Translations under genes and position numbers: made by a program
Notes under the pieces: generated by a model
Databases searched by the model: none
What the model saw: the letters and a program-made list of their open reading frames with translations, nothing else
Told to the model about the DNA's origin: nothing
Part shown: positions 1-64,000 of the stretch, one piece after another
Numbering within the stretch: position 1 is the stretch's first letter
How the letters are laid out: each line of letters starts with the position of its first letter
From: a virus
Reading direction: 5' to 3' (one strand)
Virus record (IMG/VR): IMGVR_UViG_3300046674_000314
Location: 1-64,000 of that record
Length of the DNA stretch: 64,000 bases

Positions 1-576
1 TGCAGGAGCCGCCGGCTTGCTCGGGCGAAAGCCGTCGTCAGCCATCAGGTCGAGCAGCGCAGGATCGTGCGCGGCCGGAACGCCAGTCGCGACCGGTTCG
101 AACGTGCCGTCGTCGAGCACCGTCACGACCGCCGGTTCGAGCGCCTTCGCGGCTTCAATCTGCGCGCGCAGCGCTTCGTTCTCGCGGCGCAACTGCTCTT
201 CGCGCTCCGCGGCCTTCGCGCGCTCTTCGGCGGCGATGCGATCGCGCTCGGCGCGTTCCCTCTCCGCTTTGATTTGCGCTTTGCGGCGCTCTTCGGCGCG
301 AATCACTTCGTCGCGCGCGGCTTCGAGCGTCGTGATTTCCTTCGTCAGCGTTTTCGCGTGATCGTCGATTTCGCGGCCCGCGAGCAGATGCGGTTCCTTC
401 AGGCGCACGCGCACGGCTTCGACTTCCAGGCGGAATTCTTTCAGTTCCGCGCGATCGGCCTTCGCCGCTTTCATGCCGTCCGTCGTCGTCACGTCATAGG
501 TGACGTTCTCAAACTTTGCTTTGAGTGCCGCAACGCTGGCGGCGATCGGGTCAAACCCGGTGATGCTTGTTGTCAT
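1..576 (-). CDS. Coiled-coil protein of recombination operon, partial (DUF1351-like)
   Basis: Leftward gene that runs off the left edge, so 192 codons and no stop are visible. The ATG at 576 follows a GGAGAG ribosome site. After a short N-terminal part (MTTSITGFDPIAASV) the protein becomes a charged helix rich in Glu, Arg and Ala from about residue 90 to 150, then an acidic tail (VTVLDDGTFEPVATG). This layout resembles the DUF1351 proteins that sit next to ERF or RecT recombinases in temperate phages, and here it lies just downstream of ssb and erf. Family assignment is by layout and is tentative; the reading frame itself is well supported by lack of stops and by codon bias. Confidence 0.7.
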   Translation of the reverse strand, partial: MTTSITGFDPIAASVAALKAKFENVTYDVTTTDGMKAAKADRAELKEFRLEVEAVRVRLKEPHLLAGREIDDHAKTLTKEITTLEAARDEVIRAEERRKAQIKAERERAERDRIAAEERAKAAEREEQLRRENEALRAQIEAAKALEPAVVTVLDDGTFEPVATGVPAAHDPALLDLMADDGFRPSKPAAPA

Positions 577-593
577 TTTCCTCTCCGGTTGAA

Positions 594-635
594 CTACCTT
601 TGCGGAATCATACTCACGCAAAGGTAGTCATGCAA
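594..635 (-). promoter_or_regulatory. Leftward promoter overlapped by an 11-bp inverted repeat
   Basis: On the minus strand TTGCAT (630-635) is 17 bp from TATGAT (607-612). Arms CTACCTTTGCG (594-604) and CGCAAAGGTAG (617-627) form a perfect inverted repeat with a 12-bp centre that contains the -10 box. A repressor bound there would block the promoter, which drives the partial gene at the left edge. Confidence 0.7.
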
Positions 636-654
636 CAGAAAAAAACACCCGATT

Positions 655-1131
655 TCAGAACGGAATATCGTCGTCCATCTCGTCGAATCCGCCGCCGCTC
701 GGCTGTTGCTTCGCGGGCGCCGGGCGCGTGCCGGTGTTCGCGCGCTGCTGGCGCGGTGCGCCGGTGCTCGGGTTGCGCGGCTGCTCACCCTGGCTGTCGT
801 TGCGCGATCCGAGCATCTTGAACGTGTCGGCGCGAAGCTCCGTCACGTAACGATCGGTTCCGTCTTGCGCCTGATACTTGCGCGTCTGCATCTTGCCTTC
901 GACGAGCACTTGCGCGCCCTTGCGCAGGTATTCGCCGGCGATTTCCGCCTGGCGCTTGAAGCAGACGACGCGAAACCATTCGGTGCGCTCCTGTGCCTCG
1001 CCGGCCGCGTTTTTCCAGTTCTCGGAGACCGCGACGCTGAAGTTCGCAACGGCGTCGCCGTTCGTGAGATAGCGAACCTCCGGGTCTTGCCCCAGGTTGC
1101 CGACGACGATCACTTTTTGGTATGAAGCCAT
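655..1131 (-). CDS. ssb: Single-stranded DNA-binding protein
   Basis: 158 residues. It binds single-stranded DNA during replication and recombination. The OB fold occupies residues 1 to about 110 with typical stretches ([15 protein letters not shown] near the start, [29 protein letters not shown]), then a Gln/Pro/Gly-rich linker, and the acidic tip DDDIPF that recruits partner proteins to SSB. The length is normal for a bacterial-type SSB. ATG at 1131 follows AAAGGAGC. It lies 16 bp downstream of erf in the same leftward operon, the usual pairing of annealing protein and SSB in lambdoid phages. Very secure. Confidence 0.97.
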
Positions 1132-1146
1132 GTTTGTTCGCTCCTT

Positions 1147-1806
1147 TTAAGCGGGTTGCGTTTCTGCTGCTTTCTGTGCCGCCGCGGCTTGCATCTCCGC
1201 GACGCGCTCGTTCTTTGCGGTCACGAACCGCTCGAATGCCGGCCGGTCGTTCACCGCTTCGGCTGCGGCCTTCGCGGTATGGAATGCTGCGCGCAGTGCG
1301 TCGCCGGTCGTCGCCTTTTTGATGGCGTCAACGTGCGCCTTCGCATCGGCCTCGCTCACCGTCGGCGCGACCTGGTGCGTCGTCGCGTCCGCGTCGTTGT
1401 CGCCTTCAGTCGGAATCGCGAAGGTCTGGAACGCGGCGTATTTGTACGCGGCGCTCATCGCCTTGTTCGTCGACTTGTCGGCCGAATCCATCGCCTCGCC
1501 GAACGTGCGCGCCGTGTGCCGGCTCCCATCTTCAGCGCTCACGAAATCGAACTCAGCTTCGACGACCGTGTAAAAGATCGCCCCGCCCTTGCTCGTCGTG
1601 CGCTCCGTCGATTCGCGTTTCATCATGCGCGGGATGACGACGAGCTTGTGTTTCGCGAGCAGCGGTGACAGCGCGTTATACACGTCGTCGATGCCTCGGA
1701 AATTGTACCCTTGTTGCTGGTTGCGGTTGTTCTTCGCAATGCCCTCGCGGGACATATCAGAAGTCACATTGCAAATTGCTTCGTACACTTTCAGTGTGTT
1801 GCTCAT
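1147..1806 (-). CDS. erf: ERF-family single-strand annealing recombinase
   Basis: 219 residues with start at MSNTLKVYEAI. The frame stays open further upstream, but the ATG at 1806 has a GGAGA site at the right distance. ERF proteins anneal complementary single strands and help phage genomes recombine or circularise. The ERF core spans roughly residues 1-140: NFRGIDDVYNALSPLLAKH, then the FYTVVEAEFDF strand region and GEAMDSADKSTNKAMSAAYK, the family's signature segment. The C-terminal third is Ala-rich and helical. It is translated from an operon of overlapping genes ending in ssb. A second, unrelated annealing-type system (Sak4-like, 22.3 kb) occurs elsewhere in this window. Confidence 0.93.
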   Translation of the reverse strand: MSNTLKVYEAICNVTSDMSREGIAKNNRNQQQGYNFRGIDDVYNALSPLLAKHKLVVIPRMMKRESTERTTSKGGAIFYTVVEAEFDFVSAEDGSRHTARTFGEAMDSADKSTNKAMSAAYKYAAFQTFAIPTEGDNDADATTHQVAPTVSEADAKAHVDAIKKATTGDALRAAFHTAKAAAEAVNDRPAFERFVTAKNERVAEMQAAAAQKAAETQPA

Positions 1807-1888
1807 TTTGATTTTCTCCGGTGGTTTCGAGGTATTGCCGTTGCTGCTCTTCGAGGTGTTGCTGCACTTCGCGATCGTCGTCATTCAT
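1757..1888 (-). CDS. Small hydrophilic protein overlapping erf
   Basis: 43 codons starting MNDDDREVQQHLEEQQ, very rich in Gln and Glu, probably a single helix. Its ATG overlaps the stop of the upstream membrane peptide (ATGA) and its 3' end overlaps the first 50 bp of erf in another frame. The erf ribosome site therefore lies inside this gene, so its translation may couple to erf. No family recognised. Supported mainly by the chain of stop-start overlaps. Confidence 0.55.
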   Translation of the reverse strand: MNDDDREVQQHLEEQQRQYLETTGENQNEQHTESVRSNLQCDF

Positions 1889-1971
1889 GGCGCGATTCCT
1901 TTCGCCGCCATGTAGCCAAGGAAAAGCCCGAAGGCGATCGCAACGGCCCAATCAAACGCGCGGGCGGTCAT
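1885..1971 (-). CDS. 28-residue membrane peptide
   Basis: MTARAFDWAVAIAFGLFLGY continues to MAAKGIAP and stops. It is one hydrophobic helix with a charged N-terminus. The start overlaps the stop of the gene at 1968-2195 by ATGA, and the stop overlaps the next start by ATGA, so it sits exactly between two genes of the operon. Tiny single-helix proteins of this kind are common in early operons of phages; function unknown. Confidence 0.6.
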   Translation of the reverse strand: MTARAFDWAVAIAFGLFLGYMAAKGIAP

Positions 1972-2195
1972 GCGAACACCTGTTCGAAGAACGTCGCCAT
2001 GCGCTCAAGGCGCTCGATCTGGCGCTCGATTTCAGCGGCGCGCTCCTGCTGCTGGCGAAGATAGATTTGATGGGTCTTGCGGGATGCGCCGTCTTGCTCG
2101 ATGAGCATGTTCGCGACGTCGACGCCGCTCTTTGCGCTGAAGCGCGCGGCTTCGATGAGTTCTTTGAACTGCGGGAGGGTTTTTGCTTGGCTCAT
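1968..2195 (-). CDS. Small helical protein, first gene of erf-ssb operon
   Basis: 75 residues from MSQAKTLPQFKEL; ATG at 2195 follows GAAAGGAAA. It contains an N-terminal helical part and a C-terminal coiled coil (QQQERAAEIERQIERLERM). It is the promoter-proximal gene of the leftward recombination operon, just downstream of the promoter at 2239-2282. No known family recognised; small proteins at this place in Burkholderia phages are generally unassigned. Confidence 0.75.
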   Translation of the reverse strand: MSQAKTLPQFKELIEAARFSAKSGVDVANMLIEQDGASRKTHQIYLRQQQERAAEIERQIERLERMATFFEQVFA

Positions 2196-2238
2196 GATCG
2201 TGTTTCCTTTCGCTGTTGTGTGTGTGCTGCTGAGATGA

Positions 2239-2282
2239 ATCATATCACTCGGATAGGTAGTGTCAAGCACTTTCTATCCGAG
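2239..2282 (-). promoter_or_regulatory. Promoter of erf-ssb operon with 9-bp inverted repeat
   Basis: Minus strand TTGACA (2261-2266), 16-bp spacer, TATGAT (2239-2244). CTCGGATAG (2248-2256) and CTATCCGAG (2274-2282) form an inverted repeat that covers the -35 box and spacer, so it is a good operator candidate. The repeat sequence differs from the operators at 594 and 5279. Confidence 0.7.
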
Positions 2283-2292
2283 AGAGATGAAA

Positions 2293-2967
2293 TTAACGCG
2301 GCACGAATCCAAGCTCCGCGAAACGCTCTTTCAGCGCTGCGTGCGCCCGCACTTCGAGAGAGCGCACGGCGCGCGCGACCTTCTGCGCGAGGCGGGATAC
2401 GGCCATGTGCGAAACGCCGTGAGCGTCACCAATCTCTCGGTTCGCTGGCTTGTGCACGTTGCCAATCCGCTGAGTCGTCGGGCCGCGCATGTCTTCGGCA
2501 ATCTGTTCCGTTGTCGGCATGTACGATTCGCCGAACACGAATTCGCGATCTATCACGGCTTCGAGTAGCTCGGATTTCGCGTGCATGTGCGTCAGGTGCA
2601 GTTTGAGCAGCGCGAGCGCGTGCGCGTGCTTCTGGTCGGCATCGTCGGCCTTCGCCGCGCTCCACCGGCGTCCCTCGTACCGGCGCAATGTGCCTGGGTC
2701 GCGGTGATAGCGCGCGACGATCGCGGCGCGCTCGATGGCGGTCAGGGTCGAGTCGATCGCCTGCATCGCCCAAGCGGCTTCTGTGACGCGATCGGACCAT
2801 TCGACCTTATCGACAACGGTCGAGCGCGCAACGGACTCGGAATAGCCGGGCACTTTGATTGCGTCGATCAGTGCGAGCGTTTCGAAGATGCTTTCGAGCG
2901 CTCGATGTACGCTTGTAAAGACCGCCATTCTCCGCACCGTTCCCGCATTGGCTTGTTCTGTGCGCAT
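2293..2967 (-). CDS. Putative transcription regulator with C-terminal helix-turn-helix
   Basis: 224 residues, highly charged and mostly helical. The C-terminal part (HGVSHMAVSRLAQKVARAV) reads like a helix-turn-helix recognition unit, and RYHRDPGTLRRYEGRRW in the middle is strongly basic. Its position, after the DUF1376/DUF6475 replication genes at the end of the leftward early operon, is where lambdoid phages carry an antiterminator or late activator. That role is inference; no family could be named. The ATG at 2967 follows AGGCGAGG; the alternative MAVFTSVHRAL start at 2928 is possible. The first 100 bp overlap the upstream small Cys-rich gene. Confidence 0.7.
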   Translation of the reverse strand: MRTEQANAGTVRRMAVFTSVHRALESIFETLALIDAIKVPGYSESVARSTVVDKVEWSDRVTEAAWAMQAIDSTLTAIERAAIVARYHRDPGTLRRYEGRRWSAAKADDADQKHAHALALLKLHLTHMHAKSELLEAVIDREFVFGESYMPTTEQIAEDMRGPTTQRIGNVHKPANREIGDAHGVSHMAVSRLAQKVARAVRSLEVRAHAALKERFAELGFVPR

Positions 2968-3095
2968 ATCGCCTCGCCTAAAAAATCATATTTGCCGATC
3001 GACCAAACGCATTGTCGGCACGTCGGGTTTCGTTCCTCGCGCTCAATGAGCACGATCATCGGGTCGCGCGTGTCGCCGCGGCGCTCCCATGTCAT
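2868..3095 (-). CDS. Small four-cysteine protein, possible zinc finger
   Basis: 75 residues starting MTWERRGDTRD. Cysteines occur as CRQC, then AICAQNK and RERCGEW, a spacing compatible with a small zinc-binding fold. The ATG overlaps the stop of the upstream HTH gene by ATGA, which supports the start, but the 3' end overlaps the next gene by 100 bp. Small Cys-rich proteins are common beside phage replication genes. Function unknown. Confidence 0.6.
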   Translation of the reverse strand: MTWERRGDTRDPMIVLIEREERNPTCRQCVWSIGKYDFLGEAICAQNKPMRERCGEWRSLQAYIERSKASSKRSH

Positions 3096-3376
3096 GAAAA
3101 CAGGTCCGGCGCGCTCGCGACGAGCTTGCATGTGCGGCGCGTGATCGGGTCTTTGATCCTGGCGCCCGGCTCGATCACAGCGCCAGTCGCGAGCAGTTCG
3201 TTCACGCGACCGGTGACGGATTGAATCGGAAGGCGAAGCGCGCGCGAGATGGCGTTTCGCGTGACGCCGGCCGGGTAGATCGTCCGCAGAAAGCGCGCGA
3301 CGGCGATGCGCTGCCGATCGGCCTTGCCTTCGGCTTCGTGCTCGTCGCGTGCTTGAATGCTGGTCGGTGCGATCAT
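3092..3376 (-). CDS. Winged-helix-like DNA-binding protein
   Basis: 94 residues. ARFLRTIYPAGVTRNAISRA followed by PIQSVTGRVNELLATGAV fits a winged helix: helix, turn, recognition helix, then a short wing (IEPGARIKDPITRRTCKL). Proteins of this shape act as phage regulators or replication helpers. It is placed between the DUF6475-like gene (15 bp upstream) and the Cys-rich gene, with an ATGA overlap. Family not named; the DNA-binding call is from the pattern only. Confidence 0.7.
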   Translation of the reverse strand: MIAPTSIQARDEHEAEGKADRQRIAVARFLRTIYPAGVTRNAISRALRLPIQSVTGRVNELLATGAVIEPGARIKDPITRRTCKLVASAPDLFS

Positions 3377-3385
3377 TGGGCATGC

Positions 3386-4057
3386 CTACGCTGAAATATC
3401 CTCAGGAGATTTTAACGCAATTACTCTCGCGCGGGTAGTGGAAGCGGGCAAAAAGCGACCGGCTTCGGTGAATGCGATGCGCGGCGAATTCGAGCCGCCT
3501 TGCAAAACGAGTTGCGCCTTTCTGGCGTCGCCGATCAGCACCGGCGGCGCAACGGGATACCCCTGGCGAGCGTTGAAATCCTCCGGTGCGCCGATGAGCT
3601 TCGCCGGATAGGGCGGAACCTCGCCGCGCATCTTGTAGCCCCGATACCGGGTCACGAACTCGTTCTGCGTGAACGGGTACTGCTCGACGTCGACGCGGCA
3701 GAGCTTGATCCAGCCGCCCATATCCTCGACGACGCGGTGCACGAGCGGATCGTCGAACACGACCGAATATTGGTCTCCGCGCGTGCGAATCGCGTAATCG
3801 ACGGCCGACCATGCGGTATTGGCCGAATCCTTTGTCGACCCTTGCAGCATTTTCACGATGTCGGCGGGCTTCGGGCACCACTGCCCCGAATCGGGGTTCA
3901 TTGCGTGCTGACCGAGCGCGCGCTCGACCGCAGCAACGTCGAACGGCGCCATTGCCTGCGTCCAGACGGTTAGCGCGAACTCGGAAAAATCCTGCCGGTA
4001 GAACGCATGCACGTCCGCCAGCACTGCGGCAAGGCGAAGTTGATCACTCTGTTTCAT
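3386..4057 (-). CDS. Replication-region protein (DUF6475-like)
   Basis: 223 residues from MKQSDQLRLAAV; ATG at 4057 follows AAAGGGGAATAGCG. Segments such as LTVWTQAMAPFDVAAVERAL and PDSGQWCPKPADIVKML match my memory of a family found in Burkholderia and other proteobacterial phages directly after the DUF1376 initiator, a place taken by helicase loaders in lambda-like phages. A helicase-loader role is only an inference from that position. It overlaps the DUF1376 gene by 14 bp, so the two are probably translated together. Confidence 0.75.
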   Translation of the reverse strand: MKQSDQLRLAAVLADVHAFYRQDFSEFALTVWTQAMAPFDVAAVERALGQHAMNPDSGQWCPKPADIVKMLQGSTKDSANTAWSAVDYAIRTRGDQYSVVFDDPLVHRVVEDMGGWIKLCRVDVEQYPFTQNEFVTRYRGYKMRGEVPPYPAKLIGAPEDFNARQGYPVAPPVLIGDARKAQLVLQGGSNSPRIAFTEAGRFLPASTTRARVIALKSPEDISA

Positions 4058-4916
4058 CGCTATTCCCCTTTGCGGCCTCTTCGGCCTGTAGACGCGCTGC
4101 GAATCGCTCGACAACGGCGCGGTTGTTGCGTTCGAGTTGCTCCTGCTTGCTCACGTACCCGCCCGACTGGCGCGGCCCCGCTGTGCGCTGAACCTGTTGC
4201 GCAAGGTCATGGGCGCTCGGTCGCTCGCCCGACTGCTCGTTCGCCAGCCAAGCCGCCTTGAAGCCGGCATAGCTGCGTTGTGCGCTGAAGCGAATCGCGT
4301 CGTTCAGCGAAACCCCGGCCTTCAATGCCTCGCTCTCGGCAAGCTGCATCGCGCTCAACGTGTTCGCCTGACCCTTCTGCTTGCGCACTGCAAGCCAGTC
4401 GTTGACGTTTTGTTCGTCAACACCCTTGTCGACAAGGTATTTGCGGGCATTGAAGCGCGGCACGCGCTTATTCTCCGAAGGAGAATCTTCTTCTGGTTCT
4501 TGGTTAGTGGTTAGTGGTTTATGGTTAGTGGTTAAGGTTATTTTCGGTTCGCTTTCGCTATCGCTTGGGTTTCCATCAGAAACCATCTGGGTTTTCTTCG
4601 GCCTCCCGCCTCGCTTTCCGTTCTCTCGGTTGGCGTCCGCCTTCGCGCTGTACTGCGCTAGTTCCGACTCGCAGCGCTTGTGCATCCACCCGTTTTCGGT
4701 CTCTTGAAAGAACTCGCGCAGCACGATTTCGACGGCGTTTTGCTCATCTTGGGTTCTAGCGCATAACCGACGAAAAACCAGTTGGGTTTCTTTCGGGAGC
4801 GGCTTTTCGTCGAGATAGTAGAGGTCGAGCAGTTGCCGATAGGCGCCGTGTTCGATCAGCGTCAAATGCGCTGTCGCCGCCTTGTAATCGCCGATGTGAT
4901 GTTTGTAGTAGTTCAC
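4044..4916 (-). CDS. DUF1376 replication initiator-like protein
   Basis: 290 residues from a GTG at 4916 that overlaps the stop of the upstream regulator (GTGA). The N-terminus YYKHHIGDYKAATAHLTLIE followed by HGAYRQLLDLYYLDEKPLP is the clear signature of DUF1376, a winged-helix domain found in phage replication proteins that act like lambda O. Residues 110-180 are a low-complexity Lys/Ser/Thr/Glu linker, including a repeated TTNHKPLTTN. The C-terminal part is helical and Gln/Ala-rich. No ribosome site stands out, so translational coupling to the upstream gene is likely. It would start replication of the left-arm system. Confidence 0.85.
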   Translation of the reverse strand: MNYYKHHIGDYKAATAHLTLIEHGAYRQLLDLYYLDEKPLPKETQLVFRRLCARTQDEQNAVEIVLREFFQETENGWMHKRCESELAQYSAKADANRENGKRGGRPKKTQMVSDGNPSDSESEPKITLTTNHKPLTTNQEPEEDSPSENKRVPRFNARKYLVDKGVDEQNVNDWLAVRKQKGQANTLSAMQLAESEALKAGVSLNDAIRFSAQRSYAGFKAAWLANEQSGERPSAHDLAQQVQRTAGPRQSGGYVSKQEQLERNNRAVVERFAARLQAEEAAKGNSDETE

Positions 4917-5251
4917 GCGACCGCCCTTGCCGCTTCGAACTCCTGGCGCGCTAATTCTTCTTGGTGCTCGCGGTAGTTGATCGCGTTGCACAGAGTATCG
5001 AGGTCGACGGCGACGCCGAGCGACATAAAAATCCCGTACTGGAGCACGCGAGCGCTTGCATACGAGAGGTTCTTTTGTCCAATGCGAACCATCTCGAAAC
5101 CCCTGTAGCTCACTCCCGCCGCCTCACAAATTGCCATCATGACGGGCGTTCCGGCTTGCTTCCAGACCCGGTGAGCGGTCAGCGCCGGAAGTGCTCGAAT
5201 CTGTGTGTCGTACTCTGCTGGAACGCCGTACATGTTCTTTTGGCCTTGCAT
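4913..5251 (-). CDS. CII/Cro-type regulator, first leftward gene
   Basis: 112 residues. ALTAHRVWKQAGTPVMMAIC followed by EAAGVSYRGFEMVRIGQKNL looks like a small helix-turn-helix fold; the rest is a helical C-terminus. It lies immediately downstream of the promoter with three AGAGAGT sites and faces the repressor gene at 5456, the classical arrangement for Cro or CII. Which of the two it resembles cannot be told from sequence alone. The promoter overlaps the operator array, so this gene and the replication genes behind it are probably repressed in a lysogen. Confidence 0.7.
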   Translation of the reverse strand: MQGQKNMYGVPAEYDTQIRALPALTAHRVWKQAGTPVMMAICEAAGVSYRGFEMVRIGQKNLSYASARVLQYGIFMSLGVAVDLDTLCNAINYREHQEELARQEFEAARAVA

Positions 5252-5276
5252 TTGTCACCCCTCTCCGGTAGTCGAT

Positions 5277-5325
5277 GGAGAGAGTATAGCCACCCTTAAG
5301 AGAGTATGCAAGCCAAAAAGAGAGT
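5277..5325 (-). promoter_or_regulatory. Leftward early promoter with three AGAGAGT operator sites
   Basis: Minus strand TTGCAT (5306-5311), 17-bp spacer, TATACT (5283-5288). On the plus strand AGAGAGT occurs at 5279-5285, 5299-5305 and 5319-5325, spaced exactly 20 bp, about two helical turns. One copy lies on the -10 box, one abuts the -35 box and one is upstream, which fits cooperative binding of the neighbouring repressor. Confidence 0.75.
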
Positions 5326-5403
5326 TAAGCGGGCATTTGTATTACCTTCATACAGTGATATTACTGATTGAAAAAGTTGCAACTGACGTACCGGCGTGAT
5401 ATG

Positions 5404-5446
5404 TTTCCTCCCATCAGACCCAAAATATAATATTTGTTACGGCCGG
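5404..5446 (+). promoter_or_regulatory. Promoter of repressor gene
   Basis: A perfect TATAAT at 5426-5431 has only a weak -35 (TTTCCT, 16 bp upstream). A second possibility is TTGCAA about 17 bp before TATGTT just upstream. GGAG at 5443-5446 is the ribosome site for the ATG at 5456. A weak -35 is compatible with self-regulated repressor transcription. Confidence 0.55.
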
Positions 5447-5455
5447 AGCTACCTA

Positions 5456-5893
5456 ATGGACATCAATTCAATTCGCTTCAAAAACTTCAAAGTTTTGTTC
5501 GAGCGTTTCAAAGATGAGGTTCGGCGCGACGACCCAGGCGCACCGGAGAAAGGCATGATGAAGGCGTTCGGAGAGCGCTTAGGCGTGCGCGAGGCGTACA
5601 TGTCGCACATCAACACCCAATATAAGAACATCGGCCCGAAGACGGCCCGACTCATGGAAGAGGCGCTAAAGCTCCCTCATGGCTGGATGGATCAGCAGCA
5701 CGAGAAGAGACGAGAGCCGGAGACGATTGCGCCAGTCCAAGCAAGCAACGCAGAGCAATCCGCCGCGATCGCGCACCCCACCGACGCGGACGAATTAGAG
5801 TTCCTGGAAACCGCAATCGACTTTTACCGACGCGACCCGCTCGCCGCACAAACGGCGATCCTGCGCGCACTGCGGACAAAGTTGCACGGCTAA
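5456..5893 (+). CDS. Phage repressor, helix-turn-helix type without peptidase domain
   Basis: 145 residues from MDINSIRFKNFKVLFERF, with GGAG 10 bp before the ATG. Residues 25-75 form the HTH: MMKAFGERLGVREAYMSHIN then GPKTARLMEEALKLPHGWMD, the usual layout of phage C-type repressors in Burkholderia phages. Missing is a LexA/S24 self-cleaving domain: after the HTH comes a linker and one helical segment (LEFLETAIDFYRRDPLAAQT) that could dimerise. It is the only rightward gene of the early switch and faces the CII/Cro-type gene across the operator array. Induction by RecA-driven self-cleavage is therefore unlikely. Confidence 0.85.
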   Translation: MDINSIRFKNFKVLFERFKDEVRRDDPGAPEKGMMKAFGERLGVREAYMSHINTQYKNIGPKTARLMEEALKLPHGWMDQQHEKRREPETIAPVQASNAEQSAAIAHPTDADELEFLETAIDFYRRDPLAAQTAILRALRTKLHG

Positions 5894-5973
5894 ACACAGA
5901 AAAGACAGGAGAAAGACAGGGTAATTTTTCCCGTTACCCCGTAACAAACTGTTATTTTCCTCGCATCATTTCC

Positions 5974-6002
5974 TTGTAATGCAAATCACCTAAAGGTATG
6001 AT
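5974..6002 (+). promoter_or_regulatory. Rightward sigma70-type promoter
   Basis: TTGTAA (5974-5979), 17-bp spacer, TATGAT (5997-6002), upstream of the small gene at 6050. The stretch between the repressor stop and this promoter also has GTTACCCCGTAAC, a short inverted repeat near 5933. Confidence 0.6.
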
Positions 6003-6049
6003 TTGTTCAGTCGGCGGCGGCGTCGATCAAGACCCAAGGAAAGAAGAAA

Positions 6050-6211
6050 ATGTTGAGCGAGCAAAACGTAGCTGTAAAGGGCCAACTGAGTGACAGCGCG
6101 CTGATCGAGGCGCCGCGTGTGATGACCGAAGAGGAATTCGCCGCGGCGTTCAGCATGCTAAGTCTTGAAGAGCGTCGGGAGTTCGTTCGTTGCCACTGCG
6201 CAACGCATTAA
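6050..6211 (+). CDS. Small acidic protein of unknown function
   Basis: 53 residues: MLSEQNVAVKGQLSDSALIE, then a helical part with TEEEFAAAFSMLSLEERREF and the ending CHCATH. ATG at 6050 is preceded by AAGGAAAGAAGAA, a strong ribosome site, and by a good promoter. The C-terminal CxC...H could bind metal. Located between the repressor and the putative small RNA, so it belongs to the lysogeny region. No family recognised. Confidence 0.65.
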   Translation: MLSEQNVAVKGQLSDSALIEAPRVMTEEEFAAAFSMLSLEERREFVRCHCATH

Positions 6212-6243
6212 ATCGTTCGGAGATGTTTCATCTCTCAGGGGTA

Positions 6244-6272
6244 TTGACAGGGGTGTTCCAAGGAGCTACAAT
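6244..6272 (+). promoter_or_regulatory. Near-consensus sigma70 promoter for a short transcript
   Basis: TTGACA (6244-6249) is exactly 17 bp from TACAAT (6267-6272), the strongest sigma70 match seen in the window. No coding frame of useful length follows before the terminator at 6319-6359. Confidence 0.8.
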
Positions 6273-6278
6273 TTTGTC

Positions 6279-6358
6279 ATGTTGAAGTAATCCGTACCGA
6301 ATTCTCCGGGTAGTACTTGAAGGGGCGCGAGCTTAAAAGGCTGGCGCCCCTTTCTTTT
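6279..6358 (+). ncRNA. Candidate small RNA, about 80 nt
   Basis: Transcription from the promoter at 6244-6272 should begin near 6279 and end at the terminator at 6319-6358, giving a roughly 80-nt RNA with about 40 nt of open sequence before the terminal hairpin. There is no start codon with a good ribosome site and a meaningful frame inside. A short regulatory RNA next to the repressor gene would recall antisense RNAs of lambda and P22 immunity regions. Its target is not known. Confidence 0.6.
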
Positions 6359-6359
6359 T
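6319..6359 (+). terminator. Rho-independent terminator
   Basis: AAGGGGCGC (6320-6328) pairs with GCGCCCCTT (6344-6352), an inner AGC/GCT extension is possible, and TTTCTTTTT follows at 6351-6359. Confidence 0.85.
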
Positions 6360-6418
6360 GCCCCGCTGCGACACAAGTCCCGAGTCCACATCGGGCCGAC
6401 TGATCGGCGTAACCGATC

Positions 6419-6517
6419 CCTTCGGGTCTCGCGCTTTGTCTGGTGCGCAATGCTCCGCTGTCACCTCTCTCGCGTCCCTCTCCCCTCGCGGCGGTGATGA
6501 GGCGCGAGACCCGAAGG
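6419..6517. repeat. 16-bp perfect inverted repeat, 67-nt loop
   Basis: CCTTCGGGTCTCGCGC (6419-6434) is the exact reverse complement of GCGCGAGACCCGAAGG (6502-6517). There is no T run beside either arm, so it is not a standard terminator. It could be a folded RNA, a cruciform or a recombination scar. Confidence 0.75.
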
Positions 6518-6657
6518 CCAAGTGCCGCTCTTTCCCCGAAGGGCGGTGCGCTCAACTGCGCGACCGCGCGACGTTTCAAGCGTCAAATGACGAAAGCCGC
6601 TCAACGGAGCGGCGCGGCGTGGTCTATGCCACTAGATCACAATGCAAACGGTCGGAA

Positions 6658-6677
6658 GCCCGTCCAGGTTGACGGGC
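6658..6677 (-). terminator. Possible terminator of leftward gene pair
   Basis: GCCCGTC (6658-6664) and GACGGGC (6671-6677) form a 7-bp hairpin with a 6-nt loop just after the stop at 6687. The following T-tract on the minus strand is poor (TTCC), so the call is weak. Confidence 0.4.
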
Positions 6678-6686
6678 AAGCCGAAT

Positions 6687-7025
6687 TTATCCGAGCGCCT
6701 TTTTCGCGCGCGCCTGTAGCGTGCGGATAGCTTCGGGATTGTTGGCGAGGTCATCACCCCAGGAAACGAGCGCCCTTGCGATTGCGTGAAACTCTCGCGC
6801 ATTCGCTAGTGCGTTCCGCTTGTCGATCATGCGCTGCTGCGGCTTGCGCGGCTTGCGCTCGATGGTCGCGAGCGCTTCGGAAAGTTCTGCCGTGCCTCGC
6901 GCTTCGAGTGCGTCGACGTAATGCTCTTTGGGCGTGCGAGCGTAGTCACCCGCGGCGCCGATCACCTTGCGGTGAAGCTCGACGAGCAGGTGTTTCGGGA
7001 GCTTGTTCAGTTGCGGGCGGTTCAT
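6687..7025 (-). CDS. Unknown phage protein, helical and basic
   Basis: 112 residues: MNRPQLNKLPKHLLVELHRK at the start, then a strongly charged helical protein ending QARAKKALG. The ATG overlaps the stop of the upstream gene (TGATG), so the two form a leftward pair driven from 7193-7222. Base use is like that of the rest of the left arm. No family recognised and no motif beyond a general nucleic-acid-binding look (many Arg and Lys). Confidence 0.7.
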   Translation of the reverse strand: MNRPQLNKLPKHLLVELHRKVIGAAGDYARTPKEHYVDALEARGTAELSEALATIERKPRKPQQRMIDKRNALANAREFHAIARALVSWGDDLANNPEAIRTLQARAKKALG

Positions 7026-7153
7026 CAGTCATCCATCCGGGCAAAGTGTCGATCGGCTTGCGCTTCGTCGCGTGCTGCGCGGCGCTCTTCGTCTGTCATC
7101 TCTTCTTCGTCGTAATTGTCAGCGTCGAAGTCGTCATAGTAGCTCAGCGTCAT
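7025..7153 (-). CDS. Small acidic protein (DEEEM-rich)
   Basis: 42 residues: MTLSYYDDFDADNYDEEEMT followed by DEERRAARDEAQADRHFARMDD. The N-terminal half is nearly all Asp, Glu and Tyr. Such acidic peptides can act as DNA mimics or protein inhibitors, but nothing here proves that. ATG at 7153 follows GAGAGGAACC; it ends in a TGATG overlap with the next gene. Confidence 0.65.
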   Translation of the reverse strand: MTLSYYDDFDADNYDEEEMTDEERRAARDEAQADRHFARMDD

Positions 7154-7192
7154 TTTCGGTTCCTCTCTGCGGGCGTTGATTCGATGGAGTGA

Positions 7193-7222
7193 ATCATATC
7201 GTGCAGAGATGCCAACAGTCAA
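7193..7222 (-). promoter_or_regulatory. Leftward promoter
   Basis: Minus strand TTGACT (7217-7222), 18-bp spacer, TATGAT (7193-7198). The -10 is followed by TC as in the other left-arm promoters (594, 2239). It drives the genes at 7153-6687. Confidence 0.65.
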
Positions 7223-7386
7223 CAGAATATCTAACTGTGATTCGATAGGGCAAACCCGATGAAAAATGCGCTTCTAAACTACCTCGCGGATATGATACGA
7301 TATGCTCTGCATCTCGCAGGGTATCCGACGACTGGCGCCGTGCCATTCGGGCATGCCTTGCATCTCACACCTTGCAAGGGGCTTAG

Positions 7387-7761
7387 ATGACACCGGGAAC
7401 ATGCGCGCGAATCCTTCACGAAGTCGTTCGACAGTGGCACATCGACACCGGCCGGCATAGCGAACCCGCCTGGGCGGATCACACGATGCAATACCGGGCT
7501 GCGATGACTGGCCTTGTGAGGCGCGTCATGACTGGCGAATCAGACCCTCTCGAAGTGTCGCGCGCGCTCGGGCCGGCAAGCCGCATCGCCGAACACGTTC
7601 TGCTCGCGATCGCGCCCACGAAGGATGACGAAGAGCCGAGCGGCGAACCTGACCGCAAGCCGGCATACGACGAAAAGTATCTGCAACGCGAGGCGCCGCA
7701 TATCCGCGAGGCGAAAGCGCCTGGCGAGTGCGTGACGATCACAGAAGGAACCGCAGCATGA
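7387..7761 (+). CDS. Unknown protein, first gene of rightward cluster
   Basis: 124 residues. The first half is helical with Trp and Arg (HEVVRQWHIDTGRHSEPAWA); the second half is acidic and Pro-rich (PTKDDEEPSGEPDRKPAY). Its stop overlaps the start of the next gene (ATGA). A TATGAT-type -10 near 7291 lies upstream but no clear -35. It heads a run of small rightward genes up to the HNH endonuclease. No family recognised. Confidence 0.65.
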   Translation: MTPGTCARILHEVVRQWHIDTGRHSEPAWADHTMQYRAAMTGLVRRVMTGESDPLEVSRALGPASRIAEHVLLAIAPTKDDEEPSGEPDRKPAYDEKYLQREAPHIREAKAPGECVTITEGTAA

Positions 7762-7907
7762 AAGCAATTCGAATCCGCCGCGCATCGGCCGCGCTCTATC
7801 ACGCGAAAGAACTGGTGATCGGTCTCGCGCTCGGCGCCGCCTGGGTCGCTGGCGCGGTCGGGGTGCTGTCGCTGGTCGTGCTGCCGATCGTGAAGTTCCT
7901 GCGGTAA
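7758..7907 (+). CDS. 49-residue single-span membrane protein
   Basis: A basic N-terminus (MKAIRIRRASAALYHAKELV) leads into a hydrophobic stretch of about 25 residues (GLALGAAWVAGAVGVLSLVV) and a short tail PIVKFLR. Start overlaps the previous stop (ATGA). Predicted inner-membrane peptide. A holin role cannot be argued because no endolysin is adjacent. Confidence 0.65.
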   Translation: MKAIRIRRASAALYHAKELVIGLALGAAWVAGAVGVLSLVVLPIVKFLR

Positions 7908-8384
7908 ATCGATCATGGGAAGGGGCGCGGCGCGTGAGTGCGCGAGTGACGGCCTCAGACGTTCCGCCGTGCGGGTTTCTGTCAAGACCGCGGCGATAAG
8001 GTCGCGCGCCGCTCTGCGTTCCCTTCCCTACCTGCTCACCAAGTCGCGGCACAACGCTTGCCGTAGTAGCCGAAAGGCAGCGGCGATGTTTAGCGCACCA
8101 GTGTGTCAGACGGGACGCCGGCGCCGGAACCGCGCTGTAACCGGCACTCTCACGCATGGCGCTTAGTCTGCGCCCAGGGCGACAAGGGTATGGGTTGAGA
8201 TTAACCCTGTCTTCATAGGCGCCAGTCGTGAGGGTCGGCCATACAACGAACCCGCGCATGCCGGTTCGCTCGATGGGCAGAAACCGACTCTCACCACAAT
8301 ACGTCCCGACCCTCTGCAAAGCACCGCATGGTCGGGATTTCTATTTGCACAGTCAATCGCCGTTTTCGCTGTTCGGAGAAAGAG
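7908..8384. other. Non-coding stretch with inverted repeats
   Basis: Frames here show Arg/Ala-biased shadow patterns without ribosome sites, so no gene is called. GGGTT/AACCC forms a small hairpin near 8192-8207, and GAGGGTCGG (8230-8238) is repeated in inverse at 8306-8314. It may be an untranslated leader for the genes starting at 8385. Confidence 0.45.
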
Positions 8385-8669
8385 ATGATGGACGAAGCCG
8401 GGTTCTCGATGTTGGTCGACACGACGAGCGAACCGCGTTGCATGAGTGCCGAGCGCTCAATGTGCGGCGCGTGCCGCCCCGACTGGCAACAACACGTGAT
8501 CGACGAGAAAGCCGAACTCGACGCGCGGATCGGCAAGCTCTGCGATTTCTTCGGAAGCGGCGCATATCGCGACCTGGGCGACATCGATCGTCACCTGCTC
8601 GGCGTTCAGTTGAGCCACATGCGGGACTACGCGCACATTCTCGGGATGCGCATTGCGAGGTTTGGGTGA
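8385..8669 (+). CDS. Small Cys-containing protein of rightward cluster
   Basis: 94 residues from tandem ATGs at 8385/8388 after GGAGAAAGAG. MMDEAGFSMLVDTTSEPRCM starts it; cysteines at PRCMSAERSMCGACRPDW could bind metal. A helical stretch LLGVQLSHMRDYAHILGMRI follows. The stop overlaps the next ATG by one base. It resembles small phage proteins that accompany late regulatory genes in Burkholderia phages; function unknown. Confidence 0.7.
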   Translation: MMDEAGFSMLVDTTSEPRCMSAERSMCGACRPDWQQHVIDEKAELDARIGKLCDFFGSGAYRDLGDIDRHLLGVQLSHMRDYAHILGMRIARFG

Positions 8670-8845
8670 TGGAAGGCGACGACGTGCTGATGAAACCCGC
8701 GACAACGCTCGATGACGTGCTGAAAGAGGTGCGGGAACTGCGCGAAGAGGTGAAGGCGATGCGCAATTACCCGATCGTGATTCGACCGCATCCGCTCGAC
8801 GCGAAAGGTGGTGCGGGCGGGAAAATTAGTTTCGGGGGATTGTGA
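8669..8845 (+). CDS. Small protein with short coiled coil
   Basis: 58 residues. TLDDVLKEVRELREEVKAMR is a clear heptad coiled coil; the tail HPLDAKGGAGGKISFGGL is Gly-rich. Joined to its neighbours by TGATG upstream and directly abutting a GTG start downstream. No family recognised; the layout suggests an oligomerising accessory protein. Confidence 0.65.
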   Translation: MEGDDVLMKPATTLDDVLKEVRELREEVKAMRNYPIVIRPHPLDAKGGAGGKISFGGL

Positions 8846-9328
8846 GTGAGCACGTTCAACGTTCGAGGAATGCTCGTCGATGTCGATGACGCCGACGATC
8901 ATGTGATGCTCGCGCACAATTGGCGCCTGATGCATGGGCGTCGCTATGTCGTGTATGGCAAGCGGATCAACGGGAAGGCTGCGACGCTCTCGCTGCATCG
9001 GATATTGATGGGCGCGCGCGAAGGTGATGAGGTCGACCATATCGACGGAAACCCGCTGAACAACCGGCGGGCGAATCTCCGCATCGTGACGCACGGTCAG
9101 AACATGAAGAACCTGCCGAAGCAACGGCTCGAAAATGCGACGTCCCGATTTAAGGGTGTTTCGTGGCACGTAGGCAGAAGGAAATGGCAGGTTCTTATTC
9201 GAAGCGATGGCGCATCGAAATATTTGGGCTTGTTTCCGACTGAGATTGAAGCTGCGCGCGCATACGATGCGGCAAGTGTGAAATTGCATGGTGAACACGG
9301 ACGAACGAACTTCGCGCGGGTGAATTAA
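8846..9328 (+). CDS. HNH endonuclease with AP2 DNA-binding domain
   Basis: 160 residues from a GTG that follows the previous stop without a gap. The HNH nuclease lies at roughly residues 45-90: LHRILMGAREGDEVDHIDGN then PLNNRRANLRIVTHGQNMKN, the usual HNH_3 pattern of phage homing enzymes. Residues 100-150 (FKGVSWHVGRRKWQVLIRSD, then LGLFPTEIEAARAYDAASVK) are an AP2-like DNA-binding domain. This pair is typical of free-standing homing endonucleases that cut a related phage and copy themselves. It is the last gene of the rightward cluster, as if added to its end. Confidence 0.93.
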   Translation: MSTFNVRGMLVDVDDADDHVMLAHNWRLMHGRRYVVYGKRINGKAATLSLHRILMGAREGDEVDHIDGNPLNNRRANLRIVTHGQNMKNLPKQRLENATSRFKGVSWHVGRRKWQVLIRSDGASKYLGLFPTEIEAARAYDAASVKLHGEHGRTNFARVN

Positions 9329-9401
9329 CCCGGTGACGCGCGCGAGGTCCTTTGCTGGTGGTGCTCGCGCCCGCACTTGGTCGGGGCGCGCTGCTGCTCT
9401 C

Positions 9402-9491
9402 CTACGCGCTCCAATGCTTGATGTATCGGAACGCGTCAAGGGCGGCGAACCCTTGCGCGCGAAGGTGGCGGTAGTACGCGAGGCGGGTCAT
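9402..9491 (-). CDS. 29-residue phage peptide
   Basis: MTRLAYYRHLRAQGFAALDA followed by FRYIKHWSA. Short proteins of this sort (YYRHLRAxGF...AF) recur in proteobacterial phages. It starts one base after the stop of the upstream gene, so is probably read from the same message. Function unknown. Confidence 0.5.
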   Translation of the reverse strand: MTRLAYYRHLRAQGFAALDAFRYIKHWSA

Positions 9492-9492
9492 G

Positions 9493-9744
9493 TTAAGCGA
9501 ACAGGTCGATTTGCGTCGACTCGATCACTTCTTCGACTTCCGCCTCTTCGACGTAGTTCGCAACGTAGATCGCTTCGGCTTCGTCGCTCGCTGCCAGGGC
9601 TGCGTTGAAAACCGCCTTTGCTGCCAAGAATTCGTCGTCGCCGATTTCCAGCGCGCGGTATGCCGCGGTCACGGCGCGAAACTTTGCCGAAGCTGCGCGG
9701 AAAGTGTCGAGCGCTGCGTCGTATGCGATTTGGTTTGCGTTCAT
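9493..9744 (-). CDS. Small acidic helical protein
   Basis: 83 residues from MNANQIAYDAALDTFRAASA; the ATG at 9744 is 8 bp from GGAG, while the ATG at 9750 is too close to it. Ala-rich helices are followed by an acidic C-terminus (YVEEAEVEEVIESTQIDLFA). It sits directly downstream of the promoter at 9787-9816 and may be expressed early. No family recognised. Confidence 0.7.
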   Translation of the reverse strand: MNANQIAYDAALDTFRAASAKFRAVTAAYRALEIGDDEFLAAKAVFNAALAASDEAEAIYVANYVEEAEVEEVIESTQIDLFA

Positions 9745-9786
9745 TTTCATCTCTCCGGTTCTGCGCTGCGGTCAGCGCGTGAGACA

Positions 9787-9816
9787 AATACTCTCACGGA
9801 GAGATGGCACAGTCAA
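9787..9816 (-). promoter_or_regulatory. Leftward promoter
   Basis: Minus strand TTGACT (9811-9816), 18-bp spacer, AGTATT (9787-9792). CTCTCC-GTGAGAG lies in the spacer and forms a small dyad, again resembling the CTCTC-type operator at 5279-5325. Confidence 0.55.
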
Positions 9817-9831
9817 TAACTATTTTCGCTG

Positions 9832-10119
9832 TTAGTTCAGCATCGCGCCGGTTCGCGCGTCCCAATGCTGAATCTTGACGACGTGATTGCAATCGTCACC
9901 TGTGCAAATGCCGGGAATGCTCTGAATCCGCTTCGACGCATAGCGCTCGTTCGCCTCGGAAATCTTCGCGCGCTGGCGCTCTTCGTCGAGATGCCGGCAT
10001 GAGCGCATGCCATCGGACCAGATGACGCCATCGGGACACTTTTCATCGGGCGGGCTGTAAATGACGGCGTGCGCGTTGAGCGAAGCTGCGGCGAGAACTG
10101 CGGCGATTATCGTTTTCAT
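9832..10119 (-). CDS. Small exported protein
   Basis: 95 residues from MKTIIAAVLAAASLNAHA, a standard signal peptide with a likely cut after AHA. The mature part has four Cys (KCPDG, SCRHL, GICTGDDCNH) and is charged, so a periplasmic disulfide-bonded protein is likely. Phages carry such proteins as morons that alter the host envelope; that is inference. ATG at 10119 follows a GAGAGACC site. Confidence 0.7.
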   Translation of the reverse strand: MKTIIAAVLAAASLNAHAVIYSPPDEKCPDGVIWSDGMRSCRHLDEERQRAKISEANERYASKRIQSIPGICTGDDCNHVVKIQHWDARTGAMLN

Positions 10120-10218
10120 GGTCTCTCTCGTGATGCCCTGGCGGGCGTGAGATTCGATTCTAGCGCGCAAACGGCCCGCCATCCGGTCGGATGACGAGCG
10201 CATGACGCAGAGTATCGG

Positions 10219-10485
10219 TTAGAGGTCGCGAGCGTCTAGGCGCTCGTGCTCTGCGCATATTGCGGCGGTTTCTTCGAGGCGCATCGCCTTCCAGCGTTCG
10301 AGCGAGTCAATCACGTCTTGAACGTCGCGCTCGATGCCCTTGTGACCGCGACCGCCGGCGACGAGCAGCTTTTTCGTCGCGTGTTGCAGGCACGGATCGG
10401 TCACAGCGAACAGGTCGAGCACGCGATAGACGTCGATCGACTCGAACGGGCACGGCTTGAAGTAGTGGTTATGCGGCTTGCTCAT
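10219..10485 (-). CDS. Conserved small phage protein
   Basis: 88 residues: MSKPHNHYFKPCPFESIDVY and then RVLDLFAVTDPCLQHATKKL; the middle LVAGGRGHKGIERDVQDVID is also recognisable from many Burkholderia and other proteobacterial phages, where it lies in the early region and has no assigned role. AAGGAG precedes the ATG, which overlaps the stop of the upstream gene (ATGA). Confidence 0.8.
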   Translation of the reverse strand: MSKPHNHYFKPCPFESIDVYRVLDLFAVTDPCLQHATKKLLVAGGRGHKGIERDVQDVIDSLERWKAMRLEETAAICAEHERLDARDL

Positions 10486-11561
10486 TTGCGCTCCTTCACT
10501 GCCTGCTCGATGGCGCTCATCGCCGCGTTATAGAACGTCGCACCCGGAATCCGCGAGCATTCTGCGTGAACCTGTTGCGCGATTTCCTTTGCTCGCTCAT
10601 CCGTCAGCGCACGCGGCTCGGCACGCTCAGGCGTCTCCTTGTTCGCGGCTAGGATTGCGCGGGCGAATTCGAGAATCGCGAAAGGTGCCGCTTGTTCGTC
10701 GAAACCTGTCTCACGCAACCATATGTCCCGAATCTGCTCATCCGTCAGCGCCGCATCCTTCCCGGCGTCCGCACGCTCCTGACTCGCGCCTGCTGCAATA
10801 AACGCTTCGTTTGCTGCTCTGGTCATTTTCTCTGCGACCCATTCGATAAAATCGACGGGAAGAGGCACCCCATCAGTTTCGCAAAGCATTACGACCTGAT
10901 CGTAAGTCCACGCCCCCGCTGTGTCGGCGTCCGCACGCTCACTCGCGCCTGCTGCTGTGCTAGGGGCGGCCGGTAGCGGCATCCAGTGCGTGATGTGCGA
11001 TGCGTCTCCGACTCGGCCCATCATGTTTTCGAAGTAACCGCCATGATCGCGCCATTGACAGAAATCGTGATCGGATACGTCCGCCTCGAATTGACGCCCT
11101 TCGTCCGATTCGCCATATTGAACAGCGTTCACCCACCCCAAGAACATGCGCCCATCTTTCGGCGCTGTTTCAATTGGCTGCCACGCCACCGCTGTTTCGG
11201 CGTCCGCACGCTCAGGCGTAGGGGCGGCGGATTGGCTGTACTCGCATCGGCAACCGGCGCAAATGTCGGCGGGATTGCAAGCGCTTTCCGGCTCCGGCTG
11301 CGCCTCACGCGGTGCGCACTCGGCTTGCGGGGTGGTGAGTGGCGTCGTGTAATCGCCTCCGCTTTTAAGCCGATCAAGCAGAATGTCGATCGGTTGCGCC
11401 TCACCCTTGCCACCATCGGCTAGAAGGGCGCGGGCTTCCTCGTCTCGCGCGCGGATCAAGTCGTTTGCGGCTTCATACACGTAATCCTTGAGGTCATCTT
11501 GACCTTCTTTGATCGTGAAGCCACGCTGCATGAAAATTGTGCGTATTTGATCTTTTGTCAT
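10482..11561 (-). CDS. Modular protein with DUF551 segment and repeated linkers
   Basis: 359 residues. A DUF551-like segment near residues 125-200 is seen by AWQPIETAPKDGRMFLGWVN and the closing THWMPLP. Three other helical modules are joined by linkers of the same type: SAAPTPERADAETA, AAGASERADADTAG, AGASQERADAGKDAALTDEQ. The same linkers occur in the neighbouring gene (11571-12239). Such patchwork proteins are common in Burkholderia phages and are thought to change by recombination between the linkers. Biochemical function unknown. AAGGAGAAG precedes the ATG. Confidence 0.75.
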   Translation of the reverse strand: MTKDQIRTIFMQRGFTIKEGQDDLKDYVYEAANDLIRARDEEARALLADGGKGEAQPIDILLDRLKSGGDYTTPLTTPQAECAPREAQPEPESACNPADICAGCRCEYSQSAAPTPERADAETAVAWQPIETAPKDGRMFLGWVNAVQYGESDEGRQFEADVSDHDFCQWRDHGGYFENMMGRVGDASHITHWMPLPAAPSTAAGASERADADTAGAWTYDQVVMLCETDGVPLPVDFIEWVAEKMTRAANEAFIAAGASQERADAGKDAALTDEQIRDIWLRETGFDEQAAPFAILEFARAILAANKETPERAEPRALTDERAKEIAQQVHAECSRIPGATFYNAAMSAIEQAVKERK

Positions 11562-12118
11562 TTCTTCTCCTTAGCGGCCAAGGATTGCGCGGCAAAGGGT
11601 CATTAAGTCTTTGCAATCGATTCTGAATTCGCCGTCAACCCAATACCCGCCTGATATTTCAATCTCGTGCTCGATCCGCGCATCCGTCAGCGCCGCATCC
11701 TTTTCGGCGTCCGCACGCTCTTCCGATTTCATCCCGTCTTGTTGCAAGCGGCGCAGATGATCGTCAAGTCCTTTCTGCTTCAGTGCGTCGCGCTCACTCG
11801 CCCCCGCTGTGTCGGCGTCCGCATGCTCAGGCGTAGGGGCGGCGCTTTTAAGACAAGCAAAGCATCCGTTCCCACCGCAATGAGCGCACGGGGTATCAAA
11901 AGTGCCGTCATAGTTGAGCGTTGTTCTCGGCCCCACCGGCTGCGCACGCTCAGGCGTAGGGGATGCGAGACTTTCAATCAAGTCTGCAAGTTCGGCGCAA
12001 TCTTTACCGGTGAAAAACGGCTTGCCTTTGTCGAGATATTCGTGAGCGCGTCGAAGATCACGGAGCCATTGGTCTACCGGCTGCGCCTCACGCGGTGCGC
12101 ACTCGGCTTGCGGGGTGG
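11294..12118. repeat. 42-bp exact direct repeat between two modular genes
   Basis: Positions 11294-11335 and 12077-12118 are identical; both encode a TPQAECAPREAQP linker. Further shorter copies of the ERADADTAGA-type linker are found nearby. Recombination between copies would delete or swap modules. Confidence 0.8.
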
Positions 12119-12239
12119 CGTCCTGCCATCCACGATAGAACGATTCTTCTCGTGCGTATGCAGAGCAGGCGCTGTTGTGGCAAGTACGCGAATATTCAAT
12201 GTCAGTCAGGCCGCAGTGAGGACACGTTTCAATGGTCAT
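11571..12239 (-). CDS. Modular protein with zinc-finger-like N-terminus and repeated linkers
   Basis: 222 residues from MTIETCPHCGLTDIEYSRTC; ATG at 12239 is preferred because AAAGGAGT lies 9 bp upstream. The N-terminal CPHC...CHNSAC and the central CAHCGGNGCFAC are zinc-binding patterns, the second like a DnaJ-type CxxCxGxGCxxC motif. Linkers TPQAECAPREAQP, SAAPTPEHADADTAGASE and ERADAEKDAALTDARI are shared with the gene at 10482-11561. Function unknown. It directly follows dpdA. Confidence 0.75.
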   Translation of the reverse strand: MTIETCPHCGLTDIEYSRTCHNSACSAYAREESFYRGWQDATPQAECAPREAQPVDQWLRDLRRAHEYLDKGKPFFTGKDCAELADLIESLASPTPERAQPVGPRTTLNYDGTFDTPCAHCGGNGCFACLKSAAPTPEHADADTAGASERDALKQKGLDDHLRRLQQDGMKSEERADAEKDAALTDARIEHEIEISGGYWVDGEFRIDCKDLMTLCRAILGR

Positions 12240-12263
12240 TTCTTCTAACACTCCTTTGGTTAG

Positions 12264-13181
12264 TCATGCGAACAACTCTGGCTGACGGTCGAGAAACCTC
12301 TTATCCTCTGTGGTCAGGCGCTTGCCTAGCTCGCTGTATCCCCAAGCGTTATAAGCCCAGCGCGCATAAGTATTATCTCGCAAACGATCGATTTCGAAAC
12401 CTTGATCTTGTATGCGTTTTTCGACCGCTTGGGACATTAGCGGCGCGAGATTGTCGTAATGCTGGCCCGCAACTTTCGCGTTCGGAGACTGGGAGGAAAA
12501 CGCCAGAGTCTTACCGTCCATGAATATGTTCCCGTGCGCACCGATCTGAACCCACGACGAGGAGTCGACGGAATACCATGGGTACCGCTCCATGAGTGGG
12601 GTGCTGGTAAGCCCGAAGCCATGTACCTTGATCTTTGGACGGCCAGCCCCATCGCAAAGGTACTTGCCCCAAATTCTGTCCAGCCAATGAAATAGTTGTG
12701 GAGTACTAATAGGCACCATACCGCCGATGGTAATGTATTCATAGTTCGCCATGTAATACTCTAGGTACCGCTCGTCCTCGCCATAGTGAAAGCATGGGAG
12801 CGGGCGAACGCCAAGCTGTTCCATAGCGAGTTGATTTTGATAGGTCTTCAATGGGTCACCAATACCGTCAAGTACGGATGCCATCATATCGTTATTTTCG
12901 TATCGGATCAGGTCCGAATTATGGTGTATCCATTGGCAGTACGCCGGAAGGTTGACGTCCACCCCCAATGAGAAAGCAGAGAAGGCGCCCGAGTCGAGGA
13001 ACACCTTGCGACCGCTTTCTCGTATGCGGTCTCGAAACGCATCTTTGTGAATGTAGTGGTACGATTCGAGATAGTTATCGACCGAATCAAGCGCCATCTG
13101 TTCATGATTATTGAGCTTGTCATATGCGGTCGACCCCTTATAGAAGTTCGCAGTGAAAATACCGGCGATGTAGAGATTCAT
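12264..13181 (-). CDS. dpdA: DpdA-like DNA 7-deazaguanine transglycosylase
   Basis: 305 residues. Predicted to swap guanine in phage DNA for a 7-deazaguanine base, as tRNA-guanine transglycosylase does in tRNA. The TGT-like barrel is seen in VFLDSGAFSAF (residues 60-70, equivalent to the DSGGFQ motif with the general acid/base Asp), CFHYGED (130-136), VHGFGLTS (186-193) and YSVDSSSWV (203-211), whose Asp206 is in the place of the nucleophile. The tRNA-TGT zinc site (CxCxxC) is absent. Length and motifs match phage DpdA proteins. It sits in one operon with folE, queD, queC and queE, which supply the precursor, and overlaps the upstream membrane gene by ATGA. The sequence alone cannot say which base is finally inserted. 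Confidence 0.88.
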   Translation of the reverse strand: MNLYIAGIFTANFYKGSTAYDKLNNHEQMALDSVDNYLESYHYIHKDAFRDRIRESGRKVFLDSGAFSAFSLGVDVNLPAYCQWIHHNSDLIRYENNDMMASVLDGIGDPLKTYQNQLAMEQLGVRPLPCFHYGEDERYLEYYMANYEYITIGGMVPISTPQLFHWLDRIWGKYLCDGAGRPKIKVHGFGLTSTPLMERYPWYSVDSSSWVQIGAHGNIFMDGKTLAFSSQSPNAKVAGQHYDNLAPLMSQAVEKRIQDQGFEIDRLRDNTYARWAYNAWGYSELGKRLTTEDKRFLDRQPELFA

Positions 13182-13402
13182 TTGACCTCACTCCGCACGC
13201 CATCGGGGCAATCATAAACATAGACGTATTCTGCAAGCTTACCATGACGGCGCCCGGTTGGTTGCTGAGTGATTAGCTCGCAACCATGTGATTCTAAGAA
13301 CTTTTCGTGCTTAATGGAATCGTAGGTTGCAATTCCCAGCCCGGCAGCTACCACAATCAAAATTGCGATCAAAGTCACGCTCAACCAGGTGTCTTCTTTC
13401 AT
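13178..13402 (-). CDS. Small membrane-anchored protein between folE and dpdA
   Basis: 74 residues: one N-terminal membrane helix (LSVTLIAILIVVAAGLGIAT) then a soluble part with two Cys (HGCELITQQ and VYDCPDGVRSEVK) probably outside the membrane. It overlaps dpdA by ATGA and lies 6 bp from folE, so it is made with the modification enzymes. Nothing indicates that it takes part in base synthesis. Possibly an unrelated inner-membrane moron. Confidence 0.7.
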   Translation of the reverse strand: MKEDTWLSVTLIAILIVVAAGLGIATYDSIKHEKFLESHGCELITQQPTGRRHGKLAEYVYVYDCPDGVRSEVK

Positions 13403-13408
13403 GGCGGA

Positions 13409-14062
13409 TTACTCGTTGGTTAAGGCCAGAAATTCAGCGCGGGCGGCTGGTTCAGTTTTCATCACGCCGCGCAATGCGCACGTCACAGTATCGGAGTTAT
13501 GCTGGGCGACTCCACGCGACTCGACGCACATATGCTTTGCATTGATGTGGACACCAACCCCCTTCGGGTTCAAATGCTCCATCAACGCGTCAGCAATTTG
13601 CGTCGTCAATCGCTCTTGGACTTGGAGTCGTCGCGCGAAGGCGTCAGCAAGCCGGTCCAGCTTACTAAGACCAAGCACCCGACCATTCGGGATATAAGCG
13701 ATGGTACAGCTTCCGATGATAGGAGCCAGATGGTGCTCGCAATGACTATAAATGCGAATATTCTTCCGCACGACCATTTCGTCATAGCCTTCGGCCCCAT
13801 CGTCGAATACCTTCAGCAGCCCGCCAATGTCCACATGGTAGCCGCTGGTCCAATGTTCCCAAGCCTTTGCGACCCGCTTGGGCGTTTCGAGCAACCCACC
13901 GCGCTCGGGGTTCTCGCCGATCACAACGTCCAGCAGATTGCGCACGACTTGCTCTTTCAGGCTTCGCGCGCTCGGGACTCGCCCAACCGCAGCGGTCATG
14001 CTATTGGCGCGGTTGAACAGAAGCGGGGAACCTTCATCTTCAGGGAAAAGATCGTTTTTCAT
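13409..14062 (-). CDS. folE: GTP cyclohydrolase I
   Basis: 217 residues. Converts GTP to 7,8-dihydroneopterin triphosphate, the first step to preQ0. The type I active site is intact: SHCEHHLAP (106-114) and HMCVESRG (177-184) give the zinc ligands Cys108, His111 and Cys179; YIPNGRVLGLSKLDRLAD and FARRLQVQERLTTQIADAL are the substrate and assembly signature. Length is typical. It directly follows queD (TAAATG). A phage-owned FolE raises the precursor flow for DNA modification instead of folate. Confidence 0.96.
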   Translation of the reverse strand: MKNDLFPEDEGSPLLFNRANSMTAAVGRVPSARSLKEQVVRNLLDVVIGENPERGGLLETPKRVAKAWEHWTSGYHVDIGGLLKVFDDGAEGYDEMVVRKNIRIYSHCEHHLAPIIGSCTIAYIPNGRVLGLSKLDRLADAFARRLQVQERLTTQIADALMEHLNPKGVGVHINAKHMCVESRGVAQHNSDTVTCALRGVMKTEPAARAEFLALTNE

Positions 14063-14557
14063 TTAGTCTTGGAATGCGCTAGGAAAAGCCAGTTTTTCGG
14101 GAATGTAGATTGCGCTGTTGCCCGCATGCTCGGAGCACTCGCAAGATACGACTTTCAGCCCATAGGCTGAAACAGCGCCGCTGTAATCCGCATTAATGAC
14201 GGAGTTGGCAATCTCCCACGCTTCTTCTGCAAAGCGCTCGACACCGACACCCTTATGAAAAATGCGGACTTCAGCAACCCCGGCGCGTTCCATTGCCATG
14301 AACAGGCCCATATCAGGATCGTCATAGGCGACGGCAATCTTGTGGTCAAAAGTCGCTTTGAGTGCGTCTTTCAGCGCTTTAAGCCCGCCAAAGTCCATCA
14401 CCCAGCCACGTTCGTCCAGCCTATCAGCGCTGAACACGAACTTGAACCCGAGCGCGTAGCCATGCACCAACTGGCAATGGGAGTGGTTGGCTCGCCATTG
14501 CCGGAAAGCGCACGAAAGCCCTTGTTCCTGCCCGTAGGATTTCGTTGAGAGATACAT
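14063..14557 (-). CDS. queD: QueD-like 6-carboxytetrahydropterin synthase, variant metal site
   Basis: 164 residues, second step of preQ0 synthesis. MDFGGLKALKDAL, FDHKIAVAYDDPD and the C-terminal VVSCECSEHAGNSAIYIP fit the T-fold pterin synthase family. The metal-binding region is unusual: CAFRQWRANHSHCQLVHGYA (16-35) keeps Cys28 and His32, but the first His of canonical QueD (in AAHRL) is Phe18 and the third (HGH) is Tyr34, while His25 and His27 are new candidates. I recall the CAFRQWRA...HGYAL version from other bacteria and phages. It overlaps queC by one base. Assignment to the pathway is strong from context; catalytic detail is inferred. Confidence 0.85.
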   Translation of the reverse strand: MYLSTKSYGQEQGLSCAFRQWRANHSHCQLVHGYALGFKFVFSADRLDERGWVMDFGGLKALKDALKATFDHKIAVAYDDPDMGLFMAMERAGVAEVRIFHKGVGVERFAEEAWEIANSVINADYSGAVSAYGLKVVSCECSEHAGNSAIYIPEKLAFPSAFQD

Positions 14558-15231
14558 TAGACCGTTTCTCCTGCCTTATACTGCTCCCAGCCATTCGCGC
14601 GCAGCTTACATGCCGGGCACTCGCCGCAACCCGCACCCCATTCGTGCGAGAGTTGCCGGTCGCCTTCGTAGCAGGTATGCGACATGGTCAACACTTCGTC
14701 AAGCACCCCCGCTTCCTTAGCCGCTGCGAACGTTTCGGCCTTGTTCAGATACATTAGCGGAGTGGCGAAATGAATGTTGGTCTGGTAACCGATATTCAGC
14801 GCATTTTCCAGAGCAACGATGAACTGTTGACGGCAATCCGGATAGCCCGAATAATCGGTCTGGCACATTCCACCGATGACAGTATCCGCGCCTTTTTCTT
14901 GCGCGTATGCGTGCGCGAAGGTCAGCAGCAGCGCATTACGATTCGGCACGAAACTGTTGGGAACGCCGGTCATACGCGAATGCGGGTCAGCAACCGCGTC
15001 CGTTTCATTCGTCAACGCCGACGAGACCATTGAACCGAGCGCGCGCAAATTCAGAATTTCATACGGAACGTTGAGCTTCGCTGCGATCTTCTTGGCTTGT
15101 AGCAGTTCGACCAGATGGCGTTGCCCGTAATCGAACCCGAGAGCCAGCACTTCGTAGCCATTTGCAAGAGCCATGCCGAGAATGGTGGTCGAGTCTTGCC
15201 CACCCGAGAACAGAACGATAGCTTTGGACAT
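14557..15231 (-). CDS. queC: 7-cyano-7-deazaguanine (preQ0) synthase
   Basis: 224 residues. Converts 7-carboxy-7-deazaguanine to preQ0 with ATP and ammonia. The PP-loop ATP motif SGGQDST is at 9-15, DYGQRH at 34-39, VPNRN at 95-99 (usually VPGRN), and the zinc cluster has Cys187, Cys202, Cys205 and Cys208 in the form C...CGECPAC. Length is that of standard QueC; there is no added amidotransferase domain as in the Gat-QueC fusions of phages that make archaeosine-type DNA. This points to preQ0 as the product of the operon. Downstream queD starts within its stop. Confidence 0.96.
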   Translation of the reverse strand: MSKAIVLFSGGQDSTTILGMALANGYEVLALGFDYGQRHLVELLQAKKIAAKLNVPYEILNLRALGSMVSSALTNETDAVADPHSRMTGVPNSFVPNRNALLLTFAHAYAQEKGADTVIGGMCQTDYSGYPDCRQQFIVALENALNIGYQTNIHFATPLMYLNKAETFAAAKEAGVLDEVLTMSHTCYEGDRQLSHEWGAGCGECPACKLRANGWEQYKAGETV

Positions 15232-15240
15232 TTGATGTTC

Positions 15241-15321
15241 CTAGTTGAGATAGAAGTACAGACCGGTCAGCAGAGCGGCCCAACCGAGCAACGAGTATGC
15301 AGCGACTTGGACGGGATTCAT
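15241..15321 (-). CDS. 26-residue membrane peptide in que operon
   Basis: MNPVQVAAYSLLGWAALLTG then LYFYLN. One hydrophobic helix with almost no soluble part, lying in the gap between queE and queC, 8 bp after the queE stop. No ribosome site is strong, so translation may be coupled to queE. Function unknown. Confidence 0.5.
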   Translation of the reverse strand: MNPVQVAAYSLLGWAALLTGLYFYLN

Positions 15322-15329
15322 TTTTGTAT

Positions 15330-16091
15330 TTACTCCATTCCGATCAGCTTATGCGTCTGCAAGCAAAGTATATATCCAAATTGCATTGTAGACTTAATGG
15401 CACGGCGTAGATTCATCTCGTTCTTTTGTTCATCTGCTTCGTAGAGATTCGTCGTGTACTGCACCGTGTTCTTTTCTTCGGCGGGCTGCACATAGATCGG
15501 CCCGCGATATCCCTCATGCGGCCTTGCGGGGGCGGCTGGCAAGCCCAATACGGAGCTTGGCAAGCCATCTTTTTCCAGCACCGAGCCAGCATTGACCACA
15601 TATTTATACGCGATAATCAGGGGCCAAAGGTCTTCATGTACCTTGCCAGCTTTGGGGCTGACAACTACGCCAAATTGCGGGTGCTTTTTCGGGATCGGTT
15701 CGCGGCCCCACGGCGAGAGCGTGCCATTCGTCTCGACCTGCACTTCAAACCGGTTGACGCGCAAGCCTTTGATTAGCGGGATGATGTTCTGCCGGAAAGG
15801 TTCGCCGCCCGTGATGACTACCAGCGGATTAGCCACGGACTCGTAACTAGCACCCATTGTAGCGATTGCTCGCGTAACGATGCTTCCGACTGATTCGTAG
15901 GCGCTTCCAGCTGTGTACTCAGTATCGCAACCAGGACACTGTAGATTACAACCAGCGAGCCGAATAAAAACAGCTGGGCGTCCGACATGTGGCCCTTCCC
16001 CTTGGATGGTATAGAAGATCGAATGGATCGACAGGTCGCCATTCTCCGAACGCTCGGACTTAACCGGCGCTTGCTTATTGATTGGGATCAT
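15330..16091 (-). CDS. queE: 7-carboxy-7-deazaguanine synthase (radical SAM)
   Basis: 253 residues, third step of preQ0 synthesis. FYTIQGEGPHVGRPAVFIRL (26-45) is the substrate-side signature of QueE; CNLQCPGC (48-55) gives the radical SAM cysteines Cys48, Cys52 and Cys55; TGGEP (94-98) binds SAM. VETNGT and VVSPKAGK further on fit the family. It is the promoter-proximal gene of the modification operon, so all five enzymes may be made from one message beginning in 16092-16318. Confidence 0.95.
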   Translation of the reverse strand: MIPINKQAPVKSERSENGDLSIHSIFYTIQGEGPHVGRPAVFIRLAGCNLQCPGCDTEYTAGSAYESVGSIVTRAIATMGASYESVANPLVVITGGEPFRQNIIPLIKGLRVNRFEVQVETNGTLSPWGREPIPKKHPQFGVVVSPKAGKVHEDLWPLIIAYKYVVNAGSVLEKDGLPSSVLGLPAAPARPHEGYRGPIYVQPAEEKNTVQYTTNLYEADEQKNEMNLRRAIKSTMQFGYILCLQTHKLIGME

Positions 16092-16318
16092 GAAACTAGA
16101 CTACTCCGACTAAGGGATCGGCACTATTGCCGGTGTCGAATGATAGTGGAACATTCCACTGCGCAGCGCTCTACCGTTTCTGCCCATAAGAGCCAACCGC
16201 CCGGGTGCGTAATTGGTTGTCATGGCGTCAAAGCGCTGCGCGGTGGAGGCACGGATTGCGGAACTATGGACCGTGCCAATACCAATGTGGCTAAATTCCT
16301 ACTCTGCGCGAGATTCGA
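16092..16318. other. Regulatory gap upstream of que-dpdA operon
   Basis: No gene seen. It holds an operator-like dyad GTGGAA-CA-TTCCAC at 16146-16159, a 10-bp inverted repeat GCGCAGCGCT (16161-16170) / AGCGCTGCGC (16232-16241), and a GGCACGG/CCGTGCC hairpin near 16249-16278. On the minus strand TATCAT directly follows the GTGGAA dyad and could be a -10 box. The operon promoter should be here, but no strong -35 is visible. Confidence 0.5.
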
Positions 16319-17014
16319 TTACTCGGTTGCTGCGGCGCCGGCTGCATCGTCGGCTTCCGTACCCGGCAGTTCTTGCTGGGGTGCAGCAGCTTGGGCGGCT
16401 TGGGCTGCGGCTGCGGCCTTCGCTTCGTCGGCGACTTTCTTTTCCGCTTCCTTGTTCGCCTTGTCCGCGTCCTTCTTGGCCTTCAGTTCGGCTTTTTCCG
16501 CCTTCTTCGTTTCGCGGATCGAGTCGAGTCGAGCACGGCGAGCTTCGCGCGTTTCCGACAGACCGTAATACTTGCGCCAGCGGCCGTACTGCGTATGGAC
16601 CGTGCCGGTTTGCACTGCGCCGTTCAGCGCTGCCGTCAGCACTGCGCGCTCGACCGGACCACCAGCAGCTTGCGACAGCTTGTCGGCTTCGTCCCACACT
16701 TGCTTGGTCACGCCAGCTTGCGGGCGCGCGATGCCATTGCGTTCGTCCTTGGCGACCGGTGCGGGCTTGGCTTTCGCCGCTTCCTTTTCCGCCTTCTTCG
16801 CTGCCTTGTCGGCTTCGGCTTGCTTCTTCGCTTCGGCCTTCACGCGCTTGGCTTCTTCGTTCGCTGCCTTCTTCGCCGCTTTGTCGGCGTCGGCTTGCGC
16901 CTTCTTGTCGGCCTTGGCTTGTTCGGCTTCGGTCGGCTGCGGCGCCGGATTGACTTGCGTGTTGTCGGTTTGCGGAGCTTGTTCCTGATCCGGCGTCGTT
17001 TGATCTTCGTTCAT
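16319..17014 (-). CDS. Histone-like Lys/Ala-rich protein with shared VWxxAD module (copy A)
   Basis: 231 residues from MNEDQTTPDQEQAPQTDN; AAAGGATTACC precedes the ATG. Residues 30-95 are almost entirely Ala, Lys, Glu and Asp in repeats such as KADKKAQADADKAAKKAANE; residues 150-220 are similar, ending acidic. Between them, about 101-150, lies GVTKQVWDEADKLSQAAGG up to TGTVHTQYGRWRKYYG, a module found in three other proteins here. The basic arms resemble histone H1-like tails, so binding to DNA along its length is plausible. First gene upstream of the que operon, with its own promoter at 17074. Confidence 0.75.
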   Translation of the reverse strand: MNEDQTTPDQEQAPQTDNTQVNPAPQPTEAEQAKADKKAQADADKAAKKAANEEAKRVKAEAKKQAEADKAAKKAEKEAAKAKPAPVAKDERNGIARPQAGVTKQVWDEADKLSQAAGGPVERAVLTAALNGAVQTGTVHTQYGRWRKYYGLSETREARRARLDSIRETKKAEKAELKAKKDADKANKEAEKKVADEAKAAAAAQAAQAAAPQQELPGTEADDAAGAAATE

Positions 17015-17073
17015 GGTAATCCTTTGTGGTGAGAGCGATTCGGGCACCGGCGTTTTAGCTCTGGTGTGAATGA

Positions 17074-17103
17074 ATCATAATTGAGAACAGCGTCTAAATG
17101 CAA
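17074..17103 (-). promoter_or_regulatory. Leftward promoter of copy A gene
   Basis: Minus strand TTGCAT (17098-17103), 18-bp spacer, TATGAT (17074-17079) followed by TCATTCA. It is of the left-arm type (TTGCAT/TATGATTC), unlike the CGTGC-type promoters from 18.1 kb on. Confidence 0.65.
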
Positions 17104-17120
17104 GACACTTTGATGTACCT

Positions 17121-17315
17121 CTACTTCTTTTCCGGCGCTTCCATTCCGAACTCGCGGGCCTCATTTCGAGCTAGGATAAAAGCATGCGCGGCGGTCCAGA
17201 GATAGCCAGCCCCTAACACATTAGGGCACGCACTGATCCGATAATACCCGTCGATCAGTTGGATATGCGGTTTGTTCCATCGCGGCGCCCGCATGGTTTT
17301 GTTCGAAAAGCCCAT
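17121..17315 (-). CDS. Small protein of unknown function
   Basis: 64 residues from MGFSNKTMRAPRWNKPHIQL; GGGAG precedes the ATG, which overlaps the stop of the previous gene (TGATG). The sequence DGYYRISACPNVLGAGYLWT then AAHAFILARNEAREFG looks like a small alpha/beta protein. No family recognised. Confidence 0.65.
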   Translation of the reverse strand: MGFSNKTMRAPRWNKPHIQLIDGYYRISACPNVLGAGYLWTAAHAFILARNEAREFGMEAPEKK

Positions 17316-18091
17316 CACACTCCCCGCTCTGCTTTCCATTTACCGAACTGCGTCGCCGCAGTACCCGGGTTGATGCCTTCAGATTCGCATTGCACAATGA
17401 CGCCTTTGCGCACCAGCTTGATATAATCCGGGGTGACTTCTGCCGGACGATTTGCATAGATCGCGTCCGCAATATCCCAAACCCGCTTGGTCGCGCCGGG
17501 CTTGCGCGGGGCGCTGGGTTCCTTCGGCTCCTTCGGCTCTTTCGCCTTCGTGGGCGCCCCGCCTTCGACCTTTGCAACCCCTTGCTGCTGATTGGCTGCC
17601 TCGACCCCGCTGATAATAGCCTGATGCGTCGCACGGCTTACCGGCTCGTCCGGTTCCAGTTCTTCGGTCGGAGCGACATAAGGCTCGTCATCAAGAGGCT
17701 CGTACCCGCGATCTTCTGCTGGCAAACCAGCCAACGGGTTCCCCGGTGAGTCGTCATAAGCTTCTGCTGGGTACAAGGGACCCGGGATCGCTTGCGCATC
17801 GTCAAGCTTCACCAACTCTTCTTCGCTGGTCGGGTACTCGGACCAGCCAGCCGAATAGGCGCGCAGTTGCTCAATAGCCACAGGATAATCCGGCGCTTCT
17901 TGCCCGCTCATATTCGTGTACAGCCGCGCCATTTCTTCCTTGGTGAACACGGTCCAGAGCTTCCCATCCTGACTATCTACAATCTCTGTGGATACATCGG
18001 GGAACAGGTGCTTTTCGATCAGCATCATGTGCGACATTTTGCTCGCCGCTGCTACCATCTTCAGGTTATCTCGGTCAATCAGGATAAGCAT
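17315..18091 (-). CDS. Protein with C-terminal VWxxAD module (copy B)
   Basis: 258 residues. N-terminal 60 residues (MLILIDRDNLKMVAAASKMS onward) form a small domain of unknown type. A long acidic, Pro- and Tyr-rich linker follows to about residue 195, then basic KAKEPKEPKEPSAPRKPGAT and the shared module: TKRVWDIADAI up to GINPGTAATQFGKWKAERGV at the very end. A DNA-binding tail on an acidic linker fits an adaptor or regulator; that is inference. GGGAGAAACC precedes the ATG, and a CGTGC-type promoter lies at 18121-18149. Confidence 0.75.
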   Translation of the reverse strand: MLILIDRDNLKMVAAASKMSHMMLIEKHLFPDVSTEIVDSQDGKLWTVFTKEEMARLYTNMSGQEAPDYPVAIEQLRAYSAGWSEYPTSEEELVKLDDAQAIPGPLYPAEAYDDSPGNPLAGLPAEDRGYEPLDDEPYVAPTEELEPDEPVSRATHQAIISGVEAANQQQGVAKVEGGAPTKAKEPKEPKEPSAPRKPGATKRVWDIADAIYANRPAEVTPDYIKLVRKGVIVQCESEGINPGTAATQFGKWKAERGV

Positions 18092-18120
18092 TTGGGTTTC
18101 TCCCGTTCGTCAATGATTCT

Positions 18121-18149
18121 ATTATAGCAGACCAAGTGCGGCGCGCACT
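18121..18149 (-). promoter_or_regulatory. CGTGC-type promoter (site 1)
   Basis: Minus strand GTGC (18145-18148), 18 bp, TATAAT (18121-18126), then AGAATCATTG. The GTGC box here is part of AGTGC...GCACT dyad. Confidence 0.65.
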
Positions 18150-18150
18150 A

Positions 18151-18411
18151 TCAGAATGGTATGCCAGCGCTAAAGTCTGTGCATCCAATCGTGATAACCA
18201 GAATGGGTGGGCGCATGTTATACTTCTCGCAAATTTCAAACCCTTCCCGGTTATTCCAGTGCTCGCAATTGTAGCAGCACTCCCATGTGAAAGTGTCAAC
18301 CAGCGCTTTCTGCGATTTGCGCATTTGTTCAGAGCGCATTCTCTCCCGTTCTTCGAGAGTGGTACCAGCTTTGTAGACCAGCGGGGCGGTCGGGGGCAAT
18401 GGATTAGTCAT
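18151..18411 (-). CDS. Small Cys-rich protein, possible zinc finger
   Basis: 86 residues. TWECCYNCEHWNNREGFEIC and a later IGCTDFS give a CCxxC...C...C pattern of small zinc-binding phage proteins. The N-terminal part is helical and charged (GTTLEERERMRSEQMRKSQK). It follows the helicase gene by 2 bp. Function unknown; may help the helicase or exonuclease nearby. Confidence 0.7.
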   Translation of the reverse strand: MTNPLPPTAPLVYKAGTTLEERERMRSEQMRKSQKALVDTFTWECCYNCEHWNNREGFEICEKYNMRPPILVITIGCTDFSAGIPF

Positions 18412-18413
18412 AG

Positions 18414-20078
18414 TCAGAATATATGTGAGTGGATTTCAGGCAAGGGCTTGTTCACGATTACCGCAATAGCCCGCGGTTGTTTCAGGTTGTTAATGATCCC
18501 ATACGCGACTTCGGTACTCTCTGGCGGAACCGCTCCATCGGCGCGAGCTTTCCACCATTGCTTCGCCAACCGGCCCGGATAGCCGCCATGCTCCAAGCAA
18601 ACCCATTCCCGAAACGTTTTCGAACCAGAGTGATAGGTCACGCAAATGGAGTCAGGCTTTCCGGTCTTATGCCACATTTGATACGCAACGCGATCCACCG
18701 GGAATTCCTTCACTTCAGGCAATTCCAGCACCGGCGCTTCTCGCACTAGCTTCTGAGTGCTCGACGTCTCGTCGATTTTGAGGTATCGCGGGAATTCGAA
18801 TCCGCAGTTCCAGCAGCTTCGGGCAGACGCGTGGTTATAACAGCCACACGAGTCACATATACGCACCGGAGCGTCGCCTTCACGTTTTCGTTCCTTCGGT
18901 TCAGGTACGCGCGGGTCGTTAATAGGCCCAAGGCGTGTAACGTTTTTAGCAAAATCGGCAACCATACAATTCCGCTTGTGACTTGCCGCAATTGCATTGA
19001 GTCGGCCATCTCTTGTGGATAGATCAAAACCCGGCTCGTAGTGAGGTCTGGTACCGCGACCGAGCATTTGGACCCAAAGACCGGGACTGAGCGTGTGTCG
19101 CAGCATTCCAATGAAATCAATGTCTGTCTTATCAAAGCCGGTCGTGAGAATTCCATTGTTCACCATCCATTCGAATTCGTTCTCTTTGTAGGCTTCGATG
19201 TTGGCGTCGCGCTCAGCCGAAGTCATGCCTACAGACGCAACCCATGTTGCCGATTGCCCGTAATACTTCAGAATGTCCACAAGGTGCTTGCAATGCTCTA
19301 GACCGCTGGCAAATACCAGCTTTGATCGGCGGTCCTTGCCGAGTTCCAACATTTCGATGACGGCTGCTTCATTCTTCTTTTGATTGTCGACCTCTGCCAT
19401 AAGACTTTTCGCTTCGTACTCGCCACCCTGAATTTTGACGTTCGACAGATCATACTCGACCTTCGTCGGACGCGGGATCGGCGGCACAAGGTACCCCTCA
19501 TGGAAGAACCAATTGAAGGCGTCGAGACCAGTACAATCGACCGCGACGTCACTAAAGATAGCACCATCACCATTTGTCAGCTTCCCTTGTTTCATCCGAT
19601 AGCCGGTGGCCGTCAGCCCGATCACCTTACAGTTCGGATTGGCTTTCTTCAGCCCGTTGAAAAACTTCTGGTACATCGTCTCGTCGCTCGGGCTGATTTC
19701 ATGCGCTTCGTCGACAATGACAAAGTCAATGAATCCGAACAACTCGGGAATCTTATAGACCGATCCGATTGACCCGAAGGTGATAGGATAATGGTGTTGC
19801 TTCTTTCCAAGCCCATCGCAAAAGATACCAACCGGCGCATCGCTCCAAGCCATTTTCAGCTTGTCGTAGTTTTGCTTGACCAATTCCTTGGTCTTGGTCA
19901 ACATCATGATGCGGGTCTGCGGATACCAGCCCAGCGCTTTAACGCAGATGCCCGCAACAATGATAGACTTCCCGGTGCCAGTGGGGTACAGGAGCAGCGG
20001 GTTGCCCTTATTCGTTTGGAAATAGTCGAACGTGGCTTGGATGCCGAAATCCTGATAGTCGCGCGGCTTCAACAGCAT
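18414..20078 (-). CDS. SF2 DEAH-type helicase with zinc motif
   Basis: 554 residues. Motor motifs are complete: PTGTGKS (32-38) binds ATP, DEAH (123-126), TATGYR (156-161), ILTTGFD (310-316) and QMLGRGTR (337-344). It belongs to the UvsW/RadD-like superfamily 2 branch. A four-Cys zinc knuckle CDSCGC...CWNCGF (408-426) is like that of RadD-type enzymes, followed by about 120 residues of unknown fold. Such helicases remodel branched DNA in phage recombination-dependent replication. It is in one leftward operon with an exonuclease and Sak4-like ATPase, which supports that job. Confidence 0.93.
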   Translation of the reverse strand: MLLKPRDYQDFGIQATFDYFQTNKGNPLLLYPTGTGKSIIVAGICVKALGWYPQTRIMMLTKTKELVKQNYDKLKMAWSDAPVGIFCDGLGKKQHHYPITFGSIGSVYKIPELFGFIDFVIVDEAHEISPSDETMYQKFFNGLKKANPNCKVIGLTATGYRMKQGKLTNGDGAIFSDVAVDCTGLDAFNWFFHEGYLVPPIPRPTKVEYDLSNVKIQGGEYEAKSLMAEVDNQKKNEAAVIEMLELGKDRRSKLVFASGLEHCKHLVDILKYYGQSATWVASVGMTSAERDANIEAYKENEFEWMVNNGILTTGFDKTDIDFIGMLRHTLSPGLWVQMLGRGTRPHYEPGFDLSTRDGRLNAIAASHKRNCMVADFAKNVTRLGPINDPRVPEPKERKREGDAPVRICDSCGCYNHASARSCWNCGFEFPRYLKIDETSSTQKLVREAPVLELPEVKEFPVDRVAYQMWHKTGKPDSICVTYHSGSKTFREWVCLEHGGYPGRLAKQWWKARADGAVPPESTEVAYGIINNLKQPRAIAVIVNKPLPEIHSHIF

Positions 20079-20080
20079 TT

Positions 20081-20296
20081 TTAGTTATCCTTTTCACCTT
20101 GCAAGATTTCGCGTTCGACTTGCTTATCACGCTTCAGGAGCGGCGCCCATGCAAGAAAGTATTCCCCGACCCGACCGCGCCAATTACCGGTCACGCACAT
20201 TCCGCCGATGGTCAGCAATTGCAGCTTGGTATCCGGCGTATACGGTGGCTTGGTATAGCACCATTGGGGCTTATCTGTGGCTACGTATTCAGGCAT
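20081..20296 (-). CDS. Small protein before helicase
   Basis: 71 residues: MPEYVATDKPQWCYTKPPYT, then a beta-rich middle (KLQLLTIGGMCVTGNWRGRV) and a charged helical end. Phages often carry such small proteins beside helicase genes. It starts right after the stop of a 19-residue frame and ends 2 bp before the helicase ATG. No family recognised. Confidence 0.65.
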   Translation of the reverse strand: MPEYVATDKPQWCYTKPPYTPDTKLQLLTIGGMCVTGNWRGRVGEYFLAWAPLLKRDKQVEREILQGEKDN

Positions 20297-20356
20297 TTAC
20301 TTCTCCCAATGCTCGCGCGAAATGCGGTCTTGGAGTCGTTGGATTTCCAGAGCCAT
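20297..20356 (-). CDS. Possible 19-residue peptide
   Basis: MALEIQRLQDRISREHWEK, one amphipathic helix. GTGAGG five bases before the ATG is a good ribosome site that overlaps the stop of the exonuclease gene, and its TAA abuts the next ATG. This fits the compact packing of the operon but is a minimal frame. Confidence 0.4.
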   Translation of the reverse strand: MALEIQRLQDRISREHWEK

Positions 20357-20363
20357 TTGAACC

Positions 20364-21299
20364 TCACAATGATGGGTGGTGCTGCCAATCGGGGCACCCT
20401 GATAGCTGCCGCGTTTTATCTAGCATAGCATTATGCGTGCTGCACCACCAGGTTCCATCTGTCTGCGGACTGGCGGCTGCGCAGGTTCGACAATTCATAT
20501 CCGGCGCGTCGCCAAAGTGACATACCCGGCGCTCGTCGCAGTACTTGCACTTCCAGAACGATTCATTCTGACTCAGCTTGGGTGGCGCCTCGACCGCAAA
20601 AATGATCTTGTGGGCGCGCTCTCGAAAGAACAGCGCGCAATCCGGATCATACTCGACAATCTCGAAATAGAGTTCGTCGTTATCCTTGCAGCATGCAGCA
20701 TACAGCCCATGCGTCAGCTTGTAATACTCCATGTACTGCTGCATCTGCACATAATGTTCTAGCTTGGCTTTCTTGACGCCTTCGGGCGGAATGACCACAA
20801 TGCCTTCGCGGTCCACTTCCCCAGCCAGCTTTTTAAATGACTTCAAGTTGTGCGTCTTGAATTCAGCGAGCACCGGTACATCGGGCATTTCCGGGATGCC
20901 GAGAATTACACCGTCAATGGCTGATCCGTAATGACCGCCGTAATACGAGACTCGGAATTGCCGACCTTCGGCTTCTTCTTGCCAGACCTGACAATCAATA
21001 GTCCGGAACATAGCCACAAAGCGTGCTTCCTCCAAGTGGCCCCGATTGAACAACCGCAGCATGCGGCCCGAGAATTTGGCGGGTTTAGTCCAGCGCCATT
21101 TGTACCAGAGTTCCCGCGCGCATTCCCGACCCGATAGGGAAATCCCCATGTGGCTACGGAATCGGTCATGCTGCGAATCATCATAGGCGTCACCCACGTC
21201 CATGATGTGCTCTTTCAAGAACCCTTTGAAGCGGCGCCCCTGATCGCGGTAGATCGCTGCGTCAATTGCTTCCTTGGTCTGAGTGGCGAGACGGATCAC
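20364..21299 (-). CDS. PD-(D/E)XK exonuclease, Cas4/RecB-like, with Cys cluster
   Basis: 311 residues from a GTG that overlaps the previous stop (GTGA). The nuclease motifs are GSAIDGVIL (Asp129), LAEFKTHN (Glu146 and Lys148) and YVQMQQYMEYY (QxxxY at 185-189). One Cys (GREC, 60) before and a set after (CKYC 251-254, Cys260, CRTC 270-273) resembles the iron-sulfur cluster of Cas4 and AddB-type enzymes. Predicted 5'-3' or 3'-5' single-strand resection for recombination; direction cannot be told. It is neighbour to a Sak4-like ATPase and SF2 helicase. Confidence 0.9.
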   Translation of the reverse strand: MIRLATQTKEAIDAAIYRDQGRRFKGFLKEHIMDVGDAYDDSQHDRFRSHMGISLSGRECARELWYKWRWTKPAKFSGRMLRLFNRGHLEEARFVAMFRTIDCQVWQEEAEGRQFRVSYYGGHYGSAIDGVILGIPEMPDVPVLAEFKTHNLKSFKKLAGEVDREGIVVIPPEGVKKAKLEHYVQMQQYMEYYKLTHGLYAACCKDNDELYFEIVEYDPDCALFFRERAHKIIFAVEAPPKLSQNESFWKCKYCDERRVCHFGDAPDMNCRTCAAASPQTDGTWWCSTHNAMLDKTRQLSGCPDWQHHPSL

Positions 21300-21550
21300 T
21301 TTCTCTCCCGAGCTTTCATCATTGTGTCAGCTTGGCGGTATGCGGCATGCGCAAGCCTATCCAGCGCCGAACCATTGACCAGTTCTTGACCGGTAATATG
21401 CTGCATCAGTTCGGGGTTTGCCATCATTCCGGTCAATGCAGCAATAGCGAAACGATCGCGCAGTTCTTGTTCTTCGAGTCGACGTTGTGCGAAAATGCGT
21501 TCTTGCTCTCGCGCTTGGTCTCTTACCTGCGCATGTGTATACTGATACAT
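21296..21550 (-). CDS. Small helical protein
   Basis: 84 residues: HAQVRDQAREQERIFAQRRL then EEQELRDRFAIAALTGMMAN; almost all helix. GGAGAGATT precedes the ATG. A terminator (21565-21586) separates it from the DUF669 gene upstream, so read-through or a separate start is needed. No family recognised. Confidence 0.65.
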   Translation of the reverse strand: MYQYTHAQVRDQAREQERIFAQRRLEEQELRDRFAIAALTGMMANPELMQHITGQELVNGSALDRLAHAAYRQADTMMKARERK

Positions 21551-21564
21551 AATCTCTCCAGTCG

Positions 21565-21586
21565 AAAAACCCCGCGCTTGGCGGGG
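21565..21586 (-). terminator. Rho-independent terminator after DUF669 gene
   Basis: On the minus strand CCCCGC-CAAGC-GCGGGG is followed by TTTTT (plus-strand A run 21565-21569). A strong terminator inside a leftward gene run suggests partial read-through control. Confidence 0.85.
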
Positions 21587-21612
21587 TCTGTATCACCGCG
21601 AGCGTGGAGCGA

Positions 21613-22308
21613 TTACTTCCCTTGTTGCCAGGGCGGAACTGCGCCATTGCCAGCCGGTGCGGCGGCTTGGGTTGCGGGCGCTGCCGCGGTTGCCGGATTG
21701 AATGCGGGAGCGGCTTGGGCTGCGGGGGCCGGTGCTGCGGCGGCTGCGGGCGCGGCTTGGGCTGCGGCTTGCATCGCAGGGGCTTGGGCGGCTGCGGCTG
21801 CATTCGGCTGGCTCACGGGCTGCGCTGCCGGGACGTGCGGCTGCGTAGCTGCGGCTGCGCCAGCGTCATACGGGTCATGACGCAGGATGTTGTTGCGTGC
21901 CGGACGAGCTTTGATTTCGGCGCCGGTGTTCGGATTGACCGATGCCGGGGTCTCGTCTTGGTAGTCGACTTCGATCATCATGACCTTGTTCGCCAACAGC
22001 GTCAAGTCGCCGCCTTGCAGCACGCCGACCGCATGGCCGATGGACGACAGCTGTTTCATGGCGATTTCAGCGGCTTGCGTCGAGCCGGTATGCCACAGAT
22101 TCAGGTTCTCGTAAACCTTGCGGCCTTTGAATTCACCTTCGGTGATGACGAATTCCAGCGCCAGATTGTGACCGGTGGCTGCATTGCCATTCGCTTTGAC
22201 CTGCATGTTGCGGATCGCTGCGGCATATGCGCCAGCCGGAACCGGTGCGCTACCGGCGACGAACGGGTCGATGTTGGTGACGTCGAAATTGAATTGGATC
22301 GGTTGCAT
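21613..22308 (-). CDS. DUF669 protein, probable ssDNA-binding partner
   Basis: 231 residues. The N-terminal 130 residues match DUF669: VPAGAYAAAIRNMQVKANGN, LALEFVITEGEFKGRKVYEN and LNLWHTGSTQAAEIAMKQLS. The C-terminal 100 residues are an Ala/Pro/Gln tail that ends PPWQQGK, like the flexible acidic or Pro-rich tail of SSB proteins. DUF669 genes lie next to Sak or Sak4 recombinases in many phages and probably act as their SSB; here the Sak4-like gene is 30 bp upstream. AAAGGACAAAC precedes the ATG. Confidence 0.85.
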   Translation of the reverse strand: MQPIQFNFDVTNIDPFVAGSAPVPAGAYAAAIRNMQVKANGNAATGHNLALEFVITEGEFKGRKVYENLNLWHTGSTQAAEIAMKQLSSIGHAVGVLQGGDLTLLANKVMMIEVDYQDETPASVNPNTGAEIKARPARNNILRHDPYDAGAAAATQPHVPAAQPVSQPNAAAAAQAPAMQAAAQAAPAAAAAPAPAAQAAPAFNPATAAAPATQAAAPAGNGAVPPWQQGK

Positions 22309-22338
22309 TTTGTTTGTCCTTTGATTAGGAGTTGGGGC

Positions 22339-23175
22339 TTACGATTGGTTCTGAATCTTGTCGATCAGGTATGACAAGTCTGGGCGCTCCCACGGTTCGA
22401 GCATTCCCGATCTGTCTTTAGCATCATACGATGCGTCGGGCTGGGTTTGCAAGAAACGATAGAGCTTATTTGTCGTTGCATCAGTCGCTACCCCGATGCG
22501 AAAAGTTTCGTCAAGCCAATAGGGCGACTGCGGCCCCAGTTGCTTTCCGGGAAAATCAGGGGCGCCGACAATCGCACCTGATACACCATCTTGCTTGCTG
22601 CCGAGCTTGGCCGTGATGCAAACATGCTTTCCCGCGAGATTGCGAAACTTGCGGAAATACTCCGCAATAATGTCCGCCACTTCGCCGTAGGCTTGCCGAC
22701 CATCGGCCTTTGCTGCCTTAGCTGCATTCAACATCACTTCGGCCGTCTCGCTCGACGAATCCCAAGCCACCGACTTGTAATATCCCTGATTGGCGGGCGC
22801 CGCAAGCCAATCATAGGCCGCTTTCAGCTGTAGACCATTGCGAACTACGATCACCGGGCTATTGGCTGCACCTTCAGCACGAGCACGCGCACCGGCGTCG
22901 TCCATTCCCATACCAAGGAAAATCTTAGTCAGATTCCCCACGCTGAGAGACAACAGGCCGCTCTCCGACGAGATAAAAACTATCGGCTGCGGCATCGTAG
23001 CGCACAGGACTGTCTTTCCAACCCCTGCCGGGCCGTACACTAGCGTCTTGACCCCGTTGCTGGTCGCTTGCTCTTTGACCGTTGACCAAACGATTGGCGT
23101 AGGCGTTGTGGAATTCGGGGCCGAAGTTGCTGGTGATTCCGGCGCCGCAACCCCCGGCGGTAATGGTGCGTTCAT
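22339..23175 (-). CDS. Sak4-like RecA-fold ATPase
   Basis: 278 residues. TLVYGPAGVGKTVLCATMPQ carries the Walker A (48-55); FISSESGLLSL (68-78) and SVAWDSSSE are the second and third strands of the AAA_24/Sak4 core. Sak4 proteins are single-RecA-domain annealing helpers that work with SSB in lytic and temperate phages. The first 30 residues are Pro/Thr-rich and disordered. AAGGAAAAGC precedes the ATG, yet its first 251 bp are also read in another frame by the upstream gene. DUF669 and exonuclease genes follow. Confidence 0.88.
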   Translation of the reverse strand: MNAPLPPGVAAPESPATSAPNSTTPTPIVWSTVKEQATSNGVKTLVYGPAGVGKTVLCATMPQPIVFISSESGLLSLSVGNLTKIFLGMGMDDAGARARAEGAANSPVIVVRNGLQLKAAYDWLAAPANQGYYKSVAWDSSSETAEVMLNAAKAAKADGRQAYGEVADIIAEYFRKFRNLAGKHVCITAKLGSKQDGVSGAIVGAPDFPGKQLGPQSPYWLDETFRIGVATDATTNKLYRFLQTQPDASYDAKDRSGMLEPWERPDLSYLIDKIQNQS

Positions 23176-23326
23176 GCTTTTCCTTGTTCTCGGTTAAACG
23201 TCGTTCGGCTTTGAGTGCTGCCAAGCGGGCTTCGTTACGCTCTCGCAATTCCATGTGGCTAGGGTGCTGGCCGATGCGGATCATATGTCGAACCGGGCCA
23301 CGAAGCCATTCAGAAAGAGACTTCAT
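22925..23326 (-). CDS. Basic protein overlapping the Sak4-like gene
   Basis: 133 residues starting MKSLSEWLRGPVRHMIRIGQ; the ATG overlaps the stop of the upstream gene (ATGA). Only the first 50 residues lie in otherwise unused DNA; the remaining 83 (RGRGWKDSPVRYDAAADSFY-like in style) overlap the ATPase gene out of frame. Either it is a true nested gene, or the functional peptide ends early through a sequence error. The N-terminus is Arg-rich with a short helix (ELRERNEARLAALKAERRL). Confidence 0.5.
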   Translation of the reverse strand: MKSLSEWLRGPVRHMIRIGQHPSHMELRERNEARLAALKAERRLTENKEKHERTITAGGCGAGITSNFGPEFHNAYANRLVNGQRASDQQRGQDASVRPGRGWKDSPVRYDAAADSFYLVGERPVVSQRGESD

Positions 23327-23631
23327 TTTACCTCACCTTTCAAGTGCTTGACCAAATTACGCAGACCGAAACGGTATAAATCTTGTGCTGCATCGTACCA
23401 TTTCCCTTCTTCGGGGTAATACTTGATCGTGCCGATGGTGAACAGAACTAGCCCACCTTCGTCAATATCCTTGGTCCGCATGTAGCGAATCTCATTCCGC
23501 GTGAGCAACTCGACGGCATTAGCCACATTCTTAGCGCGCCGCTCCGCTTTCTTCTGCTGATACTCTTCCCATTCCTTGTCGGTCTGGGGTTCCATGCCTT
23601 GCCGATGCAAGACGTCCAATAAGCGGGCCAT
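23323..23631 (-). CDS. Unknown early protein
   Basis: 102 residues. A charged helical N-terminus (WEEYQQKKAERRAKNVANAV) is followed by beta-like IRYMRTKDIDEGGLVLFTIG and a C-terminal helix (LYRFGLRNLVKHLKGEVK). Stop overlaps the next start by ATGA. No family recognised. Confidence 0.7.
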   Translation of the reverse strand: MARLLDVLHRQGMEPQTDKEWEEYQQKKAERRAKNVANAVELLTRNEIRYMRTKDIDEGGLVLFTIGTIKYYPEEGKWYDAAQDLYRFGLRNLVKHLKGEVK

Positions 23632-23633
23632 GA

Positions 23634-24131
23634 TTAGTCACCTGTCCTGATAGTTGCTTTCGGTTGCGCCGACTTCGGCAACTCGAGTTTGACGCCGGGC
23701 GAACCGGGCGTGCGCGTGAGCGCATCATTTAACAGCGCTTTCACGTCATCGCGCAAGTCGCGGTAGCCGCTCTCGCTGAAATCCGGCTTATATTTTATGG
23801 CCGCATCAATCGTTGGTGCAACGCCATCTTCGTCCACCTGCATCTCTGCAAGGGCTTTCTTCACAGCATCCAGCGCTGCAACGTCGACCTTGGTGTTGAT
23901 CCGGCGTTCGATCTTCAGCACCCAGCCGCCCGGCATGCCGAAATGATCGGTACCCGGTTCCGCAAGCTTGGGGTCATCGGGCCTGTAGAGCTTTCCAAAG
24001 ACCTGCAAGCGCAATTCGTTCTCGCGCGCTGCTGCTCCCTTGGCTGCTTCAGCCGCGTTGTACCATTCACCAATCAGCTTGGAGAATTCCATATCGACGT
24101 CGATCTGTTGGACGGGAATTTTGGTTGCCAT
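23634..24131 (-). CDS. Conserved phage protein next to Sak4 genes
   Basis: 165 residues. EFSKLIGEWYNAAEAAKGAA, LRLQVFGKLYRPDDPKLAEP and GWVLKIERRINTKVDVAALD read like a family of phage proteins (DUF7173-like in my memory) that lie beside Sak4/Cas4-type recombination genes. The C-terminus is Pro/Lys-rich. A structural role in the recombination complex is only inferred from position. It follows the next upstream gene by 3 bp. Confidence 0.7.
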   Translation of the reverse strand: MATKIPVQQIDVDMEFSKLIGEWYNAAEAAKGAAARENELRLQVFGKLYRPDDPKLAEPGTDHFGMPGGWVLKIERRINTKVDVAALDAVKKALAEMQVDEDGVAPTIDAAIKYKPDFSESGYRDLRDDVKALLNDALTRTPGSPGVKLELPKSAQPKATIRTGD

Positions 24132-24134
24132 GAT

Positions 24135-24458
24135 TTACCAAGCCTTCGGGATATGTTGGGGGTTTTGCGTCTGGTCAATCGCGCGATTGTATGCGCCGAA
24201 TGCTGAGTTGAGCTTTTCGGTGACGCGGAAAAAGTACATTTCCCAATGCGCGTCGTACCACATGGTTTCGACGGTCAGAACTGGCGACTGGTACAATGAG
24301 CGGATTTGCGCGTCGATTGCATCGCCCAGTTCTTTTTTCCAGCGGTAGTCGATGAAGTGCGCCGGATCGTGGCGGTTACGAATGCGGATTCGTTGGTAGG
24401 GAAACTTGCTGTTCGGCTTTGCAATCTCTGCCGAATAATACTTAACCAATGTGGTCAT
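24135..24458 (-). CDS. Unknown early protein, first of recombination operon
   Basis: 107 residues: MTTLVKYYSAEIAKPNSKFP, basic patch YQRIRIRNRHDPAHFIDYRW, then aromatic-rich TVETMWYDAHWEMYFFRVTE. AAAGGATGATTTCAA leads into the ATG, the same leader found at 28353. It is the first gene after the promoter at 24514-24541 and so probably is the most strongly expressed of the operon. Function unknown. Confidence 0.7.
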   Translation of the reverse strand: MTTLVKYYSAEIAKPNSKFPYQRIRIRNRHDPAHFIDYRWKKELGDAIDAQIRSLYQSPVLTVETMWYDAHWEMYFFRVTEKLNSAFGAYNRAIDQTQNPQHIPKAW

Positions 24459-24513
24459 TTGAAATCATCCTTTTAGTCGAGGAGTGGGGCGCGATGCCCC
24501 AACCCATGAATCT

Positions 24514-24541
24514 ATTATAGCAGACTTGCGATTAATTGCCC
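24514..24541 (-). promoter_or_regulatory. CGTGC-type promoter, variant (site 2)
   Basis: Minus strand TATAAT (24514-24519) is followed by AGATTCATGG, as in sites 4 and 5, but the upstream box is GGGC (24538-24541) in place of GTGC at the same 18-bp distance. It lies in the 3' end of the next upstream gene. Confidence 0.55.
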
Positions 24542-25047
24542 GCAATTCGTGTCGACTCGGGCTGCGAATCCGAACGACTGATACGATCGCTCGGTTTCTT
24601 GCTGCACGTCAGCCCGGCGTCAATCATGGCGTCGTAGACTTCACCGGAAATCTGACAACGCATGTTGTTGGCGGCTTGACGAAGCTTGGTCGCCTCGCTT
24701 GCATCGGGCGTGATGGTCGATTGGCGCGCGGTTTCCGCTGCCGCGACTTCAAGCACGCACGACTTCTGATCTTTAGACGACCCGAATGCAGCGGAGAAAC
24801 CCGCAACCGCCATGCCACCTTGGGTGGTCTGCCCGCAATTGAATTGCGAGAAAGACGAAGCATAGGCACCGAGAATCGGAGCGCTCACGTTGTGCACGGT
24901 CGCTTCCGTATGCTCGGGCGATTGGCTGAACTGAATCGTGCCTTGCGCCACCGATTGACTCTGGCTCGTCTGATTGGCGGTCGATGTTGCTTGTGCGAAT
25001 GCGCCGGTCGAAATGAGCAGTGCACCCAAAATAAGAACGCGTTTCAT
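24532..25047 (-). CDS. Secreted Ser/Gln-rich protein
   Basis: 171 residues from MKRVLILGALLISTGAFAQA, a signal peptide with cleavage near AFA/QA. The mature part is rich in Ser, Thr and Gln (TSTANQTSQSQSVAQG) with four Cys (FNCGQTT, KSCVLEV, MRCQISG, LTCSKKP), probably two disulfides. First of three exported proteins between 24.5 and 26.3 kb. Phages use such proteins to alter the envelope or exclude others; that is inference. The bacterial homologue is not known to me. Confidence 0.75.
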   Translation of the reverse strand: MKRVLILGALLISTGAFAQATSTANQTSQSQSVAQGTIQFSQSPEHTEATVHNVSAPILGAYASSFSQFNCGQTTQGGMAVAGFSAAFGSSKDQKSCVLEVAAAETARQSTITPDASEATKLRQAANNMRCQISGEVYDAMIDAGLTCSKKPSDRISRSDSQPESTRIAGN

Positions 25048-25072
25048 TTTTATCTCTCTGGTCTGGTTGGCT

Positions 25073-25096
25073 GGGGCGACTCCGAAGACTCGCCCC
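25073..25096 (-). terminator. Hairpin between two secreted-protein genes
   Basis: GGGGCGA (25073-25079) and TCGCCCC (25090-25096) with a UUCG-type inner loop. No T run follows, so it may be an mRNA stability or attenuation hairpin and not a full terminator. Confidence 0.4.
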
Positions 25097-25102
25097 GATG
25101 GT

Positions 25103-25531
25103 TTAATGCGCGTAGCTGTAGGCGCCGCCGATGTAGCTGTACGCCGTGGCCGAGTAATCGACGCCAGCGCCACCCTTTGCGGAACCATATGCGTCACCGC
25201 GGGTATAGCCATTCGACGTGCTGTTGGTCTGGCTGCTGCCGAAGCCCGTAGCTGCCGAGTAGCCGCCAGCACCAGCGATGCCACCGAAGCCGACCGGAAG
25301 GAATCCACCCGCCACGATCATGCTGGAACCCGACTGAGCGTAGCCCGAACCGACGCTGTTGCTTGCTTGATTGCTGTACCCATTACCGTTCGTGCCGCTG
25401 GTTGCTTGCGAGCCACCCGAGACCGAAACCGACGCAGCGAAACCGCCACCGATCCCGAACGAGTCAGCCGCTTGTGCGACATTGAAAGCGAATGCTGCGA
25501 AGGTACCGACGACGAGAATTGCCTTTTTCAT
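25103..25531 (-). CDS. Secreted Gly/Ser/Asn-rich protein
   Basis: 142 residues. Signal peptide MKKAILVVGTFAAFAFNVAQ with a cut at QA/AD. The mature chain is extremely rich in Gly, Ser, Ala, Asn and Tyr in short repeats such as GGSQATSGTNGNGYSNQASN, with no Cys. Composition recalls curli-type or glycine-rich surface proteins, which suggests that it may assemble outside the cell, but no curlin motif is proven. It is 55 bp upstream of another secreted protein gene and probably co-expressed. Confidence 0.75.
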   Translation of the reverse strand: MKKAILVVGTFAAFAFNVAQAADSFGIGGGFAASVSVSGGSQATSGTNGNGYSNQASNSVGSGYAQSGSSMIVAGGFLPVGFGGIAGAGGYSAATGFGSSQTNSTSNGYTRGDAYGSAKGGAGVDYSATAYSYIGGAYSYAH

Positions 25532-25588
25532 TTGTACTACTCCTAAGGTTTGAATCCCGCTGGTCCGCGCGGGGCCGGTTTGGAAAAA

Positions 25589-25948
25589 TCAGTTACCTGC
25601 GAGGTCGTTGGCGCGTTCGGTCAAGTCCCGCGCAAAGCCCGCGGTGCTATGCAGAACCAGTTGCATTACTAGCTTTGCGAGCACTTGAATATCACCCCGC
25701 AGTTGCTCGACGTATTCAGCCGAATACGAAGTAACAACACTCGTCGGAATGCTCAGGTCGAGTGCTCGCATGCGTTCGGAAACATGCGCTGCGCTGATCT
25801 TCGGAATACCGAGGTCGGCGCCCGCTGCTGCCGCAAGCGAAGGGTACGTCTCGTTCGGCATGAATTTGTGACGCGTCAGCCAATCGCAGAGTTTGTAGCC
25901 TTCGACGATTTGAAGCTTATTCGGGGTCTTGCGCGGTGCTGTGCTCAT
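25589..25948 (-). CDS. Unknown protein, possible regulator
   Basis: 119 residues from MSTAPRKTPNKLQIVEGYKL; the ATG at 25948 has AAGGG at proper distance, unlike the ATG at 25954. GYKLCDWLTRHKFMPNETYP then AAAAGADLGIPKISAAHVSE could be a helix-turn-helix. The rest is helical. No family recognised. Confidence 0.65.
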   Translation of the reverse strand: MSTAPRKTPNKLQIVEGYKLCDWLTRHKFMPNETYPSLAAAAGADLGIPKISAAHVSERMRALDLSIPTSVVTSYSAEYVEQLRGDIQVLAKLVMQLVLHSTAGFARDLTERANDLAGN

Positions 25949-25963
25949 GTTCATCCCTTGTGG

Positions 25964-26287
25964 TCAGTTAGTCGGAATATCGTTGTTGACTGCTTGCATG
26001 CAACCTTGGAAACTCCAAGCTTTCGCCATCGTTGGTGTCACGGCCGGATGGTCCCAAAGATAGACGACCATGCGCTGCGTCCAGTCGATCATTGCCTTGT
26101 CGCCGTCAGCATCCTTTTCCAGCTGTACGCGGGCACGTTCAGCACTCCAACCTGCATTGCGGGCGCTAGCGATGCGTGCCGATGCGTCGCCCATTTCCTT
26201 ACACATCAAGTAATCCGGGCTGGGCGCATGCGTCTGGGCTTGGGCGCCAGCGCTCGCAAGAATCAAGACCACCAGAAGCTTTTTCAT
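25964..26287 (-). CDS. Small secreted protein with two cysteines
   Basis: 107 residues from MKKLLVVLILASAGAQAQTH, a signal peptide. Mature part: LMCKEMGDASARIASARNAG, AMIDWTQRMVVYLWDHPAV and a terminal FQGCMQAVNND, so one disulfide is possible. It looks like the small exported proteins that several phages carry without known function. Transcribed from a CGTGC-type promoter at 26319-26347. Confidence 0.7.
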   Translation of the reverse strand: MKKLLVVLILASAGAQAQTHAPSPDYLMCKEMGDASARIASARNAGWSAERARVQLEKDADGDKAMIDWTQRMVVYLWDHPAVTPTMAKAWSFQGCMQAVNNDIPTN

Positions 26288-26318
26288 TTCGTTTTCGTCC
26301 TCGTTAATCGTTAGGTCT

Positions 26319-26347
26319 ATTATGCTGGTGCAGCGTTTAAACCGCAC
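26319..26347 (-). promoter_or_regulatory. CGTGC-type promoter (site 3)
   Basis: Minus strand GTGC (26344-26347), 19 bp, CATAAT (26319-26324) followed by AGACC. The GTGC starts GGTGC...GCACC, a dyad in the spacer. Confidence 0.55.
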
Positions 26348-26367
26348 CAAGAATCTTGTCGTCTCTA

Positions 26368-26613
26368 CTACGCTTTGCGGGACCGGTGCATCGCCTTTTC
26401 AATCGCCCAATATGCTTCGTCACAGGCGTTGGCGATACCCTGCGTGCGAGGGGATTCGATCACGAGGGCAGTACTTTCCATGCTCAAAAACTTGCGCGGT
26501 TCCCAGTTTTGATTGTAGATCAGCATGTAGATACCGCGCGAGTCTGGCGTCGAGCGGTAGTTATCGTTGTAGCCGAGCACTTTATCCACATGTGCATTGT
26601 ACATTCCGCTCAT
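26368..26613 (-). CDS. Unknown small early protein
   Basis: 81 residues: MSGMYNAHVDKVLGYNDNYR then RGIYMLIYNQNWEPRKFLSM; mixed alpha/beta appearance with a C-terminal helix of basic residues (WAIEKAMHRSRKA). ATG overlaps the previous stop by ATGA and GAGG precedes it. No family recognised. Confidence 0.65.
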   Translation of the reverse strand: MSGMYNAHVDKVLGYNDNYRSTPDSRGIYMLIYNQNWEPRKFLSMESTALVIESPRTQGIANACDEAYWAIEKAMHRSRKA

Positions 26614-27305
26614 TTGATTTTCCTCGCTTCTTCGGTGACTTGGTTGCTCAGATTGATCTTGTTGCCAAAATCTTGACCCTTATTGAAAGCGTCATGGTCT
26701 ACGCTGCTGGCGCGGGCTTTGCGGTAGCGCAAGCCTTCCGGAAGCATCAATTCGTTAGCTGCTGCCTCGGTATCATAAAAGGATGCCAGAACCAGAGCGG
26801 TGCCGGGCGTCGCTGCCTCGCTTGCTGCCGCTTGGCTGGCTTTGATTTCCTTAACCCGAGCATGCAAGGCGTACATTGCGCCGACTGCAAAGCTACGGGT
26901 TCCCGGTGCCGTATTCTGGCCGTACATTTTGCGGCCTTCCTTCAGGATTGACTTAACGATCCAGTCAGCCATCACAGCCGCGGTCATCGCGTTGGATTCG
27001 CGTCCGATGAAATGGAATTTGTTTTGGCTAGTGCTGACCTTGCTGGACCAGACCTTGCAAAAGAACAGGTCGCCGATGATATTGTTGATCTGTCGCGCCC
27101 ACTGCCACGAGAACGATTGGTTCTCGAAGTCAATGCGCTTTTCTTGTTTGCTTTCGCCGTGTGCCTCGACTGCTGCCATGTCGAGGTTATGCTTTGCCAT
27201 CAAGTTATAGGCCATGCGCAAAGCGTTATCGCGCTCGCCTTCGCTTGCTGCGAGGTCGTTAGCGAGATTCAACATTTTTTGAATACGGCCGAAAATCTTT
27301 TCCAT
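26610..27305 (-). CDS. DUF2786 domain protein
   Basis: 231 residues. RIQKMLNLANDLAASEGERD NALR... gives the DUF2786 N-terminal helix pattern: K(I/M)xKLLxLAxxxxxxxExxxA, then LMAKHNLDMAAV. The remainder has the usual SWQWARQINNIIGDLFFCKV and a C-terminal region with DHDAFNKGQDFGNKINL. DUF2786 proteins are common in phages and prophages; a nucleic-acid role is suspected but unproved. It is the first gene from the promoter at 27388-27415. Confidence 0.82.
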   Translation of the reverse strand: MEKIFGRIQKMLNLANDLAASEGERDNALRMAYNLMAKHNLDMAAVEAHGESKQEKRIDFENQSFSWQWARQINNIIGDLFFCKVWSSKVSTSQNKFHFIGRESNAMTAAVMADWIVKSILKEGRKMYGQNTAPGTRSFAVGAMYALHARVKEIKASQAAASEAATPGTALVLASFYDTEAAANELMLPEGLRYRKARASSVDHDAFNKGQDFGNKINLSNQVTEEARKIK

Positions 27306-27387
27306 GATGTTTATCCTATTAGTCGGTTAATTGACCCCGAGATTTAGCCGCTTCGGGGCTGGGCGCGTTCTCTGCATCCATGAATCT

Positions 27388-27415
27388 ATTATAGCTGACT
27401 CAGTCTGGAACGCAC
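27388..27415 (-). promoter_or_regulatory. CGTGC-type promoter (site 4)
   Basis: Minus strand GTGC (27412-27415), 18 bp, TATAAT (27388-27393), then AGATTCATGG. A GC-rich segment that may fold follows in the leader, then AATAGGATAAAC before the start of the DUF2786 gene. Confidence 0.7.
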
Positions 27416-27421
27416 GAAGAT

Positions 27422-27523
27422 TTAGTGCCCCTTGCTATCAAAAAGATAGTTCCAAAAAGCCTTCACCGCAGCGAAGACTACCCACATCAACAGGAATTTC
27501 AGCCCGTAGGCGATGGCGCTCAT
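27422..27523 (-). CDS. 33-residue membrane peptide
   Basis: MSAIAYGLKFLLMWVVFAAV followed by KAFWNYLFDSKGH. One hydrophobic helix with aromatic residues. ATG overlaps the stop of the preceding peptide (ATGA). Small membrane peptides in early regions often change the host envelope; nothing more can be said. Confidence 0.55.
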   Translation of the reverse strand: MSAIAYGLKFLLMWVVFAAVKAFWNYLFDSKGH

Positions 27524-27576
27524 GCCAGCAGGTAGGCCAGATAAACGGCCGCAATGAATGTCAGGGATTCGTACAT
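27520..27576 (-). CDS. 18-residue membrane peptide
   Basis: MYESLTFIAAVYLAYLLA, ending by ATGA overlap with the next peptide; GGAGCGAAACAAA before the ATG is a usable ribosome site. Very small, so support rests on overlap and ribosome site only. Confidence 0.4.
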   Translation of the reverse strand: MYESLTFIAAVYLAYLLA

Positions 27577-27710
27577 TTTGTTTCGCTCCAAAGCAAGTTA
27601 AGGAATGCAGCAGCTACGCGGGCTTTCATCCGACTGCGGTATGTGGCTACAACCCGCATTTGCCCGCAATGCTGCGTGACAACATCGCAATCGACGGCAA
27701 CAAATTTCAT
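27561..27710 (-). CDS. Small basic protein with Cys
   Basis: 49 residues: MKFVAVDCDVVTQHCGQMRV then VATYRSRMKARVAAAFLNLL. ATG overlaps the previous stop (ATGA) and its last codons overlap the 18-residue peptide. No family recognised. Basic and small, possibly nucleic-acid-binding. Confidence 0.5.
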   Translation of the reverse strand: MKFVAVDCDVVTQHCGQMRVVATYRSRMKARVAAAFLNLLWSETKCTNP

Positions 27711-27973
27711 GACTTGAAGTATCCGCTGAATTCATCACCAAGAGTGCAGACGAAAACATATCCGCGCTCCGTTTCGCCAGCCACCCACAATGCATCCTTC
27801 GGAATCGACGTCAGATACTGGCGGACGAAAAGCATTGCTGCCGCTGCATGGTTATCGCGCTCACCGGGTTCGTGATCGTAAGGTACTTCGATGAAGTGAT
27901 CGTTGGCAACAGCCCGGATCACAGCACCCCGGCGGTTGGTAGGTCCAAGGTACTTCGTTTCGATTGCGAGCAT
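27707..27973 (-). CDS. Unknown early protein
   Basis: 88 residues: MLAIETKYLGPTNRRGAVIR and AVANDHFIEVPYDHEPGERD, a pattern of short strands at the start, then a helix (NHAAAAMLFVRQYLTS) and a final hairpin (ALWVAGETERGYVFVCTLGD). This looks like a compact alpha/beta fold shared by several phage proteins of unknown role. Its stop overlaps the next start. Confidence 0.7.
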   Translation of the reverse strand: MLAIETKYLGPTNRRGAVIRAVANDHFIEVPYDHEPGERDNHAAAAMLFVRQYLTSIPKDALWVAGETERGYVFVCTLGDEFSGYFKS

Positions 27974-27975
27974 GA

Positions 27976-28179
27976 TTAAATCTCCGCGATATGAAGGTTA
28001 CGAATTTCGCCCGAGTCAACAGCATCACCCCAAGCCCGGTAGATTTCGATGGCGTCCGCGGTCGTCGGGAAACCCGAGTGCGCCCAGCATTCAGCCATCG
28101 GCAACCAGCGCTCGTAGGTTACCATGTGGGTATAGCCCGCGCACTTCATCCGGAAAAGCTTTTCGTCGGTCAGCAACAT
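27976..28179 (-). CDS. Unknown early protein
   Basis: 67 residues: MLLTDEKLFRMKCAGYTHMV then PMAECWAHSGFPTTADAIEI. AAAGGATGAAATC precedes the ATG. Aromatic and Cys residues suggest a small globular protein. No family recognised. Confidence 0.65.
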   Translation of the reverse strand: MLLTDEKLFRMKCAGYTHMVTYERWLPMAECWAHSGFPTTADAIEIYRAWGDAVDSGEIRNLHIAEI

Positions 28180-28191
28180 GATTTCATCCTT

Positions 28192-28353
28192 TTAGTCGTT
28201 AGCTTGCGCGTGGCGCATGGCAACATCGCGCGCCTTCAGGATCACCTTCAGCGACCCAGTGATGTTCCACTTGTCGCCATCCTTGGCTTCAACGATCTTT
28301 GCTTCTTCGTCGGTGCGATATTGAATTCCATTCAGTTCAAATTCGAGGAACAT
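28192..28353 (-). CDS. Small protein, first gene after CGTGC-type promoter
   Basis: 53 residues: MFLEFELNGIQYRTDEEAKI then VEAKDGDKWNITGSLKVILK. A beta-rich start and helical end. AAAGGATGAAATCAA precedes the ATG, nearly identical to the leader at 24458. It is the most promoter-proximal gene of the set down to 27422. Function unknown. Confidence 0.65.
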   Translation of the reverse strand: MFLEFELNGIQYRTDEEAKIVEAKDGDKWNITGSLKVILKARDVAMRHAQAND

Positions 28354-28405
28354 TTGATTTCATCCTTTAGGTCAGGGGCTAGCGCGTTTCGCTAACCATG
28401 AATCT

Positions 28406-28433
28406 ATTATAGAGAATTCTTGGTATATCGCAC
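28406..28433 (-). promoter_or_regulatory. CGTGC-type promoter (site 5)
   Basis: Minus strand GTGC (28430-28433), 18 bp, TATAAT (28406-28411), then AGATTCATGG and a hairpin GTTAGCG...CGCTAGC in the leader. GAGAATTCT occurs at 28412-28420 (spacer) and 28437-28445, candidate operator copies 25 bp apart. The remaining divergent gap to 28600 holds no gene. Confidence 0.7.
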
Positions 28434-28600
28434 ATTGAGAATTCTAATCAATCGGCTTAGTCCATCGCATCATTCAATTGGAAGACTAATCGGTTCGCTT
28501 CTATATTGAATTCATGCAAGGCAAATACGAATCTAATAGAAAATATTAATAAGATACGAGGAAATACCGAAACATCTACTCAATTCAGGGGCACACCATC

Positions 28601-28987
28601 ATGAGCGCAAAATTCTATGCGAGCAAATCGGCAGCGGTTCGTCACGCGGTTAACTATATCGGTGGCGATTGGGAAAAAGAGTATTTGGTACATGAGGTCG
28701 AACTACCGGATGGCGGAACGTACTTCGCTATCGTTTCTCGGAAACATGCGCTTGCGCCGATGCCAACCAGCAGAGGGTCAGCCGTATCTGAGCGGAAGAC
28801 AGCTGTTGCGCCGTCCTTTATCCCGCGTTCGCGCATCAAGGGCGCCACGCGTCGGGTTTGGGATATTGCGGATTTAATGCAAGGCAAGGCCCGTAGAGAG
28901 GTCTTAGAAGAGTGCCGTCGACAGGGGATCGCATCAGGCACCGCAGCAACGCAGTACCAACGCTGGAAACAAGCGACGAGGAAATGA
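28601..28987 (+). CDS. Protein with C-terminal VWxxAD module (copy C)
   Basis: 128 residues. The N-terminal part (YASKSAAVRHAVNYIGGDWE then a YFAIVSR strand) resembles the start of copy D at 33.9 kb. After a linker, the shared module occupies residues 80-128: GATRRVWDIADLM up to GIASGTAATQYQRWKQATRK. It is a rightward gene alone in a leftward region, with its own terminator, which is the layout of a regulator. Likely a small DNA-binding protein by its basic module; not proven. Confidence 0.75.
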   Translation: MSAKFYASKSAAVRHAVNYIGGDWEKEYLVHEVELPDGGTYFAIVSRKHALAPMPTSRGSAVSERKTAVAPSFIPRSRIKGATRRVWDIADLMQGKARREVLEECRRQGIASGTAATQYQRWKQATRK

Positions 28988-29010
28988 TCTAGAAACGGGG
29001 CGTAGGTTTG

Positions 29011-29045
29011 GCGGCTGGCTCTAAAGGCGACCAGCCGTCTTTTTT
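29011..29045 (+). terminator. Rho-independent terminator after copy C gene
   Basis: CGGCTGG (29011-29017) pairs with CCAGCCG (29030-29036), followed by TCTTTTTTT. It closes the single-gene rightward unit. Confidence 0.88.
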
Positions 29046-29050
29046 TCGTC

Positions 29051-29263
29051 TTATATTTCCCTAGCCACAATCTCTAGCTGATAGTTGCTGACTTCGTACA
29101 GGAAGTCACGACTTTCTTCGCTGCGGCCTTTGCTGGCCCATGCGCTAAACCAATTCTCTTTCTCGTACCCTTGGCTTTCGGCCGCAATTTCCAACAACTC
29201 CAATACTGCGCGTTCGTTGATAGGGTTGCCATTCCAGAAGCAGTTGATAATGGTGCGGCTCAT
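29051..29263 (-). CDS. Unknown small early protein
   Basis: 70 residues from MSRTIINCFWNGNPINERAV, then a helical LELLEIAAESQGYEKENWFS and SRDFLYEVSNYQLEIVAREI. The ATG at 29263 has a weak GGAT upstream; a TTG eight codons earlier is less likely. No family recognised. Confidence 0.65.
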   Translation of the reverse strand: MSRTIINCFWNGNPINERAVLELLEIAAESQGYEKENWFSAWASKGRSEESRDFLYEVSNYQLEIVAREI

Positions 29264-29333
29264 TTCGTTTTGTATCCGGTTAGTCAAAGTGAGATTAGAT
29301 TTTAGTCGCCGGTCTCCCGGCGCGCAACGTGAT

Positions 29334-29573
29334 TTAGTGTACCCGATCGAACATTTCGGTAGCTTGCTTGTACACCGGGTGCAGGATACCGACCGAATGC
29401 TTCAGCGAAACCAGCGCGCGTCGGCTCGCCTCTTTTAACATGCCTTGGTCGCGCAAATTCATGGCGTCCAGATAGGCGAGGATGGCGGACTCATGACCCG
29501 GCGCGTAGTTGCGGGCGAGTGCGAAAATTTGATTTACGGGAAACATGGCGTCGGACTCTTCAGATGGTTTCAT
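29334..29573 (-). CDS. Unknown small early protein
   Basis: 79 residues from MKPSEESDAMFPVNQIFALA; the ATG overlaps the last 14 bp of the preceding gene. Helical throughout (ESAILAYLDAMNLRDQGMLK). No family recognised. It lies in the leftward group led by the promoter at 29773. Confidence 0.65.
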   Translation of the reverse strand: MKPSEESDAMFPVNQIFALARNYAPGHESAILAYLDAMNLRDQGMLKEASRRALVSLKHSVGILHPVYKQATEMFDRVH

Positions 29574-29721
29574 TTTCGATGAAAGCAACTACTTCCTCGT
29601 TCGGCTCGTTGTTGTCGAGCCATTCGTTAGCATGCCCAAGCGTCGGGAAGGTCTCGTCTGAGTATCGGCAAACTTCACCGGTTTCCAAGATTAGCATGAC
29701 CCGATAGCCGATGATTTCCAT
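29560..29721 (-). CDS. Small acidic protein, first after promoter site 6
   Basis: 53 residues: MEIIGYRVMLILETGEVCRY then TLGHANEWLDNNEPNEEVVA. A strand pair and a helix, acidic. GGGGACGAAA before the ATG. Promoter-proximal and therefore likely abundant. No family recognised. Confidence 0.6.
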   Translation of the reverse strand: MEIIGYRVMLILETGEVCRYSDETFPTLGHANEWLDNNEPNEEVVAFIENETI

Positions 29722-29772
29722 TTTCGTCCCCTGCGTCTAGCGGCTGGCGGGAATCGCCTAACCCATGCCTCT

Positions 29773-29800
29773 AGTATAGACCTTCCTCATAAGATTGCAC
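29773..29800 (-). promoter_or_regulatory. CGTGC-type promoter (site 6)
   Basis: Minus strand GTGC (29797-29800), 18 bp, TATACT (29773-29778), AGAGG, then CATGG. A GGCG...CGCC hairpin follows in the leader. The divergent gap to 29884 also has CAGAATTCTAAT near 29825, like the motif at 28437. Confidence 0.65.
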
Positions 29801-29883
29801 GATAATTCTATTATTTGCGAGTTTCAGAATTCTAATATAGAATGCAATCCTGTCGAAATTCTCTATGACCGAAAGGGGATGAA

Positions 29884-30096
29884 ATGAACACGCGTAGTAA
29901 ACTCGCAGCAAAGGTACGGGAAATGCTCAATGATCCGTACCGCACCGAAACGCTCGCTAGCATTGCCGAACATTCGAACGTGTCGTTCGCTTTTCTGAAT
30001 CGCTTTAAAGGTCCGATTGGCGAGACCGAAGTACCTAGTGCCGATAGACTCGAAAGACTCTATGAGTATCTCACCGGAAAGGAACTGGAGTTTTAA
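29884..30096 (+). CDS. Small helix-turn-helix protein before replicase
   Basis: 70 residues. MNTRSKLAAKVREMLNDPYR, then TLASIAEHSNVSFAFLNRFK, which reads as a helix-turn-helix, and PSADRLERLYEYLTGKELEF. The spacing is like that of Cro/C1-type DNA-binding proteins. It ends 4 bp before the replicase ATG, so may regulate copy number or the switch to replication. GAAAGGGGATGA precedes the ATG. Confidence 0.75.
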   Translation: MNTRSKLAAKVREMLNDPYRTETLASIAEHSNVSFAFLNRFKGPIGETEVPSADRLERLYEYLTGKELEF

Positions 30097-30100
30097 GCCC

Positions 30101-32392
30101 ATGTACCAAGCTACTCAATGGTGGGATAATATCCCCCATGCGATGCGAGACCATGCGCATTTCATGTGCGCGACCGATAAGAAAATACCATTCAATCCAT
30201 ATACTGGCTCGTTCGGCAAAGATGACCCTGCCAATTGGATGACCTATGGCGATGCTTGTTATTGGGCTGGCGATAAAGATTTGGTGATCGGCTTTGTACC
30301 GAGACCCGATGACCCATTCGTTATCATCGACCTCGACAATAAGCCCGAAAGCAACATCAGCGCTGAAGACGCCGCGCTGCGCGATCAGCTATTGGCGTGG
30401 GCCATTGAGAATACCTACGTCGAGAAGTCATCGAGTGGGAATGGCTACCATGTGGTCATCACCGGCGCATTGCCAGCGGATATTAACCGCGGTACAAAAC
30501 GAGGCGTCGAGGCATATGCTAATAAGGGCTTCGTTATCCTGACGGGCAACATTATCAGCAAGACGCGGGAAATTGCGCATTCGCCTAGTACTTGCGAATG
30601 GCTTTATGCGACCTATGCCGCAGGTACAGCCACTGATCGGTCAGAAGGGAATGACTTTTATTCTCTGAATCAGGAACAGATCAACAATCCCCCGCAATGG
30701 GAGCTTGACGAAGACCAAAAGTTTTTGGATTCAATCAAAGGCTGGAAAAATGAGAACAAGATTCGTTCCTGGTTCTATGCTGAAGATACCGATGCGACCG
30801 GGGTAGGCGGATCGGTTGGCGATTTACAATTGGTACAGCTGTTTGTTGAATTCACCCGAAAGCGCAAGTATCCGGATGAATCGGCAATGCGTATGTTTCT
30901 TCGCTCGCCGCGTGGTCGCAAGCTTGGGCGCAAAAACGGATCGTGGCCTAAATATTGCATGACCACATTGCTAGCTGCAAAGAATATGGTTGCTAGCGGC
31001 AAAGAAAAACAAACGGGCTTGGCTGAAGGCGTGAACAATATGTTGGCTGAATTTGAAGCCAAGCGCTTGCAGCATGCGGAACTGCATACCGCTAATACAT
31101 TGAATCGTGCAGCCGGTATCCCGATGCCGCAAGTGCCGAATATGCCCCCAGTGGTTTACAAGCACAAATTTGATTTCCTAAAGCCCAGCGACATTTTAAG
31201 CGAAAGCCCTTTGGAGTGGGCGCTCGAAAACGTTTTTCAAATGCGCTCGGTCAATGCTATTTACGGCTGGTCTGGCGTCGGCAAGTCGTTTGTAGCTATT
31301 GACTTAATGTTTGCATTTGCCGAAGGTCGGGAATGGTTCGGCCATGAAACGCAACAACTGAGCGTGACCTATCTTGCGCTTGAAGGTGGCGATGGTTTGC
31401 GTAACCGCTTGCATGCTTATATGCACGGTTCTAAAAAACATAGCTTGCCTGATAGCATCGACATTTATCGGGGCAAATTCAATTTGCGTTCTAAGGAAAT
31501 GATCGGTGAGTTTATTGACCAGCGCAAACAGGCTGAAGCTTTCGGCGGCGTAATCTTTATTGACACCTTTGCGAAAGCTATACCGGGCGCCGATGAAAAT
31601 AGCGCAAATGATATGGGAGACGCAGTTGTAGCTGCCGAATTGATGAAAGATCAGTTGGGTGCGTGCGTCATTATCGTTCACCACAGTACCAAGCCTGATA
31701 AGGTGACCGGAATTGCGGGCGGCTTGCGCGGATCGGGCGCTATTCAAGCCGGTATTGATGGCGTGATGCAGGTTGCCAAGCGTGAAGAGTGGGACGAGAA
31801 AAATGGAACGCTCATTAGCCGCACGCGCTTTATTGTTATGGACAAAGTGAAGGATGGCGAGGACGGTACCCATTATCCGTTTGATCTTCCGAAAGTCAAG
31901 ATCGGTGAGCGCACCCGAAAGAGCGGGGAAATTGTTGATGTATTCTCATGCCATGTGGTCAATTTGCGCGACCAAGTGAACAGCAGAATCGCGCCGGTTG
32001 CAAGCAATAATGTGCCGACCTATAGCGAAGCCGAACATGCAGGAACAGCAGCGACCCGAGTGCCGAAAGCACCGCGCAGTGGAGCCAAGTCACAAAGTGC
32101 AGCGAATGAGCAACACGCAAATAGCTATGAGTGGGCGCAATTGATACAGACCGCGTTGACCTTAGATGCGCAAAGAACCCACTTTGCAAATAAGGGAAAG
32201 TTTGGGGCGCCACCAGATAAAACCGCAACCCCTAGAAGCGCCCTTGTGAATCTCGTTTGGGAGATTGCGAACCCGCCAGAATTGACCCGAGAGTTGAAAA
32301 AGGCTTTGATGAATACGTTAGATTACCAATATAAAAGTGGTAAAATTGGGCGCGCTATGAACGATGGTACTCAATACTTTTGGCAAAGTTAG
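30101..32392 (+). CDS. Primase-polymerase and RepA-type helicase fusion
   Basis: 763 residues from MYQATQWWDNIPHAMRDHAH; GGAG lies 12 bp before the ATG. The N-terminal PrimPol-like part has FVIIDLDNK (73-81) with catalytic acidic residues, SSGNGYHVVI (111-120) and GVEAYANKGFVILTGNI. The C-terminal helicase is RepA/AAA_25-like: YGWSGVGKS Walker A (388-396), YLALEGGDGLRNRL, FIDTF Walker B (486-490) and the IIVHHSTK segment typical of this group. Replication proteins of plasmids and phages have this order and load at iterons; a cluster of such repeats follows directly. This is a second replication system next to the DUF1376 set at 4 kb. Confidence 0.92.
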   Translation: MYQATQWWDNIPHAMRDHAHFMCATDKKIPFNPYTGSFGKDDPANWMTYGDACYWAGDKDLVIGFVPRPDDPFVIIDLDNKPESNISAEDAALRDQLLAWAIENTYVEKSSSGNGYHVVITGALPADINRGTKRGVEAYANKGFVILTGNIISKTREIAHSPSTCEWLYATYAAGTATDRSEGNDFYSLNQEQINNPPQWELDEDQKFLDSIKGWKNENKIRSWFYAEDTDATGVGGSVGDLQLVQLFVEFTRKRKYPDESAMRMFLRSPRGRKLGRKNGSWPKYCMTTLLAAKNMVASGKEKQTGLAEGVNNMLAEFEAKRLQHAELHTANTLNRAAGIPMPQVPNMPPVVYKHKFDFLKPSDILSESPLEWALENVFQMRSVNAIYGWSGVGKSFVAIDLMFAFAEGREWFGHETQQLSVTYLALEGGDGLRNRLHAYMHGSKKHSLPDSIDIYRGKFNLRSKEMIGEFIDQRKQAEAFGGVIFIDTFAKAIPGADENSANDMGDAVVAAELMKDQLGACVIIVHHSTKPDKVTGIAGGLRGSGAIQAGIDGVMQVAKREEWDEKNGTLISRTRFIVMDKVKDGEDGTHYPFDLPKVKIGERTRKSGEIVDVFSCHVVNLRDQVNSRIAPVASNNVPTYSEAEHAGTAATRVPKAPRSGAKSQSAANEQHANSYEWAQLIQTALTLDAQRTHFANKGKFGAPPDKTATPRSALVNLVWEIANPPELTRELKKALMNTLDYQYKSGKIGRAMNDGTQYFWQS

Positions 32393-32394
32393 AT

Positions 32395-32536
32395 GGTCTG
32401 AATATAATGGTCTGAGTCTGAAAATTGTCTGAATCGTCAGACCGTTTTTCAGACAATTCAGACCAATTCAGACCATTTTCAGACATGCGGTCTGAATCCT
32501 TATGGGATAAGGGATGTAGCGAGTTTCAGACTGGTC
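32395..32536. repeat. TCTGAA/TTCAGA repeat cluster, probable replication origin
   Basis: TCTGAA at 32397, 32417, 32428 and 32491 (TCTGAG at 32411) and its reverse TTCAGA at 32448, 32457, 32467, 32478 and 32525 (TCAGA at 32437): eleven copies in about 140 bp. AATTGTCTGAA (32423-32433) and TTCAGACAATT (32448-32458) form an 11-bp inverted repeat. An A/T-rich stretch follows to 32640. Location right after the replicase gene is that of an iteron origin. Not coding. Confidence 0.8.
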
Positions 32537-32660
32537 TTAATCCTTATGCGCGCGTCGCATAGCATTTCACCCTTTCAGGGATGAAATATGCGGCGAAATG
32601 CGAAGGCAAATTTATTTTTCAGAATAGGTGAATTTTTCTAACTTTTTGGAGAAGTGAGAA

Positions 32661-32864
32661 ATGGGCTTTGATCGTAAGATTGCGCAGTTGACAGCAAGTG
32701 GTGCAAACCTTTATTGCGTCGATGATACGGGTGGTGGATGGTGGCTGGATGAAAGCGGTACATGGAAACCATTACCTAAACTTCCGTCTTTTATGGATAC
32801 CGCGAATGAAGCGTATGCAATTGAAACGGCGCGAATTATTCGGGCAAGGGGGCAAGGTGGTTGA
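32661..32864 (+). CDS. Small unknown protein after the origin
   Basis: 67 residues: MGFDRKIAQLTASGANLYCV then GGGWWLDESGTWKPLPKLPS. GGAGAAGTGAGAA leads to the ATG. A WW-like aromatic segment in the middle and a basic end. No family recognised. Located between origin and nuclease gene. Confidence 0.65.
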   Translation: MGFDRKIAQLTASGANLYCVDDTGGGWWLDESGTWKPLPKLPSFMDTANEAYAIETARIIRARGQGG

Positions 32865-32897
32865 AAGGTACAAACGTTTACTTGGAGGACTAGAAAA

Positions 32898-33344
32898 ATG
32901 GGTACAGGAGTAGAAAGGGGTGATCCTGCTGGACTAGCGGGTGCTAGTGAGCATAGCCAGCAGGTAGCGTTGATGGCCGCGGTGGCGCAGTATGTGGAGA
33001 GCGAGCGGGCGCTGCGGTGGCTCTATGCGGTGCCGAATGGCGGGAGCCGTGGTAGCGATCAACGGTCGGCCATGATTCAAGGTGGCATGCTGAAGGCGGA
33101 AGGCGCGAAAGCGGGCGTGGCTGATCTTTGCTTACCTGTGGCTAGGCATGGCTATCACGCATTTTACATTGAGATGAAAAAGCCCGGTGGCGGCGCGCAG
33201 AGCAAAGAGCAAAAAGCTTTCGAGGTACATTGCCAGCAGGAAGGCAACCTCTATGCCATTTTCCACTACTGGCACGAAGCCTTTCGCGCGCTCATGTGGT
33301 ACCTAGGCTTTGAGCATTCGAAAGCTTGGCCGCTGCCTTCGTGA
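32898..33344 (+). CDS. VRR-NUC nuclease
   Basis: 148 residues. LYAVPNGGSRGSDQRSAMIQ, KAEGAKAGVADLCLPVARHG and AFYIEMKKPGGGAQSKEQKA are the motifs of the VRR-NUC family, a PD-(D/E)XK fold used as a structure-specific nuclease on branched DNA; the Asp in VADL and the ExK in YIEMKK are the catalytic residues. Phages use it to resolve branched DNA before packaging. GGAGGACTAG precedes the ATG. Length is typical of the stand-alone phage form. Confidence 0.93.
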   Translation: MGTGVERGDPAGLAGASEHSQQVALMAAVAQYVESERALRWLYAVPNGGSRGSDQRSAMIQGGMLKAEGAKAGVADLCLPVARHGYHAFYIEMKKPGGGAQSKEQKAFEVHCQQEGNLYAIFHYWHEAFRALMWYLGFEHSKAWPLPS

Positions 33345-33360
33345 GAGCCGATTTCGGATT

Positions 33361-33403
33361 ATCGGGATCAGCAGAGCATATTCGCCCTATCCGATCCCGA
33401 TTT
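33361..33403. terminator. Inverted repeat between convergent genes
   Basis: ATCGGGATC (33361-33369) and GATCCCGAT (33393-33401) with 23 nt between them, flanked by a short T tract. It could end transcription from both sides, between the nuclease gene and copy D. Confidence 0.5.
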
Positions 33404-33421
33404 AGCCAGCCAGAATCGCAA

Positions 33422-33961
33422 TCACTTGGAATTAAAGCGCTTGCTGGCCTCCGCTGCCGCTGCCTCATTCGCCTTTGCCGAATCATTCGCCTTTTTCCAA
33501 GCCTGATACTGGGTACGGGCGGTGCCGCTAGCGATCCCGCGCGCCACGCATTCGTCCTGCACTTCTTTGCGGCTGGGCTTCGGCAAGCCCGCCGCGAGCG
33601 CTGCCGCGATCATTTCATCGGCAATCGCCCAGACTCGCTTAACCGGGCGTTCGACCGAGCTAAGGCGCACCCACAGCTTGCCATTGAGCGTTGATTCGCT
33701 CGCTTGCGCATTGGCGATGCGTTCGGCTTCTTCTTCGAGCGCGGCCGTATCCACTTCAAAATCGCTTGCCTTCGGGAAGGTCCATACATCGGTCTTGCTG
33801 GCTTCGGTCAGGCAAGCTTGCCATGCATTCGAGCGGTCAATCGGCTGGCGAATTTGCACCGTCCATGCGCCATCCACTTTTTCCACAAAGGCGCTTTCTT
33901 TCCATGCGGCGCCAAAGTTTTTGCGAGCGGCATTCATTGCGGCGATATTGGTGGCAAACAT
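33422..33961 (-). CDS. Protein with C-terminal VWxxAD module (copy D)
   Basis: 179 residues from MFATNIAAMNAARKNFGAAW; CAGGAGAGAGAAA precedes the ATG. The N-terminal segment is similar in pattern to copy C (helix with AA...A, G..W, then strands KVDGAWTVQIRQP). Residues 104-158 hold the shared module: PVKRVWAIADEM up to ASGTARTQYQAWKKAND, then an Ala/Glu/Lys tail as in copy A. Leftward gene among rightward ones, with its own CGTGC-type promoter. A DNA-binding role is inferred from the basic module. Confidence 0.75.
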   Translation of the reverse strand: MFATNIAAMNAARKNFGAAWKESAFVEKVDGAWTVQIRQPIDRSNAWQACLTEASKTDVWTFPKASDFEVDTAALEEEAERIANAQASESTLNGKLWVRLSSVERPVKRVWAIADEMIAAALAAGLPKPSRKEVQDECVARGIASGTARTQYQAWKKANDSAKANEAAAAEASKRFNSK

Positions 33962-34031
33962 TTTCTCTCTCCTGAAAGTCAAAAAAGTGGGATCAACCGC
34001 TCTAGTGGATCGAATACGAATCCATGTAGAG

Positions 34032-34060
34032 ATTATAGAAGTGTAATCTGTCTAGCGCAC
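34032..34060 (-). promoter_or_regulatory. CGTGC-type promoter (site 7)
   Basis: Minus strand GTGC (34057-34060), 19 bp, TATAAT (34032-34037), CTCTA, CATGG. It drives copy D. Confidence 0.65.
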
Positions 34061-34093
34061 GAATTAGTTTCATGCGCTATGCGGATTAGACTT

Positions 34094-34336
34094 TCAGAGT
34101 GAATCCATATCGCTATCGACTATGCGTCCAGCCTTCAGATAGAGCAGCCAATTGACGCCTTGACATTCGACCATCGCCATCTTCGTCGCATTCGGAATAT
34201 GCTCTTCTTCGTCGATGCCTGCAAATTCGATTTCGCAGCCGCAAGCCAGCAGTTCGAGGTAGAGTTGGCGGTGCTCGCCTTTGATGCAGAGCGTGGCCAA
34301 TTCTTTGATGCCTTTGCTGATGATTTGCTTTTTCAT
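34094..34336 (-). CDS. Unknown small early protein
   Basis: 80 residues: MKKQIISKGIKELATLCIKG then HRQLYLELLACGCEIEFAGI and ATKMAMVECQGVNWLLYLKA. Helical start and beta-rich remainder with four Cys. AATAGGATAGATCACC precedes the ATG. No family recognised. Confidence 0.7.
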   Translation of the reverse strand: MKKQIISKGIKELATLCIKGEHRQLYLELLACGCEIEFAGIDEEEHIPNATKMAMVECQGVNWLLYLKAGRIVDSDMDSL

Positions 34337-34392
34337 GGTGATCTATCCTATTCGTCTTTGGCTGCTGCGGGCTTGCTGCATCCATGAATAGA

Positions 34393-34420
34393 ATTATAGA
34401 TCATGGCGTTTAAAAGGCAC
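34393..34420 (-). promoter_or_regulatory. CGTGC-type promoter (site 8)
   Basis: Minus strand GTGC (34417-34420), 18 bp, TATAAT (34393-34398), TCTATT, CATGG, then a leader with GCAGC...GCTGC-type complementarity. Confidence 0.7.
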
Positions 34421-34429
34421 GAGAAAAAT

Positions 34430-34870
34430 AGAAAAATCTCGAAAATATATGCTATGCCCTTGCGGCGCGTTTATAGCCCCTTGGCGGGCTTGGTGGCCTA
34501 ATAGATAGCAGAGCATAGGCGAAGGCCCGCGAGCGGCATGTCACGAATCATGCCAGAACTACTCTTATATAAGACTGAAGATTACTCTTGTATAAGAGTA
34601 TGCTGGCAAAGAACATGCCAGCTTGCGCTTTTTAGCTCGAACATTATATCTATCGGGTCACGGGAAGCCCATAGGCGTTAGCTATTTACCATAATGGGCA
34701 TTATCGAAGAATTTGCGAAGGCAATGATTGCGATAGCTAAGAGGTACTGTTGCCCGATAGGCTGGCTATCAATGTTCGATAGAAAATATTGATTAGACGA
34801 TTTCGCGCGCTAATCTATAATTCTCTTTAAGCGATGCAGCCCGCAGCGCTCCGATCAACAGGATAAGATC
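34430..34870. other. Non-coding A/T-rich stretch with dyads and a terminator
   Basis: No gene seen. ACTCTTATATAAGA (34561-34574) and ACTCTTGTATAAGA (34584-34597) are near-identical palindromic sites 23 bp apart, and TACTCTTATA / TATAAGAGTA (34560, 34591) can also pair across. GCTGGCA (34602-34608) / TGCCAGC (34616-34622) followed by TTGCGCTTTTT is a rightward terminator. A TATAATTCTCTT promoter-like box lies near 34816 ahead of the next gene. Confidence 0.55.
34602..34633 (+). terminator. Rho-independent terminator in non-coding stretch
   Basis: 7-bp stem GCTGGCA/TGCCAGC, 7-nt loop, then TTGCGCTTTTT. With no rightward gene ahead of it for about 1.2 kb, it implies a non-coding transcript or control of read-through. 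Confidence 0.6.
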
Positions 34871-35083
34871 ATGAGATTCGTAGCCAAGCTGACGCACCGC
34901 AATTTCGCCAATGTTACCTATGGGTACGGCGAGAATCAGCGTGATGCCGTTCTGAACGCGTTGGATAAGCTTGGTTCGGTTTTCTTTTGCTCGTTTGATA
35001 CGATGGTATCGATCTACAGCGAGAGCGAGCGAGGGGAAGTGCAATCGGTCTGGCTCGGTGAATTGTGTCACTTCAAAGGCTGA
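34871..35083 (+). CDS. Unknown small protein
   Basis: 70 residues: MRFVAKLTHRNFANVTYGYG then RDAVLNALDKLGSVFFCSFD and SIYSESERGEVQSVWLGELC. An alpha/beta fold pattern. Its leader (CTATAATTCTCTT then GGATAAGATC before the ATG) is nearly the same as that of the next gene at 35195. No family recognised. Confidence 0.7.
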   Translation: MRFVAKLTHRNFANVTYGYGENQRDAVLNALDKLGSVFFCSFDTMVSIYSESERGEVQSVWLGELCHFKG

Positions 35084-35115
35084 TGCGTGGCGGGGTACTG
35101 TTTCCTCAAATTCTT

Positions 35116-35144
35116 CGTGCGCTTTCGGATAGGTAATCTATAAT
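35116..35144 (+). promoter_or_regulatory. CGTGC-type promoter (site 9), plus strand
   Basis: CGTGC (35116-35120), 18 bp, TATAAT (35139-35144), TCTCTT, CATGG. This plus-strand copy shows that the pattern is not a by-product of leftward coding. It drives the gene at 35195. Confidence 0.72.
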
Positions 35145-35194
35145 TCTCTTCATGGGCTGGCGCTGGGCTGGCCCGAGACGAAGGGGATAAGATC

Positions 35195-35359
35195 ATGAAT
35201 TCATTCGACCTGCTGATGGCTGAACACGAAGCGCGCCGCTTGGCTAACAATATCCAAAGCTTCCGCTTCCGCCAATCGCTAGGCTACGGTGATCATAGCC
35301 AAGCCATCAAAGAGCATGAGGAACAGCTGGCTAGCCTGAAGCGGCTGATGGCGAGCTAG
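35195..35359 (+). CDS. Small helical protein
   Basis: 54 residues: MNSFDLLMAEHEARRLANNI then QSFRFRQSLGYGDHSQAIKE and a final helix of Leu, Glu and Lys. AAGGGGATAAGATC precedes the ATG. No family recognised. Confidence 0.65.
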   Translation: MNSFDLLMAEHEARRLANNIQSFRFRQSLGYGDHSQAIKEHEEQLASLKRLMAS

Positions 35360-35654
35360 CGCCTAGCACGAGCCGTGCCAGCTTGGGCGGCTCTGGCTGG
35401 CTGCGCGGATCAGGCAGAGCGACCACCCCTACCACCAAAGAATGCTTGTGCCGGTACCCTTTATCGTAGCCGGGTACCTCCCACAATTTTCACCAAATCC
35501 TCCACATCACCACCCCTCGTCTTACTCCCCGCACTAATCCCCATTTCCGTACCAAAATTTTATAAAAATTAAAAGGTACAGATTGTCAACAGTGTACAAC
35601 TGAAAGTACATGCTATGCTAGGCGCATTCTATTTCAATGCGTGAGCTAGCGACA
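35360..35654. other. Non-coding gap before virion genes
   Basis: No gene seen. GGTACCC (35453-35459) and GGGTACC (35472-35478) form an inverted repeat. A promoter with GTGT (35592-35595), 18 bp, TATGCT (35614-35619) has the layout of the CGTGC type with one change in each box and may drive the late operon. Confidence 0.5.
35592..35619 (+). promoter_or_regulatory. Possible late promoter, CGTGC-type variant (site 10)
   Basis: GTGT (35592-35595), 18-bp gap, TATGCT (35614-35619), 36 bp before the ATG at 35655. GTAC...GTAC flank the spacer. It is the only promoter-like site directly ahead of the virion genes. Confidence 0.45.
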
Positions 35655-35729
35655 ATGACCAACTCCACCGACAATCAAGTACTTTGCTTTAATCTCGCTT
35701 CGCTCGACTGCGGGGTGAAGCATGACTAA
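35655..35729 (+). CDS. 24-codon frame that repeats the start of the small terminase gene
   Basis: MTNSTDNQVLCFNLASLDCG then VKHD and stop. Its first ten residues are identical to the first ten of the following gene (MTNSTDNQVL), but the codons differ at eight of ten places, all silent. It ends in an overlap with the true start at 35722. It is either a leader peptide, or a scar of recombination with a related phage that brought a second copy of the gene start. Confidence 0.5.
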   Translation: MTNSTDNQVLCFNLASLDCGVKHD

Positions 35730-36294
35730 TTCCACAGATAACCAGGTTCTCAGCCCTGACGGACTCCTGCCTTCCTATGGCGACGAGGAATCGGTCGAAG
35801 ACGTGCTGGCAAAGCGCCAGAAGACCGGTGGCCGCCAGAAGGGTACTCCGAACAAGCAGAAGAAGTTCGAACTGATGAAGACCGCCCAACTCTACGGGCT
35901 GCGCGCGGTTGCCACATTGGTTGAAGCGATGGAAGACGAAGGCGCTCCGTGGACCGCCCGACTTTCCGCCGCCACCGAAATCTTGGATCGCGGTTTCGGT
36001 AAAGCCAAACAAGTGCAAGAAATCACCGGTGCCGATGGTGGTGAAATTCAGAGCCGACTTATCATCGAGTTCGTCGGCCAACTTCCCCAGGTCTCGGCTG
36101 GCGCCTCGACTGAGCGGCCCGTGCAACCTGCCGATGAAGTGCAAGCCAATACCACTGTGGCTAGCGCTCTCAACTCACCTTTCCGCAATGCTCAACTCGG
36201 GCGCCCGGCTTTCGGGTCCGATACCATCACGGACGTGGTGGAGAAGCAAGCCCGCACTCTGCAAGTGCCCGTCTTCAAAAAGCCGTGGGAATAA
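35722..36294 (+). CDS. terS: Probable small terminase subunit
   Basis: 190 residues. VEDVLAKRQKTGGRQKGTPN followed by KQKKFELMKTAQLYGLRAVA resembles the basic N-terminal segment (GRPKGTPN-type) of DUF5681/small terminase-like phage proteins, with helical domain to about residue 100 (ARLSAATEILDRGFGKAKQV) and a long acidic, low-complexity tail. It would recognise the packaging site and hand DNA to the large subunit; that gene is 1.6 kb downstream in the same operon. Family recognition is moderate, position is convincing. Confidence 0.75.
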   Translation: MTNSTDNQVLSPDGLLPSYGDEESVEDVLAKRQKTGGRQKGTPNKQKKFELMKTAQLYGLRAVATLVEAMEDEGAPWTARLSAATEILDRGFGKAKQVQEITGADGGEIQSRLIIEFVGQLPQVSAGASTERPVQPADEVQANTTVASALNSPFRNAQLGRPAFGSDTITDVVEKQARTLQVPVFKKPWE

Positions 36295-36302
36295 AACCAA
36301 CT

Positions 36303-36563
36303 ATGACTAACGTCCCCGATCTTGCCGCTCTCCACATTTACGCCGACCGCCTGGTTTCGACTCACTATTTGTCAAAATTTCCACCGGATCGGATTGACGA
36401 GGTTAAAGCTTCCATTTACCAGATTCTCGCCAAGCAGGTTTCAAAAGATTTGGTGCCATTGGTCAGACCAAGCGAACTGGTCAACGGTGTGATTATTTGT
36501 GAGCTTGACTTTTTCGCACTCACGCCCGAACAGTATTGGCAATTGGTGAGAAACCAGAAATGA
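36303..36563 (+). CDS. Unknown small protein of packaging region
   Basis: 86 residues from MTNVPDLAALHIYADRLVST. Helical first part and a strand-rich end (VNGVIICELDFFALTPEQYW). The frame opens six codons earlier, but the ATG at 36303 lies just behind the stop of terS. ATGA overlap with the next gene at the end. No family recognised; small genes between terS and terL vary among phages. Confidence 0.7.
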   Translation: MTNVPDLAALHIYADRLVSTHYLSKFPPDRIDEVKASIYQILAKQVSKDLVPLVRPSELVNGVIICELDFFALTPEQYWQLVRNQK

Positions 36564-36739
36564 ATCCACTAGCTCGCTGCGCTCGACCGATAAACTTTAA
36601 CGAGGGTGGATACTTTCTCACTTTCTACCACTCGCCCACTTTCACCCGCCTTTACCTCGGGCTTCCGATCAAAGCCCGCTGGGCGCATTGGTCTAAAACT
36701 TGGTGGCACATAGGAGACTCCACAAATGTCCCACATTGA
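36560..36739 (+). CDS. Unknown small aromatic-rich protein
   Basis: 59 residues: MNPLARCARPINFNEGGYFL then TFYHSPTFTRLYLGLPIKAR and HWSKTWWHIGDSTNVPH. It starts in an ATGA overlap and overlaps the next start by 14 bp. Unusually many Trp, Tyr, Phe and His. No family recognised. Confidence 0.55.
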   Translation: MNPLARCARPINFNEGGYFLTFYHSPTFTRLYLGLPIKARWAHWSKTWWHIGDSTNVPH

Positions 36740-37013
36740 AAACTTACCCGGCATCCACCTTTTCAGCCATCGGGTCATTGGTGCCAATATTGCCGGTGCT
36801 GACATTCAGCGTGAGCACTTGGAGCGCTCGGTGCAAAACGATCTGTGCCGCGACTTCTGCACCCGACTTACTAAACTGGTTCATCGTGAAGAAGGTTCGG
36901 AAGGTAAGCTAATTATGAGCCTCGACGTTTACGTGCTCACTAAAGATGAATACGTGGAATTGGTGAATCGAGCCAATCCCATTCCGCCCGGAGTAGATCA
37001 TGGCCTCTCGTGA
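36726..37013 (+). CDS. Unknown small protein of packaging region
   Basis: 95 residues: MSHIENLPGIHLFSHRVIGA then REHLERSVQNDLCRDFCTRL; the end LIMSLDVYVLTKDEYVELVN is a strand-helix unit similar in style to ELDFFALTPEQYWQLV of the gene at 36303, so the two may be distant paralogues. AGGAGACTCCACAA precedes the ATG. Overlaps the next gene by 14 bp. Confidence 0.7.
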   Translation: MSHIENLPGIHLFSHRVIGANIAGADIQREHLERSVQNDLCRDFCTRLTKLVHREEGSEGKLIMSLDVYVLTKDEYVELVNRANPIPPGVDHGLS

Positions 37014-37191
37014 AGAGTGGGAAGCGAAAAACGAGCAGAAGATTTTTGACACGGCACAGCGCATTTACCAGCAGCAATATGCAATCTATACTGGCCCGCG
37101 CTCTGCGGTGCCCGGCTGGATTTGCCCGTGCTGCCACTTGGCGAATGTGATCACCGACCTTAACTGCACTGACTGCGGACACTCGCAATGA
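37000..37191 (+). CDS. Small zinc-ribbon protein
   Basis: 63 residues. The C-terminal CPCCHLANVITDLNCTDCGH has the CxxC...CxxC pattern of a zinc ribbon; the N-terminal part is helical (EEWEAKNEQKIFDTAQRIYQ). Such ribbons bind nucleic acid or proteins. Stop overlaps the next start (ATGA). Confidence 0.75.
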   Translation: MASREEWEAKNEQKIFDTAQRIYQQQYAIYTGPRSAVPGWICPCCHLANVITDLNCTDCGHSQ

Positions 37192-37490
37192 CACCTTTCG
37201 ACCAAGAAGCCGAGATTCAAACATTGCGCCAAGAAGTACATGTGGCCAATCGGATTTCCGATCTGCTGAACGATCCAATCATCGACCAGTCTCTTAACGG
37301 AATGCTTCATGGGTTGCAAAACCAATGGCTCATTACGCAACGGGCCGAAGATCGCGAAGCGCTCTGGCTGCGCGCAGTTGGCTTGCAAGAATTCATTACC
37401 ACGTTGAAGTCCCTTATCGATTCCGGCAAGATGGCCGCTACGCAACTGGAGTTACTGAAAAATGGCAACGAAGAACCCACCGAAGAGTGA
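37188..37490 (+). CDS. Helical protein of packaging region
   Basis: 100 residues: QEAEIQTLRQEVHVANRISD, then QNQWLITQRAEDREALWLRA and acidic end NGNEEPTEE. All helix. Overlaps the next gene by 29 bp. In podoviruses of this kind a small helical protein before terL is often unassigned. Confidence 0.7.
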   Translation: MTPFDQEAEIQTLRQEVHVANRISDLLNDPIIDQSLNGMLHGLQNQWLITQRAEDREALWLRAVGLQEFITTLKSLIDSGKMAATQLELLKNGNEEPTEE

Positions 37491-37917
37491 TGCACCGGTC
37501 CCGGCGTGGGTTCCCGGCGCTGTACCTCAAGCCGCCCCCTCGCTGGCGAATCCGTTCGATCTGACGCACATGGCGCCCGAACATTCTCAATCACCGTTCG
37601 AGGACAATTACAACGTCGATCCGCCCGCGCGTCGTTCGCCTTTCCTTCCGCCGCCGCCCGAAGAAGCCGCCGCTGTACCTCCGACCCATGAGCGCCCGGA
37701 AGGCACGCCCGACTGGGCAATCTTTGCTTCGTTCATTCAAAAGCACGGCGATCAGATCATTCGCGCTCAATACCCGACCCCGATGGGTGAAGTAGTCGAT
37801 ACCATCTGGTGCGGCGTGCCGGTCACCGATGGCCCGGCTGCGGTCATTCTACACAAGCGCGCTGGGCTGGTCTCGTGGGCCGAAGCCACCGTTGGCACGC
37901 CCTACGAAGGAAAGTAA
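37462..37917 (+). CDS. Pro-rich protein before terminase
   Basis: 151 residues. The first 85 are Pro/Ala/Ser-rich and disordered (PVPAWVPGAVPQAAPSLANP); the last 65 form a compact domain (DWAIFASFIQKHGDQIIRAQ then VVDTIWCGVPVTDGPAAVIL). Its TAA overlaps the terL start (TAATG). No family recognised. Confidence 0.7.
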   Translation: MATKNPPKSDAPVPAWVPGAVPQAAPSLANPFDLTHMAPEHSQSPFEDNYNVDPPARRSPFLPPPPEEAAAVPPTHERPEGTPDWAIFASFIQKHGDQIIRAQYPTPMGEVVDTIWCGVPVTDGPAAVILHKRAGLVSWAEATVGTPYEGK

Positions 37918-39215
37918 TGCAACTCGCGCCCCCGCAAGCACCGGTGAAAAAAGCCGGTAATCAAATGCCCACTTGGTCCAAAGTTTTATTTGAGCCACAA
38001 TGGCGGTATATCAGCGTGCGCGGTGGGCGCGGATCGGGTAAAACCAAGAACTTCGCACGGGCGCTCATTATGCGCTCGACGGTCGAAAAGCTTCGCGTGC
38101 TCTGCACTCGTGAAGTTCAGTTGTCTATCCGGGAATCGGTTTATGCGACGCTTGTCAACGAGATTCAGGAACTTGGGCTTTCCTCGCAGTTTGAAATCTT
38201 GTCGAACGAAATACGCTCGGCAAAAGGCGGATCGTTTATATTCCGCGGTCTGGCAGCAGAAACCATTGACTCGATTAAGTCTCTCGCAGACATTGACATT
38301 GCGTGGGTTGAAGAAGCACAAAGTGTTAGCAGAAAGTCGTTTGAAATGCTTTTCCCGACGATTCGTGCTGCTGGCTCGCAAATTTGGCTGAGTTGGAACC
38401 CGGTGCTGGAGTCCGACCCAATCTACGAAATGGTCTGTAAGGAAGGGCTTCCGGACTGCGCGAACCTTTTCGTCAACTTCGACCAGAATCCGTGGTTCCC
38501 TGATGTGCTGCGGCTAGAGGAACAGCATATGCTCGGGCGCGATCCTATCCGCCACGCGCATATTTGGGGCGGTATGCCGCTCCCGGCTGTCGAAGGTGCA
38601 ATCTACTTCGATGATATTCAAGCGATGGAGCGTGAAGAACGCATTCGTTTGCTCACACAAGACCCGCTACTCCAGTTGTACCTCGTATTCGACTTGGGTT
38701 TCAACGATGCGATGACCTGCTGTGTCGTCCAAAAGACCAATAACGAGACTCGGGTCATTGATTTTATCGAAAACAACAAGGTTTCACTCGCTTGGTTCGA
38801 CGGTGAGCTTCGCGGACGCGGTTATGAGACCGGAATTATCTGTCTCCCGCACGATGGACGCCACAAATCGCTGCAAACCGGCCTATCGCCCCAAGAAATT
38901 ATGTCGATGTACGGTTGGACAGTCGAAATTGTTGATAATATCGGTGTCGAAAATGGAATTCGTACCTGCCGCGAGCTAATGAGCACCATGTACATCGACC
39001 GGCATCGGTGCGAAGCGCTTTTGGAGCATTTGAAGCGTTACGCGCGCAACAAACACGGCCATCCGGTCCACGACGAGCATTCCCACGCGGCTGACGCGCT
39101 CCGTTATGTTGCAGTTCATGCAAATATGATGATGACAGCGTTCGTTGGTGGATTGTGGGGCAGTAACGGCGGCGCCGGTAACGCACTTCCCTATCCGGAC
39201 ATTATCACAGCATAA
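37917..39215 (+). CDS. terL: Terminase large subunit
   Basis: 432 residues from MQLAPPQAPVKKAGNQMPTW. It is the ATP-driven motor and nuclease that fills the capsid. Walker A VRGGRGSGKT (34-43), Walker B IAWVEEAQS (128-136) and the RNase-H-type nuclease with VFDLGFNDAM (Asp259), LPHDG (Asp312) and HAADALRY (Asp393) are all intact. It belongs to the PBSX/Terminase_3 branch, in which headful packaging is usual. The preceding stop overlaps the start; the portal gene follows 8 bp later. Confidence 0.97.
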   Translation: MQLAPPQAPVKKAGNQMPTWSKVLFEPQWRYISVRGGRGSGKTKNFARALIMRSTVEKLRVLCTREVQLSIRESVYATLVNEIQELGLSSQFEILSNEIRSAKGGSFIFRGLAAETIDSIKSLADIDIAWVEEAQSVSRKSFEMLFPTIRAAGSQIWLSWNPVLESDPIYEMVCKEGLPDCANLFVNFDQNPWFPDVLRLEEQHMLGRDPIRHAHIWGGMPLPAVEGAIYFDDIQAMEREERIRLLTQDPLLQLYLVFDLGFNDAMTCCVVQKTNNETRVIDFIENNKVSLAWFDGELRGRGYETGIICLPHDGRHKSLQTGLSPQEIMSMYGWTVEIVDNIGVENGIRTCRELMSTMYIDRHRCEALLEHLKRYARNKHGHPVHDEHSHAADALRYVAVHANMMMTAFVGGLWGSNGGAGNALPYPDIITA

Positions 39216-39223
39216 GGTAAATA

Positions 39224-41830
39224 ATGGATCAAGCACAACTTGCGGATTTGTTCGAGCGGGAAATGACGCCCGACACAAGCCCCTCCAATGTGGCTATGCC
39301 CGGTGTTCCCGCGCAAGAAATCACAGTGATGGGTGTTGATGACCGTGAACCCGCAGGATTCGAGGACGAAGGCGACATTAAAATGTCGGACGAGGAAATC
39401 GACAATATCCTTGGGATGCATATCCGCAATGCGGTGAACTGGTACGGCTCCGAGATTGCCACCGCCCAAGCGAAGGCGATGGAGTACTACCTCGGGTTGC
39501 CACAGGGTGATCTGGCGCCGCCCGGCGTTGCAGGTCGCTCGCAAGCGGTCGACACCACGGTTTCGGACATTATTGAGTGGATGATGCCCGCGCTGATGGA
39601 AATGTTCTTTGCGTCAGGCAATGTGATCGACTATGAACCGCGCAACCCTTCAGACGAGAAGGGTGCAAAGCAAATGACGCACACCGCGAATTATGTCATC
39701 AATTCGCAGAATCCGGGCTTTCAGGTCTTTCTTGACTGGTTCAAGAATGCTCTGTTGAACAAGCTTGGCGTCGTCAAATGTTTCTGGGAACCGACCGAGA
39801 ACCATTCGCGCGAGTACTTCAATCAGCAGACCGATGTGCAATTGGGCTTGCTGGTCGACGACCCTGACCTCGAAATCATCAAAATCACGAGCTATGTCGA
39901 TCCGCATGCAGAACGTGCGGAAATGGACCGGTTTAAGCAGCAATCCCAAGCCTTCGGCCAGTGGCAGCAAGCCGCAGCCCAAGCGAAGGCGCAAGGGCTT
40001 CCGTGGCCGCCCATGCAGCCGCCAGCGCCCCCGCAGCCGGGGCAACCGCCGCAAGCCGCCCAGCCGCAGCCCATGCAGCCCCCGCCACGGCCCGCCCCGA
40101 TCAACTTGAAAAAGTTGCCGCAGCTTCACAATGTGATCGCACGGCGGGCGAAGAAGTCGGGCAAAGTGTCCATCGAAGCGATGAATTCGGAAGACTTTAT
40201 TGTCGATCCGCGCTCGCGTCGCGTCGAAGACGGCTTTTCGGCTCACCGGCTCAAGCGCACGATTGGTTACCTGCGCCAGCAAGGCTACAAGAACGTCGAT
40301 GATATTTCGTCGGACTCCGATGCTGAGAGCGCGGAGAATTCCGAGGTACAGCTTGCCCGCCAATCGCTTCAAAACACCTATGTCCCGCCGAATGCGACCG
40401 AGGACTACGGTGACGAGTCGATGCGGGAAGTCTGGCTGTATGAGTGCTATCTCCCGATTGACTGCGACTTGGATGGTATTCCGGAATGGCGCCGCATCAC
40501 GCGCGCCGGTGACCAAATCCTCGAAAATGTGATCGTAGACGGTCCTCCATTTGCCACATTGTGCCCGGTGCCGATCCCGGGTCTGCTCTATGGGCGCTCG
40601 CTTGCCGACCTTGGCATGATGACGCAGTATAGCAAAACCGGCTTGCTTCGTTCGCTGATCGATAATGTCAACGTGCAGGTGAATGGCCGCACATGGGCTA
40701 TCGAATCGCAGGTCAATATCTCGGATTTGCTCACCAATCGCCCAGGTGGCGTGGTGCGAGTCAAGTCTGCGAACGCGGTCGGTATGCTGCAACAGGGTCT
40801 GGCAGATAGTCAAGGCGCTTACCAGCTACTTGAGTTCCTCGACAGCCAGTCGCAGGAGCGCACCGGAGTCACCAAATACACGAAGGGTACTGATTCCGAC
40901 GCTTTGAATTCGACGGCTACTGGTATCACGAATCTGACGGAGCGGGCTGACCTTCGGGTCAAGCTGGTCGCGCGATGCTTCGCTGAAACTGGGGTCAAAC
41001 GCCTGTTCATGCTGATCCAGAAGGAACTCGCCAAGCACCAAGACCAGAACATGGTTTTCAAGGTGAACGAGGACTGGGTAGACGTCGATCCCCGCACGTG
41101 GCATAACGAATATATTCTCGTGCCGCGCGTTGGGCTGGGAAGTGGCGACCGCAGCAAGAAGGTACAGCAGCTGTTGCAACTGATGGGCGTGCAATCCACT
41201 GCTGCGCAAGCTGGTCTTACAACGCCGGAGAATCTGTATAACTCGGCGTGCGACCTGGTGGATGCGATCCAACTCGGCAAGCCGCAGCGCTACTTCACGT
41301 TGCCCGATCCCAATGCACCGAAGCCGCCGCCCCCGCCCGATCCCAACATGGTTCTGGTGCAGGGTCAGTTGCAAATTGAGCACCAAAAAGCTCAGGACAA
41401 GCGGGAAACGGATCAGTTCCAAGCGCAGATTGACGCACAGAACGACCAGCGCGATTTCGAGCATAAGCAAGCACTCGAAGCCGCCAAGCTGCAAAACCAA
41501 CGCGAAATCGAAGCGGAACGCCTTGCGTGGGAGAAAGAGAAGTTCTACGCACAGCTGACCGCCGATCGTGAAATTGCAGCGCTCAAGGCAATGGCAACCA
41601 CGCAACAAGAAGCGGATATGCGCCGTCAGACTTTGGCGGATCAGAACGCCGCAGCGCTGCGTGATGCACATGTGGATAGCGCCCATCGCGACGCAGACCG
41701 CCAGCACGAAGCAGAGCAAGCAGACGCACAACGGCAGCATGACGCCGCGCAAGCAGAAGCGGACCGACAGGCACAAATTGAAATTGCCCGTCAGAAAGCC
41801 GCTCAAATCACGCCGGGTACAGCTGAATAG
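39224..41830 (+). CDS. Portal protein, P22-like, with long coiled-coil tail
   Basis: 868 residues. The dodecameric portal forms the DNA entry ring of the capsid. VNWYGSEIATAQAKAMEYYL, WMMPALMEMFFASGNVIDYE and SKTGLLRSLIDNVNVQVNGR are the stem and clip signature of the large podoviral portals (P22 gp1-type). A Pro/Gln-rich insert of about 30 residues lies near 262-292. The last 150 residues (AQDKRETDQFQAQIDAQNDQ onward) are a long Gln/Ala/Arg coiled coil, as in portals with a barrel. Length is above that of P22 gp1 (725) because of insert and barrel. Confidence 0.93.
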   Translation: MDQAQLADLFEREMTPDTSPSNVAMPGVPAQEITVMGVDDREPAGFEDEGDIKMSDEEIDNILGMHIRNAVNWYGSEIATAQAKAMEYYLGLPQGDLAPPGVAGRSQAVDTTVSDIIEWMMPALMEMFFASGNVIDYEPRNPSDEKGAKQMTHTANYVINSQNPGFQVFLDWFKNALLNKLGVVKCFWEPTENHSREYFNQQTDVQLGLLVDDPDLEIIKITSYVDPHAERAEMDRFKQQSQAFGQWQQAAAQAKAQGLPWPPMQPPAPPQPGQPPQAAQPQPMQPPPRPAPINLKKLPQLHNVIARRAKKSGKVSIEAMNSEDFIVDPRSRRVEDGFSAHRLKRTIGYLRQQGYKNVDDISSDSDAESAENSEVQLARQSLQNTYVPPNATEDYGDESMREVWLYECYLPIDCDLDGIPEWRRITRAGDQILENVIVDGPPFATLCPVPIPGLLYGRSLADLGMMTQYSKTGLLRSLIDNVNVQVNGRTWAIESQVNISDLLTNRPGGVVRVKSANAVGMLQQGLADSQGAYQLLEFLDSQSQERTGVTKYTKGTDSDALNSTATGITNLTERADLRVKLVARCFAETGVKRLFMLIQKELAKHQDQNMVFKVNEDWVDVDPRTWHNEYILVPRVGLGSGDRSKKVQQLLQLMGVQSTAAQAGLTTPENLYNSACDLVDAIQLGKPQRYFTLPDPNAPKPPPPPDPNMVLVQGQLQIEHQKAQDKRETDQFQAQIDAQNDQRDFEHKQALEAAKLQNQREIEAERLAWEKEKFYAQLTADREIAALKAMATTQQEADMRRQTLADQNAAALRDAHVDSAHRDADRQHEAEQADAQRQHDAAQAEADRQAQIEIARQKAAQITPGTAE

Positions 41831-41882
41831 TTGATCCCGGCAACAAGCCACGTTATATTAACCTCAACACGGAGTAGGAACA

Positions 41883-42932
41883 ATGGACGGCGAACTGATG
41901 GACTTGGCTTCGGCCTTTGACGACAATCCCGCTGATGCAATTACGGGCGAAGACGACAAGGTTGTCGCACCGGTTAAGGAAGAAGTGGTTGTTGTCGAGC
42001 CGACGGATGACGAAGTCGAAGCCGAAGAAGGCGACGATCAGGAAAACGGCGACGAATCGGCTGAAAGTGACGATCCTGACCTTGACTTGGACCTCGACGG
42101 TGAAGAAGCCGACGAAGGTAAAGACGCAGCCGCAGTCCTGAAGGACGATACTCCGATCGAGTTGGTTATCGACGGCGCAAAGGTCACCAAGACTTTCGCT
42201 GAGTTGAAGGCAGAAGCACAGAAGTATGCAGGGGCCGAAAAACGGTTCGAAGAAGCGGCAGCTATCCGCAAGGACGCTGAGACGCGACTGGCCGTGCTTC
42301 CGGAGCGGGAAAAACAGCTGGGGCAGGTACTCGAGTATTACATCGCCCAAAGCGCTCAGTTCTTGGATAAACAACCGAACTGGGAACAGCTGATCGCTGA
42401 AGACCCGCAGAAGTACCTCGCCGAGCGACACGCTTGGGAGAAAAAGCAACAGGAGAATTTGCAAGCACGGCAGATTCAAACCGAGTTGCAACGCCGAAAT
42501 GCGGAGCAAGAACAGGCATCGAAAGCACAACGAGTCGCCGAGGAACGTACCAAGTTGCTCGGAGCGATACCGGAGTGGCAAGACCCTGCGAAGGCAGCAG
42601 AAGGCGCACGAGCGATTGACCAATATTTGCGCGGTGCTGGTATCCCGGCTGAAATGCTCGGTGATATTGACCACCACCAAGTGCTGGTAATCGCACGCAA
42701 AGCGATGCTGTATGACCAAGCAATCGCCAAGCAAAAAGCGGCCCGCGAGACTGGAGCGCAACGGCAGAAGCCGAATCAGCAAGCGCAACCGAAAGCGGCC
42801 CGTGTCGAGCGTCCCGGTGCAGCAGCGCCTTTGCCGACCCAATCGCATCGCACGCAAGTGCAGCGAATGAATGCGGCGAAAGCGTTCAAGCAAGCACCAT
42901 CTGTTGACACGCTGGCAAGTCTGTTCGAATAA
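41883..42932 (+). CDS. Capsid scaffolding protein
   Basis: 349 residues. Very acidic start (EEVVVVEPTDDEVEAEEGDD), helical middle with heptads (AEKRFEEAAAIRKDAETRLA), and a basic C-terminus that ends ASLFE, the usual polarity of scaffolding proteins whose basic end contacts the coat protein. Location between portal and major capsid gene supports this. No protease domain is visible. ACGGAGTAGGAACA precedes the ATG. Confidence 0.85.
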   Translation: MDGELMDLASAFDDNPADAITGEDDKVVAPVKEEVVVVEPTDDEVEAEEGDDQENGDESAESDDPDLDLDLDGEEADEGKDAAAVLKDDTPIELVIDGAKVTKTFAELKAEAQKYAGAEKRFEEAAAIRKDAETRLAVLPEREKQLGQVLEYYIAQSAQFLDKQPNWEQLIAEDPQKYLAERHAWEKKQQENLQARQIQTELQRRNAEQEQASKAQRVAEERTKLLGAIPEWQDPAKAAEGARAIDQYLRGAGIPAEMLGDIDHHQVLVIARKAMLYDQAIAKQKAARETGAQRQKPNQQAQPKAARVERPGAAAPLPTQSHRTQVQRMNAAKAFKQAPSVDTLASLFE

Positions 42933-42968
42933 GCGAACGGCGAACCGGCACACGAAAAGGGCTTTACC

Positions 42969-43919
42969 ATGCCGAACAATACCCTCACGACCTATGGCGT
43001 CGTTGGCAACCGCGAAGACCTGTCCGAAAAGGTTTTCATGATTACCCCGAGCGACACGCCGTTCACGTCGTCCATCGCCAAAACGTCCGCCGATGGCGTG
43101 TACCACGAATGGCAGACGGACTCGCTCCGCGCTCCGAATGGTCAGAATGCGGCCGTCGAAGGCGCTGATGCAACCTACGCTGCGCAAAGCCCGACCGTCC
43201 GGATCGGTAACCGCACGCAGATCATCAAAGACACTTTCTCGGTGTCGAACACGCAGGAAGCCGTCAAGAAGGCTGGTCCGAAGGAAGTTGCACGTCTTTC
43301 CGCCAAGAAGTCGGTGGAACTGAAGAAGGACGTGGAAGCTGCATCGCTGGCAAATCAGACTTCAGTGGTCGGTTCGTCGACGGTCGCCCGCACGATGCGC
43401 GGTGTGGCTGGCTGGTGCCAGACCAACTTCGTCGGTGGTGCTGGTTCGGCTGCTCCGGTTCCCGCAACGAACACGGCACCGGTCGCTGGCACGCCCGCCG
43501 CGTTTACGGAAGGCATGCTGAAGTCGATCCTGCTGAAGACGTATCAGGCAGGCGGCAACGTCACGCAAATCCATATGCGCCCGAGCGACAAGCAGCTTTC
43601 GAGCGGCTTCAGCGGCAACGCAACGCGTATGCAAGAAGTCGATGGTAACGGAAAGTCGGCCGTGCTGCAAACGGCATATGCCGTCTACGCCGGTGACTTC
43701 GGCAATGTCGCAATGATCCCGAACCGCGTGCTTTCGGCGATCAACGACAACGCGATCTACGCTATTGACCCCTCCATGTGGGCACTGGCAACTCTGCGAG
43801 GCTTCGAGAAGACCGAGCTTGCTCAAACGGGCGACGCCCGCAACTGGCAAATCGTGTACGAAGGCACGCTGGAAGCACGGAACGAAGCGTCGTCGGGTCA
43901 GGTTCGCGACTTGACGTAA
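42969..43919 (+). CDS. Major capsid protein, DUF5309/SU10 type
   Basis: 316 residues. TPSDTPFTSSIAKTSADGVY, HEWQTDSLRAPNGQNAAVEG and GNRTQIIKDTFSVSNTQEAV are signature segments of DUF5309, an HK97-fold coat protein known from SU10-like phages. MRPSDKQLSSGF and ARNWQIVYEGTLEARNEASS near the end also fit. No N-terminal pro-domain is evident. A hairpin terminator stands directly after it, which lets this gene be made in larger amount than those downstream. Confidence 0.93.
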   Translation: MPNNTLTTYGVVGNREDLSEKVFMITPSDTPFTSSIAKTSADGVYHEWQTDSLRAPNGQNAAVEGADATYAAQSPTVRIGNRTQIIKDTFSVSNTQEAVKKAGPKEVARLSAKKSVELKKDVEAASLANQTSVVGSSTVARTMRGVAGWCQTNFVGGAGSAAPVPATNTAPVAGTPAAFTEGMLKSILLKTYQAGGNVTQIHMRPSDKQLSSGFSGNATRMQEVDGNGKSAVLQTAYAVYAGDFGNVAMIPNRVLSAINDNAIYAIDPSMWALATLRGFEKTELAQTGDARNWQIVYEGTLEARNEASSGQVRDLT

Positions 43920-43922
43920 ACG

Positions 43923-43946
43923 AAGGGGCTTCGGCCCCTTTCTTCT
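43923..43946 (+). terminator. Rho-independent terminator after capsid gene
   Basis: AAGGGGC-TTCG-GCCCCTT followed by TCTTCTTT; a UUCG tetraloop hairpin. Probably partial, since structural genes continue downstream. Confidence 0.88.
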
Positions 43947-43960
43947 TTCCGGAGTCAGAC

Positions 43961-44254
43961 ATGCCGAACGTATTTACTCCCGACTTCGGGTCGGGCGATG
44001 TGCTTGCTGTTGGTACTTCGAGCGCGTCCAAGACAATCGACGGCAATTCGTCCAGTATCTATCTGTTCAACGATGGTACTGTGACGGTTTTCGTCCGTTG
44101 GAGCAAGGGCGCGTCCAATGCAGTTGTGAACAAAGACTTGGCGATGCCACCGGGATCGATTCAGACTTTCGGGAAAGATTCCCGCGATACGCTGTCGGCT
44201 ATCTGCGCGAGCGGAACGTCGAATCTTCGGTACATCACCGGCCAAGGGGAATAA
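43961..44254 (+). CDS. Probable capsid decoration or head-fibre base protein
   Basis: 97 residues from MPNVFTPDFGSGDVLAVGTS; GGAGTCAGAC precedes the ATG. Thr/Ser/Gly-rich, beta-type: SIYLFNDGTVTVFVRWSKGA and MPPGSIQTFGKDSRDTLSAI. Small beta proteins placed straight after the major capsid gene are usually capsid cement or fibre-anchoring proteins. Here it precedes a collagen-like protein by 1 bp, so it may hold it. Inferred from position and composition. Confidence 0.7.
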   Translation: MPNVFTPDFGSGDVLAVGTSSASKTIDGNSSSIYLFNDGTVTVFVRWSKGASNAVVNKDLAMPPGSIQTFGKDSRDTLSAICASGTSNLRYITGQGE

Positions 44255-44255
44255 T

Positions 44256-47012
44256 ATGGCAAATCGCGGTGGTGGTGGTGGTGGCGCTGGGCTTCCGGGC
44301 GCGCCGGGGGCCGACGGGAATACGATTCTGACCACAGTCGGTCAGCCGATTTCGACGGTCGGTAAGGACGGCGATTACGCCTATGATCCGTCGTCAAGAA
44401 CCATGTATGGTCCGAAATCGGGCACATGGTCTTCTGGCGTTTCCATGAATGGTTTGGCGGGCGCTCCGGGCGTGGACGGTGCGACCATTCTACAAACGAG
44501 TGGCGCACCGTCGAACGTAACTGGTAAAAATGGCGATTTTGCCATCGATTCGACCGCAAAAGTCATGTATGGCCCCAAGTCGGGCGGTGCATGGCCTGCT
44601 GGCGTTTCACTAGCTGGCTCGGCTGGCACGAACGGGACCAATGGGGCCGATGGCAACACCATTGTGGCTACCACTGGCGCACCGTCGAACGTAACTGGTA
44701 AGAATGGCGACTATGCGTATGACGCAGCCGCCAAGCTGATGTATGGGCCGAAGGCTGCCGGAACTTGGCCCGGCGGGGTCTCGCTAGCTGGCACGAATGG
44801 CACGAATGGCACGAATGGAACCAACGGCGCTAATGGCGCAAGCATTCTGGCTACAACCGGTGCCCCTGCTGGTGGTGTTGGGCAGAACGGTGACTATGCG
44901 TTCGACTCGACAGCCAAGATGATGTACGGGCCGAAGGCTGCGGGCGCATGGCCCGGTGGCGTTGCGCTCTCGGGAACCAACGGAACGAATGGGACAAACG
45001 GTACGAATGGGGTGGGTTGGACCAGTGGTACGGGTGCGCCGAATGATGCAGATGGGCAGCCGAATGGCGCGCTATACCTCGACCAAGACCCCACTGGCGC
45101 CTACAACTTCTATAAGAAAGTGAGCGGCACCTACGGAACAACCCTTGGGTCGCTTCGCGGTCGGGATGGGGCAGACGGCTCGTCTGGCGCTTTCAAGGGC
45201 TGGAATATCACGACCGGCACTCCTTCGGCTGGGCTAGGGAATACAGGCGAAGCGGCGATTGATCCGGCTACGGGCTTGACCTGGTTGCCGAAGCAAGCGT
45301 CGAGCGCCCCGACTCCGGACGGCTTCTTCGGCTTGAACACGCATATTTCCAGCACGTATGCGCCGACCAGCGGCGTGCCTACGCCTGCCCAATATGTGGC
45401 CAAAATGCAGGATTTGGGCGTCCAGATCGTTCGAACCAATGTCAGCAACACGACTTCGGCAACAACGACTCTGCCCTATTTCCAAGCGTTTAAAGCTGCT
45501 GGCATCAAGACGATGGCGGTGCTGGACCAAGGCGTGCCGCTCGGCAATAGCTATGCGACCAATAAGACGAACGGTCAGTCATACGCGTCGGGTATCGCTA
45601 CGATTCTGGCGGGCTATGTCGATTATTACGAAATGTCGAACGAAATCGACTTTTCATGTCGAACTGATGGTGGTTCGGGCGGCGCGCGGTCAACAGCAAG
45701 CAATGGTGTCACTGGCTCGCAGATCGGGAAAGGTATTGACGGTTCGATTCCGGGCGACTATTCGGTTGCTTCAATCAATGCGCTGCGCGGTTGGATCGCG
45801 GGCGGTTTGATCGGTATCCGGGCTGCTGATGCGGCGGCGAAGTGCAGTTACGCGTCAGGCGTGCCGTTCGCATATGTCGTGCTGGACATGATGGTGAATG
45901 GCCGCGAACCGGCGCCCCCTGCTTCGCAGACTCCAACTGTCACGGTTGCTTCGGCAAATCCTGCGATCGTATTGGATTTCGCTACTTCGCATTGGTACTC
46001 GTCGATGGGGAATTGGCTTAGCGCCGGTCCTTCGACGTATCTCGGCGCGTTGCAAAACGTCCCGGCTCAGATGCGCTCAGTGTCGGGCAATCTGCCGATC
46101 CATGTGACAGAATGGGGTATGCTGGGTACGGATGCCAACCAAGCGGCGTATATGACTAGTCAGTCGAACTTCTGGCTGACGAACAAGACGACCTATGGTA
46201 TTCAATCGGTCGAAATGTATGCACTGTATCCGAACCCGGGCGACGGTGCTGCTGGTTCTCCCAACTATGGTATCATGCAGTTGGATGGCACGACGAAGAA
46301 GGCTGCGTATGACACGTTGAAGAACTTTCATCTTGCCAATACGACGCCGGGCGCAAGTGCATGGCCCGGAACTCCGCGAGTGCTTCCCGCGCAAAATGAT
46401 ATCCCGTCGGCAATGAATCTCTTTATGGATTCATCCAACGTGCTATCGCTGCGCAATGGGACGAACAACCAGGAAATTCGCGTCTGGCAGACGATCGACG
46501 GCGCGCTTGCCAATGGCTCGTATGGCGGCATGTGGTACTCGGGTGGCCAGTTCCATATCGGTACAGGTAAGATCGGCAGTGGTTCCCCTCCGGGAACGCG
46601 TTATACTGTGAACGGGATTGACTTGCTGTCGTTCGGTGCAGGTAGTATTTCGCCGGTCACGGATCAGAACTACAACCTTGGGAATACGACCGCGCGGTAT
46701 TTGCGTGCGTATATCTGGGGCTTGAACATGAAGATCGCGCGGACCAGCACCAGCGGAACGACGATTGCGAACCCTTCGGCACCGGGCACGACAATTTGGA
46801 CTGGGGCAGGGGCGGGTAGCATCACGGTCGAGGCAGCGCCGGAAGATGGCCAAATCCGGATTTTTGCCAACTCGGCAACGGCTGCGGTCACCTTCACGGT
46901 GAACTACACCGGGCGGGGCGGTGCTTCGTCGGTCGTGCTGAATCAGGATCAAAGCTGCATTTTGCAGTATGACGGAACGGGTGGCTGCTGGATTAAGGTA
47001 TCGGCCACGTAA
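44256..47012 (+). CDS. Collagen-like fibre with glycoside hydrolase domain
   Basis: 918 residues. Residues 1-310 carry four copies of a unit NGDYAYDxxxKxMYGPK...WPGGVxLxGTNGTNG joined by Gly-X-Y collagen-like runs. From about 355 a clan-A type TIM barrel follows: FFGLNTHISSTY, VRTNVSNTT, YYEMSNEID (acid/base Glu463) and IHVTEWGMLG (nucleophile Glu619). A beta-rich C-terminal domain (690-918) with IRVWQTIDG and NYNLGNTTARYLRAYIWG may trimerise or bind sugar. It resembles a polysaccharide-degrading spike but lies between capsid and neck genes and not with the tail fibres, so attachment to the head is possible. Substrate unknown. Confidence 0.85.
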   Translation: MANRGGGGGGAGLPGAPGADGNTILTTVGQPISTVGKDGDYAYDPSSRTMYGPKSGTWSSGVSMNGLAGAPGVDGATILQTSGAPSNVTGKNGDFAIDSTAKVMYGPKSGGAWPAGVSLAGSAGTNGTNGADGNTIVATTGAPSNVTGKNGDYAYDAAAKLMYGPKAAGTWPGGVSLAGTNGTNGTNGTNGANGASILATTGAPAGGVGQNGDYAFDSTAKMMYGPKAAGAWPGGVALSGTNGTNGTNGTNGVGWTSGTGAPNDADGQPNGALYLDQDPTGAYNFYKKVSGTYGTTLGSLRGRDGADGSSGAFKGWNITTGTPSAGLGNTGEAAIDPATGLTWLPKQASSAPTPDGFFGLNTHISSTYAPTSGVPTPAQYVAKMQDLGVQIVRTNVSNTTSATTTLPYFQAFKAAGIKTMAVLDQGVPLGNSYATNKTNGQSYASGIATILAGYVDYYEMSNEIDFSCRTDGGSGGARSTASNGVTGSQIGKGIDGSIPGDYSVASINALRGWIAGGLIGIRAADAAAKCSYASGVPFAYVVLDMMVNGREPAPPASQTPTVTVASANPAIVLDFATSHWYSSMGNWLSAGPSTYLGALQNVPAQMRSVSGNLPIHVTEWGMLGTDANQAAYMTSQSNFWLTNKTTYGIQSVEMYALYPNPGDGAAGSPNYGIMQLDGTTKKAAYDTLKNFHLANTTPGASAWPGTPRVLPAQNDIPSAMNLFMDSSNVLSLRNGTNNQEIRVWQTIDGALANGSYGGMWYSGGQFHIGTGKIGSGSPPGTRYTVNGIDLLSFGAGSISPVTDQNYNLGNTTARYLRAYIWGLNMKIARTSTSGTTIANPSAPGTTIWTGAGAGSITVEAAPEDGQIRIFANSATAAVTFTVNYTGRGGASSVVLNQDQSCILQYDGTGGCWIKVSAT

Positions 47013-47043
47013 AGAGTAGTTGGGGTGAGAGTGGGGCTTTTTA

Positions 47044-47070
47044 CTCCCGGGTAACTCCGGGAGCTTTTTC
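47044..47070 (+). terminator. Terminator after fibre gene
   Basis: CTCCCGG (47044-47050) / CCGGGAG (47057-47063), 6-nt loop, CTTTTTC. Confidence 0.85.
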
Positions 47071-47081
47071 TGGAGTTCATG

Positions 47082-47285
47082 ATGAAGAAAGCAGCGATTG
47101 TTCAGTCAAACCGCAAGGTCGCGGCAGACGGAACCATGAAAGGAATGCAGGCGAGCAACAATCCGCCGCCGCTGAAACCGCTTGGTCCAACGCCTGCGGC
47201 ACCGTCAAAAAAGACTTCAACAGGTGGTAAAGGTCCAGCAGCAGGCGGTAGTGTCAAGCTAGGCGGTCATTACTCGAACAAATGA
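47082..47285 (+). CDS. Small Pro/Lys/Gly-rich protein
   Basis: 67 residues from MKKAAIVQSNRKVAADGTMK (a second ATG is directly in front); GGAGTTC precedes. Low complexity: NNPPPLKPLGPTPAAPSKKT then GGKGPAAGGSVKLGGHYSNK, strongly basic. It lies between two terminators, so it is probably an add-on of the fibre gene. May be a minor virion protein. No family recognised. Confidence 0.6.
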   Translation: MKKAAIVQSNRKVAADGTMKGMQASNNPPPLKPLGPTPAAPSKKTSTGGKGPAAGGSVKLGGHYSNK

Positions 47286-47312
47286 AAAAAGCCCCAGTCA
47301 AGGGGCTTTTTC
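47285..47312. terminator. Bidirectional terminator
   Basis: AAAAAGCCCC-AGTCA-AGGGGCTTTTT, with T runs in both directions. It closes the rightward gene at 47285 and the leftward pair that starts at 47990. Confidence 0.9.
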
Positions 47313-47314
47313 TA

Positions 47315-47623
47315 TTACTGGTTCGGCTCTCCGTTGAAGTCCGGCTTCGTGGCATCATGGACCAGCTTGCCGATTTGGTACGGCATCCATTGCCAAGTGT
47401 TCTTCTCTGCCTGACGCTCGGCGCTATACTCGATGGGGCCGATTCCTTGCGAGTGCGCTAGATGGTCAACGACCAGCAAATTTAGCTTGCCGTCCGAATG
47501 GACGAAGACGATGGTTGCGTCAAGCGGCGCTTTTTCGTCGACCATGTTGAAACGCGAGAGGTCTTCGTCGCTCGGGTAAAAATAGACCTTGCGCCCGATC
47601 GTCGGTTCAATGGGTGAATTCAT
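47315..47623 (-). CDS. Conserved phage protein of unknown role
   Basis: 102 residues. GRKVYFYPSDEDLSRFNMVD, PLDATIVFVHSDGKLNLLVV and a late WQWMPYQIG are a pattern seen in many tailed phages (RKVxFWPS..D, PLDAxVVYVHSD, WMPYQ), always without known function. It is leftward inside the rightward virion operon and forms a pair with the membrane protein gene, both ended by the terminator at 47285-47312. Overlaps its partner by 17 bp. Confidence 0.8.
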   Translation of the reverse strand: MNSPIEPTIGRKVYFYPSDEDLSRFNMVDEKAPLDATIVFVHSDGKLNLLVVDHLAHSQGIGPIEYSAERQAEKNTWQWMPYQIGKLVHDATKPDFNGEPNQ

Positions 47624-47990
47624 GTCTTGGGTTCCTTATTGCGTTGATAAGCCAGCGGAAGCCCGCTAGCACGAGATACACTAGTGCTGATGCGATGAAG
47701 CCGTAAATGATAGCCCATGTTTGCGCGCGCTTTTCCCCCTCCCAAGTGCATTCGGTCGGAGATTGCGGGTACAGGACCGCTAATTGCTGAGTCGATAGGC
47801 CAGCCGGGACGCGCCCCGCTTCATTCTCGTCGAGTACCTTGCCCCAATCGACGGCGTACCCGCTGGTTTCGACCTGCTGGTTATACTTCGCTCGGCATGC
47901 GTCGGCATGATAAACGTTTGACATGGCAAAGCCGAAGCCAGCCACCGTTAGGCCTGCTGCGACTGCTAATGTGGCTAGCTTGCATTTCAT
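47607..47990 (-). CDS. Membrane protein with two spans, leftward moron
   Basis: 127 residues from MKCKLATLAVAAGLTVAGFG; this first helix could be a signal anchor. The middle (about 70 residues, Cys at DACRAKY and TECTWEG) is likely periplasmic, and IIYGFIASALVYLVLAGFRW is a second span, leaving a basic cytoplasmic tail. Such an envelope protein could act in superinfection exclusion; there is no proof. Its promoter was not found with confidence. Confidence 0.7.
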   Translation of the reverse strand: MKCKLATLAVAAGLTVAGFGFAMSNVYHADACRAKYNQQVETSGYAVDWGKVLDENEAGRVPAGLSTQQLAVLYPQSPTECTWEGEKRAQTWAIIYGFIASALVYLVLAGFRWLINAIRNPRHEFTH

Positions 47991-48082
47991 GGTCGGATTG
48001 ATCCGCTGATTGAATGATACCAATTATAGGCGCGCCATTAGAAAACGCCATATAGGTGAACAAAAAAGGTGAGACATAGCTG

Positions 48083-48112
48083 TTGACTGTTCTGTAGATC
48101 TTGGAGTATCCT
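48083..48112 (+). promoter_or_regulatory. Rightward promoter inside the virion module
   Basis: TTGACT (48083-48088), 18-bp spacer, TATCCT (48107-48112), then ACGGAGGTTG ribosome site and ATG at 48140. It restarts rightward transcription after the leftward insert. Confidence 0.65.
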
Positions 48113-48139
48113 GTAATTTAACCCAACGGAGGTTGTACC

Positions 48140-48928
48140 ATGGCAAAATCGAAAGCTGACGATAGCTTGCTGACGCCCGCTGAGCAGCAAATGAGCGCCG
48201 AAGCAAGCGACCCGGCACAGCCGGAAACCCCTGCACAGTCGGATGCTCCGGAAACGGCGCAATCGACCACGCAGGACAAGGTCGAAGACCAAGAACCGGC
48301 CAAGTTCGACGATCCGAAGCCCGCAGACGCACCTGTGCTGAATACGCCGTGGACCGCGCCTGCTGATGGTAATAGCGACCATACCCCGGCACCGGACGGC
48401 ACGCCCGCTCAGTCGCCGCTGGTCGAAAGCACGATTTCGGCTGACGAAGCTGCGCAGAACCCCGCAACGGCTAGCCAGCCGCCCGGCGCAACTGTGCTTG
48501 CAACTCCGGACGCCGAGAAGCCGAGCACGGTCGTTGCCGTCGAGCAACCGGCTACAATTCCCGATCCTGCGCAAGCTGCCGATCCGGACGTGAAGCCCGC
48601 AGACGTGCAAGAAGTGCCGAATCCGAATCTGGTGACGAACCAAAGCACGGATATCCCGGCACCGATCAACCCGGATGCAATCGGCCCGACTCCGGCGCCG
48701 ATCACGCACGAAGAAGCGGTCGCGCATATCGCTGCGCAAGACACGACGATTCCGGAAGATCAAAAGGGCTTTTCGTCGGGCGGCACCACCGCTGTGGCGG
48801 CAGCCGAACCGACGCATAAGGGCGTTCTCGACGCGCTCATGATGGACTTGGAAGGGATTGCGGCAATGGGTAAGGCGGAAATCATCGCCCTTATCGACAT
48901 TGCCCGCGCGCGTCTCGACGAACTGTAA
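48140..48928 (+). CDS. Acidic Pro/Ala/Asp-rich protein
   Basis: 262 residues, nearly all low complexity (ASDPAQPETPAQSDAPETAQ type) to about 200, with a short folded end GVLDALMMDLEGIAAMGKAE IIALID. It has an own promoter and the ribosome site GGAGGTTG, so is probably abundant. Composition is like some internal or scaffolding-type proteins, but a second scaffold is not expected. ACCGCGG/CCGCGGT follows the stop as a possible hairpin. Function unknown. Confidence 0.75.
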   Translation: MAKSKADDSLLTPAEQQMSAEASDPAQPETPAQSDAPETAQSTTQDKVEDQEPAKFDDPKPADAPVLNTPWTAPADGNSDHTPAPDGTPAQSPLVESTISADEAAQNPATASQPPGATVLATPDAEKPSTVVAVEQPATIPDPAQAADPDVKPADVQEVPNPNLVTNQSTDIPAPINPDAIGPTPAPITHEEAVAHIAAQDTTIPEDQKGFSSGGTTAVAAAEPTHKGVLDALMMDLEGIAAMGKAEIIALIDIARARLDEL

Positions 48929-48983
48929 GACGAAATAAAACCGCGGGGGCGGGGTTACCTCCGCGGTCTACTGAGCCACTCTC

Positions 48984-49274
48984 ATGACGACAAAAACAGA
49001 ATTCATTGCCGATCCGGACTCAGACCGGACGATTATTGCCCATACCGAAAACTTCGATGGGTTGATTGACCACAATAAGGCTTTGCAGAACGAAGGACAC
49101 CACGGCACCAAGGATATGAAGCATGTCGCCAATATCCCGGGTATCGTTATCGAGCAGTACTGTTTCATGCGGGGTGTGTCTTGGGCTGAATTTTGGGCCG
49201 ACAACAAGCACATCAAAACGATTCTCAATGACCCTGATATGGCCTATTTCCGGGTCGCACCGGGTAAGGTATAA
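48984..49274 (+). CDS. Unknown protein of neck region
   Basis: 96 residues: TTKTEFIADPDSDRTIIAHT, DHNKALQNEGHHGTKDMKHV and WAEFWADNKHIKTILNDPDM. Similar short proteins with the ending DPDMAYFRVAPGKV-type are found between coat and neck genes in P22-like podoviruses and remain unassigned. The next gene begins 1 bp after its stop. Confidence 0.7.
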   Translation: MTTKTEFIADPDSDRTIIAHTENFDGLIDHNKALQNEGHHGTKDMKHVANIPGIVIEQYCFMRGVSWAEFWADNKHIKTILNDPDMAYFRVAPGKV

Positions 49275-49275
49275 A

Positions 49276-49581
49276 ATGACATTCCTTCTTCAAGCCACCA
49301 GAAGCGTTCGAGGTGTCGCGTCGTTAGCAGGTGCGGGTACGCATGGCCAACTCGCCCACGATGATTCGAATGGAGATATTTGGATCAACCTGAAAGGTAG
49401 CTGGTTCAAGATCAGCAGCGCAGGCGTCGCAACCCAATCCGCTGTGGTTACCAATGGCCAGACCGTCACGCTGCAAAAGTCGGATGGGACCACGTCGGCA
49501 GGCAATGCGACGTTGAATAGCCCGGCAACAATCAACGTGTCGAACCTCGGCGTTGTCACTTCGGTCAAAGCGAGCGCTTAA
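49276..49581 (+). CDS. Small beta-rich virion protein
   Basis: 101 residues: TFLLQATRSVRGVASLAGAG then THGQLAHDDSNGDIWINLKG; many Thr, Ser, Val and Gly in short strands. Suggests a small decoration or fibre-base protein. No family recognised. The neck gene starts 3 bp after its stop. Confidence 0.65.
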   Translation: MTFLLQATRSVRGVASLAGAGTHGQLAHDDSNGDIWINLKGSWFKISSAGVATQSAVVTNGQTVTLQKSDGTTSAGNATLNSPATINVSNLGVVTSVKASA

Positions 49582-49584
49582 ACC

Positions 49585-50193
49585 ATGGCTATCGAAAGCT
49601 ACGCGGACCTGCAAGCAAGCATGCAGAAGTACCTGAAGCGGCAAGATTTGGCCGCTTTGCTGCCTGACTTTATCACGCTCGCTGAAGAGTATTTCAACGA
49701 TAACGTGTTCACGCGTGCGCGCCGCGTATCTTACGTTATTACACCAATGCAGTATACGGTACCCCTCCCGAGCGATTGGGAGCGGGTTGCCGACGTTTGG
49801 TACGATACTCGGCAACTGGACTTTCGTGGTCCGGGTAGCGATACGGCTTACTCGGGTGCGAATAACAATCCGGCTGCATACGGTATCTACCAAATTATCG
49901 GGAACACTCTCGCGTTCAGCGCGCGGGCGGCTCAGCTAGGCGCCAAGCTGCAAATCGACTATTTCCCGACGCTTGAACCGCTGAGCGATACCAACGTCTC
50001 AAACTGGCTGCTAGAGGATAGCCCCAGCACCTATTTGTATGGGGCGCTGAAAGAAGCGGCCATTTACATTCGGGATGATGCCCGGCTACAACTCTGGCAA
50101 TCTTTGCGAGACCAAGCGATCCAAAGTAAAATCGACGCAGATACCGCGGCGAAAACGCCGATGGACGGACCCTTGCAAATTGTGGCGGGCTAA
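49585..50193 (+). CDS. Head-to-tail adaptor, P22 gp4-like
   Basis: 202 residues. ESYADLQASMQKYLKRQDLA, LPDFITLAEEYFNDNVFTRA and a later ADVWYDTRQLDFRG match the gp4/phage adaptor pattern, in which the ring of adaptor proteins extends the portal. YLYGALKEAAIYIRDDARLQ is the final helical pair. Start of the next gene lies in its stop. Function and place fit. Confidence 0.85.
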   Translation: MAIESYADLQASMQKYLKRQDLAALLPDFITLAEEYFNDNVFTRARRVSYVITPMQYTVPLPSDWERVADVWYDTRQLDFRGPGSDTAYSGANNNPAAYGIYQIIGNTLAFSARAAQLGAKLQIDYFPTLEPLSDTNVSNWLLEDSPSTYLYGALKEAAIYIRDDARLQLWQSLRDQAIQSKIDADTAAKTPMDGPLQIVAG

Positions 50194-51665
50194 TGGCTGC
50201 GACTATTCCATTTTTCGGCTTCACGCCGAATGCTGATCCGACCACGCCCGGCGCGGTGATGGATTGCCAAAATATGATCCCTACGCGCCGTGGGATGCGC
50301 TCAGCGCCTTCCCCGGTGCCCTTTGGCAATCCTGCCTTCGGCGCCCCCGTGACAGGCGGGGCGACCGTTGAACTACTCAATGGTACATACCGGACCATTA
50401 TTGGGATCGGTATCGCCTTGTTCGAAGTTGTTGGCGCTGTAAACAACAACATCAGCGGATCAACCTATACCGGTGGTGCGAACAAATGGCGCTTCGCTCA
50501 GTTCGGCAATGCGACGCTCGGGGTCAATGGCGCGGACTTGATCCAGCAGTCGATTAGTTCGGGCGCGTTTTCGTCAATTGCCGGATCACCTGTGGCTAGC
50601 ATCATTGAAACGGTGCAAGGCTTCGTATTCCTTTTTGATACGACTGATGGAGTGAATGGGCATCGTTCGAATGGTTGGTGGTGCTCTGGTCTATATGACC
50701 AAACGAATTGGACTCCGTCGCAAGCAACCCAGTGCGCAAATGGCGTCAACGTCGATACCCCGGGTGGCTTCACCGCAGCCAAAGCGCTCGGCACCAATAT
50801 TGTTGCTTTTAAGCAGCAATCGATGTATTACGGCACCTACCAAGGGCCACCGGTCATTTGGGGCTTCAACCAAATTTCCCCGATCATTGGTACGCCGTCG
50901 CAAGAGTGTGTTATATCGGTTGGCACGAATCTATTTTTCTTAGGTTCGGACTATCAGGTTTATTCGTTCGATGGCACGCGCCCGCTTCCGATTGGCGATG
51001 ACGTGCGTGAATGGCTGAGCACCAATTGGTCCGCAACCTATCAGGGGGCGGTCTGGTCATATCACGATCAACCAAACAACCTGATCTATTGGTATTTCTG
51101 CTCCAAGAACTCGTCGGATGGTATTCCGGACAAGTGCTTGGTGTATAACTATAATACCAATAAATTCGGACGTGCTGACAACAAGGTCGAAGCTGCATTG
51201 CAGGCGATTTCCGGTCAGATCACTTGGGACGGTATGGGCGCGCTTCCGAACGTGACCACATGGGATTCGCTCCCGCAGATTCCGTATAACTCTGCCTATT
51301 GGGCGCAGTCATCGGCGCTTCCGGCTATTGTCGATACCACCCATACCCTGCTGACACTCTCGGGTGCTTCGGCAGCTAGCTCATTGACTTCGGGATGGTT
51401 CGGAGACGATTATGACTATCAGTACGTCCTTGGCATCGTCCCGCGCTTTAAGAAAATCCCTACATCGTGCAATGGCACCGCGCGCACACAGCGACACTTG
51501 GATAGCGACAGCGCAGCAGACCAAACGATTACGCTCCCAAATATGTTCGATGGTGAGATTGCTTGCGATTTCTCGACAAGATGGACACAAATAATCTTGA
51601 ATTTTACAGGCACCCATGAAATACTAGGGGCTGTTCCCCGCACCATACCGGCAGGTTCGATTTAA
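50193..51665 (+). CDS. Tail hub / DNA stabilisation protein, P22 gp10-like
   Basis: 490 residues. MAATIPFFGFTPNADPTTPG AVMDCQNMIP... is the usual start of the gp10-like propeller proteins; further blades are seen in FAQFGNATLGVNGADLIQQS, ETVQGFVFLFDTTDGVNGHR and FFLGSDYQVYSFDGTRPLPI. It forms the tail hub that plugs the filled head. Adjacent genes overlap at both ends. The C-terminal domain (TLPNMFDGEIACDFSTRWTQ) is longer than in P22. Confidence 0.85.
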   Translation: MAATIPFFGFTPNADPTTPGAVMDCQNMIPTRRGMRSAPSPVPFGNPAFGAPVTGGATVELLNGTYRTIIGIGIALFEVVGAVNNNISGSTYTGGANKWRFAQFGNATLGVNGADLIQQSISSGAFSSIAGSPVASIIETVQGFVFLFDTTDGVNGHRSNGWWCSGLYDQTNWTPSQATQCANGVNVDTPGGFTAAKALGTNIVAFKQQSMYYGTYQGPPVIWGFNQISPIIGTPSQECVISVGTNLFFLGSDYQVYSFDGTRPLPIGDDVREWLSTNWSATYQGAVWSYHDQPNNLIYWYFCSKNSSDGIPDKCLVYNYNTNKFGRADNKVEAALQAISGQITWDGMGALPNVTTWDSLPQIPYNSAYWAQSSALPAIVDTTHTLLTLSGASAASSLTSGWFGDDYDYQYVLGIVPRFKKIPTSCNGTARTQRHLDSDSAADQTITLPNMFDGEIACDFSTRWTQIILNFTGTHEILGAVPRTIPAGSI

Positions 51666-51991
51666 TGGCACGAATTACCGATCCACAGCTTCCGACGACG
51701 GGCACCGGCCCGCTGGTCAATATGACCATTGCATTGGTCAAGTACCTGCGTCAGATTCAGGTTCAAATCAATGCAATGTCGGGCGGCTCCATATCGGCTA
51801 GTACAGCGGCCAATACCGCCCCTCCGGTAGCGGGGAACAAACAGATATATACACAAGGGGATTTCATCCCCAATTTAAACCCCGTTCAACTTGGCAGTGC
51901 TGGCTCAATGTATGTGGTCACCGGCTGGATTTGCATTGCCAGCGGAACACCTGGCACATGGGTCGCTTGCCGTTCTCTCACAGGTAACTAA
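51665..51991 (+). CDS. Small tail-associated protein
   Basis: 108 residues: ARITDPQLPTTGTGPLVNMT, then a helix ALVKYLRQIQVQINAMSGGS and beta segments (GNKQIYTQGDFIPNLNPVQL, AGSMYVVTGWICIASGTPGT). It looks like an N-terminal virion anchor with a short fibre. Next gene 1 bp away. No family named. Confidence 0.65.
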   Translation: MARITDPQLPTTGTGPLVNMTIALVKYLRQIQVQINAMSGGSISASTAANTAPPVAGNKQIYTQGDFIPNLNPVQLGSAGSMYVVTGWICIASGTPGTWVACRSLTGN

Positions 51992-51992
51992 A

Positions 51993-52451
51993 ATGGACGA
52001 AACTGAAGTCGTCAAGAATCTGGACCCGGCAGACCATCCGACGCCGCCCCCGAAGCGCATGGCGCCGGTGGCCCCTGCGGACCTGAAGTACGTCTGGCCG
52101 TCGATCCGTGATCGGGTGGCGAAGATCGAAAGCCCGGAAGAAACGATTCCCGAAGAAGTCTATGCCATGTGCGTGACGAATGCGGCAACGCTCTTTCAAC
52201 TGTTCATCGACGATGAGCCGATCGGCCTTCTGGTCGTCCGCTTGATTCAACCGGACCTGCATATCTGGCTGCTGAGTGCGGATAATGGCTACGACGTGAT
52301 GACGACTTTCCGTCCGGACTTGATGGAAATCGCACGGCGCGCTGGCGCTCAAAAGCTGACTTATGGCTCCCGGCGCCGAGCATGGCAGGAAGTGTCGAAA
52401 GACCATGGCTTCTCAGTTCGCATGATCGTTTATGAGGCAAAGGTCGAATAA
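51993..52451 (+). CDS. GNAT-like protein of virion operon
   Basis: 152 residues from MDETEVVKNLDPADHPTPPP. The part from about 45 resembles a GNAT acyltransferase fold: EEVYAMCVTNAATLFQLFID, GLLVVRLIQPDLHIWLLSAD and MEIARRAGAQKLTYGSRRRA. The acetyl-CoA loop is not clear. Proteins of this kind occur in the same place in many podoviruses, role unknown. A terminator follows. Confidence 0.7.
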   Translation: MDETEVVKNLDPADHPTPPPKRMAPVAPADLKYVWPSIRDRVAKIESPEETIPEEVYAMCVTNAATLFQLFIDDEPIGLLVVRLIQPDLHIWLLSADNGYDVMTTFRPDLMEIARRAGAQKLTYGSRRRAWQEVSKDHGFSVRMIVYEAKVE

Positions 52452-52518
52452 GCAACAGATTATGACCGTGCGCTCGGTTGGATTGTTGATATAGAATCAG
52501 AACAATCCTACCAACTTG

Positions 52519-52555
52519 GCGGCTGACTCCTTCGTGGACTCAGCCGCTTTTGTTT
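52519..52555 (+). terminator. Rho-independent terminator
   Basis: GCGGCTGA (52519-52526) / TCAGCCGC (52540-52547) with an inner UCC/GGA and UUCG loop, then TTTTGTTT. Ends the neck gene group. Confidence 0.88.
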
Positions 52556-52566
52556 GAGTCAAGCAC

Positions 52567-53571
52567 ATGTCATCAAAAGGCAGCGGTGGCAGCACTACAA
52601 CGACACAAGAACTGCCAGCATGGGCACAGCCCTACGCTCAGCAGCTTTTGACGCGCGGTGCTGACCTTTCGAATCAAGCGGTCCCGACGTATAACGGTCA
52701 AATGACCGCGGGCCTTAGCGATGCTACGCAAGCCGGTATTGGCGGGCTAGGAACGGTAGCGGGCCAGTCGCAGAATACGGCGAATGCAGCCACGCAGTAT
52801 TACCAATCGCTCATGGGTCAAACTGGCCCGAGTCTCAACAATCCGTATACCGGCAATGTCTCGTCGACCAACGCCAGCAGCGTTTACTCGAACCCTGCGA
52901 ACAACCCGTATCTCGCGCAAGCGGTCGATGCTGCGAACTCGCGCATTACCGACGCCTATTCAAACGTCACCGCCCCCACGACTCTCGCACAGTTCCGGAA
53001 TGCGGGTGCTTTCGGTGGCTCTGCGCAAGACCAGTATACGGGCACACAGCAGAAACAACTGGCGCAAGCGCTCAGTGACAATACCAGCGGTATGTACAAT
53101 TCTGCGTACAACCAAGCGGCTGGCATCGATGCGAATTTGCAGGCGCAAAACGCACAGCAAGCCAATCAGGTCGCACTCGCCAATCAATCTGTGGGCACAA
53201 ACGCAAACAACGCGCTCAATACGCAGAATTCCAGCAACTATTACTCGAACATCAACGCAGTCCTCCAAGGTCTGCAAGGTGCTCAATCGGCGAATACCGC
53301 AGCAGGTACGGCGGCGGGCAACTTGGCAACTGGCGGCCAAATTCAACAGCAAAACTCGCAAGACGCGTTGAACTCGGCCTACCAGCAATGGTACAATCAG
53401 GTCAATGCACCGTACACCCAGCTGTCCACATTGTCCGGCGCGCTCTCCGGTGCTCTCGGTTCGGGCACGGGGGTTTCGACTTCGAGCCAAACGGCTGGTT
53501 CGGGCAACTCGCTGGCTACGCTGCTGGGCTTGGGCGCCACCGGTATCGGCGCTTATAACGCGTTCAAGTAA
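52567..53571 (+). CDS. Internal virion (ejection) protein, Asn/Gln-rich
   Basis: 334 residues. TQELPAWAQPYAQQLLTRGA then a long Gln/Asn/Ala/Ser-rich helical body (ANLQAQNAQQANQVALANQS) and a hydrophobic Gly-rich end (LATLLGLGATGIGAYNAFK). This layout is that of P22 gp7/gp20-type ejection proteins, which enter the cell before the DNA. Four such genes follow in a row. The leading SSKGSGGSTTTTQ is common in them. Confidence 0.8.
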   Translation: MSSKGSGGSTTTTQELPAWAQPYAQQLLTRGADLSNQAVPTYNGQMTAGLSDATQAGIGGLGTVAGQSQNTANAATQYYQSLMGQTGPSLNNPYTGNVSSTNASSVYSNPANNPYLAQAVDAANSRITDAYSNVTAPTTLAQFRNAGAFGGSAQDQYTGTQQKQLAQALSDNTSGMYNSAYNQAAGIDANLQAQNAQQANQVALANQSVGTNANNALNTQNSSNYYSNINAVLQGLQGAQSANTAAGTAAGNLATGGQIQQQNSQDALNSAYQQWYNQVNAPYTQLSTLSGALSGALGSGTGVSTSSQTAGSGNSLATLLGLGATGIGAYNAFK

Positions 53572-53580
53572 GGGGCTGCT

Positions 53581-54048
53581 ATGGGTTCGAAAAGCAATGG
53601 CGGCGCCGTGGACTTCACGCAGGGGATCGGCGGTATGGCGAATGGAGGAAAGCCGGGAGGATTCAACTTCTCGGCACCTGACGATTCGGCTACTGCTGGT
53701 GGTCCGCAGCCGATGGCAGGCTTGACCGGAGTAGCTTCAGGAATGGGCGGCGACTATACCGCGGGTAACATGGACGGAATCTCGTCCGGACCTTCAGAGT
53801 ATCAGTTTACGACCACTGGTGGTTATTCTCCGGACATAAATAAGCTGGGTGCCTCGCTGGGAATGGGTGCAGCGCTGGCTGATCCTACGGGCGGACAAGG
53901 CGGCCAGCGCATGATGACCAATAGCGCCGGGCGTCATCTGCAAGCACAACAATTCATGACCGGGCTTGCGCCGACCTTGGGTGCTTCGGGTTCGCAAGCT
54001 GGTAACGGTCTACTTCAACTGCTCCAAAAATACCAGGTCGGCCGATAA
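53581..54048 (+). CDS. Gly/Met-rich internal virion protein
   Basis: 155 residues: SNGGAVDFTQGIGGMANGGK then GGPQPMAGLTGVASGMGGDY and a helical end GLAPTLGASGSQAGNGLLQL. Low complexity, flexible; its stop overlaps the next start (TAATG). Placed within the ejection-protein group, so a minor internal protein is likely. Confidence 0.7.
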   Translation: MGSKSNGGAVDFTQGIGGMANGGKPGGFNFSAPDDSATAGGPQPMAGLTGVASGMGGDYTAGNMDGISSGPSEYQFTTTGGYSPDINKLGASLGMGAALADPTGGQGGQRMMTNSAGRHLQAQQFMTGLAPTLGASGSQAGNGLLQLLQKYQVGR

Positions 54049-54548
54049 TGGGCACAAGACAAAATGGGAATACCCCCAGCGCATCAAGCCAACTGAACGG
54101 GCTGGTGAGTCAATCGCGCGGGCTTATCGGCGGTCTGACGGCTGGGCTTGGTGGCGGCTCTGGCGCTGCAACTGCTGCGGCAACTCCCGGCGCCATTAGC
54201 GCTGTGGCTGCCCCTGCTGGGCTTTCCGGCGTTGGGGCTGGGACCGAGCTTGCATCGATGGCCCCGACCTCGGTGGCGCCTATGTCCACTGGCGCCACGG
54301 GCGGTCTTGGCGGCCTTAGCGCTGCGGGCACCGGGCTGGGCTTGGGCTTGGCTGGCAATATCGGCGGTGCGCTGCTTCAAGGTACTGTCGATCCGAACCA
54401 CTCGGGCAACTCATTCGGCAATAGTGCAGGCGCAGCACTGAAAGGCGCAGGGACCGGTGCGGCGATTGGCTCAATTGTTCCGGGTGTCGGAACAGCCATC
54501 GGTGCAGGTATCGGCGGCTTGGGTGGTCTGCTGTCTTCTTTCTTCTAA
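54048..54548 (+). CDS. Gly/Ala-rich hydrophobic ejection protein
   Basis: 166 residues, about two thirds Gly, Ala, Ser and Leu: GLVSQSRGLIGGLTAGLGGG, and a repeated Gly-zipper end GAGTGAAIGSIVPGVGTAIG. Such sequences insert into membranes, so this is a good candidate for the part of the ejection apparatus that spans the inner membrane. The start overlaps the preceding stop. Confidence 0.75.
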   Translation: MGTRQNGNTPSASSQLNGLVSQSRGLIGGLTAGLGGGSGAATAAATPGAISAVAAPAGLSGVGAGTELASMAPTSVAPMSTGATGGLGGLSAAGTGLGLGLAGNIGGALLQGTVDPNHSGNSFGNSAGAALKGAGTGAAIGSIVPGVGTAIGAGIGGLGGLLSSFF

Positions 54549-54556
54549 GGTGAACC

Positions 54557-56332
54557 ATGCCTTTGCTTGACTCTCTCCAAGGCGGCGGCAGCTATCCGGC
54601 AGTAGCACCGACCGGTCGCAACTTGCTCGACATGCTGAAAGACGCTTTGTCGAGCGATCCGAGCGCGCAAACGCCCGATAGCCCGAGCGCGGCAGACCTC
54701 GCCTATGCGCAAGCAACGCGCGATGCAAACGCCCAACTCGCGCCGAAAAGCCAGTTTTCGGGCCAACCGTATGCAATGGGAACGCAAGACCCCAACGCCA
54801 CGCCAGCCTTCGCGCCCGGCACCGGTTCACCGGCTGGTTTCGGCGGATCGGCTCCCGTAGCAGCACCCCTTGTGGCTAGTCCCGCTCCCGTTACCGCTGC
54901 GCGCCCGGCGGTCCGTGCTCCGCAAGTCGGATCGAATCTGTTCAGCCCTTCCGGGAGCCTTCCGCTCCAAGCGGTGGGCGATGGTTCGATTCCGGCTGTT
55001 CAGGCTGGGCAAGATAGCCCGCAAGACTTGACGCAACCACCGGTCGATGGCTCGCCTGATGTTCAAGGCGGCTCGACGACCAGCGGCTTGTTAGGCGACC
55101 TCCAAGGTGCTGCGCAAGACCCTGAACAGGCACATGGCTTGCTGCAATCGTTTGGCGAGAAAGCTAAAGCACTAGGCGAAAAGCTGACGAGTCTGTCCCC
55201 GAACGCCTCGCAAGCCCTTCTGGCGGGCGGGCTGAGCATGCTCGCGTCGAATGACGGCACTCGTAATCTCGGGCAAGTGGTTGGTATCGGCGGTATCTCG
55301 GGCATCAACAACTATCAGACGAACGTTCAGAACCAAGCTCGCAACGCGATTGCGAATCAGCAGTTGGACATTAAGAATCGCCAGCTTCAGCAGGAACAGT
55401 TCCTGAAGCTTCGTCAGCAGCAACTCGAAGAGTGGAAGGCGAAGAACACGCCGATCGTTGTTGCTCCCGGATCGGGCGTCACGACCAATGATCGAGTGGC
55501 GCAAGGCTTGCCCCCGATTGGTGGCGGGGATGCGGTTAAGGAGTACCGGAAAGTACAAGGCCCGGACGGTGTCACATATAACCAAGCATTCGGCTATAGC
55601 GGTCAAGCCATCGGCCAGCCGACCGTCGAGAGTGATCCGTATGTCGGCCCGCTGAATGGCGACGAGCGCAAAGCGGTCGAAGGCTATCAAACGCAGGTTG
55701 CCACCGGCAAGCAGAATCTGTCGCGGATCAATCAATACCTGCAACAGCTTTCGCCTACGATGGTGGATGCAAACGGGCAAACCGTTGCGAACCCGAACTT
55801 TGTCGATGTGCCGGGCGGGCTGCAAGCACATGCACAGAATCTGTGGACAAAGCTCACTGGCGACCAGAATGCAGCGCAGCAACTTCGCACGCAGATCGCG
55901 CAGAGCGTCACGAAGGACCAGCTGTTGCAGTACAAGGAAGGGGTTGGCGGTCGCTTGACGAATGCTGACATTAACTTGCTTTCCGCTGGTCTGCCGACCG
56001 GTTCTGGCAATGGTGAAGCGCTTTACAACTACCTGAAGAAGTACGCAACTTATCAGGAAGATGTTATCAATCACCAAGCCAAGCAAGCCGATTTTGCAGC
56101 GGCAAACCGCGGCGACCTGTCTCCGCTCAATCGCAGCACGACAATCAATGGCGTCACGGTCCCGAAAGGTACGACGTTTCAAGATTATGTCAGTGGCAAG
56201 TTTGCGAAGAGTGGGGCACAATCGACGGGTGGCGGCAACCCGGCTACACTCCTGATGCAGGTGCGGACAGCAGCGCGCAACGGTAACGCAGATGCGCAAA
56301 ACGAACTCAAGAAACGTGGACTTACCTGGTAA
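54557..56332 (+). CDS. Large internal virion protein
   Basis: 591 residues. N-terminal 210 are Pro/Ala/Ser-rich (SPAPVTAARPAVRAPQVGSN) and disordered; LLAGGLSMLASNDGTRNLGQ at about 220 is seen in many podoviral ejection proteins, followed by a coiled coil (QLDIKNRQLQQEQFLKLRQQ) and a mixed C-terminal region that ends in LLMQVRTAARNGNADAQNEL KKRG. No enzymatic motif found. Between the Gly-zipper protein and the transglycosylase-like protein in the ejection group. Confidence 0.8.
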   Translation: MPLLDSLQGGGSYPAVAPTGRNLLDMLKDALSSDPSAQTPDSPSAADLAYAQATRDANAQLAPKSQFSGQPYAMGTQDPNATPAFAPGTGSPAGFGGSAPVAAPLVASPAPVTAARPAVRAPQVGSNLFSPSGSLPLQAVGDGSIPAVQAGQDSPQDLTQPPVDGSPDVQGGSTTSGLLGDLQGAAQDPEQAHGLLQSFGEKAKALGEKLTSLSPNASQALLAGGLSMLASNDGTRNLGQVVGIGGISGINNYQTNVQNQARNAIANQQLDIKNRQLQQEQFLKLRQQQLEEWKAKNTPIVVAPGSGVTTNDRVAQGLPPIGGGDAVKEYRKVQGPDGVTYNQAFGYSGQAIGQPTVESDPYVGPLNGDERKAVEGYQTQVATGKQNLSRINQYLQQLSPTMVDANGQTVANPNFVDVPGGLQAHAQNLWTKLTGDQNAAQQLRTQIAQSVTKDQLLQYKEGVGGRLTNADINLLSAGLPTGSGNGEALYNYLKKYATYQEDVINHQAKQADFAAANRGDLSPLNRSTTINGVTVPKGTTFQDYVSGKFAKSGAQSTGGGNPATLLMQVRTAARNGNADAQNELKKRGLTW

Positions 56333-56335
56333 ACC

Positions 56336-59323
56336 ATGCCTGATCTCAATTTCGGTGCTATGCTCGACGATGCGGCTGCGGCGGCTGGGAAGCCGTTGCA
56401 AGCCACCCCGGAAGCCTTCGTGCAACACTACGGACCGGCAGCGGATCGGGTCGCCTCGAAAACGGGCATCGACTCGAACACTATCCTTGGTCAATGGGGT
56501 CTCGAAACTGGCTGGGGCAAGTCGATCATTCCGGGCACCAATAATCTCGGCAACATCAAAGCGACCAAGGCAAGCGGCGCCGGGGTGAAAGCCGTCGATA
56601 ATCAGACTGGCTCGAATGATGCGTACCAGAAGTTCGATTCGGTTGACGATTTCGCTGATGGCTACGCGAACTTAATCAACAGCCGGTATAAGGATGCTTT
56701 GCATACCGGCACCGATGCCGAAGCCACAGCTAAGGCGCTGAAGGCGGGCGGCTATGCTGAAGACAAGGACTATATTAGCAAGGTGACGAGCGCGGCTGCG
56801 CTTGCAACCAAGGCGCGCGGCGGCTCGACCAATTATGGCGCGCTGCTGGATAGCCTTCCGCAAAACTTCCAAGACCCGAACAGCGACGTCACCGGCACGA
56901 CTGAGACTCTGCAAAAGTATCCGGGCTACCAGAACAAGCCCGAGAGTGGTGGGATCGTTAGCGGCTTCGCGGGCGGCGTAGGTGAAGGGCTTGGTAAAAC
57001 CGTGCTGGGCGCCCAAGCGCTCGCGGGCAAGGGATTGCAAGCTATCGGCGCCCAGCAAGCCGGTGACTGGCTCGTGAATGATGCGCAACAAGGAAATACG
57101 GACCTGACGCATCAAGCCGACGAGGCAGCAGGTAGCCACAATTGGGCACGGACGGCTGGTAATATCACAGGCGCGGTCGCCCCTGCGCTGGTCGCTGGCC
57201 CGGAACTGCTTCCGCAGATCGCGGTCGGTGCCGAATACGGTGCGGGTAATGCGGCACTGAACAACCAGCCAATTCTCCCGGCTACTGTCGAAGGGGCTGG
57301 ACTGGGTGCGGCGGGGGTGGTTGGCGGCAAAGCGTTGGGCGCGGCGAGTGCGGCCGTTGCACCTGTGGCTAGGCGGCTTCTCAACTCTGCGACTGGGGGT
57401 GAAAATGCGGTTGCATCTAAGCTTGCTGGGCAGCTTGGTGGCGAACTTGATTCCACGATCAATGCGCTTCGCACCAATTCAGACGAAATCATTCCCGGCA
57501 GCTTGCCGACGGCTGCTGAAGCGGCTAACAACCCGGTTATTGCGCGCGCTCAACGCCAGTATCAGAACACGGAGACGGGACAAGAAGCATTTCCGGCACG
57601 CCAAGCTTCGAATGCGCAAGCCCGTATTGATACCGGCCGTGGCGTAGTTGGTCCGGATATTGAAGGTGAAGCGGCGCAGTTCACCCAGCAGCAAGCGCAG
57701 CGCGTCGCGGCTGGTCAGAAAGAGTTGCCCCCAGTCAGCCCCGAGCAAAACGCGGTTATGCAATCACCTGCATACCAGAAGGCTATCAATCTAGCTCAGC
57801 GCGACGCGCAGAACGCAGGCGTGACTGCTTTCGAAGACGCAGCAGCCACGCGCAATGCTGGGCTGGCGAATGATCTTGAACAAGTTACCGGCACGCAAGC
57901 AGAATTGGAAGCGGCCCGCGCGGCGCGCTCGACAGAAGCGGCCCGGAACTATGGCGCAATCAGCGGAGAAGTACCGCTAGGTAATGATGCAACTGACTTG
58001 CTGGCGCGCGATGGAGTGCGTAGCGCAATTGCATCAGCCGCAAAGAATGATCGCACGCGACTTGGGCTGGCTGCACCTGATGGCCTTTCAACCATCAAGC
58101 CGAAGGTCGCGCCGGTGCTCGGCAATGATGGCGCGAACCAAGGATTCAAGGTGGTCGAACCGGGCAGCCAATCAGTCAGCGCAAAAACGCTGGTTGGCGC
58201 TAAGGCTTTGCTCTCGGACGATGCTACGCAGGCAAGCCGTCTTGGGCGCGCGAACGATTCGGATATCGCGGGCCAAGCTAAGAACGCGTTGCATAGCTTT
58301 CTGACGGACAATGTCCCGGCTTATCGCAAAGCGAACGATGCCTATATGAAGGCGTCTGAACCTATCGATCAGATGACGGCGCTTCAGAAGCGACTGACGA
58401 ACGCCGTCAATCCGCTCACCGGCGAAGTTAATCCGAAAGAACTGGTCAAGGCGCTTGCCAGCATTCAACGCGAGCAACTAAAGCCCGGGTTGCAACAGGC
58501 TGACCGGTTGACGGCTGAGAAGCTTTCAGCGCTGGAAAACGTCGCTAAGAAGGCAGCAGATTCGGTCAATAGCACGACCGGCGTCAGCGGTCAAGGGCAA
58601 GAGTTTTTGCGCAAGGCGCTTGGTGAGAACGCGAAGAAGCTGACCGGGCAACTAGACGGTGAAGCTGCGGTCAAGGCTAAGCAAGCTTTTGAGCAATACC
58701 TTGCAGAGCATTCGCCCAGCTACAAGAAGTTTCTCGACGTGCAAAGCGGCTATGGGCAAGACCTCGCGTCGCGGCAAGCGCTGTCGGAAGGATTGGATAA
58801 GTTGACCAATGTGGCCAATTCCGCTTCTGGCGTCCCGAATGTCACTTTTAATGCTGCAAAGAACACACTCGGCAAAGCTGGCTTGACTGGCGCGGCCCAA
58901 GAGTATACTGGGAATCTGCTGGCAGACTTGCAGCGCTCGACCACTGCAAATGCTCAGCTTGGTGCGGCTGGATCGCAGACGTTCGCTAATCAGGCGATTG
59001 GTTCGCATGGCTTGCTAGGTGGCTTGTTGCATGGGCATACGGGAAGCGCCGGGCTTGGTATTCTGGCTGGCGCGGGCCACCTTCCGGCTGCGGCACTCGG
59101 CGCGGTTGTGAAGAAGGCGAGTGCGGCGGCAGCGGCCAAGTCGGAGAAAGCGGCGATTGACTTGTTGCTCAATCCGAAGAAGCTGGCCGATGCACTTGAG
59201 TCATACAAGAATCAGCCGAAGGCGCGCGAAGCATTTGTTGAAGCGCTGAAGTCGAAAGCGATGAACAGCAGCGGCAAGGCTGGTCAGCGGGCAGTGCAAG
59301 CATACAATTCGAGGAACTCATAA
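56336..59323 (+). CDS. Ejection protein with N-terminal glucosaminidase-like domain
   Basis: 995 residues. The first 130 have the FlgJ/glucosaminidase fold: DSNTILGQWGLETGWGKSII (catalytic Glu57), NNLGNIKATKA and FADGYANLINSRY, so it should cut cell-wall glycan for DNA entry. The long remainder is Ala/Gln-rich helix with Gly-rich membrane-active parts (GNITGAVAPALVAGPELLPQ and LLGGLLHGHTGSAGLGILAG). P22 gp16 and T7 gp16 have comparable roles. The next gene starts at its last base. Confidence 0.88.
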   Translation: MPDLNFGAMLDDAAAAAGKPLQATPEAFVQHYGPAADRVASKTGIDSNTILGQWGLETGWGKSIIPGTNNLGNIKATKASGAGVKAVDNQTGSNDAYQKFDSVDDFADGYANLINSRYKDALHTGTDAEATAKALKAGGYAEDKDYISKVTSAAALATKARGGSTNYGALLDSLPQNFQDPNSDVTGTTETLQKYPGYQNKPESGGIVSGFAGGVGEGLGKTVLGAQALAGKGLQAIGAQQAGDWLVNDAQQGNTDLTHQADEAAGSHNWARTAGNITGAVAPALVAGPELLPQIAVGAEYGAGNAALNNQPILPATVEGAGLGAAGVVGGKALGAASAAVAPVARRLLNSATGGENAVASKLAGQLGGELDSTINALRTNSDEIIPGSLPTAAEAANNPVIARAQRQYQNTETGQEAFPARQASNAQARIDTGRGVVGPDIEGEAAQFTQQQAQRVAAGQKELPPVSPEQNAVMQSPAYQKAINLAQRDAQNAGVTAFEDAAATRNAGLANDLEQVTGTQAELEAARAARSTEAARNYGAISGEVPLGNDATDLLARDGVRSAIASAAKNDRTRLGLAAPDGLSTIKPKVAPVLGNDGANQGFKVVEPGSQSVSAKTLVGAKALLSDDATQASRLGRANDSDIAGQAKNALHSFLTDNVPAYRKANDAYMKASEPIDQMTALQKRLTNAVNPLTGEVNPKELVKALASIQREQLKPGLQQADRLTAEKLSALENVAKKAADSVNSTTGVSGQGQEFLRKALGENAKKLTGQLDGEAAVKAKQAFEQYLAEHSPSYKKFLDVQSGYGQDLASRQALSEGLDKLTNVANSASGVPNVTFNAAKNTLGKAGLTGAAQEYTGNLLADLQRSTTANAQLGAAGSQTFANQAIGSHGLLGGLLHGHTGSAGLGILAGAGHLPAAALGAVVKKASAAAAAKSEKAAIDLLLNPKKLADALESYKNQPKAREAFVEALKSKAMNSSGKAGQRAVQAYNSRNS

Positions 59324-60123
59324 TGCCGGTACCGTCAGTAATTACGGCGCTTTCCGAAACTCCCAGCGCGAACTCACCCGCCGGATCGGAAACCGTCGGC
59401 ACGCAGATGAACGACTATATCCAAGCGGCTATGGCGTTTATTGCGCAAGTGTATCATGGCAAGAGCGTTGCTCAAGTTCCTCTGAATATGAACGGGCAGC
59501 AGATCATCAACCTTGCAGACGGCGGCAGTGGTCAATCTGCGGCAACGGTCGCCCAGCTTAATCGCACACTCGGTGCTCCTTCTGGAACCCGAGTTGTGTT
59601 TCAGCAAGCTAGCGCGCCCGCTGGCTGGATTGTTGATGGGTCGTCCACGTTACAAGACGCGGCAGTTCGATTCAGCGCAGGTGCGGGCGGCGGCGGTTCG
59701 GTCGGCTGGAGTGCTTGGAACTTCGGCGGTACCTTCGCGGTGAGTGCACATGCAATCACGCCCGGCGAAATGCCTAGCCACAATCACTTGGACGGCGGTC
59801 ATGGTCACGGGGTCAACGACCCGGGTCATGGTCACGGTCTCTGGCTCAGCGATCCCGGCCACCAGCACAATATTACCTATCAGAGCGTGCAGGCTGGTAA
59901 TACGATCGGCGGAGTTGCCTTGCTAGGTGGCGGTGGATCGAATAAGTCAACCGACGTATCGGCAACCAATATATCTGCTGGCATTTACGGATCGGGTACC
60001 GGCATTTACTTGTCGACTGGTTATGCCAATATCGGCTATGCTGGTGGCAACCAAGCCCATAATCATACATTTACGACGCCTCAGGTTAAGTTCGCTGACG
60101 TTGTAGTCTGCGTGAAAGCATAA
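59323..60123 (+). CDS. Tail collar/short fibre protein, His-rich
   Basis: 266 residues. Start VITALSETPSANSPAGSETV to INLADGGSGQSAATVAQLNR is a fibre N-terminus. FQQASAPAGWIVDGSS at about 88-103 is the phage tail-collar domain mark, and the long His-rich run (PSHNHLDGGHGHGVNDPGHG, then GHQHNITY) is of the kind that binds metal in T4 gp12-type trimers. The C-terminus KFADVVVCVKA is typical. Probably contacts the host surface or ends the tail. Confidence 0.88.
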   Translation: MPVPSVITALSETPSANSPAGSETVGTQMNDYIQAAMAFIAQVYHGKSVAQVPLNMNGQQIINLADGGSGQSAATVAQLNRTLGAPSGTRVVFQQASAPAGWIVDGSSTLQDAAVRFSAGAGGGGSVGWSAWNFGGTFAVSAHAITPGEMPSHNHLDGGHGHGVNDPGHGHGLWLSDPGHQHNITYQSVQAGNTIGGVALLGGGGSNKSTDVSATNISAGIYGSGTGIYLSTGYANIGYAGGNQAHNHTFTTPQVKFADVVVCVKA

Positions 60124-60458
60124 TGAAAATACTCTGCCCCCTCATTAAAAAGCCTTGCCTCGAACATGGCTGCCAATGGTATGCCCATTTGGAAGGTATC
60201 AATCCGCAGACCGGCAAGCCAATGGATCACTGGGACTGCGCGATTAAGTGGATTCCGGTTATGATTACCGAACAAGCCCGCCAGACTCGCGGAGTGCAGG
60301 CATCGGTTGAAGACTTCCGAAATAAGTCAATCCAGCAGCAAACCGAATTGAACGAAAAGATGATGGGTGCGGCTGGCTTTATGCACATGGTCGATTCCAT
60401 CGCCAAGCGCTCACCCCAGCTTCCGGACGAGCCGATTAGCCCGCTATTGGAGGACTGA
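60123..60458 (+). CDS. Conserved small protein of fibre region
   Basis: 111 residues. MKILCPLIKKPCLEHGCQWY then GKPMDHWDCAIKWIPVMITE: four Cys and two His near the start could bind zinc. The C-terminal half is a helix (EDFRNKSIQQQTELNEKMMG). Similar proteins lie before the tail fibre gene in several podoviruses and may be fibre chaperones; that is inference. Both ends overlap with neighbours. Confidence 0.75.
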   Translation: MKILCPLIKKPCLEHGCQWYAHLEGINPQTGKPMDHWDCAIKWIPVMITEQARQTRGVQASVEDFRNKSIQQQTELNEKMMGAAGFMHMVDSIAKRSPQLPDEPISPLLED

Positions 60459-60769
60459 TGTACACTCATTTCCGTGGAACGACGTTCCAGTTCACAGGGC
60501 AGATGCAGGATGACGGCGTCGTTCAGGATTTGACGGACTGCATACTACTCGCATCGGTATTTGATCCGCAGGGAATCAGCAAGTATGGCGATTTGAGTGT
60601 CCTCTATGTGGACAGGCTGCTAGGTATCGTTGAGCTTCACTGCCCCGATACTTCAACTTGGCCCGTAGGCAAAGCGCGCATTGATTTCACGCTTCAGTTG
60701 GCAAACGGGGAAACTGTTGCTTCACCCCCAGACTTTTTCCGCGTTGCACAGACGCCGATGATTGGATAA
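60458..60769 (+). CDS. Small beta protein before tail fibre
   Basis: 103 residues: MYTHFRGTTFQFTGQMQDDG, then VDRLLGIVELHCPDTSTWPV and KARIDFTLQLANGETVASPP. A small beta sandwich pattern as in the N-terminal domains of baseplate/fibre-linked proteins (BppU-like). It might be a fibre adaptor. The tail fibre gene follows 2 bp later. Confidence 0.7.
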   Translation: MYTHFRGTTFQFTGQMQDDGVVQDLTDCILLASVFDPQGISKYGDLSVLYVDRLLGIVELHCPDTSTWPVGKARIDFTLQLANGETVASPPDFFRVAQTPMIG

Positions 60770-60771
60770 CT

Positions 60772-63333
60772 ATGACTCTGCGAATCATACTGACGGATGG
60801 GGATGGGGTACAGGGTCTCGCGGGCGTCTTTGGGGCCTTTATTTCGTCATCCAACGCGCAAACAGCTGCTGATGTGCTAGCTTCGGCGGCTAATGCTGCG
60901 GCTGCGGCTAATGCTGCGGCTGCGGCTGCTGGGAGCGCGGCGTCAGCGCTCGGTAGCGCGGGCAATGCGGCCAATAGCGCTACTGCTGCGGCTGGGAGCG
61001 CTGGGAGCGCTGCAACCTCTGCCACGAATGCGCAGATATCCGAAACCAATGCAGGCAATGCGGCGGCAGCATCGCAAACTAGCGCAGATGCTTCGGCTGC
61101 AAGCGCGGCAGCGTCCCTAGTCTCGCAAAACGCGGCGGCGGGTTCGGCATCGGCTGCGGCAACGAGTGCAAGCGCGGCGGCTGGATCGGCTACCGCGGCG
61201 GCTGGTAGTGCTTCAGATGCGGCTAACTCGGCGCAGTCGATCAACGGCGAACTGGTGCTTGGAGTCGGCGCGGCTGATGTGACTCTGACGACGACTCAAG
61301 CGAACAATGGTATCTTTCGCTTCACCGGTACGCTTACTGGCAACCGAACGGTCACCTTTCCGGCGGTCCCGCATAACTTCGTCGTCCAGAATAACACAAC
61401 CGGCGCCTTTTCGCTGACCATCAAAGCGGCGGGGCAAACCCCGAGCGCGACGGTTATTCAAGGGAAAGCCTCGACGCTATTCAGCGACTCGACCGGCGTC
61501 TTCGCGACCTCGGCGGCTGCTGGTATGGCCTTCTCCGCGGTGTTCCCCTTCAGCGGAAATCAGACGTTGACTATCAGCCATTTGGGCGCGATAGTCACCC
61601 AGTCTGCCGCATCGGTAACCACATTCCCGAAGGCTAACACCTTTCCGGCTGGCTCGGGCTTCGGCTATGCGAACATCGCGGGCGCGGCTGCGGCCAGTCT
61701 GGCGCTTCAGGCTGGCGATACGGCCGACCTGACGTTCCCCTATACGACGCAGAATAACGATACCTACTTCTGGTATTCGGACGGCATCAGCAAATGGAAG
61801 CTTGGCTGGTACTCGAACAAGTTCCAACCGACTTTCGATACCGGCATTCGATTCCCTGACGGATCGATCCAGACCACGGCGACCCAAGCAACCGCTCCGG
61901 TATCGACCGTATTCTCTGTGGCTATCGGGAATACCTCGCTAGGCGCGACCTCGCTGACGACCCCCGGCTATACCGACCCGAATATCTCGATTTTCAAGAA
62001 CGGCGCGCGCCTGACAAAGAATATCGATTTCACGCTGCCCGGCGACAATATCCATGTGACGTTGCTGACGCCGGTCGCCAATCTTGATAACTTCGAAGTC
62101 CTGACTGGATCGGTCTATAATCCTTCGACCGCTTATGCGCCGTCTAGCTCGCTGAGCACGCCCACGTTCGGTGCGACCGGGATCGCTATCACCTACATTC
62201 CCGGATTCGCATTCCTGTACCGCAACGGCTCACGGCTGGTGCCGGGCGTCGATTATACCGCGGTCGATGGTGCGAACATCATATTCATTGGCTTCGCTGG
62301 CGATGGGGTGACTCAGTACGAGGTACAGCTTCTCAATCCGATCACCTACGCGAACGCCATTTCACAGAGTAATCCAGTTCTAACTGGGCCGCTGACCTTC
62401 GCGGACGGAACGATTCAGGGGACGAGTGCGCCCGGCCTAAAGAACTGGATTCTGAACGGCAACTTCATCGTATGGCAGCGCGGCAGCTCATTCGCCGCGA
62501 CCGCCGTCAGCCCGTCGACAGCCTATACGGCGGACAGATGGCAGGCGTATCGCGGCGGATATGCCGGTGGGTATGGTGTAGCTCTAATCGGCGGCATCGC
62601 TCTGGCATCTATCGGGATTCCGTTCGGATGCTCATTCCAGCGGAATAACGGCGATACTAGCACGCAGCCGATGACGATATCGCATGGCCTTGAATCGCTC
62701 GACGTCAGACAGTTGGCGGGTCGTCAGGTTACCGTCTCATGGTATGCGTTTGGTCAAAATGGGTTTAATGGTGCTGGGCAAGGATTGTCCGTGTATTATG
62801 GGACCGGGTCTGATGGCAATATACTCTCCGGTTTTACTGGGCAAACGCTGCTGACGACCAAGAATGTCACGCTCAGCAGTTCCGGTCCGATAAGCCAATG
62901 GACGCGTTACTCGCACACATTCACTATTCCTTCTAACGCCAGTCAGCTTGCGCTACTGTGGTCAGTCGCACCTTCCGGAACGGCGGGCGCTTCCGACCTT
63001 TTCGTAAATGCCGGAATGCAAATGGAATTGGGGCCGGTCGCGACGCCGTTCGAAATCCGTCCTTATGGCGAAACGCTCCTCCGGTGCCAGCGTTGGTATT
63101 CCGCAGGATCGGCAGTGCTACAGGGTTCCGGGATCGGAACGCAAATCCAGAATATGCCTTTCCGGACACAGATGCGCGCATCTGCCACCGTAACATTGAA
63201 TAGCGTCGCGTACAGTTCTGCCGCGAGCTTAAACGTCAACGGGGTGTACCCTGACTCGTGGGGCGCTCAGTATACGACGACTGGGTCGGGCGGCTATGTT
63301 GGATTCACCTACACCTGCAATGCGGAGCAATAA
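60772..63333 (+). CDS. Long tail fibre protein
   Basis: 853 residues. After a 35-residue head, residues 40-155 are Ala/Ser/Asn heptad-like repeats (AAAAGSAASALGSAGNAANS type), a triple-stranded coil usual for phage fibres. Then beta modules with GVGAADVTLTTTQANNGIFR, two FPDGSIQTTAT-type marks, and a C-terminal receptor domain of about 260 residues (GLKNWILNGNFIVWQRGSSF to YVGFTYTCNAEQ), of the kind often acting as a carbohydrate-binding jelly roll. The start of the next gene is of the same kind, so the two share the host-recognition task. Confidence 0.88.
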   Translation: MTLRIILTDGDGVQGLAGVFGAFISSSNAQTAADVLASAANAAAAANAAAAAAGSAASALGSAGNAANSATAAAGSAGSAATSATNAQISETNAGNAAAASQTSADASAASAAASLVSQNAAAGSASAAATSASAAAGSATAAAGSASDAANSAQSINGELVLGVGAADVTLTTTQANNGIFRFTGTLTGNRTVTFPAVPHNFVVQNNTTGAFSLTIKAAGQTPSATVIQGKASTLFSDSTGVFATSAAAGMAFSAVFPFSGNQTLTISHLGAIVTQSAASVTTFPKANTFPAGSGFGYANIAGAAAASLALQAGDTADLTFPYTTQNNDTYFWYSDGISKWKLGWYSNKFQPTFDTGIRFPDGSIQTTATQATAPVSTVFSVAIGNTSLGATSLTTPGYTDPNISIFKNGARLTKNIDFTLPGDNIHVTLLTPVANLDNFEVLTGSVYNPSTAYAPSSSLSTPTFGATGIAITYIPGFAFLYRNGSRLVPGVDYTAVDGANIIFIGFAGDGVTQYEVQLLNPITYANAISQSNPVLTGPLTFADGTIQGTSAPGLKNWILNGNFIVWQRGSSFAATAVSPSTAYTADRWQAYRGGYAGGYGVALIGGIALASIGIPFGCSFQRNNGDTSTQPMTISHGLESLDVRQLAGRQVTVSWYAFGQNGFNGAGQGLSVYYGTGSDGNILSGFTGQTLLTTKNVTLSSSGPISQWTRYSHTFTIPSNASQLALLWSVAPSGTAGASDLFVNAGMQMELGPVATPFEIRPYGETLLRCQRWYSAGSAVLQGSGIGTQIQNMPFRTQMRASATVTLNSVAYSSAASLNVNGVYPDSWGAQYTTTGSGGYVGFTYTCNAEQ

Positions 63334-64000
63334 ATGACAAATGCAGTTCAAACCGCAGCCGCGGCATACCTTTCCGGGCGCAACCGAATAATCAACGGCG
63401 CGTGCGATATTGCCCAGCGCGGCGCCAGCTTAACGCTGGCAACAACTGCTGGCGTTAATGCGCTGGGCTACGGTGGCCCCGACAGATTCTTTATGCAAAA
63501 CTCGGCAGGGGGATCGTTCAGTCAAAGTCAGAACGCCCTTAACGCGCTGAACATTTCATCGATCTTGCAAGCGCCCGTCTCAACGGCGGGTATCAGCTTC
63601 GCAGGGACCAACTTGTGGGCAGGAATTCGGCAACCGATCGAAGGAGTGCATTGTTACGACTTGCTTTACAAACCGATGATTGCATCCTTTCTGTTCATTG
63701 CAAAACTTCCGGGCAATTATACGTTTGCGCTTGCTGACTCTGCATTCACGCATTCATTCGTCACTTCGTTCAACTATGCAGTCGCTGATGTTGGTCAGCG
63801 AATCGTCATCCCGATCCCGCAGCCGCCCGCAGCCGCCAATATCCCGCGCAACAGCGCTGCTGGGTTGCACTATCAGATCGGCGGACTGAATCGTGGCACT
63901 TTTCAAATGGCAGCGAATCCAAACGCATGGGTCTCGGGCGCTTTCATGAGTGCAACAGGAACTGTTGACTGGAGCACATCAACCAGCAACTATATCTGCG
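63334..64000 (+). CDS. Second fibre protein, partial at right edge
   Basis: 222 codons are visible, no stop. NRIINGACDIAQRGASLTLA then YGGPDRFFMQNSAGGSFSQS is the same domain type as the C-terminal domain of the previous fibre (WILNGNFIVWQRG...ADRW). It lacks an own coiled-coil start, so it may be a separate receptor-binding tip that was duplicated from the fibre gene. It begins directly after the preceding stop (TAAATG). Confidence 0.75.
   Translation, partial: MTNAVQTAAAAYLSGRNRIINGACDIAQRGASLTLATTAGVNALGYGGPDRFFMQNSAGGSFSQSQNALNALNISSILQAPVSTAGISFAGTNLWAGIRQPIEGVHCYDLLYKPMIASFLFIAKLPGNYTFALADSAFTHSFVTSFNYAVADVGQRIVIPIPQPPAAANIPRNSAAGLHYQIGGLNRGTFQMAANPNAWVSGAFMSATGTVDWSTSTSNYIC

Follow-up and report, generated by a model that had tools for sequence, protein, structure and literature searches.

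What reads the repeated promoter of the early and accessory region of this virus, in which GTGC stands in place of a recognisable -35 element, ahead of a near-perfect -10 hexamer? The window (the whole 64,000-nucleotide stretch analysed here) belongs to a virus record of 73,180 bases. The phage is a podovirus with a BcepGomr-like replication arm. Its portal resembles portals of the LUZ24/PaP3 type and its early arm is syntenic with those of Burkholderia phage BcepGomr and Achromobacter phage vB_Ade_ART, which points to a host that is probably a Burkholderia-like member of the Burkholderiales. Besides the primase/helicase, the early arm encodes a Cas4 exonuclease, Sak4, a helicase, QueC/D/E, FolE, a TGT-like protein, a DNA polymerase and a clamp. 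Four paralogous small proteins share a possible C-terminal DNA-binding domain, and two of the four lie directly under promoters of the class. No relative was found at the DNA level among phage records, and a search for the host with the phrog_421 protein against genome contigs returned none either.

The promoters form a real, non-random class with intergenic placement. Exact matches to GTGC-N{17,20}-TATAAT number six in the window against 0.18 expected, and none of 100 shuffles reached six. These sites are 18121-, 27388-, 28406-, 34032-, 34393- and 35117+, to which 29773- (TATACT) and 24514- (GGGC box) are added as one-base variants (Table 1). GTGC is thereby present in seven of the eight sites, as is TATAAT, with TATACT in the remaining one. 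The weight matrix and shuffle check proposed in the initial annotation was run with a three-block matrix covering box, -10 and start. The eight sites score 28-37, against 0.155 matches above 20 per genome in first-order shuffles of the 73,180-base record and a maximum of 26.7 in 200 shuffles. On leave-one-out scoring seven of the eight stay at about 24-36, the value for 34032 not being among them. As the annotation had stated, every one of the eight sits between genes and the left arm (positions 1-17,000) contains none; each has a gene of its own strand beginning 56-98 nt downstream, a distance computed for the exact TATAAT sites and judged by inspection for 29773. CATGG, reported at seven sites, does follow the -10 box by 5-6 nt in seven of the eight, with CATTG at 18121. 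The DNA upstream is AT-rich (62.5% against 50.6% in the intergenic DNA of the region).

Nine sites and a weaker variant at 35592 had been listed originally, and the eight above are the part of that list which stands. At 26319- the leave-one-out score of 8.5 equals background, the hexamer is CATAAT, CATGG is lacking and the GTGC sits inside an inverted repeat, GGTGC...GCACC; the site at 35592 has neither GTGC nor TATAAT nor CATGG. The former is unsupported and the latter falls outside the class. The list was also incomplete, having missed the related hairpin-bearing variant 34816+, which shares TCTATAATTCTCTT with 35117, lacks the GTGC box and CATGG, and has TTAGAC-17 or TAGACG-16 as its candidate -35. 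The statement that TTGACA is present in other promoters of the window proved weak. There is no TTGACA-TATAAT pair in the window, the best approximations being TTGACA-16-TATGAT (2244-), TTGACA-17-TACAAT (6267+) and TTGGCA-17-TATAAT (32403+), and TTGACA/TATAAT-like sites between 17 and 36.5 kb are as frequent as in shuffles (16 vs 15.1). Apart from the GTGC class, the early region has no well-formed class of promoters.

Table 1. Promoters, leader hairpins and associated features of the window. Numbers between motifs are spacings in bp.
Feature	Position	Strand	Details
Promoter 35117, GTGCGC-16-TATAAT-tctctt-CATGG	35117..35155	+	drives ORF 35195-35359; score 37, leave-one-out 36
5' hairpin of 35117 leader	35154..35174	+	8 bp, 5-nt loop; -15.5 kcal/mol, z -2.3
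Related site 34816, TAGACG-16-TATAAT-tctctt	34794..34850	+	start hairpin 34830-34850; drives ORF 34871-35083
Promoter 34393, GTGCCT-16-TATAAT-tctatt-CATGG	34382..34420	-	drives ORF 34094-34336
5' hairpin of 34393 leader	34359..34384	-	interrupted stem; ends at a boundary of the cassette that L014 and L015 lack
Promoter 34032, GTGCGC-17-TATAAT-ctcta-CATGG	34022..34060	-	drives ORF 33422-33961
5' hairpin of 34032 leader	34006..34024	-	weak, z -0.4
Promoter 29773, GTGCAA-16-TATACT-agagg-CATGG	29763..29800	-	one-base variant in the -10
5' hairpin of 29773 leader	29742..29763	-	z -1.4
Promoter 28406, GTGCGA-16-TATAAT-agatt-CATGG	28396..28433	-	exact pattern and matrix
5' hairpin of 28406 leader	28377..28397	-	8 bp, 5-nt loop, begins at the GG of AUGG; z -2.9
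Promoter 27388, GTGCGT-16-TATAAT-agatt-CATGG	27378..27415	-	upstream of phrog_421 gene 26610-27305; orthologous promoters in relatives
Site 26319, CATAAT, no CATGG	26319..26347	-	unsupported; leave-one-out 8.5
Promoter 24514 (GGGC variant), GGGCAA-16-TATAAT-agatt-CATGG	24504..24541	-	drives ORF 24135-24458
5' hairpin of 24514 leader	24481..24505	-	z -2.5
Promoter 18121, GTGCGC-16-TATAAT-agaat-CATTG	18111..18148	-	upstream of gene 17315-18091
Promoter-plus-gene cassette (promoter 34032, ORF 34094-34336)	34013..34363		missing in L014 and L015
Promoter-plus-gene cassette (promoter 35117 and ORF)	35101..35367		missing in L015, three aligned pieces
Primase/helicase	30101-32392		early arm

Upstream of the phrog_421 gene the window reads GTGCGT-16-TATAATagattCATGG. 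The orthologous promoters read TTGCGA-16-TATAATagagtCATGG in contig G009, TTGCGT-17-TATAATagattCATGG in G010, TTGCAT-17-TATTATatagcCATGC in G007 and TTGACT-16-TATAAT, without CATGG, in G004. Searching with the pattern CTATAATAGANTCATGG alone, the box being unused, gave one further intergenic contig, with TTGACG-16-TATAATAGAGTCATGGATGCAG. The box occupies the same register as TTGACT, TTGCAT, TTGCGA and TTGCGT of the orthologous promoters, which argues that it is a diverged -35 hexamer: judged by this footprint, it is homologous to the bacterial -35 and would have drifted to (G/T)TGC. The proposal that a MotA-like activator site replaces the -35 is not supported by this comparison, since orthologues carry a TTGAC-type -35 in the same register. 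Moreover, G004 and G007 each contain two box types within one genome. Of 31 pooled sites, 29 have T2, 30 have G3, 26 have C4 and 29 have a spacing of 16-17; the counts are upper bounds because some sites were selected by their box and the register was chosen to favour it. Sites chosen solely by -10 and CATGG show the same tendency. Avoidance of modified GA motifs was considered as a driver of the change from TTGA to TTGC and set aside, GA being present elsewhere in the same promoters.

Register and homology fit a sigma70 -35 hexamer, which lies 16-18 bp upstream of the -10. With bacterial sigma70 promoters the class shares TATAAT, 16-17 bp spacing, the -35 register, a predicted start 7-8 nt downstream and AT-rich upstream DNA; it differs in having GTGC/TTGC where those have TTGACA, and in the constraint on start and leader. 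GTGCGN matches TTGACA at only two of six positions and there is no extended -10 (TGn), so unaided sigma70 activity could be low. GTGC at seven of the eight window sites is also more uniform than a merely decayed -35 would be.

The best-conserved end of the module is its predicted start, TATAAT-N6-ATGG. In 31/31 sites the -10 hexamer is followed 7-8 nt later by the A of ATG, and transcription from sigma70 promoters starts at about 7-8 nt past the -10. Most leaders have a stem that starts near the GG of AUGG (about +3) and closes a loop of 4-6 nt, the window hairpins being about 21-26 nt long. The hairpins that had been noticed in several leaders are a genuine excess: folding energies of 14 podovirus leaders are far below those of shuffles (Stouffer z -7.1), with P 4e-4 when other ATGG sites are the reference, and out-of-sample leaders from BcepGomr, ART and VPv64, found afterwards, give z -6.7 (P 8e-7). 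The stems differ in sequence; therefore it is pairing, not sequence, that is maintained. There is no hairpin at 27388, at 18121 or at the PSASB_03 orthologue of one VPv64 site, and CATGG is retained without one at 27388, in contig G019 and at PSASB_03 10738. The hairpin is therefore frequent without being required, and AUGG is conserved even where it is missing. Window hairpins lie inside the leader and have no T run, which is found only at the G007 site. Loops AUUGG/AUAGG recur in G009, VPv64 and BcepGomr, and those of the window (GCUGG, AUUCC, AAACG and AUCGC) are not conserved. No leader hairpin matched Rfam above chance. A leaderless uORF with a conserved peptide was rejected, as the AUGG frames, read by eye, give unrelated short peptides; so was a DNA operator palindrome, as the stems have no common sequence.

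The same module is found in the cultured phages BcepGomr (Burkholderia), ART (Achromobacter) and VPv64 (Variovorax); the last, which infects Variovorax paradoxus DSM 645, carries three of these sites. A blind DNA scan of viral contigs by promoter pattern returned five contigs, and in one of them, G004, the portal shares about 54-58% and the primase about 43% identity with their counterparts in the window. Searches with a portal profile added further relatives, among which G007-G012 were read over their whole length. The pattern TATAAT-N-TCATGG is absent from G008, G011 and G012 of the podovirus group, from PaP3 and from the parts of Pa-X and NP1 that were read, and the class is therefore not universal. 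A scan with TTGCN{18,19}TATAATNNNNTCATGG placed 45 outside long ORFs among the 69 distinct matches listed, and these 45 showed no general hairpin excess (z -0.45 vs -0.34). Therefore TTGC promoters with a CATGG start reach beyond the group, and the hairpin is not general. No description of the promoter-plus-leader module was found in the literature searched, a scope that excluded most subscription journals.

Two promoter-plus-gene cassettes are missing from close relatives (Table 1). The contigs L014 and L015 match the window at about 99% identity along most of their length, and the cassette absent from both has one boundary where the 34393 leader hairpin ends. The arrangement is PeSL-like, with promoter and stem-loop repeated between small ORFs and cassettes present or absent between close relatives. 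PeSLs (promoter early stem-loops) are reportedly promoter-terminator motifs, to go by the title of Comeau 2014. To our knowledge, neither the KTGC box nor the CATGG start is known from PeSLs. As described in PMC4503421 (for Arbiol 2010 and Comeau 2014), the PeSLs of T4-type phages likewise combine a conserved early promoter with a stem-loop, are repeated between the small ORFs of a plastic region and are linked to gene gain and loss, the behaviour that the cassettes display here. They differ in that the PeSL stem-loop is a terminator, whereas the hairpin here lies inside the transcript at its 5' end, and in the phages that carry them.

On balance, we think it fairly likely that these are sigma70-type early promoters whose KTGC -35 variant is fused to a 5'-terminal hairpin leader and which are shuffled as cassettes in the manner of T4-type PeSLs. 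The host sigma70-type polymerase would read the early and accessory promoters and start at the A of CATGG, the weak KTGC -35, 16-17 bp from the -10, being offset by a near-perfect TATAAT and AT-rich upstream DNA. The 5' end of the transcript, AUGG, would in most leaders fold at once into a stem-loop, which most likely shields it from the RppH/RNase E decay pathway; 5' stem-loops stabilise mRNA (Emory 1992; Bouvet and Belasco 1992, as cited in PMC3997798). The 5'-terminal AUG may help ribosome loading, as 5'-terminal AUGs bind ribosomes in E. coli 5'-uAUG mRNAs (PMC4965119). A stem within about 2-3 nt of the 5' end is shared with the stabilising stem-loops of ompA and papA, and a 5'-terminal AUG upstream of an SD-led gene with the 5'-uAUG mRNAs; here, by contrast, both are combined and repeated over many phage transcripts, with a function that is predicted. 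Promoter, start and hairpin would together form a reusable module, carried on numerous cassettes of small genes that close relatives gain and lose. The polymerase that reads it is probably an ordinary one; what is unusual is the -35 variant, the fixed start and the hairpin coupled to them.

Other readings have to be weighed against this one. A MotA-like phage activator could appropriate sigma by binding GTGC in place of the -35 contact, making these a middle promoter class. The uniformity of GTGC in seven of the eight window sites and two G004 sites would suit such a factor, and the uncharacterised small proteins, including the four paralogues, offer candidates. T4 middle promoters also have a near-perfect -10, a poor, non-consensus sequence in the -35 place and a TGC core (PMC2988021). 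However, the T4 MotA box, (a/t)3TGCTTtA, lies 12 +/- 1 bp from the -10 and is centred at -30, which puts TGC 16 +/- 1 bp from the -10; here it is 18-19 bp away, 2-3 bp off (PMC2988021). The box here swaps with TTGAC in relatives, keeping its register, and is of mixed type within single genomes. Nor was a MotA or sigma-remodelling gene found: sigma70 region 4 (PF04545) is absent from G000, G004, G009 and G010, where positive controls matched 14/14, and a phage-encoded sigma factor was rejected on that result. No MotA/AsiA match occurred among the proteins scanned. The MotA profile PF09114 and the PF00940 profile for a single-subunit phage RNA polymerase gave no match, but neither did their control genomes. 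As the class is the sole well-formed one in the early region, nothing obvious would express an activator first. Footprinting and geometry together led us to drop the MotA-like box as the leading reading, and we consider it unlikely.

Alternatively, CATGG, GTGC or both could be contact sites of a phage repressor or regulator that closes ordinary early promoters together. A CATG palindrome at the start point is in the usual position of an operator, and its retention where the hairpin is missing agrees with this. Against it, the bases on either side lack the conservation of a long dimer site, no repressor was identified, and stems that vary in sequence while keeping their pairing speak for an RNA structure; we regard an operator as quite improbable. 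Least probable, and very much so, is antitermination, in which the leader hairpin would act as put or boxB RNA does and modify the polymerase for long early transcripts. Such a role accords with a hairpin directly past the start, often with a 5-nt loop, with the recurring AUUGG/AUAGG loops and with the position of HK022 putL just downstream of its early promoter (PMC9378689). Yet put RNAs consist of two stem-loops over about 70 nt, whereas here there is one short hairpin with a variable loop, several window promoters drive just one or two genes, and Rfam offered no counterpart.

Because GTGC is unusually uniform in the window genome and poor as a -35, an unrecognised phage factor keeps some weight beside the sigma70-type reading. 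We give a rather small chance to a factor unlike MotA that reads the (G/T)TGC box, the CATGG start or both. Phages of Burkholderia, Achromobacter and Variovorax would then share a new class of promoter under phage control, with box variants that co-evolve with that factor and a hairpin at the 5' AUGG as a coupled translation or stability signal.

No transcript study of this group of 7-deazaguanine-pathway phages was found in the literature searched. The presence of the module in the cultured phages BcepGomr, ART and VPv64 opens the early transcription of this group to study, and a non-pathogenic laboratory host is available for it. If read as favoured here, the drifted -35 element is one that can mimic an activator box until relatives are compared, and the module would be a second, non-T4 example of promoter/stem-loop cassettes tied to gene gain and loss.

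Four paralogues encoded in the window share a C-terminal motif of phrog_7864 (VW.IAD...GTA.TQY..W), possibly a small DNA-binding domain, and promoters of the repeated TATAAT/CATGG class lie directly above two of the four. In the cultured phages BcepGomr and ART, the spacer of this promoter carries the word ATGAACAT a few bases upstream of TATAAT; it is absent from the window phage and is possibly an extra element. The hairpin loops AUUGG and AUAGG recur across different stems and phages, in leaders of the viral contig G009 (stretch L074), VPv64 (L127) and BcepGomr (L122), which may reflect recognition of the loop. These loops were not seen in the window phage. Just past the primase gene, GTCTGAA/TTCAGAC words occur in several inverted and direct copies (32405-32500), close to a TTGGCA-17-TATAAT site at 32403, and could form a regulatory or replication element. 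Two neighbouring small proteins have N-termini resembling signal peptides and are possible envelope or secreted factors. One of them is rich in glycine and serine.

Features of the window, and promoters with ATGAACAT in the spacer in BcepGomr and ART, for which the position is that of the promoter site (L-numbers denote individual sequence stretches).
Feature	Position	Strand
phrog_7864 paralogue	17315-18091	minus
phrog_7864 paralogue	16319-17047	minus
phrog_7864 paralogue	33422-33961	minus
phrog_7864 paralogue	28601-28987	plus
Small protein	24532-25047	minus
Small protein	25103-25531	minus
QueE	15330-16091	minus
QueC	14557-15231	minus
QueD-like	14063-14557	minus
FolE	13409-14062	minus
TGT-like	12264-13181	minus
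ATGAACAT, BcepGomr EF523948 (L122)	44195	minus
ATGAACAT, BcepGomr EF523948 (L122)	49796	plus
ATGAACAT, ART MH746817 (L124)	76335	minus
Podoviral structural module, LUZ24-type portal	37809-64000	
Early/replication arm, syntenic with BcepGomr	12264-33344	

The QueE, QueC, QueD-like, FolE and TGT-like genes are consecutive on the minus strand (12264-16091), and the phage DNA is therefore probably 7-deazaguanine-modified. Whereas the replication arm is syntenic with that of BcepGomr, the structural genes of BcepGomr differ from the LUZ24-type module found here. The genome is thus a mosaic of a podoviral structural module and a BcepGomr-like replication arm.

Follow-up and report, generated by a model that had tools for sequence, protein, structure and literature searches.

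A two-way, helically spaced GTCTGA array directly behind a PrimPol-RepA-type replicase gene as a candidate iteron origin of phage DNA replication

The 64,000-nt stretch of DNA analysed here (the window; positions 1 to 64,000 of IMG/VR record IMGVR_UViG_3300046674_000314) belongs to a virus contig of 73,180 bp, whose products include a portal of the SU10 type and a phage terminase. It harbours the gene of a modular replicase, followed by a non-coding stretch of 268 bp which contains a compact array of short repeats (Table 1). In the replicase, an N-terminal part with a match to phage NrS-1 PrimPol (E about 1e-10) is followed by one matching the RepA helicase of RSF1010 (1g8y, 1.3e-5; AAA_25, 6e-31), with RepA (1nlf) as best structural match of the helicase part. 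A homologous domain and catalytic motifs (IDLD, SxSGxGxH, Walker A and Walker B were all found) place the protein among the NrS-1-type PrimPols, and a homologous hexameric helicase domain places it in the RSF1010 RepA family. For its last 105 residues a winged helix is predicted at moderate confidence (pLDDT about 70-76); the top structure matches are likewise winged-helix domains, with modest scores from which no family can be named. Translation likely starts at ATG 30101, directly past the upstream ORF.

Table 1. Features of the replicase locus and other replication-related genes of the contig (positions are those of the window unless stated otherwise)
Feature	Position	Strand	Description and basis
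Helix-turn-helix-like ORF, 70 aa	29884-30096	+	resembles BcepGomr gp61; assigned by inspection
Replicase ORF, 791 aa	30017-32392	+	NrS-1-type PrimPol, RSF1010-RepA-type AAA_25 helicase, probable C-terminal winged helix
Replicase C-terminal part, predicted winged helix	32108-32392	+	candidate site reader
Sigma-70-like promoter TTGGCA-17-TATAAT	32380-32408	+	11/12 match
Imperfect 84-nt hairpin	32393-32476		four forward sites paired with four reverse sites; folding
Array, 11 GTCTGA sites	32396-32531	both	word count and spacing
Small second hairpin	32478-32496		sites 32479 (-) and 32490 (+); folding
Further imperfect hairpin	32553-32595		between array and A/T-rich stretch; folding
A/T-rich stretch	32605-32660		71% AT; candidate unwinding segment
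Resolvase-related protein	32898-33344	+	phrog_824, phrog_5702
DUF1376/primosomal/O-like gene	4044-4991	-	tandem 7-bp repeats (TGGTTAG-like) inside, 4494-4540
DNA polymerase (phrog_1252)	L351:5492-7480; record 68791-70779	-	PHROGs search; outside window
Processivity factor	L351:7984-8991; record 71283-72290	-	outside window

The small ORF upstream of the replicase gene, which has no match in Pfam, probably encodes an early regulator. The order of helix-turn-helix-like ORF, replicase gene and resolvase-like gene is the same in Burkholderia phage BcepGomr, whose gp62 is the only other full-length relative of the replicase (29% identity). A phrog_7864 C-terminal region is common to the products of 17315-18091 (-), 28601-28987 (+) and 33422-33982 (-); these three proteins make up a small paralogous family flanking the replicase.

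An initial annotation had listed eleven copies of TCTGA in both directions, beginning 3 bp past the replicase stop and having no protein-coding explanation. All of this holds: every copy extends to GTCTGA, five sites being forward (32396, 32410, 32416, 32427, 32490) and six reverse (32437, 32449, 32458, 32468, 32479, 32526) with the TCTGA cores spanning 32397-32530; the stop codon occupies 32390-32392; and no ORF of at least 60 aa is present in 32393-32660. The wider consensus of the array sites is about AAATGGTCTGAAT, and a degenerate twelfth site (GTCTTA) lies at 32534-32539. The word occurs 33 times in the window, every other 160-bp stretch containing at most two copies, and among 2000 dinucleotide shuffles of the array region the commonest 6-mer reached a maximum of 9 (mean 3.0). 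Neighbouring sites are separated by 14, 6, 11, 10, 12, 9, 10, 11, 11 and 36 bp. For the ten sites from 32396 to 32490 the best period is 10.36 bp, i.e., one helical turn (R 0.79; p 0.00065 versus random placement, an optimistic value since the null ignores the mirror symmetry of the sites). Neither this spacing nor the 84-nt hairpin, the overlapping promoter and the candidate second origin at 4.5 kb had appeared in the initial annotation.

No relatives of the array at the DNA level were found among phage or plasmid records. A scan of viral contigs for the pattern GTCTGA-x-GTCTGA-x-GTCTGA retrieved many unrelated loci, and no new replicase neighbours were among the matches listed, near-identical copies aside. 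Two such near-identical contigs (L003 and L004) carry the array without any change, so the evolution of the array itself cannot be read from these close relatives. The core GTCTGAA is shared by the Neisseria-type DNA uptake sequences, which are a misfit here, since the sites form a single cluster behind one gene.

The 11-bp inverted repeat mentioned in the initial annotation exists as perfect copies (32393-32403/32466-32476 and 32423-32433/32448-32458), but the actual structure is larger, namely the 84-nt hairpin, in which forward sites 32396, 32410, 32416 and 32427 are partners of reverse sites 32468, 32458, 32449 and 32437, respectively. Predicted folding energies of this hairpin are -28.7 and -29.0 kcal/mol on the two strands (z -9.2 and -10.1), and no shuffle equals them. 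The segment 32550-32610 folds with a z of -3.4, and the hairpin at this place is a putative part of the origin region. The A/T-rich segment reported to follow the array is present, and few 55-mers of the window are as rich in A and T; rather than adjoining the array, it begins about 74 bp past the last site; the CGphi29-type relatives described below have no A/T peak matching it. No DnaA box (TTATNCACA, up to one mismatch) occurs in 32393-32660, so the locus was not classed as a DnaA-dependent iteron plasmid origin.

Arrays at the equivalent place were found behind related replicases. Non-redundant loci were chosen by replicases sharing one module with that of the window, and comprised the CGphi29-type Toprim-RepA (n=37), HK578-type RepA (n=8) and PrimPol-DUF3987 (n=59) groups; in each locus, repeat content was compared along its whole length. 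The 250 bp following the replicase gene were the most repeat-rich segment in 24/37, 6/8 and 14/59 loci, respectively, while control positions (upstream, in-gene and other ORF ends) yielded no top segment in any group; the segment behind the gene did not rank first in 45 of the 59 PrimPol-DUF3987 and 13 of the 37 CGphi29-type loci. Most CGphi29-type arrays start 5-19 bp past the stop; the commonest spacing in this group is 10 bp, and the words vary (for example TGGACAA, GGGGACAT, GGGTACA, CGGTACA, CGTACCA). The repeated word differs among lineages, with position and spacing being kept, as in loci L341 (GGGTACA at 9, 19, 29, 38, 63, 73, 93 and 102) and L345 (CGGTACA at 11, 21, 31, 40, 65, 75, 96 and 105). 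A set of CGphi29-type loci (L274-L284, L292-L295, L298, L301, L302, L305 and L308) is devoid of an array behind the gene, although their relatives carry one.

Isolates with an array behind the gene are HK578 (seven copies of GCGGGACA), CGphi29 (GGGGACAT) and Vibrio phage 1.076.O (CGGACA). In BcepGomr, a two-way A/T-rich repeat (AAAATAAAT-like) directly behind the gp62 stop is significant versus shuffles; it is of low complexity, and significance is lost upon exclusion of A/T-only 7-mers, when 16 of 152 control windows score equal or higher. Helicase relatives of mycobacteriophages and Gordonia phages have no array, the next gene following at once, and none is present behind the single MAG match from a protein scan of genome contigs.

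The arrays accompany Toprim- and PrimPol-type primases as well as RepA- and DUF3987-type helicases, so that neither the priming preference of PrimPol nor a single helicase family suffices to account for them. As the simplest reader of the sites one may infer a C-terminal DNA-binding domain of the replicase, an assignment kept at this level because site word and replicase segment showed no correlation across 24 CGphi29-type loci (by a crude motif distance). An upstream regulator is less likely to be the reader, since CGphi29 and locus L289 share the word GGGGACAT and yet possess unrelated upstream helix-turn-helix proteins (P22-Cro-type in CGphi29; that of L289 assigned by inspection).

Compact non-coding repeats adjoining an initiator gene and spaced by about one helical turn are among the hallmarks of iteron origins, and both are found here. 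Related arrays at the same place with different words suggest that phage DNA replication most probably begins at this array. It is thus rated probable, on comparative sequence evidence, that the array represents an iteron replication origin belonging to, and recognised by, the preceding replicase. The iteron-like origin behind a PrimPol-RepA gene proposed in the initial annotation accordingly stands as the best-supported reading, since arrays occur behind related replicases far more often than at control positions, with origin activity itself as a presumption. The replicase would bind the GTCTGA sites, probably by its C-terminal winged helix and mostly on one face of the DNA helix. Its RepA-type helicase may then assemble at the array and open the DNA, presumably aided by inverted site pairs extruding as hairpin and by the downstream A/T-rich stretch. 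The PrimPol domain would lay the first primers, to be extended by the phage DNA polymerase (about 69-71 kb). The minima of cumulative GC and AT skew, at 28.6 and 29.8 kb, respectively, weakly favour an origin near 30 kb, the weakness being due to their coincidence with a switch in gene direction.

Among known systems, the phage-inducible islands (PICI/SaPI, pri-rep-ori) carry an iteron-bearing origin on the 3' side of rep, and one island was tested for autonomous replication (PMC6092414). Shared with the present locus are the position directly 3' of the initiator gene, short iterons of element-specific sequence and an A/T-rich segment (PMC6092414). However, two iteron sets flank the A/T-rich part in the islands, whereas here a single array precedes it; the replicase is also different, and the element is a full phage rather than a satellite. 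Assignment to the PICI rep-ori class was therefore rejected, the position being in agreement but the flanking two-set layout being absent.

Plasmid pRN1 requires a 100-nt stem-loop behind its PrimPol gene (ORF904) for replication, and a similar one was pointed out behind the replicase of phage BIP-1 (PMC4234260). The locus resembles pRN1 and Bordetella phage BIP-1/BPP-1 in having a PrimPol-helicase gene with a C-terminal winged helix, a probable one in the present replicase, and a long stem-loop directly downstream, the 84-nt hairpin corresponding to the pRN1-type element of about 100 nt; folding predicts a hairpin downstream of the BPP-1 replicase gene too. In contrast, pRN1 was described without iterons and with an SF3 helicase (PMC4234260), while the present hairpin consists of iterons and follows a RepA-type helicase. 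The oriV of RSF1010 also combines a homologous RepA helicase with iterons and with stem-loops for priming (PMC4234260); iteron binding, unwinding and priming are there distributed over three proteins (RepA, RepB' and RepC), the latter two functions, and perhaps all three, being fused here. NrS-1 PrimPol, which shares the homologous domain, starts synthesis at TTTGGTTA or GTG templates (PMC8718748). Differing from the window, NrS-1 carries TTTGGTTA twice near the middle of its genome, has no described array (PMC8718748, PMC7102993) and possesses a different hexameric helicase as C-terminal part; TTTGGTTA occurs in the window once, i.e., at chance level.

The alpha/ori system of P4 likewise involves a single multifunctional primase-helicase whose winged helix binds origin repeats (PMC4234260), as is proposed for the present replicase, but its primase domain is of the bacterial type. 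The claim that the arrangement equals P4-like origins was too strong, as the replicase derives from other domain families and no P4 iterons are found nearby. The P4 iteron word, GGTGAACAG(A/T), gave no match near the array with up to one mismatch, and the locus was not classed as P4-type. Closer parallels than P4 are the islands, in which the origin follows rep, and the downstream stem-loop of pRN1. In Sodalis phage SO-1 and HK578-type phages (Dhillonvirus), GCGGGACA-type repeats are located directly behind the helicase-primase gene ('region B', already annotated as repeat region in SO-1). This case differs by its word, by the common direction of 6/7 HK578 copies and by a second, similar region A in SO-1. 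Region B (L352:3001-3480; record 40178-40657) resembles region A, and many HK578-like records match at two places; these phages perhaps possess two origins.

Other explanations of the array have to be weighed against an origin. It could be a promoter-operator region, in which a phage regulator, e.g., the 70-aa protein, binds the sites and controls transcription from the sigma-70-like promoter into the genes from 32661 onwards. Indeed, this promoter, equalled by two other 11/12 matches across the window, is located within the array, sites 1 and 2 lying on either side of its -10 box, and helically spaced sites are also typical of cooperative operators. However, eleven sites over 136 bp would be a large number for a single promoter, and no GTCTGA cluster is present in the early promoter region ahead of the regulator gene, the nearest single site being at 29656. 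Furthermore, the array persists in the CGphi29 group while the upstream regulator switches to unrelated families, and only one locus of this group has a promoter match of at least 10/12. A purely regulatory array is therefore judged unlikely, although the promoter inside it leaves room for a regulatory role, alone or added, and origin and operator functions may occur together. It appears improbable, too, that the replicase recognises and primes on the extruded hairpin rather than the word. Such a pRN1-like stem-loop origin would agree with the strong fold directly behind a PrimPol gene, with the requirement in pRN1 and the stem-loop reported for BIP-1 (PMC4234260), and with the folding of the BPP-1 region; yet little of the stem falls outside the repeated word and the flanks belonging to its consensus, a hairpin needs no helical spacing, and the array-bearing relatives L269 and L254 fold unremarkably (z -1.7 and +0.6).

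Quite unlikely is a main origin at the tandem repeats at 4.5 kb with the array at 32.4 kb being accessory or used at a late stage. The protein encoded there is DUF1376/primosomal/O-like, and in lambda O the origin repeats lie inside the initiator gene. This arrangement within O-like genes has been described (PMC11447400), and the repeats are possibly a second, lambda-O-like origin. On the other hand, the skew minima are near 29-30 kb instead, the 7-bp repeat is short with its exact word not above chance across the window, and one origin does not exclude the other. Least credible, and considered very improbable, is a terminator, another RNA element or a chance or mobile repeat devoid of any replication role. 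The hairpin apex (32427-32442) followed by CGTTTTT does fit a terminator pattern, but five terminator-like sites in the scanned region compare with 4.0 expected, and the arrays of relatives are generally not hairpins. A chance or mobile repeat disagrees with the absence of matches in phage and plasmid records and with the single copy of the array in the 73-kb record, the latter speaking against a mobile element.

Returning to the array as an origin, one may tentatively extend this reading to many phages, in which a replicase gene and the array behind its stop could form a replication cassette that is portable, complete in itself and quick to switch its specificity. Such a cassette might comprise PrimPol or Toprim primases and RepA or DUF3987 helicases, with a fixed layout and a word changing from lineage to lineage; the present locus would then be one case with an added hairpin. 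Such primases have been described as fusions with RepA or DUF3987 domains and with winged helices, and in some cases the winged helix was put forward as the part recognising the origin (PMC5862659). While the kind of system is known, this combination and its regularity across replicase types were not found described: a full-text search, whose coverage excludes most subscription journals, retrieved no literature on these arrays. If the proposed function applies, a two-way array with 10-bp spacing behind a primase-helicase gene would predict origins in many phages, cultured and uncultured alike, and NrS-1 PrimPol and RSF1010 RepA would become linked to defined start sites. The changing word beside a conserved enzyme would also provide a natural data set on the joint change of specificity in replicase and origin.

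The DNA polymerase and the processivity factor are encoded beyond the window (Table 1); a search of the record for DNA polymerase A was negative. On account of the phrog_1252 polymerase, PrimPol was no longer assumed to be the sole polymerase. Genes at 12264-16091 (-) match queuine tRNA-ribosyltransferase, QueC and QueE, possibly representing a 7-deazaguanine DNA modification pathway. Two recombination sets are located at 655-1884 and 20364-23175 (-), consisting of SSB and an ERF-type annealing protein, and of a Cas4-type exonuclease and Sak4. The GC content is mostly 57-64% in 1-12 kb and mostly 50-60%, often near 52%, in 12-38 kb. Together with the two recombination sets, this GC step may indicate a mosaic phage.
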